A stretch of 64,000 bases of DNA, from positions 4,499,501 to 4,563,500 of the forward strand of contig JALGQZ010000013.1 of assembly GCA_023105745.1 (NCBI GenBank), given 5' to 3'. The notes under the pieces were generated by a model, which worked only from the letters and a program-made list of their open reading frames with translations, was not told the DNA's origin and made no database searches. The DNA is from Austropuccinia psidii (taxonomy: Eukaryota; Basidiomycota; Pucciniomycetes; Pucciniales; Sphaerophragmiaceae). The position numbers were made by a program, and so were the translations under genes. Shown here one piece after another: positions 1-64,000 of the stretch (position 1 is the first letter of the stretch; each line of letters begins with the position of its first letter).

Positions 1-360
1 GGTTAGGAATAAACCAAGCATAGAACATCATGAGGATAATAATACCAAATCAAATCATAAAAGAAGACTCACCCAAAGCCAAAGACAACACATCCATAAT
101 TCAAAACAAATAATGTCTCACCTTGACCATTAAAACACAGAATATAAGAACTTTGAAACCATTTCAATTGGCAAGAAATCAGCCAATTCCTCATGTTTAA
201 AACTTACATCAATCAACACTCTACCCCATCCTCATATACTCATTGATGAAACCAAAAGCCCTTTCTACCTGTCATAATTTATGAAATAACCACTTTTGAC
301 AATTCTTCTGGCCACTCTCAAATGCTCAAAAACCTCATTATGACATTAATGTCCTCATCT
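1..360. other. No gene recognised
   Basis: AT-rich DNA with no long open frame and no recognised motif. It may hold an upstream exon of the decayed oxygenase gene that follows, because the readable frame of that gene starts without a convincing N-terminus, but no splice sites stand out here. Confidence 0.4.
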
Positions 361-361
361 C

Positions 362-1172
362 AAAATCAATAAGAAAGTCCTAGGTGGCATTATGAAAGGT
401 ATTGGGTTTTGTCCTGGTTCAGATTCTCGCAAATCTGCAGGTGTGTGATCTTTTTTTCTTATTATTTTAATAATTGCTAAGTAATTACAGAATTTTTAGG
501 TGTTTACTCCAGAACACCAGGTTTAACTCCTCATCAAATTGAAAAAGATAATAATAAATGGACCAAACTTCATCAATATGCTAAATTTTTTTACTTGAAA
601 ATCTCCCATTTTTAAAAGCTAGCTGAAAATGAAAATAAGTCATTAATGGAAGCAACAAAATTACCAAATTTCAGTCATCTTGAATGGACTTCTGCAAATA
701 AAAAGGAAGAATTCAAATCATTTACCAATGTCATTGTCACTAAAGATGGATTTTTCAATAAGCCACACCAAGATTTGAATGATCTCAATGCCTGGAATTA
801 TGGTATATTTTCTTTTGTATCAAAAAAAGATTTCCATCCCCTTCCAACTGTCTTTACCCCCTCTGGACATAGCTTGCGATTCCCCAAATTGAAAATTGAG
901 ATTGATTTTTCATAAAAAAACCTGGAATATTGGAAATTCTTTGGAAGACATCAACAATCATTCATCATACAACAAAACCTTCTCCAGAAATTATCAATCA
1001 TGAAAAAATAACTCATTTTGGATTTTCTTTTCAAATCAACCATAAATTATTTAATGTAGGTAACAAATTCTTGAAAATGACACCCGACAAAATTAATTCG
1101 AAAGTCAATGGGTACTTTGAAAGAAATATGCAGGACAAAAAAAAAGAACTAGAAAATATTAATTGTAAATAG
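362..1172 (+). pseudogene. Tet-like 2OG-Fe(II) oxygenase, decayed
   Basis: Resembles the Tet/JBP-like Fe(II)/2-oxoglutarate oxygenases expanded in rust fungi (recognised from memory). A first coding stretch ending near 440 (...GSDSRKSAG) is followed by a 59-nt GT-AG intron (441-499) and then VYSRTPGLTPHQIEKD, so splicing gives a continuous peptide. The iron-binding H-x-D is visible as PHQDLND near 760-780. The C-terminal part has EILWKTSTIIHH and ITHFGFSFQIN. Two lesions break it: an in-frame TAA at 613-615 and a one-base shift in the A-run at about 914-920. After the shift the frame resumes with PGILEILW, a conserved-looking core strand. It converges with the Harbinger pseudogene at 1250. 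Tet/JBP oxygenases and DNA transposons are often associated in basidiomycetes, so this may be transposon cargo, but nothing here proves it. Confidence 0.7.
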
Positions 1173-1249
1173 TTTTATTTTACCAATAACATCTCCAATC
1201 CATTGTATGCCATTAAATTAAGTACATAAATCAATGCTCCTGATGAAAT

Positions 1250-2528
1250 TCAAAATTGACCATCTTTCCATTCCAAAGTAATCGGTTTAATTTTTTCACC
1301 CATATTTACCACATCTTCCCCAATGTTGTTATTGAACAGATTTTCTGCATATGGTGAATCATCATCCTTGTATAAATCAAACCATTAATCACCAGTTTGT
1401 GCTAACATATTATGTAAAATTGTGCAAGAAACAACCCAACTAACAAAATATTCAATTTCATGATTATCCCTCATTTGATGTTACATTTCCCTTAGAGAAA
1501 ACCACCACCCCTCAAAAATCCAATTGCATGCTTGATTCTGACCCTTGATTTTTCTAGACAGTAATTGAAAGAAAGGTTGTATTTATCCTGTGCTACAACT
1601 CCCTTATATGCTTGTACAACCCAAGGAGAGCTTGCATATGCTGAATCTGCAAGTAAGTACTGATACTTTTCATAAACCCCTTGAGGTGTTGTGCAATTTT
1701 CATATGTTGATAGACAGTCAAATCATGAAGTGACCCATTACAACCAGCATTTAGAGAAGTGAACTGCTTGTTTATATTGCAAACTAGTTGTATTGACATA
1801 GAATACCTTAATTGTAAACAATCAGTAAAAATGAAATGAAAAATAAAAACTCAACTGCTTACCACTTTTTGCAATCAAAAATAGGCTTCACCATCATTGG
1901 GGGGATGTTGTGATAATGGTATGAGACTCCCATCAATAAACCCAATGCACCCAGGGAAGCCTTCTGCTTTCATTACTTGAGACATTTCTCTTTGTTGTTC
2001 TATTGTTGGATGCAAAATTACTTTGCACTTCAACTTCATTAATATCTGGATCAAAATTTGAGGGTACAAAACAATAGCCCCATGGCTAATTCCAAATAAC
2101 ATTCCTATCTTTCCCAAAGTGGCCCCATTGACATTTGATCCTAGCCTTGATAGTGTCACAGCCAATTGGATGGAAGTATTGTGTTGTTTGTTTTGTGATG
2201 AGTTTTTAAACATTTTATCATCTTGAATTTGTGCAACCCATTTTTCAAATGATTCATGTGTGGTCCTACAGAGCTGTCAAAACTTTTCAGATGATAATGT
2301 TTGTAAATCATTCATTGTATATATGTAATTTGATGGATATCTTCTACAAGGATTGATGTATCTTCGTGATGTTATCATATCTAATAAGATTATATCTTCC
2401 TGGATATCAGAATCACTATCAGAGTTGAGAGCATCAATGAACTGCAGTGATTTTAAGGTCTGAAGTAAATGTAGCCTTTGCATTGCCTTTGGCATGGTAA
2501 ATGAAGAAAAGATGTATAGGAAATGCAA
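1250..2528 (-). pseudogene. PIF/Harbinger (HARBI1-like) DDE transposase, decayed
   Basis: Read on the minus strand, the pieces follow the Harbinger order: a poorly conserved N-terminus with a run of Ser/Asp; QLAVTLSRLGSNVNGATLGK (helix region); GFPGCIGFIDGS with the first catalytic Asp; an intron with donor GTAAGC and acceptor TTAAG at about 1805-1850; YSMSIQLVCN; YLLADSAYA with the second Asp; SRVRIKHAIGFLRGG; and the C-terminal SLRE...WVVSCTILHNML, ending at a TGA at 1250-1252. It is dead several times over. There is an in-frame TGA near 2277, one-base shifts in the T-run before the intron and again before GVYEKYQ, and later in-frame stops. The third catalytic acidic residue, normally Glu in the RVxxEH context, is Lys. 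No terminal inverted repeats or TTA-type target duplication were found. Confidence 0.8.
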
Positions 2529-2639
2529 TTTGAAATCAAATAACTTAATAAATGACCAGTATATTCAAAATTTTATGCAAGAGAAGGGGAGTTTCATGCA
2601 ATTTAACATGTTCTTACTGAGTTGTGTGTGGTAAAAATG

Positions 2640-2850
2640 TCCCTTTAAGTGAAGCTAAAGGTGGGATTTTAGTATCTAAACATGGGATTTGGTACCAAAA
2701 AACCTGGGTTTTTGTACCTCAAAATACCTCACCTCTTGAGGTGTGGGATTTCCCAAATCCCAAAACGTTAATGTGGAATTTGGCAAAAAAAAACTCAGGA
2801 TTTGGAGTGTGGGATTTGGCAACTTTGACACCCCCTAATATCCCCTTTTT
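2640..2850. repeat. GGGATTT-rich low-complexity block
   Basis: Several variants of GTGGGATTT or GGATTTGG occur in about 200 bp, some facing each other (GGGATTTCCCAAATCCC near 2745-2762). The block opens a 76-codon frame on the plus strand with no recognisable domain, which I take as chance. It could be the end of a small non-autonomous element. Confidence 0.4.
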
Positions 2851-2974
2851 ATAGTTATTTTAACGCTTATTATTCATTATTATTAGGATATAAAGATTAC
2901 AATAAATAAGATAGTAGTAATTTTTACTTATTTTTTCATAGTCAAACCTTATTTTAGGTTGTCTTGCAACTAGG

Positions 2975-2987
2975 TGTGAGGGGGGGA
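2975..2987 (+). other. Polypurine tract before LTR
   Basis: The sequence GTGTGAGGGGGGGA directly abuts the TGTTG start of the LTR at 2988. This is the expected position of a plus-strand priming tract, so the LTR would be the 3' LTR of a plus-oriented copia-like element whose body is missing upstream. Confidence 0.55.
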
Positions 2988-4199
2988 TGTTGAAAATCAT
3001 CTCAACACAGATCAAAATGACTTATACTCTTAATCAATACATCAACAAAATACCTCAGAATCAAAGACCATGAACACATCATGCACAGCACTAGAAAACA
3101 ATTATTTCAACTTATAAGCCAGCTCCTCTACCTTCATCAGAGGGATGATCATTCCTTCTTTCTTTTCCTCTTCATTCCTCTCTAACTCTTCTATCTTCCT
3201 TTCTTTCTCACTTTTTATTTATTCTTATTCCTTATTCACTTGTTTCATTTTTCTTACTGTTTGATGTTGATTCAGGTACAGTCAAGTCATACTACTGCAT
3301 AATTAAAATAACTATAAAGTTAATATTTGTTGGTTTCTAGTTTGGTCATTGTATTCAATAGTAGTTGTAGTTGTATGAGTAGTTCATTATTAATATTTTG
3401 TGTGGTGTTATGCACCTTTAAGTACATTTCAACTACAGTACTATCCTTTGTCATGTTGGTGAATCACCTGTTAGCATAATCATACTCCTTACTTTCATCC
3501 TTTAACAGCACCAGCTACAAAGCCCTGTAACTTTGCAAATAGTTGGTACAAGGCATGAAATTGCTAAAAGAGAATAACTTTCAGTCTCTGAGCAGGGAGT
3601 CCCCTTGCAGAGCTTTGATCCCATCCCCAGCTCAGGTAAAAATCACAACATTACGAGAACCTCATGTTGTAAAAATGCAAGACTGTACGGTGATATTATT
3701 ATGTTAACGAACTGTACAGTATGATAAATAATGAGAGTAAATAAATGACTCAGTAATACCTAAACGGTGGACAACTAATGATTAAGATAATTGGCACAGC
3801 AACAACAATAATAAGGAAGAACAGGTGTCTGGATACGAAACAAGAAGGTTAGTAACTAGAGTAAGATGTAACAAAGATCGACTGGTCTACAATACCTGAA
3901 TCAACACAATAGTATAAAAAGAATGAAAAGAGGTGTAAAAGAATGTAAGAGAAAAAAGTAAGAAGAAGTTAAGGTGAAGAGAAGGAGTAAAAGAGTTAAT
4001 TGAGAAAGAGTGAAGGCGGAATGATTGTTGTTGATGAAGGTTGATAGATGGGTTTAAGTATCAAAATGAGTCGAGCTTTGATCTTCCAGCTCAGCAAAAT
4101 TTTTTTGGTTCTGGCTATTTGCGGTTAGGCGTTGTGGCGTTTGGATAGTATAGGAGTGGCGGATTCCCATCAAACTGGTTTTGATCTAGATTTTCAACA
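2988..4199 (+). repeat. Copia-type LTR (about 1.2 kb)
   Basis: The block is bounded by perfect 11-bp inverted termini: TGTTGAAAATC at 2988-2998 and GATTTTCAACA at 4189-4199. TG...CA ends plus a polypurine tract just upstream mark an LTR. The 5 bp on the two sides (GGGGA and CATGT) do not match, so this is not a clean solo LTR. It is more likely the 3' LTR of an element that lost its internal region. No coding sequence is seen inside. Confidence 0.6.
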
Positions 4200-4311
4200 C
4201 ATGTGACATACTCCTTGTCATTACAAAGAATCCTTTACCTTCTAAGGATGCCTCCAACCTGAAAGATAGTGGGGCATGTGTTCTTTTTTTTTTTGATTAT
4301 AAGTTATCATT

Positions 4312-4870
4312 TTGACATTACTCTACTTTTCATTTGACTGTTTCATAGCACTTGACACGCTTCCAGGAACAGTTTATAAACGTCAATTGATCAAGGAAGC
4401 ATTGACCGGTTGGGCCGATGCAGATTATACGAATGATGAGGAAGATAGGAAATCGATAACGGGTTATGTCATTCTAACATTTAGTAATCCAATATGCTGG
4501 CTGAGTAAGAAGCAATCGATGGTAGCCCAATCCACCACTGAAGCTGAATACGTCGCAATGAATATCTGTTCAAAACAGCTAAGATGGCTCATCTTTGTAT
4601 CCAACAAACTGGGTTATGCTTCATTTCAACCCCTTCCATTTAATGACAATTCAAGTGCAGTAATTAGCTCAAAACAGGCGTCACTTAATGCTTATACGAA
4701 GTATATAGAGGTAAGATATCAATATGTTTGCGATTGTGTAATGAAGAATTTGATTAAGGTGGTTCAAGTCTCAACCAATGATATGATAGCTGATATACTG
4801 ACGAAACCTCTTGGAGTGGTCAAACTGCAAGAGGTATATCAACAATTACACCTCGAAGATTCTGGAGGAG
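4312..4870 (+). pseudogene. Ty1/copia RNase H, 3' end of pol
   Basis: The frame encodes the C-terminal RNase H segment of a copia polyprotein: GWADADYTNDEEDRKSITGY, then PICWLSKKQSMVAQSTTEAE (catalytic Asp and Glu), then VSTNDMIADILTKPLG and the end LEDSGGVL. About the first 40 residues do not look like RNase H. Gag, protease, integrase and most of reverse transcriptase are missing, so it is a 5'-truncated remnant. The stop codon lies within the start of the adjoining LTR, as is usual for copia elements. Confidence 0.85.
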
Positions 4871-5398
4871 TGTTATGAAACGACGAGAACCATCTCGGCT
4901 AGATTTGATCTGCTCACTATTCTATAAGAACGCCCTCTGAGCACTGCTTTGAGACTGAGTATAAGCGAATCAATTTTAGGCTCAATCTTGAAGCTAATGG
5001 GGAATTGTAGAAATATGACTACTCATTGGGTTCGTCAATGGAATAAATGGAATCCATCCGTCGACTTCAAACAGCTAGAAATCCTTATTTAATCCATTAA
5101 TTTTATCTGTTGAAATTCGCTTATTTATAATTATCCCAATACTCGTACACACTGTTCTGGAGGACTATAAGATATAGTTAAATTATTGCACCCTATATAT
5201 ATAGTTTTAACCAACTGATATTAATCTATCAATTTAGAGTACTGGGCAAAATAATTGCAGTCGGTCGTATAGTTAAATATTAGACATATAAATTGATTCC
5301 CATTAGGTACTTTTTTCTTCTCACGTTAATTGTAATATTTATGCTGCTGTGCTTACTGTTTGTTTTAGTATTATGAACTACTGGTTTCATAATTGTCA
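4871..5398 (+). repeat. 3' LTR of the truncated copia element
   Basis: It starts TGTTATGAAAC directly after the purine tract GGAGGAG (4864-4870) at the end of the RNase H frame. The right end is a guess: GTTTCATAATTGTCA at 5384-5398 is an imperfect inverse of the start and ends in CA. No target duplication could be checked because the 5' end of the element is lost. Confidence 0.5.
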
Positions 5399-5682
5399 TA
5401 GCAATGATAAGATTGTTCTCAACTACTCATAGCAGACACCAGAAAAATAAAGAGGTATGATACACTGAGAATTGGTAATTCTGAGCAAGGACAAGATGGC
5501 CAAAAATACTTAATATTCGAGCTCGCAAATTTTTACAAATTTCTACAATGACTTTTACTTTTCTGATTATACTTCATTTTGTGTGCGCCCCTTCAGAATT
5601 ATTTTTTCCGGTTTTGCTAAAGGTGGGAGGTATTGCGGAAAGCATGAGAGAATTGTAAATGCGTAGGGTGGGTGTGATATTT

Positions 5683-6559
5683 CTATTGCTTGAGGCATTC
5701 ATCCTTAACACCACCTGGACGATCTCTCACATAAGCTTTATACCAGTTTTGCTTTCTATCGATCTGTATCATAGTCCATGCCAACCCCTTTTTTGCACCA
5801 AAAAAGGCGTTAGAAAAAGTAGCCCTTGAAAATACTTTTAAGCATAGCTCAGCCTAAAATAATGATTACTTACGTTTGGACAGCAGGTATCAATTAGCGC
5901 CTCAAAACCCTGTTGGAAGCAAACCGAACAAAAACTTCAGCGCTTATCATTATCTGAAATTGAAATTTGATTTATTTCCTTACCAGGCCGTCTACATCAC
6001 TGAGCACATAACGCAGCGTAGGGTGACTGAAGAGGCAAACAGAATCGGCCAAGTAAATTAAACAGTGTAAGACTTCCAAGCAAACTGTCAAAAAATACTA
6101 ACTGTAAGTGTAGACTTGAGGTAATGTGCACGAAACATGATCCACATGCGTGAGCGTCGGTGTATTTCGCGGGCTGGGTGTAATTCTTCGCAAAAAAATT
6201 AAACTTGTCAAATGCACTATTGAAAATAAACAAATGACCGAAAAATAAATCATTATAGAACTACAGCTTTCAACTCTTTTGAATGCTTAAATTCTTATAA
6301 CTACTCACCCCATGCACTCCGCTTTTTTTAAAATAACTGGAGGCGAGGTTGGATCTAAGCAGCCTGTTACGTTATTAGTCATACGTCTTATATCAGCAGA
6401 GTATTTGCTTCGTGGACACGTCGGGTTGGCCGGAATTTTGTCTGCAGACAAGGTGGTTTTTGGTCCATTTAAAAGGTTTTCCCTGTTAGAGGTTGTAAAT
6501 TCGACACAGATAGCATGAGAAAACAATCCCAGGATGAAAATATAAACCGAAGAAAGCAT
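5683..6559 (-). CDS. Small secreted protein candidate, five-exon model
   Basis: Model on the minus strand: exons 6309-6559, 6103-6216, 5984-6026, 5874-5909 and 5683-5853. Introns 1-3 are 92, 76 and 74 nt with donors GTGAGT, GTTAGT and GTAAGG and acceptors CAATAG, CTTCAG and CAACAG. The exons total 615 nt, in frame, giving 204 residues. The N-terminus is a typical signal peptide (hydrophobic core YIFILGLFSHAIC, then V). Eight or more Cys follow, including ACGSC, DTCCPN and DECLKQ at the end. This is the architecture of secreted effector-like proteins in rust fungi, but no known family is asserted. Intron 4 would be only 20 nt. The alternative is one 130-nt intron (5854-5983) that skips the 36-nt exon 4, which also keeps frame (192 residues). 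Base composition is more balanced than in the flanking repeats. It is the only apparently intact host-like gene in the window. Confidence 0.55.
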
Positions 6560-6688
6560 TTAAAGGATATTTTATCACTCAAAAGACGGAAAGAAGCTTA
6601 AAATGGCGTTGGGATAGGGGTAAAAGATGAACTGTGAACAATACTTCTTTATGAAGGAATCTTTCTACTTCAATAAATGATTGTTGGG

Positions 6689-6695
6689 CTTTATA
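6689..6695 (-). promoter_or_regulatory. TATA-like box
   Basis: TATAAAG on the minus strand, about 130 nt upstream of the ATG at 6559 of the secreted protein candidate. The position is plausible for a fungal promoter. There is no other support. Confidence 0.35.
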
Positions 6696-6699
6696 AAGA

Positions 6700-7889
6700 T
6701 TCTCAGAGGATTTAGTACGAATGTTATTCAACGGACCTGAGAAAAGAGTCTTTAAGGAAATGCCAAGGCAGTCACACAGACCCGGAGTGGGTGGAACATG
6801 AAATATCCCAATATGAGACCAGCGTGATCATACCGACCATTTCAACTGCAATGGCATGAGTATGGAGCCCTCGATGCTAGGAAATTAATCACAACCCTTA
6901 AACCCATCCCCAACTCGCAACTGTGCGAGTTACTTCAAAATTAAGTAATAATTCAGTAGCTAAAAGTGTGAGTCAGTTTTTTGACCGTTACCTTTTTTGA
7001 GCTTTTTACAAAGCTATCACTCAATTATACCCCTAATAGTCTTCGCATTTGTGTCTGTAATTGCGCTCTGAAAGCAGGGTGGTCGACAAAGGCTTTTTCT
7101 GAAGTGCATGCCTAGTATTTGCCTCAGGGCTCTGTGCAGGGGGCATGTAGTTATTGTACAAGAGGTTGTGGTAACAGTGGTAACCTGCTCAACGGACTGT
7201 TTCTCATTTTGCCTAAGTGGTTCTGTCTTGGATGTTTTAGTCTAGCTGATTCTGCATCTTGTACGCATGTTTCATATTGTTCTGCAATTCAATTTTACTG
7301 ATATGTTTTTGGAAAGGTGTTCTCCTGAGTAAGAATGATTAAATGAATCACTGAGGTTTGTGACTTAAAGAACTAACTCATTGTTCTTGATGAGTTTTAG
7401 AAGATATAAAAGCAAAAGATATTAACAAATTAATCTGGAGGAAGAAAAATTTCTTGAAAAAACCACTTTTAAGATATAAAAGAAAATGTTTGGGCAACCA
7501 ATTTTGATTTTAATCCAGTTGGAGCTTCAATTATTTATGATTTTCATTAATGTAGGGCTCAAAATCTCCAAAATCAGTTGCTTTATTTATTACACTCCTA
7601 CAGAAACCTCCATTTAAAGAGGTCTCTTTGAGGGCCCAAGATGAAATAAAATAAATCCTTCCAGCCTAAAAAATATTCATGTTCATTCTGTTGTCAAAAT
7701 TTTCATCAGCTTTTAGGTTTTTCTATCAAACTATTAATTATATTCTTATTAATTAGGTGTACTCTTATTTTCAGGGTGATTCTATGTAGCAACTAACAAA
7801 TAGTAAATACAGGCTGGTACAATGACTGTGACATGTCAAAATTTGATAAGATTGAAAATAAAAGGTCCTAGTTTTCACATGGTAACATT
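6700..7889. other. No gene recognised
   Basis: A mixed stretch, less AT-rich in its first half. A 60-codon Cys-rich plus frame at 7119-7301 has no signal peptide, splice support or recognisable domain. The rest is AT-rich DNA leading into the solo LTR. Confidence 0.4.
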
Positions 7890-9734
7890 TTTAAGGTGTA
7901 GATATGAAACTTTGATTAAAAATCATAAAATTTTCCTGTCCTCAAAATTTGTATAAGGTACAATATAATTAAAAATAATAAGATTTAAGATTTTTAAGAG
8001 AAATAATACCAAATCTATTGTTTTTAACTTTATAAGTATAAAACAAGAATATTATAAAGATTTATTGTTTTAAAAACAATAAAAATTTATCTCAAAAATA
8101 CTCTACAAGAGATATTTAAGGCTACAAAAGAAATTTCTTTGAGAGAAATTTCAATTGGAATTAATTGAGAAAAGAACTTCAGGGAATTGATATAAGAACA
8201 AAGTCTTTAAAAAGAATATTAAAGAGAAAAAACACTCAAAAGTGACCAGAGTGAATTTGGAAAGAAAGTGACAAAGCAAACAGTGATAAAAGATGCTTTA
8301 ATTCACTTATGGGGTGGTTCAAGGGTAAAAATGATTCTAAGAGTTCCAAAAAATGATGATGATTACTTTTTCATATGGTTAAAAGGTTCAAAATGAATTA
8401 ATAAAGGTGGCTTGAATATTTTATTGATTGGTTTAACAGTGTTTAAACTAATTATAAAAGGAAAAGATTCTAACATGAAAAGAAAAGTGGGGGAAAGAAG
8501 AAATTCTTTTATAAACCCCAATTTTCTTACTCCAAAAGTAAATTTTACTGTAATAAATTGTGAGAAAAATTTGAAAACAGGAGAAGTCAATTATGGAATC
8601 AATTAATCCTGGTTTGGACCAAAGAAGGGCTGTTTTTAGCTATTTTCAACCATTTTAGACCCTCAAAACACCCATTGCTATAGTGATCCCTGGTTTCAAG
8701 CCTTCAAAACACATCAGGATGTACTTAAGAGATTTCAAAACAAGTTAAAACGTTTTTGAATAAGATTGTTTTAACTTGAGGGTAGTTTTACCCTCTTGGC
8801 AACAGTTAGAATTGCCCTGGTTGGTATCAAAACCTCATAATCAATTGAGACACAGACCCTGTGCCTCAATCCCAAGCCAAAAGTGATGAAATTTTGCATG
8901 TATTTTGACATCTCACACCTGTCAGAAAGGAATTTGGGCCTCTGGCTCCCCCTTGGAGGTAGAGTTCCTTTTTCCCCCCAAATTTAATCTTTTCAATTTA
9001 TTTTTTCCTTTAATTCCTCATCATGTATTATACTTACAGTTTACATATGAAATTCAATTGAGTTTTACAGTACACTACTGTAATAATTGACACCTCATAT
9101 GTAAATCAAAGCTCACTTATTTAATACACGTGCACATTTTGACAATTCAATTGAATTCAATTGAAAATACTTCAATTCCTCATAACTTCTAAAATATACA
9201 CAACACCTCAATTTTAACAAAAAAATTGATGGTTAACACCACATGTGGTGTGAATCAGCTTAAGGCTTTGAGTATTTTCAATTTTTATACATAAAATAAT
9301 AAAAATTTAATTTAAGCTTATTTAGAGTTGAGTTACAGAAATTTCATCCAAAGGTAACCCCAACTTATTTTTTTATTAGGAATTCAATTTTCAAATAATT
9401 TTCATAATTTTATTTATTGATTAAAAAGCTATAATAACTTTTTTCATTTAACATTTTTTCCAAAAAAAATATTTTACTTTTAATATTTTTGTTAAAAATT
9501 TATTTTTAATTAAATAAATTTTTTTTCATTAAAAATATGTTTTCAATATTTTAAATTTCAATTTGATTTTGATTTTAAATTATTATAATTTTTTTTATTA
9601 ATATTTTATAAAAATCTTATATTTACATTTTAATTTTTGTTTTTATAATTTAAATAAATTTATTTATTTATAATTATAACATAATTTGTTATTCTTGATC
9701 TTTTGGGAATATAAAAATACCTCTTAGGCTCACA
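7890..9734 (-). repeat. Solo LTR of the A/B gypsy family, reversed
   Basis: It reads on the minus strand from TGTGAGCC (9727-9734 complement) to a degraded end near 7890 (AAGGTG in place of TGTAAGGTG). It aligns by eye along its length with the LTRs at 11804, 20016 and 24490: the GGGGGAGCCAGA block, CTGACAGG, TCACAGGGTCTGTGACTCA, and the ending GAGGACAGG...TTTCATATC. The flanking 5-mers ACATT (7885-7889) and ACAGT (9735-9739) agree at four of five positions, fitting an old target duplication. No primer site or polypurine tract adjoins it, so it is a solo LTR of about 1845 bp. Confidence 0.75.
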
Positions 9735-10692
9735 ACAGTGGTGATATTTCTATTGAAGACCTTTGTTGCAATACTCTAACATCTTTGACTATGAAGAAGT
9801 GCTACAATAATTAAGTTTTATTTATACCTGATAATGCTAAGGACACTACTTGTTGTTAATGGTCTTGTCATGTAAGAATACTCAATAATAAGATAATGTG
9901 AGTATTTTGAGCTTGAAAAAACTTGTTTTATAAACTTTAGGGACTTTGAAGGTCTGGTAAGCTATTCACACATCTTCAGAGTGAAACATTATACTCTGGA
10001 GGCTGAATTGTGGGTTGGTGCCATCAATCTTGATGTCAGTATAGTCAGAAATGTGGTTTTAAGACCACAAATGCTCATTTTGGATCAATAAAGGGTGAAA
10101 ATCTTTTGCACAGGCCATGCTGTTGTATTTCATACCTGTTCTTCCAAGGTTCATATCCACAATACAAAAGCTATAAATTTAATAAAGAAATAAATAAAAT
10201 ATATATATAAAAGAACTAAAGATAAAAATTGAAAATTGAAAATAAAAAGTTGCAAAAATAGAAGAGCATTATATCAGAATAACAAAACAAAGTAGTCTAC
10301 TCGAATATAGCTCAAATTTTACCTCTAGTCACATATCTTCTGAGCCCCATAACATAAATAACACTCTAGATATGATGGATTAAAGAAAAAGAATCATACT
10401 ATAAACTCTATACTAGGTAAAAGAATATGCATAAAAATGTGTAAAATTGACTAAGGGATAAAATTACTCTTAAAACATTATGTGTTAAATTTCTTGACAT
10501 AGAAAAACACTTACATGTAAGTTAAAATAGTATTACATTACTCAATCCCCACTTAAACTCCCATAACAAGGTATGACAGTTATCCTTTACAAATTAAATT
10601 TGACATAGAAAAATAAGAATAAAAATAAAGCTCAAGGATGTGCAGAAGAAAAATAAGGTTACTAGACATAATAATACAGTTTAAAGAAATTT
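9735..10692. other. No gene recognised
   Basis: AT-rich intergenic DNA. I see no open frame of note, no LTR ends and no strong repeat before the tandem array that follows. Confidence 0.4.
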
Positions 10693-11197
10693 TGCAATCA
10701 ACCAAACATATGGTGCAATATTTGTATCGAATTACACTGCTTAGAAGTTCTCCACCAGAAAGATTTGCTCAAGGCTGTGAATAATAGGAATAAAGTTTAG
10801 TTAGAATACCAGTATAGCTCATACAAAATCTGGTGCAATATATTGATTCAATTACACCCTTTTCAGTTTAACTACCAGCAAAACTTTATCAAGGCTTGTG
10901 CATAATAAGAATAAAGTTTAGTTAAAATATTGGTATAATTCAAAAAAATATGGTGCAATAAACCAAAAATATTTAGCAATATCATGATCAAATGACACAA
11001 TTCCAAATTTAACCACTAGCAAAAATGTCTCAGGAATGTGAACCGACAATAATAGAGTTCAGAATGGTGAAATCAACACAAAATATTGTGAAATATCTTG
11101 AACAAATAACACCAATTTCAATTTACCCACCAGGAAAAATGTCTCAAGGTGGAATTTTGTGTAAGTCCCTTGTTTTTGGAAGACTCTATGGGGGGTC
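10693..11197 (+). repeat. Tandem array, about 115-135 bp unit (locus 1)
   Basis: About four diverged units share TGGTGCAATAT, then 35-45 bp later CACCAGCAAAA, then CTCAAGG and often TGTGCATAATA and AATAAAGTTTAGTTA. The array ends with TAAGTCCCTTGTTTTTGGA and GACTCTATGGGG. The same units and the same terminal segment recur in the same orientation at 63497-64000, so this is a dispersed element with internal tandem repeats and not a local satellite. Confidence 0.7.
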
Positions 11198-11579
11198 AAA
11201 AAGGTAGAAATAAAAGGGCCACTCTCCCTGTTTCCCCCCCATTCTTCTGATTCAGACAATAATCTTGAGGATCAATCCATCCCTTATCTAATAGGATAAT
11301 CTAATATTATATTGAAAAGATCCTTAGATAGGCTCAGTATCTCATATTATGATTTATGATTAATAAATAGAAGATATTTATAATATTTATGAAAGAGTTG
11401 AATATTATTAAATAGTATTACCATCATAGTAGTAGTGTTGAATTAGTTTTTGAAGACATTATCATTAGTGAGCTCATCAAATTTGACAGTAACCCTTATT
11501 TGTAGGAGAAATATCATCTTACCCTTACACCTTATATCATAACCCTTTGAGATATATTGGATTATATCTATATTCATCC

Positions 11580-11803
11580 TAATAGTATTATATTAATATT
11601 ATATTACTATTATATTACAATTATATTGCTATTATATTACTATTATATTACTATTATATTACTATTATATTACTATTATATTACTATTATAGTACTATTA
11701 TATTAATATTATATTACTATTATAGTTCTATTATATTACTATTATATTACTATTATATTACTTTTATATTCCTATTATCTGAATATCATATTACTATTAT
11801 ATT
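11580..11803. repeat. 11-bp minisatellite, left half
   Basis: Many near-perfect copies of ATTACTATTAT in tandem. The array stops at the 5' LTR of element A and resumes at 21836 after its 3' LTR, so the two halves were one array before the insertion. Confidence 0.9.
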
Positions 11804-13604
11804 TCTGAGCCTTAGAGGTATTTTAATATACCCAAAAGACCACAAATGATAAATTAAAATAAAAATATAAATAAAATTAATTTATTTGTATTATAAAAAT
11901 AAGAATTGAAATATAAATAAAAATTTATATTTAAAAATGAAAATTTATTTATAATTTGAAAATAAAATTACAATAAAATTTAGAATTAAGAAAATTTATT
12001 TTTACTTGTAAAAATTAAGTAAAATGAATTTTTAATAAAAAATTATGAAATTAAAATATTTTTGGTAAAGAGTTATATAAAATATATTATAGCTTTTCAT
12101 CCAATAAATAAACATATAAGATTTATTTCACCATTGGATTCCTTACAAAAAATTAGGTGGGGTCACCTCTGAGTGAAATTTTTTTAACTCAACTCTAAAT
12201 AAGCTTAAATTAAGTTTTCAGTATTTTCAATACAAAAATTGTAAATCCTCAAACCTTTAGCTTATTTCACATCACATGTGGTGTTAACCATCAATTTTTG
12301 TGTTAAAATTGAGGTGTTGTGTTTAGTTGAGAAGTTATGAGGAATTGAAGTATTCTCAATTGAAATCAAATGAAATGTCAAAAAGTGCACGTGTATTTCA
12401 TAAGTGAACTTTGATTTACATATGAGTTAGCAAGTAGTACTGTATTTTACTGTACACTTCAATTGAATTACATATGTAAAGTACAAGTATAATACATGAT
12501 GAGTAATTAACGGAAAAAATAAATTGGGGGGGGGAAAGGAAGTCTAGCTCTAAGGGGGAGCCAGACTGCCAAAATCCTTGCTGACAGGAATGGGAGGTCA
12601 AAATTCATGCAAAATTCCATTACTTTTGGCCTGGAATTGAGTCACAGGGTCTGTGACTCAAATGATGATGAGGTTTTGATACCAACCAGGGTATTTTTAA
12701 TTGCTGCCAAGAAGGTAAAACTACCCTTAAGTTAAAACAATGTTAGTAAAAACAGTTTTAACTGGTTTCCACACCTCTTAAACGCATTCTGACGTGCCTT
12801 GAAGGCTATAGACCAGGTATTGCTATAGTAATGGCTGAGTTAAGGGTCTAAAATGGCTTAAACCAGCCCTTTTTTGGTCTAAACCAGGGTTCAATGATGC
12901 CATAATTGGCTTTTCTGTTGTCAAACTTTTTTTCACGACTGAAAAGAGTAAATTCTACTTTTGGATTAAGAAAATTGATGGCTATAAAAGAATGTCATCT
13001 GTGCCCCACTTTCTCTTCATGTTAGAATCTTTTCCTTTTATAATCAGTTTAAACACTGTTAAACCAATCAATAAAAGATTCCAACAAGCCTTTTCAAATC
13101 ATTTTAAACCTTTTAACCACGTGAAAAATCATTATAATCATTGTTTGTAATTCTTATAATCTTTTTTACCCCTGAACCACCCCAAAGGTGAATCAAAGGA
13201 TCTTTGATCACTGTAAACTTTGTCACTTTGTTTCCAAATTCACTCTGGTCACTTTTGGGCGTGTTTTCTCTTTAAATATCTTTTTAAAGATATTGTCCTT
13301 TAATCAATTGCTTGCCTTTCTTTGCTCAAGTAATTCCAATTGAAATTTCTCTTGAAGATATTTCTTTTGTAGCCTTAACTATCTATTGTAAGATATTTTT
13401 GGACAAATGTTTCTTGTTGGTACAAACAATCAATATTTATAATATTATTGTTTTATACTAATAAAGTTATGAACAATAAAATTGGTGTGTTTTCTCTTAA
13501 AAATAATAGTTCTTACTATTTTTAATTGATGTTTACCTTTTACAAATTTTGAGGACAGGAAAAGTACTTGATTTTTAATCAAAGTTTCATATCCACACCT
13601 TACA
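11804..13604 (+). repeat. 5' LTR of element A
   Basis: Starts TCTGAGCCTTAGAGG (a mutated TGTGAGCC) and ends CCACACCTTACA, followed directly by the primer binding site. About 1.8 kb, matching the 3' LTR at 20016-21835 by eye with scattered differences and small indels, as expected for an old insertion. Confidence 0.85.
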
Positions 13605-13606
13605 TT

Positions 13607-13622
13607 TGGGGCCTAGCCATGA
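13607..13622 (+). other. Primer binding site of element A
   Basis: TGGGGCCTAGCCATGA, two bases after the LTR end. Elements B (26307) and D (minus strand, just below 52602) have TGGGGGCC at the same place, so the site begins with the TGG expected for pairing to a tRNA CCA end. The tRNA was not identified. Confidence 0.6.
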
Positions 13623-13824
13623 TATTTTACCTGTGACATATTTTTTACTCTTTTTAAATCTTTTTTTCTTATATTGAAAAATTTCAAAACATATCAAAAA
13701 TACTTATAATCAAAAAATCGATAAAAAATAATTTTTTTCATATTATAAGTGAGGCTTATATTTTTATTTCTTTTTTTGAAATATCTTTTTCTTACATAAT
13801 TATGTGTTTTTTAATTAATTTTAG

Positions 13825-14736
13825 TTTCTGACAACGTGGTAAGACCAGAAAACATTGAAACAGCCTCAAAAGTAACCAGCATTATTCCTGCCAGTACTGT
13901 TAATTCTGCTCATATTAGTACTATTATTGTGACTCAGAATAATAAGTGTGAGCCAATCTCTTATGAATTGATCAACTTGGAAGTAATTAATACTCTTCAG
14001 AAATCCAAAGATTTGGCCAATAGTAAGTTTTTTGACATAAAATTACTATTTTAAGCCTTTTTGACCATAAATATGCCTTCAACCAGATCAGGAGCCAGCT
14101 ATAACCCCTCAAGCAGCTCCCAGAAAGGTAATAGACGTGATTATGGCAGAGGCCAATCAGGTACAGAAGGAAAAGGGTCAGTTGATGACTTCCAAACAAC
14201 TAAAATGGGTCATTTTGAAACTGACAATACCATTTTACCTTCAAAAAGAGCTGACACTGCCATAACAAGCCTCAGTGGACATATACAAAGCCAGCCAGAG
14301 TGCATACAACAATGCACTTCAGTTCAAGGAGTACCAGATCATTGCAGACCTGTGGAAGAATTTCATGAATTCTTACCTGACTGTGAGAAAACTCCTGGGC
14401 CATCTCAATACTTGAAAATTGCTCAATAGATGGCATCCATTGATGGAGAAGAAAAACATGATGCTTTTGACACTAGAATTGAGGAAAAACAACCCTCCAC
14501 CACCCAAACCAGTGCCAAAAACAGCCCCAGTGTCCAGAAGCAGCAATTTCAACGTGAAAAAGCAGCCACAAACTCCAAACAAGGGCAAAGGGAAGGCACC
14601 AGCTTCAAAACCTTACAGCCAAGGCTACAGGATTCCAAATATTCAACAGGATGCCAGGGAAAATGTGTTTCAGATGGTCAGGACCATGATGGAATTGCAA
14701 AAGAAGGATAAGGCCAGATTAAAATATCATAAATGA
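13825..14736 (+). pseudogene. Element A ORF1 (N-terminal gag-like protein), decayed
   Basis: First coding block after the leader. A probable intron acceptor ends at 13824 (TTTTAG). The first stretch encodes an acidic peptide (SDNVVRPENIETASK...). Later parts are in shifted frames: PSTRSGASYNPSSSS, then a basic, Pro/Lys-rich tail (NPPPPKPVPK..., KGKGKAPASKPYSQGYRIPN) and a C-terminal helix (FQMVRTMMELQKK). Element D has an uninterrupted counterpart of the tail. The function is unknown; a nucleic-acid-binding gag role is inferred from the basic tail. Its stop overlaps the next start as ATGA (14733-14736). Confidence 0.6.
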
Positions 14737-16371
14737 GTTCTGATATTTTTTATTGTATTCCAGAGTTGTATAAAGCTATTACTGATGTAGAAAGTCATCT
14801 TTCTGACAAAAATACATCAACTTGTGACAATCTTAAAACAAATAACTTGAGCCTCAGCCAAATAAATGATACACTTAAATGCTTTGAAACAGTTTTAAGA
14901 ACAATCAAAACTTCCAATAATGATAATTATTTTGGCATTGAGATAAATGAACAATCTGCAAGTATTAAAGAATCAACAGACAAATATTATAAATTCAATA
15001 TTGATGACATAATTGAAACAAGAATAAAACAAGCCATAAGTACTATCAAAGAGAATAATAAGAAAGCTCTTTATGATATTTAAAAATCATTTACTGAAGT
15101 AAAGACAAATATTGTTGCCTTGAAAAAGCATTTTGATACCTCAAGAGAGGAAATAGCAAAATTGACAATAAATGTAAATGAAGTTATATCTGATAATACT
15201 AAACAAATAGAATTATGGAATGAGCTTACATATAAAGAGGATGATCATAAAAAAATGTAATAGACTCTATACAAAGCTTTCAACATGAATTAAGAAATTG
15301 ACAGAGGTGTAACAACAGTAAAATGAATTATATTGAACAACTGCTAAACCCCTTACCAAGAATTTCTACACCTCTGACTCAAAATGAGGGCACAAGAATT
15401 CCCAATCCACAAGTATTGGATATTGAAAATTCACAGTTAAAAAATGAATTTGCTACTTCTTTTCATAACTTTGAACCATCAATGGGCCAAGTACTCTTGA
15501 AAGAAGTTCCAAAACTTGAGGAATGGCCTCATTTCAGTGGTGAAGGAGAATATGACCATATGGAATTTGTCAGAGGTATTGACATGATCAAAAGGACTTT
15601 GAATTACCAGACATATTGGTAACAGCCAGGTTTAACACCTTGTTTACCAAATAAGCTCACAGCTGGTATATCAAATTGAGACAAGCACATGAACACCAAA
15701 GTTGGACTTGGTCAAAAACCCAAATTATCAACAAATGGGCCAATGATTCTTGGAGGTTTGAAGTGGAAACAGAATTTGAATCTGCCAAATTTAATGCTGA
15801 TAAAGACAAAGCTTTAGCATGGGTTTTCCAACAAAAAGACATATTAACAGCATTATATCCTGACAAGTCAGAATTTATGATCCATAGAAATATTCTGAGA
15901 CAATGTGGTGGTGCCTTAGAGCATGCTGTTAAAAGCAGGACTACTGAACAAGCTTCAGCAGAGGATATTATCAATATAATAGAAGAAGTAACCACCAGAA
16001 CCAAAATTGGTTCTAGTAGGATGAATCTCAAAAGAAGGTTTAATACACCTTGGAAAGATTCTGTGGAAAAAAACTCCAAAGAAAATTCTAATAATGTTAA
16101 GTATAAATCTGCCGATACAGTTAGAAAGTGCCATATTTGCCAGAGAGCCACCCCTTTAGCCAATACATGTCCAAAAAAAGGGGAAATCAATAAAATTGAT
16201 ATTGAGAAAGAACCTGATTTTGAAAAGGATGAGATGATTGAAGACAATTCAGATGATAAGTCATCCATATTTTCTGAATCTTCAAAAGATATAGAAAATA
16301 TCAATTCCACTTTTGACATCATGGAATCTTATTCCCACTTGCCACAATTGAGCAATGTTCAACTTGATTGA
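14733..16371 (+). pseudogene. Element A gag, decayed
   Basis: A long coiled-coil-like N-terminal part (repeated Ile/Asn/Lys heptads) leads to a capsid-like core, EVPKLEEWPHFSGEGEYDH...MEFVRGIDMIK and [18 protein letters not shown], then a zinc-knuckle region. The knuckle reads C-x2-C-x4-P-x4-C: the His of CCHC is Pro. Stops or shifts occur near 15080, 15620 and 15655, and a TGA at 16369-16371 separates gag from the protease, where element D is open. Confidence 0.75.
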
Positions 16372-19300
16372 TCAAAAGTTCAAGATGCACAACTTATGAA
16401 AACCAAACCAAACAGAGGGAAAGGATATACAGCTGGTAACTCCTGTATAGCAGAAGTGGTGATTGACAACAAGCCCACTAAACGTTTTCTTGATGCAGGA
16501 GCCTTCTGCTCTTGTGCTGGTAAATCCTTTCTTAAAGCTTGTGTACCAAACTTTGAAGATCAGTTGCTGCCAATTGATGGCAAAAAACTCAATAGTGCAA
16601 GTAACCCAATGAAAGCATTGGGAATATTTGAAACTAGTGTCATATTTCCACATATAAATGGAAATATAAGAATCGCTGTTGAATTTGTTGCTATGGTAAA
16701 TTGCTCTAGTACCCATTTCATATTGGGAAATGATTATTTAATCATGTATGGCATAGATTTACATAACAACAAGGACAGATACTTTACTATTGGAGACAAT
16801 AAGCGCCAAACATTTGCCTTTTTACCTCTTAAAAGACAAATTACAGTGACCAAAGTATCACCAGTCAGCTTAGAGTTAGAGAAATTCAAGTCTAAACAGT
16901 TGAATGAAGCTGAAAAAAGCCTTCATCTGACTAATGCACAAGAAAATGAACTCTCTAGTCTTTTATATGACCACCAAGAAGAATTTGCTTCAGATAAAGA
17001 ACCCCTAGGTACAATTATTAGTCATGAATTTGACATCAGTCTTAACATTGAGAGACCTTATCCACCACTCTTAAGAAGACCTGCATTTCCAGCAAACCCA
17101 AAATCAAGAGAAGCTCTAGAAATTCATATCAAAGAACTTCTGGACCTTGGTGTAATAAGAAAAGTAGGCCACAATGAAGAAGTAGAAATAACTGCACCAG
17201 TCATAGTAGCATGGCATAATGGAAAATCTAGAATGGTTGGGGACTTTAGAGCTCTGAACACTTGCACTGTTCCAGACAGATACCCAATACCAAAAATCCA
17301 AATTTCCCTCACCCAAATATCTCAAGAAGTGGATATAACCACTATGGACTCCCTTAAAGGATTCCATCAAAATGTGGTGATACCAAGAGCAAGAAAATAT
17401 TTGAGAATCATTGTTCATTGTGGAATGTATGAATATTTAAGAATGCCCTTTGGTATCAAGAATGCACCCTCACACTTACAAAGCATGAAGAATGAAATCT
17501 TCCCTGAAGAACTTTCAGTGGGATGGTTAATCATTTACATTGATGACATTATGGTCTGTTCCAAGACTTGGGAAGAGCACATTTACAGATTGTCCAGAGT
17601 TTTGCCAGAAGTTCAATCTGTCAATATTAAAATTTCCTTAAAGAAATGCCATTTTGGATTTAAAGAGCTTAAAGCACTGTGACATGTAGTACCTGGTTTA
17701 TCCCTTGGAATTGACAAAAACAAGGTTGCAGCAGTCTTACTGAAACCTATGCCTCAAAAAAAAAGAAATTCAATCATTTTTAGGTTTTTCAGGATATTAC
17801 AGGCAACACATTAAAGATTTTGCATCCATAGCAAGACCTCTTTATAGGTTATGTGACAAAGACAGAGTATTTGAAATGACTGTTGAAAGAGTAAAAGCCT
17901 TTTAATCTTTAAGACAAGCCTTGACCACTGCTCCACTCTTACTGATGCCAGACTTTAAGCTGCCCTTTAAGCTTTATATTGATGCATCAGGGGATGGACT
18001 TGGTCCTGCACTTCATCAAGTTCAGATTATCAATAATAAACCTGTGGAAGGACCCATATGCTTCATATCCAGGGAAATCAAACCAACTGAAGCCAGATAT
18101 GGAGCCAGTCAAATGGAGTGCCTATGCCTTGTTTAGGCTTTAGAAAAACTCAACTACTTTCTGGAAGGATGTGTTTTTGAAGTAATAACAGATTGTACTG
18201 CTGTAAAATCACTTTTAAACATGAAAGCACCCAACAGACATATGCTCAGATGGCAAATAGCCATACAGGAGTATAGGGGCAATATGACCAGTGTTCATAA
18301 AGATGGTAATATTCATAAAAATGCAGATGGACTAAGCAGATGGCCATTACCAACTGATATTAAGAATACTGCTTATGTGCCAGAAGAAGCTTCCCCACAA
18401 ATCCCAATAGGAGGAATAAGTGTTACAAACATGAACACCACCTTCTTTGAAGAAGTCAGAAATAGTTACACTCAAGATAGGAATTGTAGAGTCTTATGCC
18501 AATTACTTAACAAAGACTGTAAAGAAAACTCTCTAATACATGCCTTTGATGAAGTATGGAAGAAATCTTATGATTAAGGAAGATTTCACCTACTGGATGG
18601 CATAATTTACCACAAGACCAAGCACACATGTGTCATGACAGTTGTGGACAGGTCATTAATCAATATTGTACTGAAAGAATGCCATGACAGCCCTTTTTCA
18701 GGACACCTGTCTGAAGACAGAACAAGAGAAAAAGTAAAGAACTGTAAATGGTGGCCAATGTGGCAGAAAGATGTTGCAGAGTATTGCAAAACCTGTGACA
18801 GATGTCAAAAAGCAAATAAATCCACTAGCAAGAGACTTGGAAATATGATTAAAACCCAAGAACCAAGCAGACCTTGGGAAATTGTCCATATGTATTGGGT
18901 AACTGGACTACCACCAGGGGGTGACAGAAGTTATAATGCTTGCCTAGTGATTGTAGACAGATTCAGTAAAACTCCAATCTTTTTACCATGTCACAAAGAT
19001 GATACAGCCATGGATACAGCACTTCTGATATAGAATAGAGTAGTGTCATGGACAGGGATATTTAAAAATATAATTAGTGACAGGGATCCCAAATTCAATT
19101 CAGCACTATGGACAAATCTTCACCAATTATTTGGCACTAAGCTGTCTTTCTCTACAGCCTACAGCCCACAAACTGATGGTCTGGCTGAAAGAATGATCCA
19201 GACCTTGGAGGACATGGTAAGAAGATTTTGTGCATATGGCCTTAAATTCAAAGATTGTGATGAAGTTACCCATGATTGGTGTACTCTTCTACCTGCACTG

Positions 19301-19992
19301 GAACTGGCATACAAAGCATCCATTCATGCCAGTACCAATGAGACTCCTGCTATTTTGGAAAAAGGATGGAATCCCAAGTTACCCCAAGATTCTTTAAGGA
19401 AATATTTGGTTGAAATACATCCTACAGCTTCCAGCTTCAAGGGAATGCTATGCAAAGCTAGAAAGCATGCAGTAAGATGCATGGAAGACTCTTTTGCATA
19501 TGCTAAGGACAAATGGGATAAATCACATGCAACTCCAGATTTCAAAGTGGGGGATTTAGTTCTTGTCTCCACCACTAACATCAATAACATCAAGGGATGT
19601 AAAAAACTGAAGGACTCCTTTGCAGGAACTTTTGGTATTAAGTCCCTCCCTGGAAAAATGCTGTTGAAGTAGAGTTATCTGATGAGCTTAGAAATAAGCA
19701 TCCTACATTTCCAGTGAGCTTAATAAAGCAATATAAATTTAGTGATGCTGAAAAATTCCCCTTGAGGAATAAAGTTTCCCAAGTTATACCTCCTATTGAG
19801 TCATCTGGTAGTAGGAAAATTACCAAAGTTCTTAAAGAACAAAAATTGAGAACCAACAAAGTAAGGGAATACCTTGTTAGGTACAGTGACCCAGCTTGTG
19901 AAGATGAATGGTTGGCAGAAAAGAACATAACTGAAGCTACTAGACTCCTCAGAAGAGTCAGACATACTAGAAATAACAATATTACAAAGTAA
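16372..19992 (+). pseudogene. Element A pol (PR-RT-RH-IN-chromodomain), decayed
   Basis: Order as in Ty3/gypsy. The protease region has LDAGAFCSC, where the catalytic DSG is DAG. Reverse transcriptase has the MVGDFRALN block, [11 protein letters not shown] and YIDDIMVC. RNase H has [10 protein letters not shown] and NADGLSRW. The integrase zinc region ends CDRC, and the core has [18 protein letters not shown] and [14 protein letters not shown]. The C-terminal end (VREYLVRYSDPACEDEWL) looks chromodomain-like. It is broken by a TGA at 17680-17682, a shift in the A-run near 17757, a TAG at 18134-18136, and further stops near 18575, 19031 and 19670. Confidence 0.85.
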
Positions 19993-20000
19993 TATTCTTT

Positions 20001-20015
20001 TTTAGGGGGAGGGAA
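20001..20015 (+). other. Polypurine tract of element A
   Basis: TTTAGGGGGAGGGAA immediately before the 3' LTR, the standard position for plus-strand priming. Confidence 0.75.
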
Positions 20016-21835
20016 GGTGAGCCTTAGAGGTATTTTCATATACCCAAAAGACCACAAATGATAAATTAAAATACAAATATAAATAAAATAAATTTATTTA
20101 TATTATAAAAATAAAAACTGAAATATAAATACAAATTTATATTTAAAAATGAAAATTTAATTATAATTTAAAAATAAAATTACAATAAAATTTAAAATTA
20201 TGAAAATTCATTTTTACTTGTAAGAATTAAGTAAAATGAATTTTCAATAAAAAATTATGAAATTAAAATATTTTTGGTAAAAAGTTATATAAAATACACT
20301 CTAGCTTTTGATCCAATAAATAAAGATATAAAATTTATTTCACAATTGGATTTCTTATAAAAAATTAGGTGGGGTCTCCTCTAAGTGAAATTTTTTTAAC
20401 TCAACTCTAAATAAGCTTAAATTAAGTTTTCAGTATTTTCAATAAAAAAATTTAAAATCCTCATAACTTTAACTTAATTCACATCACATGTTGTGTTAAC
20501 CATCAATTTTTGTGTTAAAATTGAGGTGTTGTGTTTAGGTGAGAAGTTATGAGGAATTGAAGTATTTTCAATTGAATTCAATTCAAATGTCAAAATGTGC
20601 ACGTGTATTACATAAGTGAGCTTTTATTTACATATTAGGTATCAATTATTACTGTATTGTACTGTACAACTCAATTGAATTACATATGTAAATTACAAGT
20701 ATAATACATGATGAGGAATTAAAGGAAAAAATAAATTGGGGGGAAAAGGAACTCTAGCTCCAAGGGGGAGCCAGACCCCCAAAATCCTTTCTGAAAGGCG
20801 TGGGAGGTCAAAATTCATGCAAAGGTTCATTACTTTTGGCCTGGAATTGAGTCACAGGGTCTGTGACTCAATTGATGATGAGGTTTTGATACCAACAAGG
20901 GTAGTTTTAACTGCTGCCAAGAAGGTAAAACTACCCTTAAGTTAAAATAATGTTAGTAAAAACAGTTTTAACTGGTTTCTAAACCTCTTACACACATTCT
21001 GACGTGTTTTGAATGCTCTAGACCAGGTATTGCTATAGTAATGGCTGATTTAAGGGTCTAAAATGGCTAAAAATAGCAAAAAATGGCTTAGACCAGCCCT
21101 TTTTTGGTCTAAACCAGGGTTCAATGATGCCATAATTGGCTTTTCTGTTTCAGAATGGTTTTTCACGACTGACAAGAGTAAATCTTACTATTGGAGTAAG
21201 AAAATTGATGCCTATAAAAGATTGTCATCTTTGCCCCACTTTTCTCTTCATGTTAGAATCTTTTCCTTTTAAAATTAGTTTAAACACTGTTAAACCAATC
21301 AATAAAAGATTCCAACCAACCTTTTAAAATCATTTTGAACCTTTTAACCACAAGAAAAATTATTATAATCATTTTTTGTAACTCTTATAGTCTTTTTTAC
21401 CCCTGAAACACCCCAAAAGTGAATTAAAGCATCTTTGATCACTGTAAACTTTGTCACTTTGTTTCCAAATTCACTCTGGTCACTTTTGGGTGTGTTTTAC
21501 CTTTAAATATCTTTTTAAAGACTCTGTTCTTTAATTAATTGCTTGCAGTTCTTTGCTCAATTAATTCCAATTGAAATTTCTCTTGAAGGAATTTCTTTTG
21601 TAGCCTTAAATATCTCTTGTAGAGTATTTTTGGATACATTTTTGTTGTTGGTAAAACATTAAATCTTCATAATATTATTGTTTTATACTAATAAAGTTAT
21701 AAACAATAAAATTGGCATATGTTCTCCTAAAAATAATAATTCTTACTATTTTTAATTGATTTTTTACCTTATACACATTTTGAGGACAGGAAAAGTACTT
21801 CATTTTTAATCAAAGTTTCATATCCACACCTTACA
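20016..21835 (+). repeat. 3' LTR of element A
   Basis: Starts GGTGAGCCTTAGAGG (first base of TGTGAGCC changed) and ends CCACACCTTACA, directly followed by ATATT and the minisatellite. Confidence 0.85.
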
Positions 21836-22395
21836 ATATTACTATTATATTACTATTGTATTACTATTATATCACTATTATATTACTATTATATTAGTAT
21901 TATATTAGTATTATACTAGTATTATATTACTATTATATTACTATTATATTACCATTATATTACTATTATATTACTATTATATTACTATTATATTACTATT
22001 ATTTTACTATTATATTACTATTATGTCACTATTATATTACTATTATATTACTATTATATTACCATTATATTACTATTATATTACTATTATATTAATATTA
22101 TCTTACTATCATATTACTATTATTGGACTATTATTTTACTTTTATATTACTACTATATTACTATCATATTACTATTATATTACTATTATATTACTATTAT
22201 ATTACTATTATATTACTATTATATTACTATTGTATTACTATTATATTGATATTCTATTGCTATTGTCTTACTATTATATTACTATTATATTACTATTATA
22301 TTACTATTATATTACTATTATATTGCTATTATATTAATATTATGTTACTATTATATTATTATTATATTACTATTATATTACTATTATATTGTTTA
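21836..22395. repeat. 11-bp minisatellite, right half
   Basis: Continuation of the ATTACTATTAT array interrupted by element A. Because the 11-bp unit is not a multiple of three and lacks stops in some registers, it creates Tyr/Ile/Leu-rich open frames that are not genes. Confidence 0.9.
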
Positions 22396-22925
22396 TGTAT
22401 TACCCTTATATTAACCAGAACCACCCCCATGAAAGTATCATACCCTCAAGATCTTATAGCTATATTGATAGTATTAGTAAATCACCTTTAAAAGTCTTAA
22501 TTAGCTATCAAGATTACTATTGATATTAATAGTGATCTTAAAAATATTCTTCAAATATCTCAAGTATTGAAAGGAGGAAGCCTAGTAGAATTAATTATAA
22601 AAAATCATATGATCAATAACCAGAAGTTAAGCAAACCCCAATGATTAAAAAATATTAGCTATTGCCATTATTATCATAATTCTCTTTTGTTGACCGACTG
22701 ATAGAGACTGATGAAGAGAATTATCTAATTGAAAAGCCACAACACTAAATAATTGATTTGTGATCTCATCAAGAGGGTATGTTTTTCAGTATATATAGAG
22801 GGGTGGCTAATACACCTTAGCGCCCATGGTTATTGGCAAATTCTGAAATTGAAAACAGACCTAACAATAATTTCCTCCTAAAGTTACTGCATATTATTTA
22901 TCCCACAACAAAATGAGTTCCCACA
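22396..22925 (+). repeat. LTR of element C (left edge uncertain)
   Basis: The right edge is clear: it ends TTCCCACA at 22925, two bases before the primer site TGGTGTCCCAACAGTG (22928-22943). The left edge is set at TGTATTACCC right after the minisatellite but could be a few bases further on. It contains a TATATATAGAG block near 22788-22799. This LTR is unrelated to the A/B/D family. Confidence 0.55.
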
Positions 22926-22927
22926 TC

Positions 22928-22943
22928 TGGTGTCCCAACAGTG
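22928..22943 (+). other. Primer binding site of element C
   Basis: TGGTGTCCCAACAGTG begins with TGG and lies 2 nt after the LTR end, as expected for a tRNA-primed gypsy element. Confidence 0.65.
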
Positions 22944-23077
22944 AACTTTCAATCCCATGTATCATTAATAAGATCCCATTATCAACCCTAAAGGTCAAAT
23001 CTTAATAATCAAAAGTAAATCATAAATAATAACTCAAAAAAAAATCAAAAAAATCAATTTTTTAGATAACAATTATA

Positions 23078-24290
23078 ATGGAGGAAGAATCATCATCAAA
23101 GAAGGTTCTAACCTTGGAGGAGAAATTGGAGAAAGAGAAGTCCAGAATTGAAGAATTAGGTTAAGAAGAAAGTAAAGAAGAGGATTTTTCTTATTTAAAG
23201 AATGAAGAAGAATTTCACAAGGATATGGAAAGAGCTGCAAAAAGACATGGAATGAAGACAAAATAAATTCCATTCTTGCCTGAAACTACTACTGGGGATG
23301 AAACTATTGAGAAAATTCACAGAACCAAGAAAACACTACCATCACCAACCCCAAAGGCATTTGCAATATCCACACCAGGAAAATTTCCAAGAGCTAAAAG
23401 ATTTGAAAAAAGGGTACATATTAAAACACAAACTCAAAAGAATGAAATAGTTACAATCACCACAAGAAACATTGTCAAAATAAAAGCAAAGGACTATAAC
23501 CTCAATTTTGATGGAAGTGATGTTGAGGATTTCATCAAGAGAGCTGAAAGGATAGCATAAATTGAAGGAGCAAATGAAAGGGATTTGTCCATGAGAATAG
23601 CATTCTGGAGTGAGGATAAAGATATCAGATATGAAATTGAACGAATGGCAGGATATAAAATAGATTATTGGTATCAATTGAATAAGGAAATGATCAGGAA
23701 ATGGGGAAAGGTGGAACCAGAAATAATTAATAGGAATGATTCATGGAAAATAATGTTTAATAAAACTCAACAGGAAGGAGGAGTCAAGAGTTTGGCCCAA
23801 TACATAAAGTTTATTGTGGAATATGACATAATTACAAAATATCTGCTTAAGTATGGGTATATCAAAAAAGAAAATGATTATCATGAGAATGTCTTTGATT
23901 CTTTCTCACCAGAAATTAGAAGTAGTGCTACTAAATAAAGTATTAAGGACAGGACCGTGGTTCAAGCAAGAGATGGGAGATATGTCTTACCCAAAATGGA
24001 TATTCTCAGAAATTATATGGAGAAGAATTGGAGGTAGTGGTAGTTATCAAAGGGGAATCACAATTATCAAAGTCCAATGAAATAAAAAGTAGAAAGAAAA
24101 CCAGATTTGATGATGAATGATGGGTGGAGGTTATCAGGCAAATAAAGGATATTATCAAGAAATAAAGAAACTACCAGCTGAAGAGGCCCATGAGAATGAA
24201 TCCCCAAAGGAAGTAAACCCAATAAATGATGTTTTTGTGAGCCATTGAGATATGACCACATATTCAAAAATGTCACAAGAAAACTTTATA
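23078..24290 (+). pseudogene. Element C gag, decayed and truncated
   Basis: A gag-like frame starting MEEESSSKKVLTLEEK with a charged coiled-coil head. A core of FDGSDVEDFIKRAERIA, LSMRIAFWSEDKDIRYEIE and MIRKWGKVEPE follows, typical of the retrotransposon gag domain. The same frame holds stops near 23159, 23264 and 23558 and a TAA at 23936, after which readable gag (ARDGRYVLPKMDIL; then RFDDE...WVEVIRQIKDIIKK) continues with more stops to about 24290. No zinc knuckle, protease or pol follows. The next feature is the LTR of element B. Confidence 0.75.
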
Positions 24291-24489
24291 AGAATTATTC
24301 TTTTAAAATAATTATGTTAAAGTAAGTGAAAATGCTATAAATGGGAACAAATTGTTAATTAACTTACAATATAATGAGTGAAAATGTGAAATATATTACA
24401 CCATTAGATTCCCAATGATAAAATACACATATATAATTGTTATTGAATATCTGTAAAGTCAATAATTAATGAATAATAAGTAAGAATAC

Positions 24490-26304
24490 TGTGAGCCTTA
24501 GAGGTATTTTCATATACCCAAAAGACCACAAATAAAAAATTAACTTACAAATATAAATAAAATAAATTTATTTATATCATTAAAAATGAAAATAAAAATA
24601 TAAATATAAATTTATATACAAAATGAAAAAATTTAATTATAATTTAAAAATAAAATTACATTAATTTTCGAAATTCTAAATTGACATTTATACTTGAAGA
24701 AATTAAGTAAAAATGAATTTTTAACAAAATTGTCAAAAATTAAATAAATTTGGAAAAAATTTAAATAAAAATTATTATAAATTTTTATCCAATAAATAAA
24801 CATATAAAATTTATTTCACCATTGTATTCCTCATAAAAAATCAGGTGGGGTCACCTCTGAATGAAAAGTTTGTAACTCAACTCTAAAGAAGCTTAAATTA
24901 AGTTTTTAGTATTTTCTATATAAAAATTGAAAATCCTCAAAGCATTAATTTGATTCACATCACATGTAATGTTAATCAATAAAAATTGTGTTAAAATTGA
25001 GGTGTTGTGTATATTTTAGAAGCTATGAGGAATTGAAGTATTTTCAATTGAATTCAATTGAAATGTCAACATGTACACGTGTATTACATAAGTGAACTTT
25101 GATTTACATATGAGGTATCAATTATTACTGTATTGTACTGTACAACTCAATTGAATTACATATGTAAATTACAAGTATAATACATGATGAGGAAATAAAG
25201 CAAAAATAAATTGGAAAGATTAAATTTGTGGCGGAAAAGGAACTCCAGCTCTAAGGGGGAGCTAGAGCCCCAAAATCCTTGCTGACAGGCGTGTGGTGTC
25301 AAACTTCATGCAAAGGTTCATCACTTTTGGTGTGGAATTGAGTCACAGGGTCTGTGACTCAATTGATGATGAGGTTTTGATACCAACCAGGGTAGTTTTA
25401 ACTGTTGCCAAGAGGGTAAAACTACCCTTAAGATAAAACAATCTTAGTAAAAACAGTTTGAACTGGTTTCTACATCTCTTACACACATTCTGACGGTTTT
25501 TAAGGCTCTAGGCCAGGTATTACTATAGTAATGGCTGATTTAAGGGTCTAAAATGGCTAAAACCAGCCCTTTTTTGGTCTAAAACAGGGTTCAATGATGC
25601 CATAATTGGCTTTTCTGTTGTCAGAGTGTTTTCCACGACTGACAAGAGTAAGTTTTACGTTTGGAGTAAGAAAATTGATGGCTATAAAAGAATGTCTTCT
25701 TTGCCCCTCTTTTCTCTTCATGTTAGAATATTTTCCTTTTATAATTAGTTTAAACACTGTTAAACCAATCAATAAAATATTCCAACCAGCCTTTTCAAAT
25801 CATTTTAAACCTTTTAACCACATGAAAAAATCATTATAATCATTGTTTGTAACTCTTGTAGTCTTTTTTACTCCTGAACCAACCCAAAGGTGAATTAAAG
25901 CATCTTTCATCACTGTAAACTTTGTCACTTTGTTTCCAAATTCATTCTGGTCCCTTTTGGGCTTGTTTTATCTTTAAATATCTTTTGAAAGACTTTGTTC
26001 TTCAAATAATTGCTTACCGTTCTTTTCTCAATTAATTCCAATTGAAATTTCTCTTGAAGAAATTTCTTTTGTAGCCTTAAATATCTATTGTAGAGTATTT
26101 TTGGATACATTTTTATTGTTGGTAAAACAATAAATCTTTATAATATTGTTGTTCTATACTGAAAAGTTATAAACAATAAAATTGGCGTGTTTTCTCTTAA
26201 AAATAATATTTTTTACTATTTTTAATTGATGTTTACCTTATACAAATTTTGAGGACAGGAAAAGTACTTGATATTTAATCAAAGCTTCATATCCACACCT
26301 TACC
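24490..26304 (+). repeat. 5' LTR of element B
   Basis: Starts TGTGAGCCTTAGAGG and ends CCACACCTTACC, followed by TTTGGGGGCCCAGCCATGA, the same leader as element A. About 1.8 kb and collinear with the A LTRs. Confidence 0.85.
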
Positions 26305-26525
26305 TTTGGGGGCCCAGCCATGATATTTTACCTTTGACATATTTCTCACTCTTTTTAAATCTTTTTTTCATATATTGAAAATTTTAAAAACATATAAAAA
26401 ACACTTATAATCAAACAATCCATAAAAAATAATTTTTTCATATTATAAGTGAGGCTTATATTTTTATTTCTTTTTTTGAAATATATTTTTCTTACTTAAT
26501 TAATTGTTTTTTTCATTAATTTTAG

Positions 26526-27436
26526 TGTCTGACAATGTGGTAAGACAAGAAAACATTGAAACAGCCCCAACAGTAACCAGCATTATTCCTGCCAGTACTG
26601 TTAATTCTGATCATAATAGTACTATTATTGTGACTCAGATTAATCAACCTGAGCCAATCTCTTCTGAATTGATCAACTTGGAAGTAAGTAATACACTTAA
26701 GAAAGCCCAAGATTTGGCCAATAGTAACTTTTTTGACATAAAATTACTATTTTAAGCCTTTTTGACCATAAATATGCCTTCAACCAGATCAGGAGCAATC
26801 TCTAACCCCTCAAGCAGCTCCCAGAAAGGTAATAGATGTGATTATGGCAGAGGCCAATCAGGTACATAAGGAAAAGGGTCAGTTGATGACTTCCAAACAA
26901 CTGAAATGGCTCATTCTTAAGCTGATAATACCAGTTTACCTTCAAAAAGAGCTAACACGGCCAAAACAAGCCTCAGTGGACTTATACAAAGCCAGTCACA
27001 GTGCATACAACAATGCACTTCAGTTCAAGGAGTACCAGATCCTTGCAGACCTGTGGAAGAATTGCATGAATTCTTACCTTACTGTGAGAAAATTCCTGGG
27101 CCGTCCCAATACTTGCAAATTGCTCAAGGATGGCATCCCTTGATGGAGAAGAAAAACATGATGCTTTTGACACTAGAATGGAGGAAAAACAACCCTCCAC
27201 CACCCAAACCAGTGCCAAAAACCACCCCAGTGGCCAGAAGCAGCAATTTCAACGTGAAAAAGAAGCCACAAACTCCAAACAAGGGCAAAGGGAAGGCACC
27301 AGCTCCAAAACCTTACAGCCAAGGCTACAGGATTCCAAATATTCAACAGGATGCCATGGAAAATGTGTTTCAGATGGTCAGGACCATGATGGAATTGCAA
27401 AAGAAGGAGGAGGCCAGATTAAAATATCAGAAATGA
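26526..27436 (+). pseudogene. Element B ORF1, decayed
   Basis: Homologue of the element A ORF1. A probable acceptor TTTTAG (to 26525) is followed by TGTCTGACAATG, so an upstream A would complete an ATG across the intron. Blocks: acidic N-terminus, STRSGAISNPSSSS, a helical part (SVDLYKASHSAYNNALQFKE) in another frame, then the basic tail NPPPPKPVPK and GYRIPNIQQDAMENVFQ. At least two frame changes. The stop overlaps the next ATG as ATGA (27433-27436). Confidence 0.6.
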
Positions 27437-29075
27437 GTTCTGATATTTTTCATTGTATTCCAGAGTTGTATAAAGCTATTACTGATGTAGAAAGTCATCT
27501 TTCTGACAAAAATACATCAATTTGTGACAATCTTAAAACAAATAACTTGAGTATGAGCCAAATAAATGATACACTTAAACGCTTTGAAAGAGTTTTAAGA
27601 ACAACCAAAACTTCCAATAACAATAATTCTTTTGGCATTAAGATAAATGAACAATCTAACATTATCAAAGAATTAACAAACAAATATTCTAAATTCAATA
27701 TTGATGACATAATTTATACAAGAATAAAACAAACCATAAGTACTATCAAAGAGGATAATAAGAAAGCTCTTGATGATATTTCAAAATCAGTTACTGAAGT
27801 AAAGACACATATAATTTCCTTGAAAAAGTGTTTTGATACTTCACAAGAAGAAGTATCAAAATTAACAATGAAATTGAATCAAGTCACTTCTGATAATACA
27901 AGATAAACAGAATGAGGGCAGGAACTGACACATAAAGAAGACATGTATAAAATTGAAGTGATAAATTCAATACAAGCCTTCAAACATGAATTCAGGAATA
28001 CCCAAAGGTGTAGCAACAATAAAATGAATGAAATTGAACAACTGCTAAGCACCTTACCAAGAATGTCTACACCTCTGAATCAAAATGAGGGTACAGGGAT
28101 TACCAATCCACAAGTATTGGATATTCGAAATTCACAGTTAAAAAATGAATTTTATACTTCTTTTCATAACTTGGAACCATCAATGGGCCAAGAACTCTTG
28201 AAAGAAGTTCCAAAACTTAAAGAATGGCCTCACTGCAGTGGTGAAGGAGATTATGACCATATGGAATTCATCAGAGGTATTGACATGATCAAAGAAGACT
28301 TTCAATTACCAGACAGATTGGTAACAGCCAGGTTTAACACCTTGTTTACCAAATCAGCTCACAGATGGTATATCAAATTGAGGCAAGCACATGGACACAA
28401 AAGTTGGACTTGGTGGAAAACCCAAATTATCAACAAATGGGCCAATGATGCTTGGAGGTTTAAAGTGGAAACAGAATTTGAATCTGCCAAATTTAATGCT
28501 GATAAAGAAAAAGCTTTACCATGGTTTTTCCAACAAAAAGACAGATTAACAGAATCAATCCTGACATGTCCGAATTTATGATCCATAGAAAGATTCTGAG
28601 ACAATGTGGTGGTGCCTTAGAGCATGCTGTCAAAAGCAGGACTACTGAACAATCTTCAGCAGAGGATATTATAAATATATCAGAAGAAGTAACCGGCAGA
28701 ACCAAAATTGGTTCTAGTGGGGTGAATCTCAGAACAAGGTTGAATACACCTTGGAAAGATTCTGTGGTCAAAAACCCCAAAGAAAATTCTAATAATGTTA
28801 AGTATAAATCTGAAGATACAGTCAGAAAGTTCCATATTTGCCAAAGAACCACCCATTTAGCCAATAAGTTTCCAAAAAGGCTGAAAATCAATGAAATTGA
28901 TATTGAAAAGGAACCTGAGGTTGAAAAAGAAGACATAATTGAAGACAATTCAGATGATAAGTCATCCATATTTTCTGAATCTTCAAAAGATATAGAAAAT
29001 ATCAATGCCACTTTTGACCTCAGGGAATCTTATTCCCACTTGCGACAATTGAGAAATGGTCAACTTGATTTATAA
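27433..29075 (+). pseudogene. Element B gag, decayed
   Basis: The N-terminal coiled-coil part is open to 27906, then TAA. The capsid-like core (EVPKLKEWPHCSGEGDYDH, INKWANDAWRFKVETEFE) runs to about 28555, where a shift joins it to SEFMIHRKILRQCGGALEHA. The zinc knuckle is damaged: the first and last Cys are Phe (FHICQRTTHLANKF). A TAA at 29073-29075 ends it just before the protease. Confidence 0.7.
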
Positions 29076-30044
29076 AAAGTTCAAGATGCACAAAGTATGA
29101 AAACCAAACCAAACAGAGGGAAAGGTTGTACCGCTGGTAACTCCAGTAGAACAGAAGTGGTTATTGACAACAAGCCCACTAAACCTTTGCTTGACCCAGG
29201 AGCCTTCTGCTCTTGTGTTGGTAAATCCTTTCTTAAAACTTGTGTACCAAACTTTGAAGATACTTTGCTGCCAATTGATGGCATAAAATTCAATAGTGCA
29301 AGTAACCCAATGAAAGCATTGGGAATATTTGACACTAGTTTAATATTTCCACATATAAATGGAAATTTAAGAATCACTGTTGAATTTTTTGTTATGGAAA
29401 ATTTCTCTAGTAGCCATTTCATATTGGGAAATGATTATTTAATCATGTATGGCATAGATTTACATAACAGCAAGGGCAGACACTTTACTATTGGAGACAA
29501 TAAGCGCCAAAAACTTGCCTTCTTGTCATTTAAAAGACAAATTACAGTGAACAAAGTATCACCAGTCAACCTAGAGTTAGAGAAATTCAAGTCTGAACAG
29601 TTAAATGAAGCTGAAATAAGCCTTCACCTGACTAATGCACAATAAAGTGAACTCTCTAGTCTTTTATATGACCATAAAAAAGCATTTTATTCAGACAAAG
29701 AACCCCTAGGGGCAATTATTAGTCATGAAGTTGACATCATTCTTAACATTGAGAGACTTTATACACCACTCTCAAGAAGACCTGCATATCCAGCAAGTCC
29801 AAAATCAAGGGAAGCTCTAGAAATTCATATCAAAGAACTTCTGGACCTTGGTGTAATAAGAAAAGCAGGCCACAATGAAGAATTTGAAATAACTACACCA
29901 GTAATAGTGGCATGGCATAATGGAAAAGCTAGCATGGTTGGGGACTTTAGAGCTCTGAACACTTACACTGTTCCAGACAGGTACCCAATACCAAAAATCC
30001 AAATTGCCCTCACCCAAATATCTCAAGCGGTGTATATAAGCACT
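29076..30044 (+). pseudogene. Element B protease and start of RT, truncated
   Basis: Protease region with LDPGAFCSCVG (catalytic DSG changed to DPG) and [16 protein letters not shown], a TAA at 29643-29645, then the start of reverse transcriptase up to [20 protein letters not shown]. Sequence similarity stops at about 30044, before the catalytic YIDD block. Confidence 0.8.
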
Positions 30045-30760
30045 CACCAGGGAGAATCTCGTGTCAATTGTCGGCGATTGACTTCACGTCAAGCAGGATA
30101 AAAGTCGAGCTCACGTCGAGTACACGTCACACTCTTGTCTTACACCAAATCCTGTGACATCCACCAATATTGGTTCCCCTGTGCCTTCAAATCAGATTCC
30201 TCACCACCTGATCATCCCGCAACCGTCCAATGGTTGGTAAAAATTACACAAGACCCGCCTGTTTGCACAAACACACATCAAAGAGGTACTTCAGCCAGTC
30301 TTGATGTAGGCGGGGGGTTTGACTTCACCAGGTCATCCATAAAAGGACTCCGCCTGAGCGGAATTGTCGTTTTGCAGGTGACACTGGTAGAGCCCGCCGC
30401 ACAATACTGCGTGTGCGGGTGCAGGTGCGCTTGCATGTGCATTGGCGCGTGCGGGTGCGGGTGCGCTTGCATGTGCATTGGCCTGTGCGCGTGTGCTTGC
30501 TCAAGGGCCGCTTCCCCTTCCAACATGATGATGGCGCAGTTAGAAATTTTGGATGCTGTAAAAGGTGAGTGTGTGGGTCATTTGATCATTGAACTTGGCT
30601 TATTCACACTGTACCCAATGTCAAAATAGTAAGTTCTTTGTGGCAATGTGAAATAATGGGCTTTGCTTGTCACAATGCCATGTCTCTGTCACTAAATTTT
30701 GAGGCAGTTATTTCACTAGCCAAATTGCTAATGAATCTGAGAGATTTGCATTTCTGTATA
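30041..30760. other. GC-rich DNA after the B breakpoint; possible DNA transposon end
   Basis: From CACTCACCAGGGAG (30041) the sequence is unrelated to element B and clearly richer in GC. Three copies of CACGTC lie within about 45 bp (30085, 30112, 30123), in the place where CACTA-type elements have subterminal repeats. A 164-codon frame at 30135-30629 has no recognised domain and is largely made by the GTGC repeat. The stop of the Tnp2-like transposase gene lies at 30761. I infer that this may be one end of the transposon carrying that gene. Confidence 0.35.
30409..30500. repeat. 36-bp GC-rich tandem repeat
   Basis: Two full units (30409-30444 and 30445-30480) and a partial third share GTGCGGGTGC, GTGCGCTTGC and ATGTGCATTG. 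It gives Cys-rich or His-rich peptides in different frames, so no coding role is claimed. Confidence 0.85.
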
Positions 30761-31179
30761 CTAAATTTCATGAAATAACGGCTTTATCATTACCAGCAGT
30801 CCACATGACAGAACTTTGTTATCATACAATCCACAGTTACCTTCTATTTCTTCTTCAGATATAACCAAGTGTCCATCATCAAAACCAACAGCTTTATAAA
30901 TATTCAGATGCGGCCAATCTGGTAAGAAATTCACATCAATCTTCAAAGTTTTTAAGATCAGAAAGTTATTCTTCAGTATGCTAGATGGCTCAGAGACTTT
31001 AAAAATGCTATTAATAATACCAAATCGTCGTGAGTTGCCCCTCAGAAAACATATCACACTGTTGCTGACATTTTTGGATTCAGTTGAAAATATATTGTTC
31101 CCAATATTAATGTTTGAAACTGGAAAATACCAAGGTGAGACAATCCTTGAAGTGGGAGGACTTGTGGGTTGCACAGTAG

Positions 31180-31943
31180 TGTCACAGGGGCTCTTCGAAG
31201 TGAAGAGGGCCTGGCACTCAGTAAACTGGGACTCACTTATGGAGGGCTCAAAGGTATGATAAGAATGGATACACTTAAGAGTGTTAAGGATGAATTACTA
31301 AAAGAATAAATATAAGAAAAAAGCAGCAACAAAGAAATAAGAGTAAGAATAGAAGAGCCAACCACAAACAAGTCCAAGTCCACTGTTTCAACCTGTCAGA
31401 ATGGAAAGAGAAGGGTTAATAAGGATATGGCCACCCAACTCATACTGTACAGGCGAAGAGAGAAAATGCAAAGACTAACTTAGAATTAAATAATTATAAT
31501 ACCCAAATATAAGGATAAGAATAATTATAAAATAATAAATAAACTAAATTAATTAACTGGGGAAAAGTCCCCAGGGGGGAGAAAGAGGGGCTGGTATATG
31601 TGAGAATCACCAGCCCTGATCCAGAGGAAGAATTTTCATGAGAATATTTGATGATTGAATTGAGTCTGGCCAATACAGGTCCTGTACGGCTGTACAGAAC
31701 CTGTACAAGAGGTGTGGTGTATTTGAGTGATCATACAGTTCCATGTTGGTGTATTGAAACTGTATTGGGTGAATCCAACCTGTACAGGTGTTGACAGGCT
31801 GTATGGATGTACCAAGCTGTATGCATGTTTCAGAATGAAGATTGCTGAAACTGAATGCTGATGCAGATACTGGATTTGCTGATTTGGGGTGTTTGAGTGG
31901 GTGTATGAATGAATACCCTTACCCCTGATGGATGGTTGTTACA
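31180..31943 (-). repeat. 3' LTR of element E
   Basis: 764 bp. On the plus strand it runs from TGTCACAGGGGCTC to GGTTGTTACA, and is nearly identical to 40763-41526. It holds the CTGTAC-rich upstream part (31674-31822), a TATA-like ATATAC near 31595-31600 (minus) and the AT-rich start-site candidate at 31545-31558. Confidence 0.92.
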
Positions 31944-31961
31944 GTATCCCCCTCTTGAAAC
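31944..31961 (-). other. Polypurine tract of element E
   Basis: On the minus strand AAGAGGGGGATAC directly precedes the 3' LTR. Confidence 0.75.
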
Positions 31962-32524
31962 TGGTGGGCTCCTGAACACCATAATACCCTGCCACTGTTG
32001 AGTGGCATCTCAATATCCCCACATTTTTTCAAAAAAATTTCTTTTTAATTTTCTTTCCTCTTGACCATTATCCTGAAAATCCTTCATTACTTCTTCCCTG
32101 CCAAATTCAATTGATTCCCCCCTTTTTCCAAGCTTGAGTGAGTATTCCTTCCAGAATATGCCATTCTTTTCTTTTGATTCAATCAGCCATGCCTTGGGAT
32201 GTGGCCTTGGGATATATCCCAGAATAAAGGCCATTGAGCACTTGTGCTCAAAAATTGGTGCCCAATGAGTATATGACTTGTACTCATTGGCCTAGACTTA
32301 ATCCAATGAATGAATGAAACTTTCCTCCAAGGGGTCTTGTCCCCATTATCCAAGGAATTGGCCTCAGACAGCCCTCCAAGTGGTTTTTGGGCTGTGGCCT
32401 CCATCCTGAGTGATCTTGATGCAATTTGCTTTTTATGGCCTTTTTCGCCTTGTTGGGTGTTTTAGTGATTGGGGCATTTTTTTTGATTTTTTGGCCATAA
32501 TAGGCCTTTTTTGAGTCTTTGGGG

Positions 32525-32610
32525 TCCTACGGTCCGCGGGCCGTGGACCGTACGCCGCGGTCTGCGGTCTGCGGTCCGTGGACCGTACGCCGCGGTCCGT
32601 GGGGGCTATT
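32525..32610. repeat. GC-rich 35-bp direct repeat
   Basis: The segment CCGTGGACCGTACGCCGCGG occurs at 32541 and again at 32576, with GGTCTGCGGTC between them. Inverted GGTCC/GGACC pairs make it strongly self-complementary. It stands out in an AT-rich element and lies about 350 bp upstream of the antisense gene, in a promoter-like position. Confidence 0.8.
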
Positions 32611-32951
32611 GGAGGCCCCCAGGACCAAAATGGAGCCCCTGGGCCCAAATTTGCTGGGGACCCAGGGTGACCAAGGGGCCCAGAAATGGCCCATTCCCAA
32701 ATTTCCACCATATATGGCCTGGACCCATTGAAGGGGTCCAGGACCATCAAGATCTTGGCCTCCCCCAAAGTTGCAGGGGAGGCCCTGGGTGATGCGTTCA
32801 GCCCCAAAGGGGTGTGAACCTTCACCTTAGAGGCTTTGAGGTGGGGCATAATTGAGTTATGGCCCCATTTCCTTGAGTCAAATTTCTTTTTCTTGATGTG
32901 GAGTGGATTGATTCTGACGTCTTGAATCTTCTGCTTGCATATTCTTCAGTT

Positions 32952-34192
32952 ATGAGTTCCAAACTGACTGAACTCACTGAATCTTCCCCTTCTGCACCGC
33001 CACTGTCTGTTCTTCATGGTTCTGGCGTCTTCAGTCAATTGTCTTCTCCCTCCATGGCGTCTTCTGGCCATTTTGACCCCTCCCAAACATATGATGGGTT
33101 CAGAGCAGTTGAAGTTCTTGATCCTGCCTGTACTGAGTGTTTGGCCAGGGGTAAGGATTGCTTTCAACATTACAATCCTTGATCGTCAAAATGCCATTTC
33201 TGCTTTATTGGGAAGAAGCCATGCCGCCGTACCGGATCAACTTTGTCCCAGGTCAGGAGGCACTTATGGAGTAGGAAGGATGGGCCTTATGGGCAGGAAT
33301 TCCCCATTCTTGAGGAACCTACCCCTGATGCCACTTCTGGATTTTCTCAATGTGAGTGATTTGCATTTCTTGGTTGAAATGATGCTGATATTTTGATGTA
33401 GTGACTGGTTCCAGGCAGAGGGATGTGGCCAGATGGACTAATGTTGGAGGGCCCATTCCAATTGGTGGTAGGCCCATACACTACAGCTCAGAAATCCCAA
33501 TTTCAAGGACCGATGCTGATGGAGTGGTGAAAGTAGTGAAAAAACTAAGAAGAATTGTTTATTCCCCAACAGATCCAGATGCTGAAGGAAGTGATGAGTT
33601 GGATGGTGAAGAAGTTCAAGTTATTCCTAATTCAAGTGGCCATCCATCCAGCAATTCCTCTTCTCAACCTCTTGCCAACACCAGATTCCAAAGCCAAGTG
33701 ATTCCCAGCACTCCAAGAACCTTCCAACCAATGCTTGCTTCCATTCCTACAACCCTTCCTCCTCCTTCACCAACTACTTCCCACACCACCAGGCCTGCCT
33801 TGAATCCAGCAGTAAGACCATCTCCAGTTCAACAGCCCCGAAACTCACCCATAAACACCTCCCGTCAACTCCAACCTGTGGCCAGCTCCAGCAGAAGAAG
33901 AGATGGATTGTCTCCTTTGCCGTTTCCTGCTGCTCAAGTTTTTTAAAGAAGAGAACGTTGGCCTATCCGGGTTACCAGAGAAGATCCCAACACGGCTAGT
34001 GAAAATCAAGATGCTGTGGCCAGATTATTCAGGAGGTTTGATAGAAATAGCAGAGAGGTGATTATGTATGCCAATGACAGGACTATTCCAGGTACTGCTT
34101 TTGAAGAGATGGCTGCAAAATTTGCCTGGTATGAAGATGAGTTGATAAATGATTTCCAGAGAACTTTTGATGACTTGGGTAGAGATAACTAG
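32952..34192 (+). pseudogene. Antisense accessory gene of element E
   Basis: It lies between the end of pol and the 3' LTR, on the strand opposite to gag-pol. Exon 1 is 32952-33351, then a 50-nt intron (33352-33401, donor GTGAGT, acceptor TGTAG), and exon 2 is 33402-34192; about 396 codons. A Ser-rich head is followed by a Cys cluster (CTECLARGKDC, then SKCHFCFIGKKPC), a conserved-looking block (LTGSRQRDVARWTNVGGPIP), a Pro/Ser-rich middle, and an acidic, helical end (MAAKFAWYEDELINDFQRTF). Two in-frame stops, TGA 33180-33182 (probably Arg CGA) and TAA 33944-33946 (probably Gln CAA), are single C-to-T changes, and coherent sequence continues past both. I recall similar proteins annotated in rust genomes as hypothetical. 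The function is unknown; a zinc-bound Cys cluster is inferred. Confidence 0.65.
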
Positions 34193-34499
34193 TTTTCCTT
34201 TTCCTTGTTTGTGTTTGGTTTGACTTCTATCCCCACTCTTATAATTACTAAAAAATAAAATAAAAAAGATAATGGAACCTCCCAATACATGATTTGGGGA
34301 GGGGATGCTGCTGCTTTAAAGAAATAAAAGAAAGAAAATTATACAAGTAAAGAAAGAAAGAAAAATAAAAGAATTAGAGAAAATGAGAGTAAAGAAAGAA
34401 ATAAAGAAAAATCCTGATGGTTGGTCCTTCTTGTGGTGAGTTGCTTGATTTTGGCCAATAAGTGTCTGAAAAATGAAAACCAAGCATTTTGATGCTCAC

Positions 34500-34968
34500 A
34501 GAGTGGCCAAGGTAATGTTTTACAAGAAGTAGAACCCTCAGGGATGCATACCATGACATGGAACTTACTTTCATAACTTCCACTCCCCACCAAGCACCAT
34601 AAAATTGAAAATAATTGCCATAAATGACTTCTGAGATGAATTGCCATAAATGACTTCTGAAATGAATTGCCGTAAATGACTTGAAGTAATGAATGTCTTG
34701 AATTATGATGATTGGCATAAAATGAAATGATAATAAAGAAAGAAAATGAAAAAATAAAGAAAGAAAACATTGGGCCATATCTTGATAAGGTCCAAATGGA
34801 GGGTATTGATTTTGTATGCTTCCTGAACCTGTCCAAAGAAATGACAAGTGCTCACATAGTGGCCAAGGTGATGCTTACAACAACATATGGGTAGAATACC
34901 CCCTTAAAGGTGCATGCCAGGAGAGGAACTTACTTTCATAACTTCTTCTCCCCACCAAGCACCATAAA
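34500..34968. repeat. Duplicated segments downstream of element E pol
   Basis: A segment at about 34535-34605 (GGAACTTACTTTCATAACTT, CTCCCCACCAAGCACCATAAA) recurs at 34920-34970. Between them a 26-bp unit with TTGCCATAAATGACTTCTGA repeats about two and a half times (34617-34690). The copy nearest pol contains the pol stop region, so part of the 3' end was duplicated. Confidence 0.7.
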
Positions 34969-37900
34969 TCAAACTCTTGAGGTATTTGGACCAGGCTTGT
35001 CGGGATACAATGAATGGAAATCCTTGACAAGGTCTGGTGAGTTGGTAATGTTGGAAGATGGTTCCCAAGTGGTTCTTTCTGGGTCTTCACTGAATCCTTT
35101 CCACTCTACAAGATACCATAATTTACCTCTTTTGAGTTTTGAGTCCAGAACCTGAGCCACTTCCCATTCTTCTTGCTCCTCCACTAAAACTGGTGGTGGC
35201 TGCAATTGATGATGATTTGGGATAGTTGAATGCTTGACTGGTTCTAATAAGGACACATGGAATGCAGGGTGAACTGTCTTCCATTGCTGAGGCAACTTGA
35301 GGTGATATGCATGGCTGCCAATCTTCTTAAGAACTTCAAAGGGTCCCAACCATCTTTCTGATAATTTCTTGGTGGGTCTTGTTGTCTTGATGTTCTTGGA
35401 AGCCAGCCATACGTTGTCCCCAGGTTGGAAATCAGGTGGAATTGCCCTATTTCTATCTGCATACTTCTTGAATCTCCTTATTGCTGACTCTAATTCTTCT
35501 TTGACAACTTGCTGTACTGATTGGAGTTTTGTTGATAACTTTCCAGCAGGTGAGTCTTGAGAAATATGGATTGAGTCAAAGCTGGGATTTCCTCCATAAA
35601 TGGTGAAAAAGGGTGATTGCTTGGTAGATGAATGTTCTGCATTATTATAGGCAAATTCAGCCAGAGGGAGCCAGGTGTACCAGTCATCTTGATGATAGCT
35701 GACATACATCCAAAGGTACTGTTCTAGTATCTGATTTACCCTCTCTGTCTGTCCATCTGTTTCAGGGTGAAAGGCAGTTGAAAGATCTCTTGATATCTTG
35801 AGCTGCTGACACAATTGAGTCCAGAATGATGAAACAAATAAGGATCCCCTATCACTGACAATGCTGACTGGGAGTCCATGCTTGGAAAATACATGACTAA
35901 TGAATATTTGAGCTAAATCCAGAGCAGTGATTGTACCATAAGCTGGAATGAAGATTGCCATTTTTGAGAATCTGTCCACAACTACTAAAATTGAATCAAA
36001 GTTGTTGGACAGTGGCAATTGAGTGATAAAGTCCATTGATAATGAATTTCAAGGACCAGACGGAATTGAAAGAGGCTTGAGTAATCCAAACTTCTTGTGA
36101 TGAATGTTCTTGTTTCTTGAACATTGCTGACATGAGGACACATAGTCCTTGATGAATTGATTCATGCCAGCCCAATAAAAATCCCTCTTGATGAGCTTGA
36201 GGGTCTTCTCCTGGCCAGGATGGCCAGCCAATGGTGAGTCATGATGCTTTTGAAGAATATCGAGTTGAAGTTCTTCATTGCTTGTAATTACCACTCTATC
36301 TTTGAATAATAATAACTTGGCTTGAGGTTCAAGAGAATAATCTGGAATTGATTCACCTCTTGCTAGTTGCTTGAGTATTTCTTTATAATCTTTGTCTTGC
36401 CATACTTCTTTTTGAATTTTGTCAACTAAATCTGAGAAAATTTCCACTTTGATTGAGAAGAATCTTGACTCTTGAATTCCATCTTGCTTAAGAACTTGAT
36501 GAAAAGTTTGAGGATTCTTGCTGATGAAGTCCACCCCCCTCTCTGGGTACATGTCGTCCCGATGTGACAAGGCATCTGGTAAAGTGGCCAGCCTGCCTGG
36601 GCGGTAAGTAATAGTGAAATGAAATTCTGAGAGAAATTCAGCCCAACGGGCCTGACGACGAGTAAGAACTTTGGAAGACATGAAGTACTGCAAGGAAGAG
36701 TGGTCTGTCAAGACCTCAAAAGGATTGGAAAGAGAAAGAAGAAATGCTCTCCAGCGCTTGAGAGCCCAAACTATGCCAAGGAGTTCCTTGTCATGAATTT
36801 CATAGTTGAGCTCAGCTGGTAAGAGCTTGCAACTATCAAATTCAATGGGATGCTTTCTATAGTCATTCACCTGACTCAGTACGGCGCCCAATGCATAATC
36901 AGAAGCATCAGTCTCTACAATAGTAGGCAGAGATGGATTAAAGTGAGATAAGATAGGAGCAGAGGTGAAAGCTTCTTTGAGTGCTTGAAACTGACTAAGA
37001 GCTTCCTCATTGAAGATGAAAGGAGAATCTTTTTTGAGAAGGGAAGTGAGAGAAGTGATTTTTTTGGAATAATTTTTAATGAAACGACAATAAAAATTGG
37101 CAAAGCCAAGAAAGGATTGAAGAGCCTTGATGTTTTTGGGCTGAGGCCAATTGAGGATTTGCTGAACCTTTGAAGAATCCATCTTGAGGCCATCACTTGA
37201 AACAACATAGCCCAAGTATTCCACACTTGAGGCATGGAATACACACTTGGAGGCTTTGGCAAACAGATTATTGTCCCTCAGTCTTTGGAGGACAGAGGTC
37301 ACATGTTTGACATATTCCTCCTCAGAACTGGAAAAGACCATAATATCATCTAGATAAACCACAACAAACACATCCAAAAAATCTGCAAAGATATCATTTA
37401 CTAGATTTTGGAAAGAAGCAAGAGCATTGGTCAAACCAAATGGCATGACCAAATACTCATAACTGCCATATTTGGTTCTAAAGGCAATTAAGTGCTCATC
37501 ACCCTCTTTGATTCTCAGAAGGTTATATGCACCACGCAAATCTATCTTGGAGAAGATAGTGGAACCGTTGAATACGGTAAGAAGCTGGTTCATAGGAGGA
37601 ACAGGGTATCTGTTCTTCCTAGTGACAGCATTGAGTTTGCGGTAGTCAACACACAAACGAAGACCTCCATCCTTTTTCTTGACAAAAAGGACAGGTGCCC
37701 TGTTGAAGAGGAGCTTGGTCTAATGAAACCTTTCTCTACATTCTCTGAAATGTAGGCCCGCAGTGTTTCTGACTCTTGATTTGATAATGAGTAGATAACA
37801 CCAATTGGAGGTAGAAGACCCTCCAATTCAATATGGTGATCACAGGCGCGGTGTGGAGGGAGTTTCTCTGCTTTCACCTTGGAGAATACATCCAAATAAT

Positions 37901-38696
37901 GGTGATAAGCAGGAGGAACAACCTTCAACACAGTTTCAATTTCTTCTGGCTCTTCCTCCTCATCCCACTGCTCCTCCAGGGATGCATGAAAAGATAAGGG
38001 AGGAAGGTCCATATCCCCTTGAAAGAGATGAAGTGAAGATATGGCAACATCTTCTCCAACATCCTTTATCTCTTTGAAGACTTCATCTCTTAATGGAAGT
38101 AATGACTGAGAGGGAATAATGGAAGGGATATGGACAGAAGAAGGAAGGGAAGGCGTCTTAAGTTCACCAACCAGAGCAACACTGTTGACAGCAGTGGCTA
38201 AGTCATTACTAGTAGAAGGAATAATACCACTAGAATCCTTATGATTAGAATCATAGGTGATCGATCCATTTTTCCAATCAATAATGGGACTAAAATGGTA
38301 AAGGAAATCATAGCCCAATATCAGGTCTTCTCCCTTGGGTGAATCTATGATAAAGAAGTCCCATTCAAAGCTTGGGAAGGAAGGCAAGTCAACTACCCAC
38401 TTGGTATAATGGGTGATGAACAAGGCAGGGGATTCATTAGAATCCAAAATGAAAAGGGGAATCTTTTCAGGGAGCTCTGACAGAGTCAATGAGTACTTGA
38501 GAACAAAATTCTTTGCAATAAAAGAGTTTGTAGCACCAGAATCAATGAGAATACTATAAAAAATATCAGATACAGAAGAGAAAATAAGAAATTTTAAAGA
38601 TTTCTTGACACTAGTATTCAGAGTGCACAATTGTGCTCTTGAAGGAAATAAGTGGGAACCATTGAACACATCATGATCCCCACTCAGGCTTTTCCC
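34969..38696 (-). pseudogene. Element E pol (PR-RT-RH-IN-chromodomain), two lesions
   Basis: In the -1 frame after gag: protease ILIDSGATNSF and LILGYDFLYHF; RT with CVDYRKLNAVTRKNRYPVPP, MPFGLTNALASFQ and YLDDIMVFS; RNase H ETDASDYALG and ALKRWRAF; integrase zinc region HHDSPLAGHPG...CQQCSR, core SMDFITQLP, VVVDRFSKMAIF, IVSDRG and AFHPETDGQTERVN; C-terminal chromodomain WEVAQVLDSK, LWYLVEWKGFSEDPERTTWE. The lesions are a 1-base loss in a G-run near 37718 (STG/APVLFVKKKDGG) and a TGA near 36045, where the Trp of GPWNSLSMDF is expected. Otherwise open over about 3.7 kb, so it was probably active until recently. Confidence 0.9.
38651..38696 (-). promoter_or_regulatory. Probable -1 ribosomal frameshift signal (gag to pol)
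   Basis: In the gag frame the heptamer reads G GGA AAA (38690-38696), the X XXY YYZ form. Gag ends two codons later (GCC TGA). After a 5-nt spacer, AGTGGGGA (38677-38684) can pair with TTCCCACT (38651-38658): seven Watson-Crick pairs and one G-U, with an 18-nt loop. The -1 frame is open from the heptamer into the protease. All three parts of a standard signal are present. Confidence 0.75.
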
Positions 38697-40045
38697 TGCT
38701 TGCTAGGGAAGCCTCTTGATGATGACCCAGGCTTGTTCTGAGGTCTCTTGAAGCATTTTTCAATTGGGTGCTTTCCACCACAATAAGTACACAACCCCTC
38801 TTTAATCCTCCTCTCCTTTTCAGAACCGATTAACTTATTGTCCTTATTGAGGAGAGCAGCAAGGGGCTTGTCCTTTGAAGATTTGAATTGCTTGCCCTTC
38901 TTGTTCTTCTTCTGGTGAGGCCTCTTTGAAGATGAGTTTTGAGGAGGCCTAGACTGATTGGATCCAATGACTGGAGGCTTCTTCTCTTGATTGCCACCCT
39001 TTTCCTTTTGCCTCTCATGATATCTTGTGTCTAATTCTAAGGTGACATTCATAAGTTCTTGAAGAGTATCAAAAGTTCCAGGGTGAGAAGCCAACTGATC
39101 CAATAATCTTGATGCCAATCCTCTTCTGTAAACATGGATATAAGCTCTTTCCCCCCAATCTCCAATTCTTGACATTAAGCTTCTGAAATCTGCTATGTAC
39201 AAGGAAACATGACCACTTTCCTTCATCCTCAAATTGTCCAACTCCTGTTCAGCTTTCCTGACTTCATTGGGGTCACCAAACAGAGTGAATAATTGAGATT
39301 CAAACAATGGCCAATTATTGAGGAGGTAGGAAGGGTCTTCATTGGAAATATTTGAGAGGTAAGGTTCAATCCACTTGCCAGCTCTACCAGTGAGAAAAGA
39401 AGTTGAGTAAAGAACTTTCTTCCTGTCAGAGAAGAAATTTGCTGGATCATTATGAAAGATTAATTGACAGGATTGGATAAACCCTCTCAATTTATGAGCT
39501 TGAGTTCCATCAAAAGAATCAGGTGCCTTCATGGATGGAGTCTTGAAAGCAGGGGCTTTGGAATTGTCCCTGGGAGCAACTGCTTGAGTGAGTTGCCCCA
39601 TGAATTGAGTCATCTGCTCCATCATCTTGAGGAGACTTGGATCAGTTTGAGAGACAAGAGGTTGACTAGAAAGGGCTAGATTAGAACCCTGAGGCACCTC
39701 TGGAGCATTTGCCAAGGCATCTGCCACTTCAGTTTCCCCAGAATCTTCCTCTTCCACAGACTCTTCCCCCTCTTCATCTTCAACTTCCCCTTGTCTTGCT
39801 CTTGCCCCTTCAGACATGCCAGGGTAGCCACCCAAAAGTCCAGAGAAAGATCTTGATCTTCTAGATTTCATTCCACCTCTTCTTGATGGTGCTTCTCCTT
39901 CCATTGGTGATCCTCTGTCCAAATTTGCACTCGGTTGATGAACTGATGGTGTGCGGTCAAGAGGAGCCCTTGCTGTAGGAGTGAGAACAGCTTGAATTCT
40001 TTGGGATCTAGTATTTTTGGCTGGGGGACTATGCTGAACTGGCAT
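38684..40045 (-). CDS. Element E gag polyprotein
   Basis: An intact 453-residue frame. It has a basic, Ser/Arg-rich N-terminus, an acidic segment (EVEDEEGEESVEEEDSGE), a capsid-like core (PDSFDGTQAHKLRGFIQSCQ, FLTGRAGKWIEPYL, SQLFTLFGDPNEVRKAE, MKESGHVSLYIADFRSL) and a zinc knuckle CTYCGGKHPIEKC near residue 420, followed by a Lys/Arg/Ser tail. Gag forms the particle and packages element RNA. The start at 40045 is the first Met of the open frame and fits the leader. Pol follows by a predicted -1 frameshift. Confidence 0.9.
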   Translation of the reverse strand: MPVQHSPPAKNTRSQRIQAVLTPTARAPLDRTPSVHQPSANLDRGSPMEGEAPSRRGGMKSRRSRSFSGLLGGYPGMSEGARARQGEVEDEEGEESVEEEDSGETEVADALANAPEVPQGSNLALSSQPLVSQTDPSLLKMMEQMTQFMGQLTQAVAPRDNSKAPAFKTPSMKAPDSFDGTQAHKLRGFIQSCQLIFHNDPANFFSDRKKVLYSTSFLTGRAGKWIEPYLSNISNEDPSYLLNNWPLFESQLFTLFGDPNEVRKAEQELDNLRMKESGHVSLYIADFRSLMSRIGDWGERAYIHVYRRGLASRLLDQLASHPGTFDTLQELMNVTLELDTRYHERQKEKGGNQEKKPPVIGSNQSRPPQNSSSKRPHQKKNKKGKQFKSSKDKPLAALLNKDNKLIGSEKERRIKEGLCTYCGGKHPIEKCFKRPQNKPGSSSRGFPSKQGKA

Positions 40046-40762
40046 TTTGAAATAATGAAATAAAACTTGATGGTATTAAGGACAATCAAAACTTGGCCAA
40101 ATCAATCACAATAAAATCTTGATTAATCTTGAGGAATCAATTCAAATCTTGAGGAATCAAATTCAATCAACAGTCAAATAAATTCAATCAATCAACAATC
40201 AATTAAAATCAAATATCAATAATCTTGAGGAAATCAATAATCAATTAATATTCAATCAATAATCAATCAATAAATGTCTTCAATATGAAATCAAGTCTTG
40301 AGGAATCAATCAATCAGTTCAAAATCTTCAGAAATCAATTCAATATCTTGATGAGTCTAATCAAATCAATAATCAAAATCAATTCTTGAGGATCAATCAA
40401 TATCTTGAGAGTTCAAAGTCAATAAATCCAATAAATCCTGAATCAATAACCCAAATGAATCCCAATGAATAATCCAATCAATTAAACCAATCAATAATTC
40501 CTAGATAAAACCTGAATAAGAACACAGAAAAAATTTAATTGATAAAAATAAAATGAAGTGATGAAATGGTCAGCAATGATTAAGAAAAGAAAAAGAATCA
40601 ATTTTCATAAGAATGAAATGAGTGAGATGAAAAATTGATAAGAGAGAAAAATCATGATCATTAAGGATCATAAAGTCATGAAGAGATCATAATTTGATGA
40701 ATAGAAAGAAATGAATATAAATGAATGAAAAGAAAGAATCAAATATGAGTTAATTAATTTAA
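40046..40762 (-). other. Leader of element E
   Basis: About 700 bp between 5' LTR and gag, with no gene. It is built of irregular repeats of TCAATCAA and TCTTGAGGAATCAA on the plus strand. This is a long untranslated leader that may carry packaging signals (inference). Confidence 0.7.
40748..40761 (-). other. Self-priming primer site of element E
   Basis: One base after the 5' LTR, the minus strand reads TAAATTAATTAACT. Its exact complement AGTTAATTAATTTA occurs inside the LTR (41128-41141; also 31545-31558), about 40 nt after a TATA-like ATATAC. No TGG-type tRNA site is present. Chromoviruses of the Tf1/sushi type are primed by the 5' end of their own RNA, which this fits. The core TTAATTAA is palindromic, which weakens the statistics. 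Confidence 0.55.
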
Positions 40763-41526
40763 TGTCACAGGGGCTCTTCGAAGTGAAGAGGGCCTGGCAC
40801 TCAGTAAACTGGGACTCACTTATGGAGGGCTCAAAGGTATGATAAGAATGGATACACTTAAGAGTGTTAAAGATGAATTACTAAAAGAATAAATATAAGA
40901 AAAAAGCAGCAACAAAGAAATAAGAGTAAGAATAGAAGAGCCAACCACAAACAAGTCCAAGTCCACTGTTTCAACCTGTCAGAATGGAAAGAGAAGGGTT
41001 AATAAGGATATGGCCACCCAACTCATACTGTACAGGCGAAGAGAGAAAATGCAAAGACTAACTTAGAATTAAATAGTTATAATACCCAAATATAAGGATA
41101 AGAATAATTATAAAATAATAAATAAACTAAATTAATTAACTGGGGAAAAGTCCCCAGGGGGGAGAAAGAGGGGCTGGTATATGTGAGAATCACCAGCCCT
41201 GATCCAGAGGAAGAATTTTCATGAGAATATTTGATGATTGAATTGAGTCTGGCCAATACAGGTCCTGTACGGCTGTACAGAACCTGTACAAGAGGTGTGG
41301 TGTATTTGAGTGATCATACAGTTCCATGTTGGTGTATTGAAACTGTATTGGGTGAATCCAACCTGTACAGGTGTTGACAGGCTGTATGGATGTACCAAGC
41401 TGTATGCATGTTTCAGAATGAAGATTGCTGAAACTGAATGCTGATGCAGATACTGGATTTGCTGATTTGGGGTGTTTGAGTGGGTGTATGAATGAATACC
41501 CTTACCCCTGATGGATGGTTGTTACA
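40763..41526 (-). repeat. 5' LTR of element E
   Basis: 764 bp. It matches 31180-31943 except for about two substitutions seen by eye (GTTAAGGATG/GTTAAAGATG and AATAATTAT/AATAGTTAT). It is flanked by GGTAG at 41527 and transposase coding sequence. Confidence 0.92.
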
Positions 41527-43825
41527 GGTAGTGTCTAAGCTGATCCAATCAACTACTTCCCTTGGGGAATGAAAATTCTGTAAGTACTCAACCAGGCAAT
41601 CATAATTTTCTTGGTCATGGCGGGATGGTTTGTTATATTTATGGTCATTGAACAGGGCAGGTGGCTGTGATTCGAAAAGCTGTTTTATTTCACATGGCAC
41701 GGATGGGGATTTCAGGAGAACGGAAAGGTTGGAACATTGACAGATATGTTGAAGTAAGGTTTTATCTATATCATCTATTCAGAGTTGCAAGAAGTTAATC
41801 TTATTCAGTTTAGGTGTTTAATCAATGTGAATATATTGATCTTATTAATTGACGTACATATTTTGTTATTTGTTGGCATTTTTGCAAATACTCCAATCAA
41901 GCGCTCATAACCCCATGTGGCTGAGGCTTGTGCTGGGCCCCAACGTTGGAAGAGTTCGGGAATATGATCAGCAAAATGATGATTTGGTTTACTTTTCTGT
42001 TTTGGGAACAGGTGTTGATTGGAAAGGCGGAATTTTTTCCAATGCTCAGCAAATGCAGTCGCATCTCCTATTGAAACAGTCCAACTTGTGGCAATGTTGA
42101 TAGCACTAATCAAATGGAATGTATTCTTGGTTAGGTCATTTGCAAGTTCTTCTGACTGACCCATTTTTCTTTGAATGTTCGCGGATTGGTGTACATCTAA
42201 TGACATCTGTTGACTGAGCATTAAAAATGGAATATAGACCTTATATAAGAGAGCCCATTCAGCGGCTTTTAAGCTACCATGAGAGGGGGAACCCATGTTG
42301 CAAAGTACTCTTGTTCATGATGAGGGAATTATCGTCTCAGATATGATTTGACGGAGATGCTCCAGAGCCTCACCCTTGATCTGGTGATCACTCAGTGCAG
42401 TGATATCCAATTCAGAGGGGATTTCAGAAGTGGGGATGTAATCGGCATCAAATGAAGGAATCTCCGCAGAACCACTAGATGGATGTTCCGTGTGAGGGGT
42501 GCGCATTGGGAAGTAGTTTTTTTGGGTGGAAGTAGTGGGGAGTGGCTCATTTATTATTTTTGCTGCGTCTCTTCTCAGGGAGCGGGCCTCTCTCAATGTG
42601 ATTTTTTCAAGAGAGCTGTTGGAGGTCATGGAATCTGAGTCTGAACTGTTGGTGTCATTGGATTTCCTGCAGGACCTGAGGTAATTTTTTGATTTGGACT
42701 CTGGAATGCATGATCCTTCAAAATTCCAAGTATTAAATTATGCATTATGTCAAGATTAACCATTCTGGTTGCATCCCAATACGGAAGGTCTTCTAAAATT
42801 GAATATCGCACTCCATACTCAGAGAAAATTGCTTGTCTTTGTTGTGGGGTTGCCCGAAGCCATTTGGCAATGGTTGATTTATGATTTTGATATGAGCGTG
42901 TGTAGTGAAATTGAGGACCAATTTCTTCAATTTGAGCTTTGTGAATGGTGCAAAAATTACAAAAGTGGTTGCCTGAATGGGAAATAAATCCAGTAAGCTT
43001 GCGCATGGCAACCACATACGCAATGGCTGTGAGAATGGCAACACGGATAAAGGATCCTGAAGGACCTGTTGGGGTGGGTGAAAAATGGTAACCTTGCCAT
43101 AGCTCTTTGAGCTCCTTGATGAGTGGCATTAATAAATAATTCAATTGAAGGGAAGTTGGCTCCTTCGGACCAGGGATGATTCCTGCAACATAGACATTCT
43201 CTGGCTTCAATCTTTCACTTGGGGGGAGATTAATACAAATAAGCATGATAGGTCCAATGCTGGCCAACTGGGTTGATTTTCCATGTGCATTAAACCAGTC
43301 CACATAAATGGAGAAGGCCAATGCACCAGGAATGGACATGAATGGGGGGTCATGGATATTTCTAGTGCCAGTGAAGCATCTCCAGACCAATCCATCCCAG
43401 ACATCACGTTTTGGGGAATCTTCGGGAGTTTGGGATTGTTGATGTTGATGCAGAATTTCCATAATTCCAGCCCGCTGGAGAAATCTGGCAAGCCAATTTT
43501 TGAATGGTTGATAAATGAAATGTTTTGTTGGTATAAACTTTTGCTTCATGTTGGTTGTGTTTTGGGTGTGGGGTTCAAATGAATAGATGAATTTGCCTAA
43601 TGATTGTGTGCAAGGGGGATCATGATCATTTGGGTCATGATGGCATTGAAAGTGGGGTTGGTCAGTTTTGACTCATTCAGTAAGGCCATTAAGAGAGAAA
43701 CATTGAGGACAACATATATAGTTTTGAATCACTGGCTCCAATTGGAGATGTTCAAATATGGTACTCAGATCTTGAGGTATATGGAATGCAGGAATGGGGG
43801 GACCACCGGAGCTTGAGATGCTGGA

Positions 43826-45995
43826 TGTAAGGTTTGTCTATGAAACTCTTGATAATAGTAACAATATCAAGAGTACTATGACTGTCCTCAGTAGAAAAAT
43901 ATAATATAATGAAATATTATAACCACAAATTTAAATATAATTATTAAAAATAATTATATATAAAAAAATAAATTTAATTATTATTATAAAAATATAATAA
44001 TAAAAAAGAATATAATAATTATAACAAATTATAATTATTCTATTATTGTTATAGTCACTGACAATTATAACAATAAGAAGTGTGAAGCTCTTAATGAGAC
44101 AATTACACGTGGAAAATAGAAATATTTAACCACTTATAAATAATATAAATATTATTTATAAAAAGAATTAAACACACACTGTGCAGAAATAATTCTTTAT
44201 AGAATAAAATTCTATATAAAAAAACTATTACTAGATAAAAAAATATATAGAACTTTAGAGAAAGATTTATTTAATACAATAAGTCAAATACAACAGTTAT
44301 TATATTAAATAAAGATTTATAAGTTAAAAACACGCCAAAAATCAATAAATTTAAAGATAAAACAACTTTTCATACTATAAATTATGATTAAAGAGTTTTT
44401 GAGAGGAATTTGTGGATTTTAAAAGATATTTAAGATGATAATTTTATATAATAAACTTTATTATAGATGATTACAATAATAATCTGAATTCTATGACTTC
44501 AATTCTTTAATTTAATAAATAAAGAATAAAAATAACTTAAGAATTACTTTAATAATAAGATTTTATATTTAATAAAACTTTACCTGCTTAAATGTCTAAT
44601 ATGATTTGATTGATAATTGATTGATTGATTGATGGACAAAAACAGTGATGAAAAGACTCTTTTTATGTCTACAGAGAAGCTCTCATGATTCATAATGGAT
44701 GTAGAGGGCGTGCTCAGGTCAAAACTGAAAAACCATGCTTAAAAATTAAATTCTTAACTTAAGGCAACTTATTTTTACTTCCAATTTAAAGTTACCAGTG
44801 TTATTCTTAACTCTAAGTAACTTTAATCCTCATTGAGTTTAATTATTTTAAGTTTTAATATAAAATAAGTTTATTTATATTAAAGTTCATCACATGAACA
44901 ACATAAAATTAGAGTTTCAAGCAGAAATCTCTTAAACTCAATTTTTAATTAATTTTTAAAGAAATCATAATTTTCTTTGAGCTTAATTAAAAAGATAACT
45001 TTCCAGGCTGATTACCCAAGAAACTTATTGATAAAAGATACTTAAAATTTAATTTATATGTGGATAATATTAAATTCTAAGCTGTGTGAAATTTTCAAGC
45101 AAATCCATTAAGATTTGGATTTTTAATGAATTTTTGAAGTTATTGCTATTTTTCCACGAAAATAGCAATACACACCAAACCTTAGCTTTTGATAAGGTTT
45201 CAATGCTTGGAACCTTAAGGTTTTAAGCTTATTTAAGCTTTGACATTTCTTAAAACCTTGATTTCAAGCCTGCATATTGGGATTTACCCTTTGGCAGCTT
45301 GAAATTCCTGTCCAAATTGGGATAAAACCAGTTTAAACCTTAAGGTTGGATCAAAGTCTAATCTTAAAGTTTAAATAAGGTTGAAAATCCTCCAATACAG
45401 GTGGACAACCTTAATTGAATCATTGCAGATCCAAAAAGTTGGGTACCCCAGCTCTATTTGGTCTTTTTCCTTTGTCCCACCTTTTTGCGTGGATTTTGCC
45501 CATTTATTTATTTAAAGCCATACTATGGCCTTAAACCCTTTTAAATTGAGCTCACGCAGGATTTACATTCTGTATGGCAAATCCTTAGCCAATTCAGTAA
45601 ATATACACCACACCTCAATTTTAACTAAAATTTTGGTAAAGTTGCATAAACCTTATGTAACTTTAAATTTAAGCTTAATTAAGCTTAAATTTAACAATTT
45701 TAAAAAAATGTTAAAAAAGTTACATTAGTACTGTGAGATTCTTAAATCTTCTAATAACACAAGAAATAAGTGTTTTTGGGTATAACACCCTATGGGTGTA
45801 CCCTAGGTTATTTTTGGTGTAGAATCCAAAAATGACATAATAATTATAACTTTGTTTATCCAAAAAAAAGTTATACTTATTTTTTATTATTTTTTATTTT
45901 AAATTCAACTAAAAAGTCTGTTTAAGACAAATTTAATTGTTTATAAAATCTTTTGTGGCCTTATGGGTATGTTATACATACCTCACAGGCTCACA
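43826..45995 (-). repeat. 3' LTR of element D
   Basis: On the plus strand it runs from TGTAAGGTTTGTC to CAGGCTCACA. It matches 52602-54781 with a scattering of substitutions and small indels, the largest being about 12 bp near 44268/53040. A 67-codon frame present in both LTRs is not regarded as a gene. Confidence 0.92.
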
Positions 45996-46007
45996 ATCCC
46001 TACCACC
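45996..46007 (-). other. Polypurine tract of element D
   Basis: On the minus strand GGTGGTAGGGAT adjoins the 3' LTR, preceded by a T-run. Confidence 0.6.
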
Positions 46008-46133
46008 AAAAAAAAAAATTGTACTACAATTTTTCTTCTGTAGTATACCCCAAGTTATTTGGGGGGGTATAATCCACTGTCCAACCTCTCTACTTATACT
46101 GTTCAAGTATGTAAAGCACACAATTCAAACTTT

Positions 46134-49100
46134 TTATTGAGGAATTGGTCTTCTCTCATGTCTGAATCTTCTGAGAAACTTTTGGGAATCAGGTATTTTA
46201 CTTTCTTCAACCCACTCATCTTCATGTTGTGGATTTCTGTACCTGACTAAGTATTCTCTTTCATTTTTACCCCTAAGTATTCTTTCTTTTAAGACTTTCA
46301 GTACTTTATTTTCCTCACTTGGTTCAAGTGGGGGTACTTCCAAGGGTGTTTCATTTCTTAAAGGAAATAATTCCTTATCACTTGATGTGTAATGCTTTAC
46401 AAGACTGACAGGAAAAGTTGGGTGTTTGTTTCCTAACTCTCCTGACAGTTCTACTTGTACTGCATTTGTCCCATGAAGGACTTTAATAATAAATGTTCAT
46501 GCAAAGGAATCTTTCAATTTCTTTGTACCTTTGATATTATTAAAGTTCAAGGTTGAAACTAGTATTAAGTCCCCTACTTTGAATTCTGGTGTCTTATGAC
46601 TCTTATCCCATTTCTGCTTAGCATATTCAAAGGCATCATTCATGCTTTTATTGGAATGATGTCTCACTTTATCAAGCAGTAGCTTAAAGCTTGAAGCAGT
46701 TGGATGAATGTCAACCAGATCTTTTTTCAAAGTATCAACTGGAAGTTTGGGGTTCCATCCTTTTTCCAACATTGCAGGAGTCTTGCCTGTTGAAGCATGG
46801 ATGGAGGTCTTGTAGGCTAATTCCAATGCTGGTATAAGAGTACACCAATCATGGGTGAAGCCATCAGAATCTTTAAACTCCAGGCCATAAGCACAAAATC
46901 TTCTGATCATGTCCTCAAGGGTTTGAATCATTCTTTCTGCCAGTCCATCTGTTTGTGGATGGTAGGCTGTTGAAAATGATAATTTTGTACCCAAAAGCTT
47001 ATGTAGATTAGTCCATAAGGCTGATGTGAATTTTGGGTCTCTATCACTAATGATATTCTTCAAGAGACCAGTATGGGATATGACTCTGTTCCAAATCAAA
47101 AGAGTTGTATCCATAGCTGTTTCATCTTTATGACATGGTAAAAAGATTGGTGTTTTGCTATATCTGTCCACAATAACAAGGCATGCATTGTAACTTTTAT
47201 CACCTCCAGGTGGTAAGGAAGTTACCCAATCCATATGAACCACTTCCCATGGGGTACTTGGTTCTTGAATATGGATCATTCAACCAAATCTTTTACCAGT
47301 AGCTTTATTGGCTTTCTGGCATCTATCACAACTATGAAAGTACTCAATGACATCTTTCTCCAAGATGGCCACCAGGCACATGTCTTAATTCTTTCCATTG
47401 TTCTGTCTTCAGACAGATGTCCAGAATAAATGTTATCATGGCATTCTAGTAGTATTGTGTTAATCAACATTCTACTACATAGGACCATAACACATGTGTG
47501 TTTAGATCTATGATATAGTATACCATCAAACAAATGAAATCTTCCATTATCATAAGATGTTTTCCAAATATCATCCAGAGAATTAGCCAAGGCTACATCT
47601 TTACAATCTTTGTCAAGTAGAGCAGTAAGAATATGACAATTCTTATCTTGCTTGTAGCTTTCTCTAACTTCTTCAAAGAATTCTGTTCCAACATCTGTGA
47701 TATTAATTCCTTCAATTGGAATTTGAGGTTCTGCACTTGTAGGAACATAGGCAGGATTATCAGGTGTATTGGGTAATGCCCATCTACTTAAGCCATCAGC
47801 ATTCTTATGAATATTTCCAGCTTTATGTACTATGGTCATATTGCCTCTATACTCCTGTATAGCAATCTGCCATCTTAACATGTGTCTGTTTGGATTCTTC
47901 ATGTTAAGAAGTGATTTTACTGCATTACAATCAGTAATTACTTCAAACACACTACCATCAAGATAGTAATGAAGTTTTTCCAGAGCCCAAACAAGGCAAA
48001 GGCACTCCATTTGGCTAGCTCCATACCTTGCCTCAGTAGGTTTAATTTGTCTTGAAATGAAACAAATTGGACCTTCATAAGGCGTGTCATTGACCATTTG
48101 AACTTGATGAAGAGCAGCTCCTAAACCATCACCACATGCATCAATATACAGCTTGAAAGGAAGTTTCCAGTCTGGCATCAATAATAATGGTGCATTGGTC
48201 AAGGCATACTTGATTTTATCATATTCTTGAATTCTCTCCTGTGTCATTTCAAAAACAGTTTGTTGATCACAAATTCTGTATAATGATCTGGCATGGATTG
48301 CCAAATCTTTAATGTGTTGCCTGTGATAACTGGCAAATCCTAAGAAAGACATCATTTCTTTTTTGTTCTGGGGCATTTGTTTCAGTAAAACTGCAGCCAC
48401 TTTGTTTTTGTCAACACCAAGGCTCAGTCCTGATACTACATGTCCCAGAGCGTTTAACTCATGAAACCCAAAATTACATTTTTTAAGAGAAATTTTCATG
48501 TTCACTTGTAGAATTTTCTTAAGTACTAATGAAAGTCTTTCTAAATGTAATTGCCAGGTTTCTGAACAAATGATAATGTCATCTATATAAATGATTAACC
48601 ATCCCTCTGATAATTCATGTGGGAATATGGTATTCATCATTCTTTGATAATGAGAGGGTGCATTTTTAATACCAAAAGGCATCCTCAAATATTCATAAAT
48701 ACCACAATGAGCAATGATCCTCAATAATTTCCTAGCATGAGGTGTTAAAACATTCTGATGGAAGCCTTTAAGAGCATCCATGGAAGTAATAAATTTTGCT
48801 TTGGATAATTGAGTCAAAGTCTCATGGATTCTAGGGATTGGATACCTGTCTGGAATAGTATAGGTATTCAATGCTCTAAAATCCCCAACCATCCTTGACT
48901 TATCATTATACAAAGTAATGATTACTGGAGTTGTGACTTCCACTTCCTCATTGTGTCCAACTTTTCTAAGAACTCCCAGTTTCATTAGTTCATTAATATG
49001 ACTTTCTAATGCTTCTCTAGCCCTAGGGCTAGCTGGGTAAGCTGGTCTTCTTAATAGTGGAGGATAAGGTCTCTCCACATTAAGCATGATATCCACTTCA

Positions 49101-51073
49101 TGGCCTTTTAAAGCCCCAAGTGGTTCATTATCAGAAGCAAAGGCTTCTCTAAATTGAAATAAAATTTCAATAAGTTCTTCCTTCATTTCTGGTGTTAATT
49201 CAGGACTAATTTGTGCTTCACTTAACTTATCTGACACAAATCTTTCTTTATTAACATTTTTTACTTGCTTAATGACAGTAATTTCTTTTCTTTCTGGAGA
49301 AAAAGCAAATTTTTGCCTGTTATTTTCCCCTATAGTGAAATATCTGTCCTTATGATTATTAATATCAATACCATAGATATTGAGATAATCATTTCCAAGT
49401 ATAAAGTGTTGTGAAGTACAATTATTCATAACAACAAATTCAGCTTTCAATCTCATACTTCCTGCAGGATGAGGAAATATTATTGCTGCTTCAAATATAC
49501 CCAAAGGATGCATATTCTGACTAGCACTGCTGAACTTTGAACCTTCAATTGGCATCAACTTGTCTTGCCAATTGGTATAAATTTTGTCAAGATAATCTTT
49601 TCCAACACAAGTGCAAAAAGCTCCTGAATCAAGATGTATCTTGGCTTCTGTGTTATTTATCACAATATTAGTGATACAAGATGACCCAGCTGTATACCCT
49701 TTACCTCTGGCAGGTTTGGTTTTTTGCATTTTGGCATCTTGCACATGTATGAGATCCATACATTCATCACTGTACTGTGGTAAGTGAGTATGTACCTCAG
49801 TCACCTCAAAAGAAACATTAATATTTTCTATACTATGTTCTTCTAATGCTTCTTCTTCTTCTGAAGGTTCAGAATCACTTTCATGTAAAGTTACATCAGT
49901 TTCTTTTGTGTCTTCCACTTTTTCAACATTTATCTCATTGACTCTTGTCTTTTTTGGACAAGTGTTTGCTAAATGAGATGTACTTCCACATTTATGACAT
50001 TTCAAAGGAGGTCTGTCATGTGGTTTATTTGGTTTTGAAATTGGTTTCACACTAGTCTTTTTGTCTATTGGGGGTTTATACCAATTTCTTCCAATTTTTG
50101 TTCTAGTAGTAATATCCTCCATAGCATTGATATAATCTTCTGTAGAGCAAGGCTCAATACATCTGCTTCTTATAGCATGCTCAAGGTCACCACCACACTT
50201 TCTTAATATCCTTTTATGTACCATTGGTTCAGACATATCAGGATGAAGGGCAGTTAATCTGTCCTTCTGCTTAAGAAACCAGGTCATGGGCCTGTCCCTC
50301 TCAATATTAAAAATGGCTTCTTCAAAAGAATTTTTCATTCTAAATCTCCAGGAATCATTTGCCCATTTGGAAATAATTTGTTCTTTCCACCAAGGCCAGG
50401 AATGTTTACCATGGTCTTGCCTCATTTTATAATACCATTTCTTAGCTGATTTGGTAAATAATGAGTGTAATCTGGCACTTATGTATTCATCTGGTATGTT
50501 AAAGTCTTCTTTGAACATATCAATTGTCTTCATAAATTCCATATGATTATATTCTCCTTCACCACTGAAGGTTGGCCATTCCTCTAATCTAGGAATTTCT
50601 TTGAAATTGCAAGCAGTTTCTACATCATTACTTGAAATTGTATGATGTAAATCATTATTCAAGTTAAGAACATTTCTGTCAAGAAATGGTGTGGATTGCC
50701 TTGGCAATTCATTTTGTAGTGATATATTATTAATACTTGATTGAATATCTTCTTTCAATTCAAGTCTTGCTTTATCACTTTTTTCCAATTGTTCTTGAAA
50801 AAGAGCTGCATTGTGACCAGTTGAATTTTCCAAGTTTCGAACTTGTATTTTCAATTCTCTTAACTGTCCAGTTATAAAAGAAATTGAATTTTCATCTGGT
50901 TGATTGAGTAAGGTAACTTTATGCTCAAGTCTTTCACAGATTTGCGTCAAAGACAAAATATTTGCCTTATTAACATTTTCAAGGCCAATAATGGTCTTTT
51001 GTTGGTCTTTTACTTGTAAAATCTCATTACCCAACTTCTGTTGGACATAATCAAATGCTTTAAATTTTGTCAT
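46134..51073 (-). pseudogene. Element D gag-pol, nearly intact
   Basis: One 1265-codon frame (47276-51073) covers a coiled-coil head, a capsid-like core ([20 protein letters not shown]), an intact zinc knuckle [14 protein letters not shown], protease [12 protein letters not shown] ([28 protein letters not shown]), RNase H ([18 protein letters not shown]) and the integrase zinc region. A one-base loss in an A-run near 47355 shifts into the frame with [12 protein letters not shown] at 47280-47282 precedes the integrase core ([32 protein letters not shown]), and a TGA at 46497-46499 precedes the end with a chromodomain-like NEREYLVRYRNPQHEDEW (46134-46343). Three lesions in all; the catalytic residues are kept. 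It is the best reference for the decayed copies A and B. Confidence 0.92.
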
Positions 51074-51120
51074 AATTTCTTTATTACAAGATTCAAAGTG
51101 AGTTACAAGCTTTACAAGGT

Positions 51121-52067
51121 CTATTTCTTTGGAAAGGATTGGTTCAATCTTTCCTCCTCCTTAATTTTGAATTCCATCAAAGTTCTTGCCATATTGAACA
51201 CATTGTCCATGGCTATCTTTTCCTTCTTTGGAATTCTGTAGTTCTGTGGGTAAGGCTTGTTCCACTTGGGCTTTGCCTTTCCCTTTGCCTTTTGCTTGCC
51301 CTTCTGGTTGGTCTTTGGGGCTTGCTTGGGCTTGTTTGGCACTTGTTGAGGCGGATTTTTGCTGGTGGATGCTTGAGGAGCTTCCACTTGGCTGTTGTCC
51401 TTGCCTTGGGCCAACTTCTTCTTCTGATCCTCTGATAACATGCTTTGGTTTTTCAACCAAGCTTTTATCTGTTGGACTTGTCCTTTGACAGACATTGGTG
51501 TCCAACCCAACAGAAGATCTTCTGTCTTTTCTGGCCCCATGAACTTCTTCACCTGAAGATAAGAGTTAATGGTGCCTATTCAAAGACTTGGAAGGAGTTC
51601 CCACTCTTGTTGTTTTGACGCCAGGAACCAGTTTTTCCATTGGGATTGATAAATTTCCACAGTTGCCTGTTGTAAATGGTTCAGGTCTAACAGAAATAGC
51701 AGTTATGTCAGCTTCTGGACTCTCAAGAAGAGGTTTAAAGGTGCTGGCTAACCTTTGGGAACTGGTGGAAGTTCTGGCATCCTCCATTTGTGCCTCTCCT
51801 CTGGGAGGACATTCTTGCCTTTTGGATTTATGGCTGGAATGTTCTGGTCCAGATCCATTTGATTGGATGGAGTAATTGCTTCCACTTCTAGTAGGAGTCG
51901 TTTCACGTCAATTTGAATAAAAAATAGAGTAAAAAATGGATTAAATTCACCTGCAGGACCTTTAAAGGGCTCTTTGGTTATTAAACCCCTTGGTGCTGGG
52001 CTGGTTTGAATTTCAATACTTGACTCTGAGGATTCAGAGTCTGAAGAATTTTCTCTGATGGAAGACA
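51121..52067 (-). CDS. Element D ORF1 (N-terminal gag-like protein), spliced model uncertain
   Basis: Upstream of gag-pol. An acceptor CTCTAG ends at 52068, and the next bases TGTCTTCC would give ATG with an upstream A. Frames: an acidic Ser-rich head ([14 protein letters not shown]) at 51748-52067, a middle part at 51566-51787, and 143 codons at 51121-51552 with a Lys/Pro/Gln-rich tail ([20 protein letters not shown]) and a closing helix. The frames differ and no complete splice model was settled. ORF1 of elements A and B matches in order. It is separate from the zinc-knuckle gag that follows about 50 nt later. The role is unknown; the basic tail suggests nucleic acid binding. Confidence 0.55.
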
Positions 52068-52579
52068 CTAGAGAAATTAAAAATATAAGTTATTTTATCA
52101 AACAATAAAAATAACTTATAAACTCAACTTATTGAATAAAGTTGTTTTTATGTAATTTATGGCAAATTACGTCAAAAAATAAAGAAAAATGTCTAAGATA
52201 AAAGAAAAAAATATTTTTAGTAAAGATTTTTTATTTGATTTTTTATTTTCTTTAAAGAAATAATAATTATGCAATTAACAAGTTATTAATCAAAATTATA
52301 TTTATTATTCACTTTATACTAGAATAACTCAAAGAATAAATTTCAAGTCTGTGATGTGAAAGAGCCACTGGTTAGACAAAAGGGATTTATTCCAAGTCAC
52401 TCAATAGTATATTGTTTCAACTAATATTCTTAAGAAAAAATAACTTTATTAATATTATAAAGATTATTTATAAGGGATAAGTCCCAAAAAAGCCAATATT
52501 AAGACAAATATGGCAATTTTACGTCAAAAAACAGTAAAATAAGGTCTATAATATGATTTATGTCCCAAAAATTGGCTTA

Positions 52580-52599
52580 AAATCACGGCCAGGCCCCCA
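52580..52599 (-). other. Primer binding site of element D
   Basis: On the minus strand TGGGGGCCTGGCCGTGATTT begins 2 nt after the LTR end ACA. It is the same site as in elements A and B with a few differences. Confidence 0.65.
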
Positions 52600-52601
52600 A
52601 A

Positions 52602-54781
52602 TGTAAGGTTTGTCTATGAAACTCTTGATAATAGTAACAATATCAAGAGTACTATGACTGTCCTCAGTAGAAAAATATAATATAATGAAATATTATAGCC
52701 ACAAATTTAAATATAATTATTAAAAATAATTATATATAAAAAAATAAATTTAATTATTATTATAAAAATATAATAATAATAAAAAATATAATAATTATAA
52801 CAAATTATAATTATTCTATTATTGTTATAGTCACTGACAATTATAACAATAAGAAGTGTAAAGCTCTTAATGAGACAATTACACGTGGAAAATAGAAATA
52901 TTTAACCACTTATAAATAATATAAATATTATTTATAAAAAGAATTAAACACACACTGTGCAGAAATAATTCTTTATAGAATAAAATTCTATATAAAAAAA
53001 CTATTACTAGATAAAAAATATATAGAACTTTAGAGAAAACTTACTTATAAGATTTATTTAATACAATAAGTCAAATACAACAGTTATTATATTAAATAAA
53101 GATTATAAGTTAAAAACACGCCAAAAATCAATAAATTTAAAGATAAAACAACTTTTTATACTATAAATTATGATTAAAGAGTTTTTGAGAGGAATTTGTG
53201 GATTTTAAAAGATATTTAAGATGATAATTTTATATAATAAAATTTATTATAGATGATTACAATAATAATCTGAATTCTATGACTTCAATTCTTTAATTTA
53301 ATAAATAAAGAATAAAAATAACTTGAGAATTACTTTAATAATAAGATTTTATATTTAATAAAACTTTACCTGTTTAAATGTCTAATATGATTGGATTGAT
53401 AATTGATTGATTGATTGATGGACAAAAACAGTGATGAAAAGACTCTTTTTATGTCTACAGAGCAGCTCTCATGATTCATAATTGATGTAGAGGGCGTGCT
53501 CAGGTCAAAAATGAAAAATCATGCTTAAAAATTAAGTTCTTAACTTGAGGCAACTTATTTTTACTTCCAATTTAAAGTTACCAGTGTTATTCTTAACTCC
53601 AAGTAACTTTAATCCTCATTTAGTTTAATTATTTTAAGTTTTAATATAAAATAAGTTTATTTATATTAAAGTTCATCACATGAACAACATAAAATTAGAG
53701 TTTCAAGCAGAAATCTCTTAAACTCAATTTTTAATTAATTTTTAAAGAAATCATAATTTTCTTTGAGCTTAATTAAAAAGATAACTTTCCAGGCTGATTA
53801 CCCAAGAAACTTATTAATAAAAGATACTTAAAATTTAATTTATATGTGGATAATATTAAATTCTAAGCTGTGTGAAATTTTCAAGCAAATCCATTAAGAT
53901 TTGGATTTTTAATGAATTTTTGAAGTTATTGCTATTTTTCCACGAAAATAGCAATACACACCAAACCTTAGCTTTTGATAAGGTTTCAATGCTTGGAACC
54001 TTAAGGTTTTAAGCTTATTTAAGCTTTGACATTTCTTAAAACCTTGATTTCAAGCCTGCATATTGGGATTTACCCTTTGGCAGCTTGAAATTCCTGTCCA
54101 AATTGGGATAAAACCAGTTTAAACCTTAAGGTTGGATCAAAGTCTAATCTTAAAGTTTAAATAAGGTTGAAAATCCTCCAATACAGGTGGACAACCTTAA
54201 TTGAATCATTGCAGATCCAAAAAGTTGGGTACCCCAGCTCTATTTGGTCTTTTTCCTTTGTCCCACCTTTTTGCGTGGATTTTGCCCATTTATTTATTTA
54301 AAGCCATACTATGGCCTTAAACCCTTTTAAATTGAGCTCACGCAGGATTTACATTCTGTATGGCAAATCCTTAGCCAATTCAGTAAATATACACCACACC
54401 TCAATTTTAACTAAAATTTTGGTAAAGCTGCATAAACCTTATGTAACTTTAAATTTAAGCTTAATTAAGCTTAAATTTAACAATTTTAAAAAAATGTTAA
54501 AAAAGTTACATTAGTACTGTGAGATTCTTAAATCTTCTAATAACACAAGAAATAAGTGTTTTTGGGTATAACACCCTATGGGTGTACCCTAGGTTATTTT
54601 TGGTGTAGAATCCAAAAATGACATAATAATTATAACTTTGTTTATCCAAAAACAAGTTATACTTATTTTTTATTATTTTTTATTTTAAATTCAACTAAAA
54701 AGTCTGTTTAAGAAAAATTGAATTGTTTATAAAATCTTTTGTGGCCTTATGGGTATGTTATACATACCTCACAGGCTCACA
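52602..54781 (-). repeat. 5' LTR of element D
   Basis: 2180 bp, matching 43826-45995. The minus-strand start TGTGAGCCTGTGAGG shares the terminal motif of the A/B LTRs. It is directly followed by CTGGA and transposase coding sequence. Confidence 0.92.
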
Positions 54782-55218
54782 CTGGACTTGATCAGCAGGT
54801 TTAGGGCGGGGTTGAGAATGCGTGAAGCCCGGCGGGGTATATTATACCTTAATGTTAGAATGGCAGATAATATCATTCCAAGGTCTTGTGGAGGAAGGGT
54901 TTGACTGCTGATGTATGGTTTCTGTGCAATTGAATTGAGCCCCGGTGCTGTGGAGAAGGTGCTTTGGGTCAATGGTGAATAATCAGCTGGGAATATTTGA
55001 TCCAAAAGAAGTTGTGGGCACTCAGATCCTGATGCAGAAGTAGGGATGTTTGGAAGAGATTTGGGTGCAATGGTTGATTTGAGCTTTTTAATGTGCTGTT
55101 TATATTGGAAAGGTGTGAAGGCAACTCCAGGCCTATCACCCTCAGGGGAAGAGTGTGTTTGAGTTGAGCAGTGTTGACACATGCATATACGCATTGAGGA
55201 ATAGCGGCAGGTTGTCAT

Positions 55219-56179
55219 TGTTGCAGGAATTGGGAGTACGGTTGGTTTGTGTATAAATATCTATGGCTGATGTGAAAGTGTTTAGGAGTGTTATTCATTG
55301 GAAAAAAAATTGAGTGATTATTTATGAAGGGGGAGATGATTTGAGCCATCTGAGAATTTTATCCCATTTGTAATGGTGTGTGAGCTGCAGCTGATGGAGT
55401 GTAATATGTCTCATCTGGATGGCGGAATTGGTTAGGAGTTTAATTGGGTAAAATGCCATGCTGCTCAATGCTCATACATATTCTATTTTATTTACACATG
55501 GCGATACTGCGGTTTTGACCCTTGAGGGGTGTTCCAATAGGGATGTGTCAACATTGATTTGAGGGGATTGAAATTCAAACCATGTACGCTGGCACGCCAG
55601 CGTACATGGCTTAAACCTTATTACAGACATAACGATATAACTCTATTACATAAGGGGTTGGAGTGCAGCTAAAGTCTTGGTATTTGATTTGAGTGCAGCA
55701 GGCTTTTAATCAGTTGGAATGTGATTTGGATTGTCTTGCCTTTCTTGAAAAGGTGATGTCTCTTTTGTGGGTAAATCCTTCATGAATATACCCCTTTACA
55801 GATGTACAATGCTGTGGAATTTCAATGCATATATTTGAAGTTTGGATAATTCACAAAATGTGACAATGGGGAGGCGGAAATGTTACCAAATATGATTACT
55901 TATGGATGATGGGTCTCCTTTGAGATCAAGGAAATATTACATTATATGGTGGTAGGCCGTGCCAGGTGGTTTCCGATAAAAGTGGAGGAGCTCAAGAGGA
56001 GGCAGGGAGGATTCTCCTAAAAAGAGGCTTATTGGACTTTCACGCAACACTTAGTTCCAACTATTCATAGAATTTATCTATTCTAAATTTGAAGAGATTT
56101 CATCTCATATCACTCTATTTTATCATAATACTGAGGTGTTTTATCTAGTTAAAAATATTACTGTACTTTTTCGGCCCTT
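55219..56179. other. Divergent intergenic region of the transposase module
   Basis: Lies between the start of the transposase gene (minus) and the start of the unknown gene (plus), so it should hold both promoters. It contains a 28-bp palindrome at 55581-55608. No further gene was seen. Confidence 0.6.
55581..55608. repeat. 28-bp palindrome 1
   Basis: Perfect 13-bp arms CATGTACGCTGGC and GCCAGCGTACATG with a 2-bp centre. Related to the palindromes at 61344 and 61484. Confidence 0.9.
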
Positions 56180-58239
56180 ATGTCATCTTTCAAGTCACAT
56201 AAATCCCGTTCAGGCTCTGTTCATGACTCAAATAGTGAATCTAGCATAGAATATGTTCAAACACAGTCACCATTGAGTCCCAACATTTCTCTCACAACCC
56301 CTATCACATCCTCAATGAATGTGTCAGGTCTTAACATTGATGTGGGCAATCCAAAGGCTCCAACTTCAAGCACTTGGTCGATCCCAAATATTTCCGTCAC
56401 TCCAGTTCCCCCAAATCCCACTAATACACAAACGCATGTGTCTCAGGGGCCAGAAGGCACACCTGAAATCTCATCACACGCTAATCCCCAATCAAAATTT
56501 CCACGTGAGTTCCTCCTTAATCCCGGTCGGAATCCAGTCCCATCCCAGGATCCCTTTGGCCAAAGTAAACAGCCAACCCTCAATATTCCATCAGGATCTC
56601 AGGTTCATGTGGGTGATGAAAGGCGCGTGGATGGGGGGCGACGAAAAAGACCATTGGAGAATGTAACTTGGAGTGGTCTGTCAGAGGGAAATCCAGGATT
56701 GACGCTTCATCAAAGTAAGTCATTTTAATTTCGGAGTATAACCTTTTTCACCATTTGATATGTTTGTTTCATGGGTTAGATATGGCACCTAGAGGCAAGT
56801 CAGTCCGATCTCAGGAGCCAATTGAAGATTGTGAGTGACCAGTCTTCATTAATTTTTTGATGTGTTAACTAATGATGTGCATGGCAGGTGATGAACTTTA
56901 TGCATCTTCACCTCTGGTCCATAAAGAGAAAGTCACTGGACGTCATCATCCATATGCCTCCAAACCAAGAACATCTCATGCCAGTTAATCAAGAGAAAAA
57001 ATGGTGGATGATGAGGATGAGAATATGTCTCCAACTCAAATGGAAACAAATGAGGAACCAAGGAGTGACAATTTCACGGCGCATGAGCATGGCACTCAGT
57101 CAAATAATGAGTTCACCCATCCTCAAATGCCCCTTGCCCAGAGTATGCTTGAACAATCCGAGGGCAGACAGCAAAGGAACCAGGCTCGTAAAGCTCACAA
57201 TGTGGCGAAACGTGCAAGCCAGAAGGAGCAACAAAAATGGCTGAAAGCAGAACTTCCAGAGAATGTCCATGGAATGAGATCAGCAGTACATGCACATTGC
57301 CTGTTCCTACTCAAAGTTAGGGATAAGGATTTTTCTTCACTACCAGCACCACCAAGCACAGAAGAGCGTGAAATTGCAATTCAAGTGGCTGGTCATCTCG
57401 GTTATGTCCCCGAGGATGTTTTCAATGACCCATCAACACAGGTTCAGTCTCAGGGTTTCCAAAGCTACTGCGAAAATGAGCTCCACAAGTTAGGACTAAA
57501 GCAATTCACTTGGGACTGGGAGAGCTCATGGCAACATCCGTTCAATGAGCTGATGTCTATGGTGTTTTACCGTACATTCCGTCTCGCACTGGTCAGCACC
57601 GAGTATCATCATTACTGTTGGAAAAAGGATCATAATAACTATGGGGTCGTGGCGGCTTTAATGAAGCGATATTTCACTTATTTGCAAAGAGAATGGAAGT
57701 CTATTCAAAAGGATGCCGAGTATTTGGTTAAAAAGAAGGAGAATCAAAAGCTCGCGAAGATTCGTCAAAGGGTTAGTTAATGTATCTCTTCTTCATTGTG
57801 AGCAAAGACTGATGATGATCTACTTCATTATGTGCAGACCTGTGAGCGCCGTCGTGAATGGTGTGATAGGGCTAAATTTCCCATCCTAGAATCACAATTC
57901 AATGACCCTCGAGTATGTTCAGATACTGAGGAGGTACTGGAAAATGGCCGTTAAGTTTACCGGAAAGTGGGATTACGCTGGCGCTCCCAGTTATTTAATG
58001 AATTGGTATTAAAAATGGATCGAGACATAGAGTTTTGTAATCGCATTAAAAAAAAGGGTAAAAAAACTATTGATAGATTTCCAGAATTACGATCAACAGA
58101 TGATGGTGATATTCCAGAAGGCTTATCATTTCAGGTATTTGATCAAGATTGGCTCAAAGGCTGTAGTAAGATGCAGACTAGCGCCCTCAAGATACTTGAC
58201 ATGCCAGTTATTAGGCTGAATGGTGATGCTCTGCAATAA
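56180..58239 (+). pseudogene. Rust-type gene of unknown function, two nonsense codons
   Basis: Exons 56180-56714, 56780-56830, 56888-57771 and 57838-58239. Introns are 65, 57 and 66 nt with donors GTAAGT, GTGAGT and GTTAGT and acceptors GGTTAG, GGCAG and GTGCAG. The sum is 1872 nt in one frame (about 623 residues). A disordered Ser/Pro/Thr-rich head leads to a basic segment (RQQRNQARKAHNVAKRAS), then a folded-looking core: MRSAVHAHCLFLLKVRDKDF, FQSYCENELHKLGLKQFTWD, MVFYRTFRLALVSTEYHHYC and MKRYFTYLQREWKSI. I recognise the core as a large rust gene family, often near SNF2-like genes, but know no function. TAA at 56986-56988 and TAA at 57952-57954 both fit CAA to TAA. The end may continue in one more exon: the last codons CTG CAA TAACTT look like a donor that lost its G. 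Confidence 0.7.
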
Positions 58240-58578
58240 CTTAGTAATATAAATGTATAGCACCGTTACAAATTAACATTTTGTGAATTATTTGTGCAGG
58301 TGTAATACAATCTGAGTATGATTTCTTAAAGTTCCAAAAACTTGCTACATATGTCAGAATATAGACAATATGAATTGGAATGTATCACCGTCTCCCTTAG
58401 AAATAAGACTCTATTGCTCATTCTCATTGAGGAAATATTGAAGGAGTTCAATCCAAGTCATGGTGTTCATAATTGTGGACCTATGCCAAGGTGAACAAGA
58501 GTTATCAACTTGGTCAAACACAAATTATATAATATCAGTAAGGCTCACACAGTTAATGATTTTTTCTTTTCTTGGACC

Positions 58579-60945
58579 TATTGGTGTTTGGAAAATGGCA
58601 TTTCCATAAGGCAGGATTTTAGAATAGCAATACAATTAGGGTCAAAGATGATCTTGAAAGGTACCTTCCGCATGTTGACCTCAACTGAATGAGGAGTGAT
58701 ATAGTGGATGACCTTTACAGGTTGTTGTTGGCCAATACGATGGAGTCAATAAACAGCCTGAGCCTCAATGGCTGGGTTCCAATTGGGCTCCTGGAAATGT
58801 GGATGTCAGGGGCCGCAAATCAGGGCAGAATTTTGGGGGTCCCCTCACCATTAAATAGACTGTATTAGCACAAGTTATATTGAGGCCAGCTCCAGCTGCG
58901 GCAATGGATGCAATCAGGACTTCACATTCAGGATTATTGAAGAAATTCTCCAGTGCCTTCTCCTGTGCTTGTGCTGTAATTTTTCCATCAATTCGTGCTG
59001 AAAGGATAGAGTGATGGGCAAGTGCAATACCAATTCTACAATATGAAAAAGTCAGATGGATTCAATTGGTAATGGATGCATATTAGAATTAACGCACAAA
59101 TCTAGAAATTGGGTCCATTGGGTATAAACCACTGATTTGGTTGGACCACACCTTGTTTGTTTGTTCTTCATTAAGCTTTGTAGGAGGTGTGCAATTTTAC
59201 TACTCATCATGCATGTTTCCACATCCACAATAGTTCATGTGATTCTTGGGGAGTTATCCTGAGTTCTCCTGCCCTCGTGGTCTTCCAAGTCTGCCTCTGC
59301 AATTGTGTTAAGCATGATGTGATGGTTACAGCATATTCGCAGCTTATTAATATTTCTGAAAAATTCTCCTGGTCCTTTCCTTTTGGATGATAGGAATTCT
59401 TCATATAATATGGAATATTCTTGCTGCATGGTCGGGTTGAGTGGGAGCAGCTCATAATGATGGCTAATAGTGGGGAGGGATTCAAGATGTGTGGTTTTGG
59501 TGCGGCGCAAACTTAAATGCCGCAATGCCAAATGCCAGATATCATTACAACCTTTGGAAAGACTACTCAGGATGAATGGTGACCAGTTATCTTCATTGGC
59601 GCTCTGGGGTTGAGTGATGAATGATATTATGCCCAAAAGGTCATAAATGGTGTTGTGAATAGGTGTGCCCGTTAAACATGTTCGACGGGATGAAAGGAGG
59701 CTATTAATGGCACGGTGAGTGGCAGTGTATTGAGAGCGAATATAGCTATAAGATGCGGCAAGGGTTATTGGATATAAAAGGTAATTTGAATCATTTAAGA
59801 TCAGAGACTCACTGTGCTTCATCCAAAATTATACAATGCCAATTGATTTGAAAAATGAATGATGTAGAGGTATTGGTTTGCTTAAATTCTTGGGTGATAG
59901 TATTGTAAGAAGTGATGATGATATCATATTTTAAGATGTCGTCTTTGGATAATGAGTGACGAGTGGGACCATGGTAGATTTTGGAATGCAGCGCTCCAGC
60001 CTGAGCATGCTTGGATATTTCTGATTGCCAGTTGGTAATTAAGCAAGGGGGGCAGATGATCATGGTGGGCGTGGAGCGATGGGGGTTTGCAATCATCCGC
60101 TCCTTGGAGGTACCAATTAGAGCAATGGCCTGAATGGTTTTACCTAATCCCATATCATCTGCGAGCAGTCCCCCAAGAGGGGTATTGGTCAAAAGGGATT
60201 CAAATGAGCTAACAACCCTGTTTGTAATGATGTGCCTGGCATTGAAAGTGGATCCTGGGGGTGAGGTGGCCCAAAGGGTACGGGCTGATTGGCCATTGGG
60301 GATTTCTCGATCCCAGAGAAAAGCTAGTCCGGTCTTTTGATGAGGGAGGAGGGGGGTTTGAATAATGGCATGGGGCTGGGTCATCATGGGGAGGTCTGAT
60401 CCACTGGGTAATTGTATCAGTTTCTGCTTGGAAACCAATGATGAAACAGCAGGATATGAAACTGGCGTCAAGTTTGAAGCGGGAAATGTCGGAGTGAAGA
60501 GTTGACATTGACTATGAGTATCACAGTCATATTCTTTGGGCATTTTAAGCTTGAATTCTTGTGTTCAAAAGCTTTCCATTATGAATAAAATGTTTGGATA
60601 CCTTGTGAAGAACATCAATGCTAGATTGGGTTTCTGAGATGAGGAGGGATCATTTGCATCAGTCATAAATACTCCCTCAACAAATAATATTTGAGAAGGA
60701 TTGGATTGGCAATTTTCAATCCATGCCCCACCAGGACCACAGTGCATGAACGTTTTTGGTGCCCCAAGGAATGGTATCAACGTTTTGGAAAGGGTTCCAG
60801 GTAGAGAGCCAATAGAATGCTGGTAATTGGGGAGATAAACAAATATGTTGTGTTGATTGTGCCATATGATAATCCAAGAAGCTAAGTGGGAATCCTCAGG
60901 ATTTAAGGCTATATCACTATTTATTTGAATACGAATATTAATCAT
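58579..60945 (-). pseudogene. SNF2-family helicase-like gene, three nonsense codons
   Basis: Exons about 59813-60945, 59098-59745, 58849-59035 and 58579-58790. Introns are 67, 62 and 58 nt. N-terminal block FVEGVFM...FTRYPNILFI, then helicase motif I ADDMGLGKTIQ, Ia IICPPCLITNWQ, motif II DEAH (split by intron 1), III LTGTPIHN, then VVYTQWTQFL, IDGKITAQAQEKALENFF, AAGAGLN, EPNWNP and motif VI QAVY-stop-LHRIGQ. TGA lies at 60565-60567, 59235-59237 and 58746-58748; the last replaces the motif VI Arg, so even a readthrough product would probably be inactive. These ATPases remodel DNA-protein complexes. Here it may be cargo of the transposase module (inference). Confidence 0.8.
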
Positions 60946-60984
60946 CCCAATGCAAAGTGGTTGTGAAGGGGTTGATATGATGGC

Positions 60985-61180
60985 TATTTTAAATTATTTG
61001 GGGACAGTTGGAAATTATATGATCGGGAGGGGTTAGCTCAACGGAATGAAGACAAATAGGCGCAGATGGGGAACTTATATGAGAGGCAGCAATGGGGTCA
61101 AGGGGGGATGGCCTGTGGTTACGTGCATGGTCTTGATGGGGATGGGCCTCTTGGGCTCATAATTTTCATATACGATTTGG
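60985..61180 (-). pseudogene. Possible 5' exon of the SNF2-like gene
   Basis: A minus-strand frame reads a Pro/Ser/His-rich peptide ending ICLHSVELTPPDHIISNC and then a TAA, just upstream of MINIRIQINSD in another frame. In related proteins a similar head precedes the helicase, so this is probably the N-terminus separated by a frame change. Start not found. Confidence 0.35.
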
Positions 61181-61343
61181 GGCATATATCAAGGCAAGGT
61201 GGCCAAAATGTGGGTGCACCGATATGACTGCTGGATCTGCAGCAAGGTACAAAACCTTTGGTGGAACAAGGTTGACATTAGCATATCTGAAATTGAATGG
61301 GTTGTAGCAACTTATTGTGGAGGGCATATCAGAGGCATGCAGT

Positions 61344-61371
61344 CATGTTCGCTGGTGTGACAGCGAACATG
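61344..61371. repeat. 28-bp palindrome 2
   Basis: 11-bp arms CATGTTCGCTG and CAGCGAACATG with a 6-nt centre. Same length and layout as palindrome 1. Confidence 0.88.
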
Positions 61372-61483
61372 GATGCATATATATCTTCCTCAGGTTAATT
61401 GTCGCACAGGGACCTACTGGGCAATGTTGGCCGTTTCAAAGGGCAATCTCACTGTGGGGATGTTTGTGTGTGGGCGGGTGAGA

Positions 61484-61511
61484 TATGTTCGGTGGCGTGC
61501 CACCGAACATG
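61484..61511. repeat. 28-bp palindrome 3
   Basis: 12-bp arms ATGTTCGGTGGC and GCCACCGAACAT with a 2-bp centre (61485-61510). Same pattern as the other two, with G for C in the arm. Confidence 0.9.
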
Positions 61512-62472
61512 ACTTTGGTTTTGCGTGAAGTTTTTTGATGACTGATTCCAACGAGGCTTCAGGGGGGGAAGTGTGGCATGATCAAACGGGGCACCGACCG
61601 TGAGGCATGATCCACATCTACATTCACCCCTATTGCGTTTGAGGAGGCTACTAATCCCCCGGGATTGGGATCACGGTCTTTGCCTCATGCGTGTACAAAA
61701 CTCCGGAGAAAGAGGCCACCCACCCAAGGGAATTTCTGGCTGCAAGCCAGGTGCCACAACTTGCGCGGGGCGTGTGAGAACGTGAAGAAAATTACCCGCG
61801 GTGGGAGATACCCACGCAAACATAACCAGCCTCAGCAATCATAGGCTGGGATTATTCTAATGTGGATGAGGCTGAAGCAAATCCACACTGATTGGCATCA
61901 GGTTTCCACGCGCGAGGAGGTGAGCGTCTGCAGTAAAGCTGACCACCCGACCAAGAAACTAGCCGGTCGGAACACTGGAAGTAAAATGTCTTCCAGGCGT
62001 GTGAAAGCTGCCTGTGTATGACCCGTTGGGGGGTGCGTATGAAAGCGTGTGGCTGCCCGACAATGAGCATGCGCAATGAACAAGCAGGGCCAGTCATTGT
62101 TGGCCCCGACAATGGCACCGGAGTGAATCCACTGTTTGTGTATTACCCAAATAATAAGTCATCCGATTATGACCCACTTTCATTAACTCGGATTACACCC
62201 GCGTCTATGCCATTGTTAGGCAGAGCTCTCCAAAAAGGTGCACCAAAGGGATGCAGTTGAGATATATGACTCAATGGCTTGACGTGATTTTCATGTTACA
62301 TTGCTGAACAGCTTTTGCTCTGCCCAGCAGCATACATTTACAAAGGTGTACTGCGTACTACAGTGTTGGCTGTACAGATTAGGAAGCTGTAATACTACTT
62401 GAGCCTGCATGCATATAGCGAATGTGCATGCACCTTCCGATCTTTTGCATATATGTAGCTCATGTGCCACAT
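61512..62472. other. GC-richer stretch, no gene recognised
   Basis: More GC-rich than most of the window. Short frames on both strands lack domains or splice support. It may be the distal flank of the transposase module. Confidence 0.4.
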
Positions 62473-62814
62473 GCTCAGCATTGCATTTCACCCGATTTGC
62501 ACACGCAAGCTGAGCATGTCATGGTCAAAAGCACCGTGTGAAAGTGCTCAGTAAAGCCATGGAATGAACTTTTTTTGCAATAGTTCATTGGAAGGCTCAG
62601 TTTGGAGCACTTCACCAAAGCGTGTGAAATGCTGCACCTGGCTGAAATGTCACCCAATGCTGTGCCAAATGCTCAGATTGTGGGCATACAAAAACAACTG
62701 AGCAATGGCTCAGCATGGTGCATTTCATATTGTTATATCACTTGTTCAATTACTGTGCAATTAAAATGTTCAGCCACTGAGCATTTCAATTATGACCCGA
62801 AAGCAAACCTGAGC
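62473..62814. repeat. Cluster of GCTCAG/CTGAGC hexamers
   Basis: Nine copies in 342 bp, in both orientations: 62473, 62510, 62546, 62595, 62671, 62698, 62708, 62777 and 62809. Often extended to TGAGCAATG or TGCTCAG. No coding explanation. Confidence 0.8.
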
Positions 62815-63496
62815 AATGGGTCAAGGCAAGCTCATGCTGTATTCACTTGCCTTACAGCCCCCCCCTTTGTTCAAAGACTATCACCAGGCCATACGGTGTG
62901 GTATTCCATACCTGTCTGGGCCAGCTTCAAGCACATTGAGGGTGAAAATTTCAAAATATCAAAACTTAAATTGTCAATTTAGGATATATCAGCTCAAAAG
63001 AAACTTTCACAATCACATAAGTCAAATAGTAACATGGATAATATTGAATAAAGGAAGATTTTAGCATTCAGTATAGAAATAACCTCCAGATTTCCATAAT
63101 TCAATAATTAAAAAGTTGATTAAACTATATGGATATATACAGGATAGCTTACAAATAGCCTTCACAAAAACAAAAAAAGTTTAGTTTAATACAGAAAGAA
63201 ACCCTAAAGCCACAAAAAAAACATTACATTACTAAGAATTACAGTCACCAAAATGGATTTTATGTAATAATATCAACTAAAAAAGTATGAATACACATCC
63301 ATTGTATAAAAAGATGGAACTGAATCAAACCTTAATTAACTTCATGCATAGAAAGTTCCATATAAGCTTGAAAGAATTCCATGAATGGCCAAACATAATA
63401 CAAACAAATGATACAATAATTGTACTAAATCAACTCATATCCAAAGTAACACCAAATAAACTTTAATAAGATTACATAATCAAAAGAATGAAAAAT
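62815..63496. other. No gene recognised
   Basis: AT-rich DNA between the hexamer cluster and the tandem array. No open frame of note. Confidence 0.4.
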
Positions 63497-64000
63497 GGTG
63501 CAATTGACCAAATAAATGGTGCAATAATCAAGTCAAATGACACCATCCAACATAATAATCACCATCAAAAACAACTCAGATTACATAATCACTCAGGAAA
63601 TGATGCAATTTACCAAACATATGGTGCAATATCTCTACCAAATGACACCATCTCCAAGTTACTCACCAGCTAAATTCCCTCAAGGCTGTGCACAATAATA
63701 TTAAAGTTTAATTAATTAAAAATAAAGTTTTAAAATATGGTGCAATATACCAAACATATGGTGCAATATCTTGATCCAATGACACCATCTCAAAATTACT
63801 CACCAGCAAATATAGCTCAAGGCTGTGCATAAACATCAACAAAGTTCAGAATGATGCAATAATCCAAACATATGGTGCAATATCTTTATCAAATGACACC
63901 ATTTCAAAAACACTCACCAGCTAAAATACCTCAAGGTAAAAAATTCTCTAAGTCCCCTGTTTTTGAGTGCCTCTATGAAGGGCCCAAAGAATATAAATAG
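63497..64000 (+). repeat. Tandem array, about 105-137 bp unit (locus 2), cut by window end
   Basis: Units start with ATGGTGCAAT at about 63515, 63621, 63758 and 63872 and contain AATGACACCAT, CTCACCAGC and CTCAAGGCTGTGCA. It ends with CTAAGTCCCCTGTTTTTGAG and CTCTATGAAGGG, matching the end of the array at 10693-11197. Confidence 0.75.

What the first reader, a model, noticed from the sequence alone, without database searches (positions are those of the whole stretch)
30761..55218. One transposase gene split by two retrotransposons, frame restored when both are removed
Seen: element D (TSD CTGGA) and element E (TSD CTACC/CTACT) lie in the same minus-strand open frame. Deleting each element and one target copy joins the flanks in frame (..IKSS/ISSSGG.. 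and ..LDTT/VQPTSP..). A single intron and the Tnp2-like blocks then fall in the right order. This recovers a gene of about 1020 codons spread over 24 kb, which standard annotation would miss.
Basis: partly seen in the sequence, partly recalled or inferred. Interest (0 to 1): 0.82.

Follow-up and report, generated by a model that had tools for sequence, protein, structure and literature searches.

The report
Fungal jumping gene broken by retrotransposons
A large cut-and-paste mobile element of a plant-rust fungus has had at least three copy-and-paste elements land inside it, two of them in its transposase gene; this is real but ordinary decay, and the more unusual thing is that relatives of the element also carry genes that could undo the fungus's silencing of mobile DNA.

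Summary
The two insertions are real and exactly placed. LTR retrotransposons at 31180-41526 (target copies AGTAG/GGTAG) and 43826-54781 (CTGGA/CTGGA) interrupt one minus-strand transposase gene. Without joining anything, relatives in the same genome give the empty sites: 19 of 20 fetched copies for the first, 20 of 20 for the second, each with exactly 5 shared bases. But 'frame restored' is wrong: the window pieces also carry two stops, a frame break and a Tyr at an invariant Asp. The gene is part of a ~21-kb EnSpm/CACTA-type transposon with 46-bp inverted repeats (CACC...) and 3-bp target duplications, hit by a third retrotransposon at 62897-75817 and itself sitting in a Ty3 pol gene. Relatives carry an SNF2 ATPase and a TET/JBP dioxygenase in fixed order. 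TET+ EnSpm elements are published (PMC12730594); its main text does not mention SNF2. The host is very probably Austropuccinia psidii. Nested decay is ordinary; the SNF2+TET cargo is the point of interest.

The parts
30045..62896 (.). window part of one EnSpm/CACTA-type DNA transposon, with retrotransposons 1 and 2 inside it; it resumes at window-equivalent 75818, outside the window
   Evidence: blastn against 20 paralogues and against copies A and B
30045..30090 (+). left terminal inverted repeat, beginning CACCAGGG; the right one lies outside the window and was not reached
   Evidence: start shared with the 16 paralogue ends printed, one of which (L022) has T for the first C; matching inverted copy at the other end of copies A and B
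54787..55218 (-). transposase exon 1, 5' piece
   Evidence: tblastn with intact copies
41858..43825 (-). transposase exon 1, 3' piece: Transposase_21/Plavaka region, with two stops, a frame break and Tyr at an invariant Asp
   Evidence: Pfam, tblastn, alignments
41775..41857 (-). intron, 83 nt, GT..AG
   Evidence: sequence in the window and L022; 83 nt in the 15 of 20 copies where the model fitted
41527..41774 (-). transposase exon 2, 5' piece
   Evidence: tblastn
30761..31179 (-). transposase exon 2, 3' piece with the stop codon
   Evidence: tblastn
31180..41526 (-). retrotransposon 1, Ty3 type with chromodomain; LTRs 31180-31943 and 40763-41526; target copies 31175-31179 AGTAG and 41527-41531 GGTAG
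   Evidence: LTR comparison, Pfam order capsid, protease, RT, RNase H, integrase, chromodomain, empty site in 19 of 20 copies
43826..54781 (-). retrotransposon 2, Ty3 type; LTRs 43826-45995 and 52602-54781; target copies CTGGA at 43821-43825 and 54782-54786
   Evidence: LTR comparison, Pfam RT, RNase H, integrase, empty site in 20 of 20 copies
62897..64000 (+). 5' end of retrotransposon 3 (whole element 62897-75817 in window-equivalent coordinates; 2116-bp LTRs, 3 differences; target copy ACGG)
   Evidence: aspartyl protease match in one internal frame
56153..57780 (+). second transposon gene region, conserved in copy B, function unknown
   Evidence: open frames, 90-97% identical in copy B; no Pfam match above cut-off
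59235..60675 (-). SNF2-family ATPase gene carried by the transposon, with one stop in the part compared
   Evidence: Pfam SNF2-rel_dom, tblastn, fixed position beside the transposase elsewhere
29001..30044 (+). pol of an older Ty3 retrotransposon, cut off where the DNA transposon begins
   Evidence: 91% identical to window 16300-17343 over its whole length up to 30044; that copy matches reverse transcriptase

Best explanation
The region is one degenerate copy of a large (~21 kb) EnSpm/CACTA-type DNA transposon of a rust fungus, very probably Austropuccinia psidii. It inserted into the pol gene of a Ty3 retrotransposon and was then hit by three LTR retrotransposons. Two of these landed in its transposase gene, each duplicating 5 bp, and one landed near the middle of the transposon, duplicating 4 bp. 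Shown: insertions, target duplications, empty sites in relatives, gene model, inverted repeats and 3-bp duplications of two relatives, and SNF2 and TET/JBP cargo in fixed order. Inferred: that intact copies move by RAG1-like DDE cut-and-paste and that the SNF2 and TET/JBP proteins help the element escape cytosine methylation. The window copy cannot make an active transposase; it could only move, if at all, with transposase made elsewhere.
Against: The right end of the window copy was not reached, so its own 3-bp duplication is untested. The organism is inferred, not given. The 20 relatives were picked mostly from the best-scoring rows, not at random. The first Asp of the proposed triad is 15 of 16 in one alignment and not among the columns conserved at 90% or more in the other. 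One of three SNF2 dN/dS values is above 1 (1.39), so selection on that gene is not established. Copies A and B are not fully intact: TET is interrupted in A and SNF2 has a stop in B. Whether the most numerous near-identical subfamily carries TET was not tested.
Confidence: 0.95

Rival explanations
1. One reading: an otherwise sound transposase gene that only needs the two inserts set aside.
For: Both junctions and the intron agree with uninterrupted relatives.
Against: Two stops, a frame break and a lost invariant Asp in the window pieces themselves.
Confidence: 0.03
2. The flanking pieces come from different transposase genes brought together by rearrangement or assembly error.
For: The genome is repeat-rich and holds over a hundred scored copies.
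Against: Matching target duplications at both inserts, collinear pieces, and empty sites with exact 5-bp overlap.
Confidence: 0.02
3. The transposase belongs to the Plavaka lineage rather than EnSpm.
For: Pfam Plavaka matches the window piece above its cut-off (29.3 against 26.3).
Against: The uninterrupted frame of L022 scores below that cut-off (24.2), and the CACC..GGTG ends differ from both published Plavaka end types. PMC12730594 places Plavaka-like rust transposases with CAC..GTG ends and 3-bp duplications in EnSpm.
Confidence: 0.15

Closest known systems
TET+ EnSpm DNA transposons of rust fungi (Kojima 2025, PMC12730594)
   Same: CAC..GTG ends, 3-bp target duplication, Plavaka-like transposase, TET/JBP gene, rust host (TET+ families from P. 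striiformis; related EnSpm families listed for A. psidii among others, the text not saying whether those carry TET)
   Different: an SNF2 ATPase gene is linked here; SNF2 has 0 occurrences in that paper's main text, and its supplements could not be looked up
Ty3 LTR retrotransposons, one of them of the chromodomain type (the two full inserts in the window)
   Same: TG..CA LTRs, 5-bp target duplication, RT before integrase; chromodomain in insert 1
   Different: nothing notable
kinetoplastid JBP2
   Same: pairs a TET/JBP-type dioxygenase with an SWI2/SNF2 domain, said to give access to condensed chromatin (passages of PMC10057400)
   Different: one fused protein that makes base J in a protozoan; here two separate genes in a transposon. 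An analogy, not membership

Membership tests
EnSpm/CACTA (CMCT) DNA transposon | 5'-CAC..GTG-3' inverted ends | tested here: met
   46-bp TIR beginning CACC in copy A; copy B has TACC at its left end and GGTG at its right. The window copy's left end begins CACC; its right end was not reached
EnSpm/CACTA (CMCT) DNA transposon | 2-3 bp target duplication | tested here: met
   TGA in copy A and AAT in copy B, read by eye off the flanks printed; two copies only, the window copy untested
[quoted passage not shown]
   in 16 sequences D320 15, D414 16, C433 and C436 16, H766 and H770 16, E790 16; in 18 sequences the second D and the CxxC are invariant, H, H and E at 90% or more, the first D not listed. 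Transposase_21 E 3.8e-15. Motif definition from PMC12730594; no activity assayed
EnSpm/CACTA (CMCT) DNA transposon | RAG1/Transib-like fold | tested here: met
TET+ EnSpm | TET/JBP gene inside the element | tested here: met
   2OG-FeII_Oxy_6 E 3.1e-45 in copy B; at 79496-80716, outside the window, in this copy
Plavaka | TGT..ACA or CATCA..TGATG ends | tested here: not met
   ends CACC..GGTG; definition from PMC12730594
Ty3 LTR retrotransposon (inserts 1 and 2) | LTR pair, 5-bp target duplication, RT before integrase | tested here: met
   one of five bases differs between the two target copies of insert 1
LTR retrotransposon, superfamily of insert 3 | order of the pol domains | not tested
   LTR pair and ACGG duplication; of three internal frames scanned, one matches aspartyl protease and two match nothing; RT and integrase not looked for

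The most novel reading that the evidence does not exclude
This transposon family carries a two-enzyme anti-silencing kit: an SNF2 remodeller that opens chromatin and a TET/JBP dioxygenase that oxidises 5-methylcytosine. It would be a transposon counterpart of the dioxygenase-SNF2 pairing in trypanosome JBP2, and could help explain how a DNA transposon multiplied in a genome that methylates its mobile elements.
Probability: 0.35. Interest if true: 0.72.

Novelty: new variant of a known kind. Interest (0 to 1): 0.4.

Why it matters
The split gene is a clean, base-resolved case of nested insertion and shows that uninterrupted relatives in the same genome can test such claims without rebuilding anything. 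The wider value is the family: a high-copy rust transposon in which transposase, SNF2 and TET/JBP genes keep fixed order and near-fixed spacing. If the two extra enzymes act on the element's own methylated DNA, how transposons escape methylation in gigabase rust genomes becomes a testable question.

Tried and rejected
Considered and dropped: a Helitron (inverted repeats and a DDE-type transposase found instead); 62896 as the right end of the transposon (it is where insert 3 begins; the transposon resumes at 75818); the TSD mismatch as evidence against one insertion event (the first base is G in 16 of 19 empty sites, A in 2, C in 1, so one later change in one copy is enough).

The second nucleus could not be tested: the held assembly appears to be one haplotype and has no relatives here.
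Full report
What the window is. The window lies at C13:4499501-4563500 of a 1.015-Gb assembly in 84 contigs. Of 58 proteins matching the transposase frame, 14 are annotated as Austropuccinia psidii MF-1, the top nine among them, at 37-85% identity; the SNF2 and TET frames match proteins of the same source at up to 95% and 96%. I therefore write 'very probably A. psidii'.

The two insertions. The element at 31180-41526 has LTRs of 764 bp with 2 differences, begins TG and ends CA, and is flanked by AGTAG and GGTAG. The element at 43826-54781 has LTRs of 2170 and 2180 bp with 22 differences in 2168 aligned bases and 3 gap runs, and is flanked by CTGGA on both sides. Both are Ty3 type: RT precedes integrase, and the first also shows a capsid, protease and chromodomain.

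Empty sites. I fetched 20 relatives (L009-L028) of the 116 places scored, mostly high-scoring rows, not a random draw. In 19 of 20, window 30777-31183, 41527-43825 and 54782 onward lie next to each other (L026 lacks the first part and some of the second; L016 has about 100 extra bases inside the second). At site 1, 19 of 20 show the uninterrupted sequence with a 5-base overlap; at site 2, 20 of 20 do. The first base of the first target copy is G in 16 of the 19 empty sites, A in 2 and C in 1, so the AGTAG/GGTAG mismatch needs only one later change. The whole 200-bp left junction of insert 1 occurs only here among 40 scored places of 1046 candidates; the other 39 match only the transposon side. 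The same search for site 2 did not complete.

The gene. Frames of copy L022 align to the window pieces in order and meet at both insertion points. A 1026-aa protein of Puccinia graminis also aligns piece by piece in order across both junctions, and a 799-aa protein of Phakopsora pachyrhizi across junction 2; residues right at the junctions are not covered. Allowing 3 mismatches, the junction-2 peptide lies in an uninterrupted frame in 20 of 20 relatives, junction 1 in 17 of 20 (not L013, L015, L026). A gene model with an 83-nt GT..AG intron fitted 15 of 20 relatives; six of these (L021, L023, L024, L025, L027, L028) read 1025-1026 codons without a stop, the other nine stop earlier. Of 116 scored places, 66 have an exon-1 frame of at least 836 codons (column, counted).

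The window copy is dead on other grounds. Within the pieces there are two in-frame stops, a frame break between residues 517 and 522 of the L024 numbering, and Tyr where the second catalytic-type Asp stands; that Asp is invariant in 16 of 16 and 18 of 18 aligned sequences. The claim that the frame is restored is therefore not supported. The copy differs from the state shared by at least 80% of 18-19 relatives at 90 of 6470 sites.

The larger element. Two copies followed to both ends, A (C10) and B (C5), measure about 23.4 and 20.6 kb; A holds a 2-kb insert that B lacks, which falls in its TET gene. Both have inverted repeats alignable over 45 bases (46 with the first base), beginning CACC in A and TACC in B, and 3-bp duplications, TGA and AAT, read by eye from the printed flanks. 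In window orientation copy B carries the transposase (minus), a gene of unknown function (plus), SNF2 (minus), a Cys-rich frame (plus) and TET/JBP (minus). Pfam gives Transposase_21 E 3.8e-15, SNF2-rel_dom E 6e-31 and 2OG-FeII_Oxy_6 E 3.1e-45; B's SNF2 has a stop. Gene linkage is not chance: from three truncated lists (116 transposase, 135 SNF2, 102 TET places), 17 transposase-SNF2, 11 SNF2-TET and 15 transposase-TET pairs lie within 30 kb in the same order and strand, none reversed or on opposite strands, and five transposase places have both partners. Random placement of the TET places gave at most 2 pairs in 2000 trials, mean 0.16. In the MF-1 annotation, SNF2 and TET proteins bear neighbouring tags on contigs of equal length twice in the two lists of 120 shown (O181_026360/026361 and O181_011375/011373).

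The nest. A third LTR retrotransposon begins at 62897 and ends at window-equivalent 75817, with 2116-bp LTRs (3 differences) and an ACGG duplication. Beyond it the DNA transposon resumes, with a TET frame without a stop over 407 aligned codons at 79496-80716. On the left, the transposon starts exactly where a Ty3 pol copy (29001-30044, 91% identical to window 16300-17343) breaks off. Insert 2 is older than insert 3 by LTR differences (Fisher p 1.5e-4); insert 2 against insert 1 is not significant (p 0.059), nor is insert 1 against insert 3 (p 0.61).

What is known. PMC12730594 (abstract, sections 10, 20 and 34, part 1 of section 24, and passages) describes TET+ EnSpm with CAC..GTG ends, 3-bp duplications and Plavaka-like transposases in P. 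striiformis, with related EnSpm families in other species, A. psidii among them. SNF2 does not occur in its main text. A search for TET JBP, transposon, SNF2 and fungi (at least 3 of 4 terms, 158 papers, 12 listed) showed no paper on the combination by title or abstract start, and none of the 12 held 'TET JBP'; dioxygenase with EnSpm, SNF2 and transposon gave 0 papers. Supplements and closed journals were not searched. PMC12774611 reports CACTA as the second largest TE class after Ty3 (passages) and about 89% repeats, so nested copies are expected. PMC12210899 and PMC8063080 were seen as passages only.

Verdict. A correct and sharp reading of two insertions in one transposase gene, over-read as a recoverable gene. 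As nested TE decay it is ordinary. As a door to a transposon family linking transposase, SNF2 and TET/JBP it has moderate interest.

Noticed in passing
62897-64000, continuing in L032 and L035: A third LTR retrotransposon, not part of the finding because it ends outside the window, interrupts the same DNA transposon.
   Followed up: yes
59235-60675; L029:8435-9301: SNF2 ATPase gene at near-fixed distance from the transposase (about 6.0-6.1 kb in 16 of 17 linked pairs, 8.1 kb in one).
   Followed up: partly
L036 and L031:1432-2655: TET/JBP dioxygenase gene; no stop over 407 aligned codons in the window's own element although its transposase is broken.
   Followed up: partly
56153-57780: Plus-strand gene region conserved in copy B, no Pfam match above cut-off; could be the element's second transposition protein.
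   Followed up: no
L029:4272-5090: Cys-rich frame between the SNF2 and TET genes of the transposon, partly conserved in copy B, no Pfam match.
   Followed up: no
62709-62896 and 30309-30466: Stretches of the transposon that occur repeated in some copies, so tandem repeats vary between copies.
   Followed up: no
29001-30044 and 16300-17343: Two related Ty3 copies; the first is cut by the DNA transposon, so the nest has at least three levels.
   Followed up: partly
places listed: Dozens of copies share identical scores, pointing to a recent burst of one subfamily; whether that subfamily carries TET was not tested.
   Followed up: no
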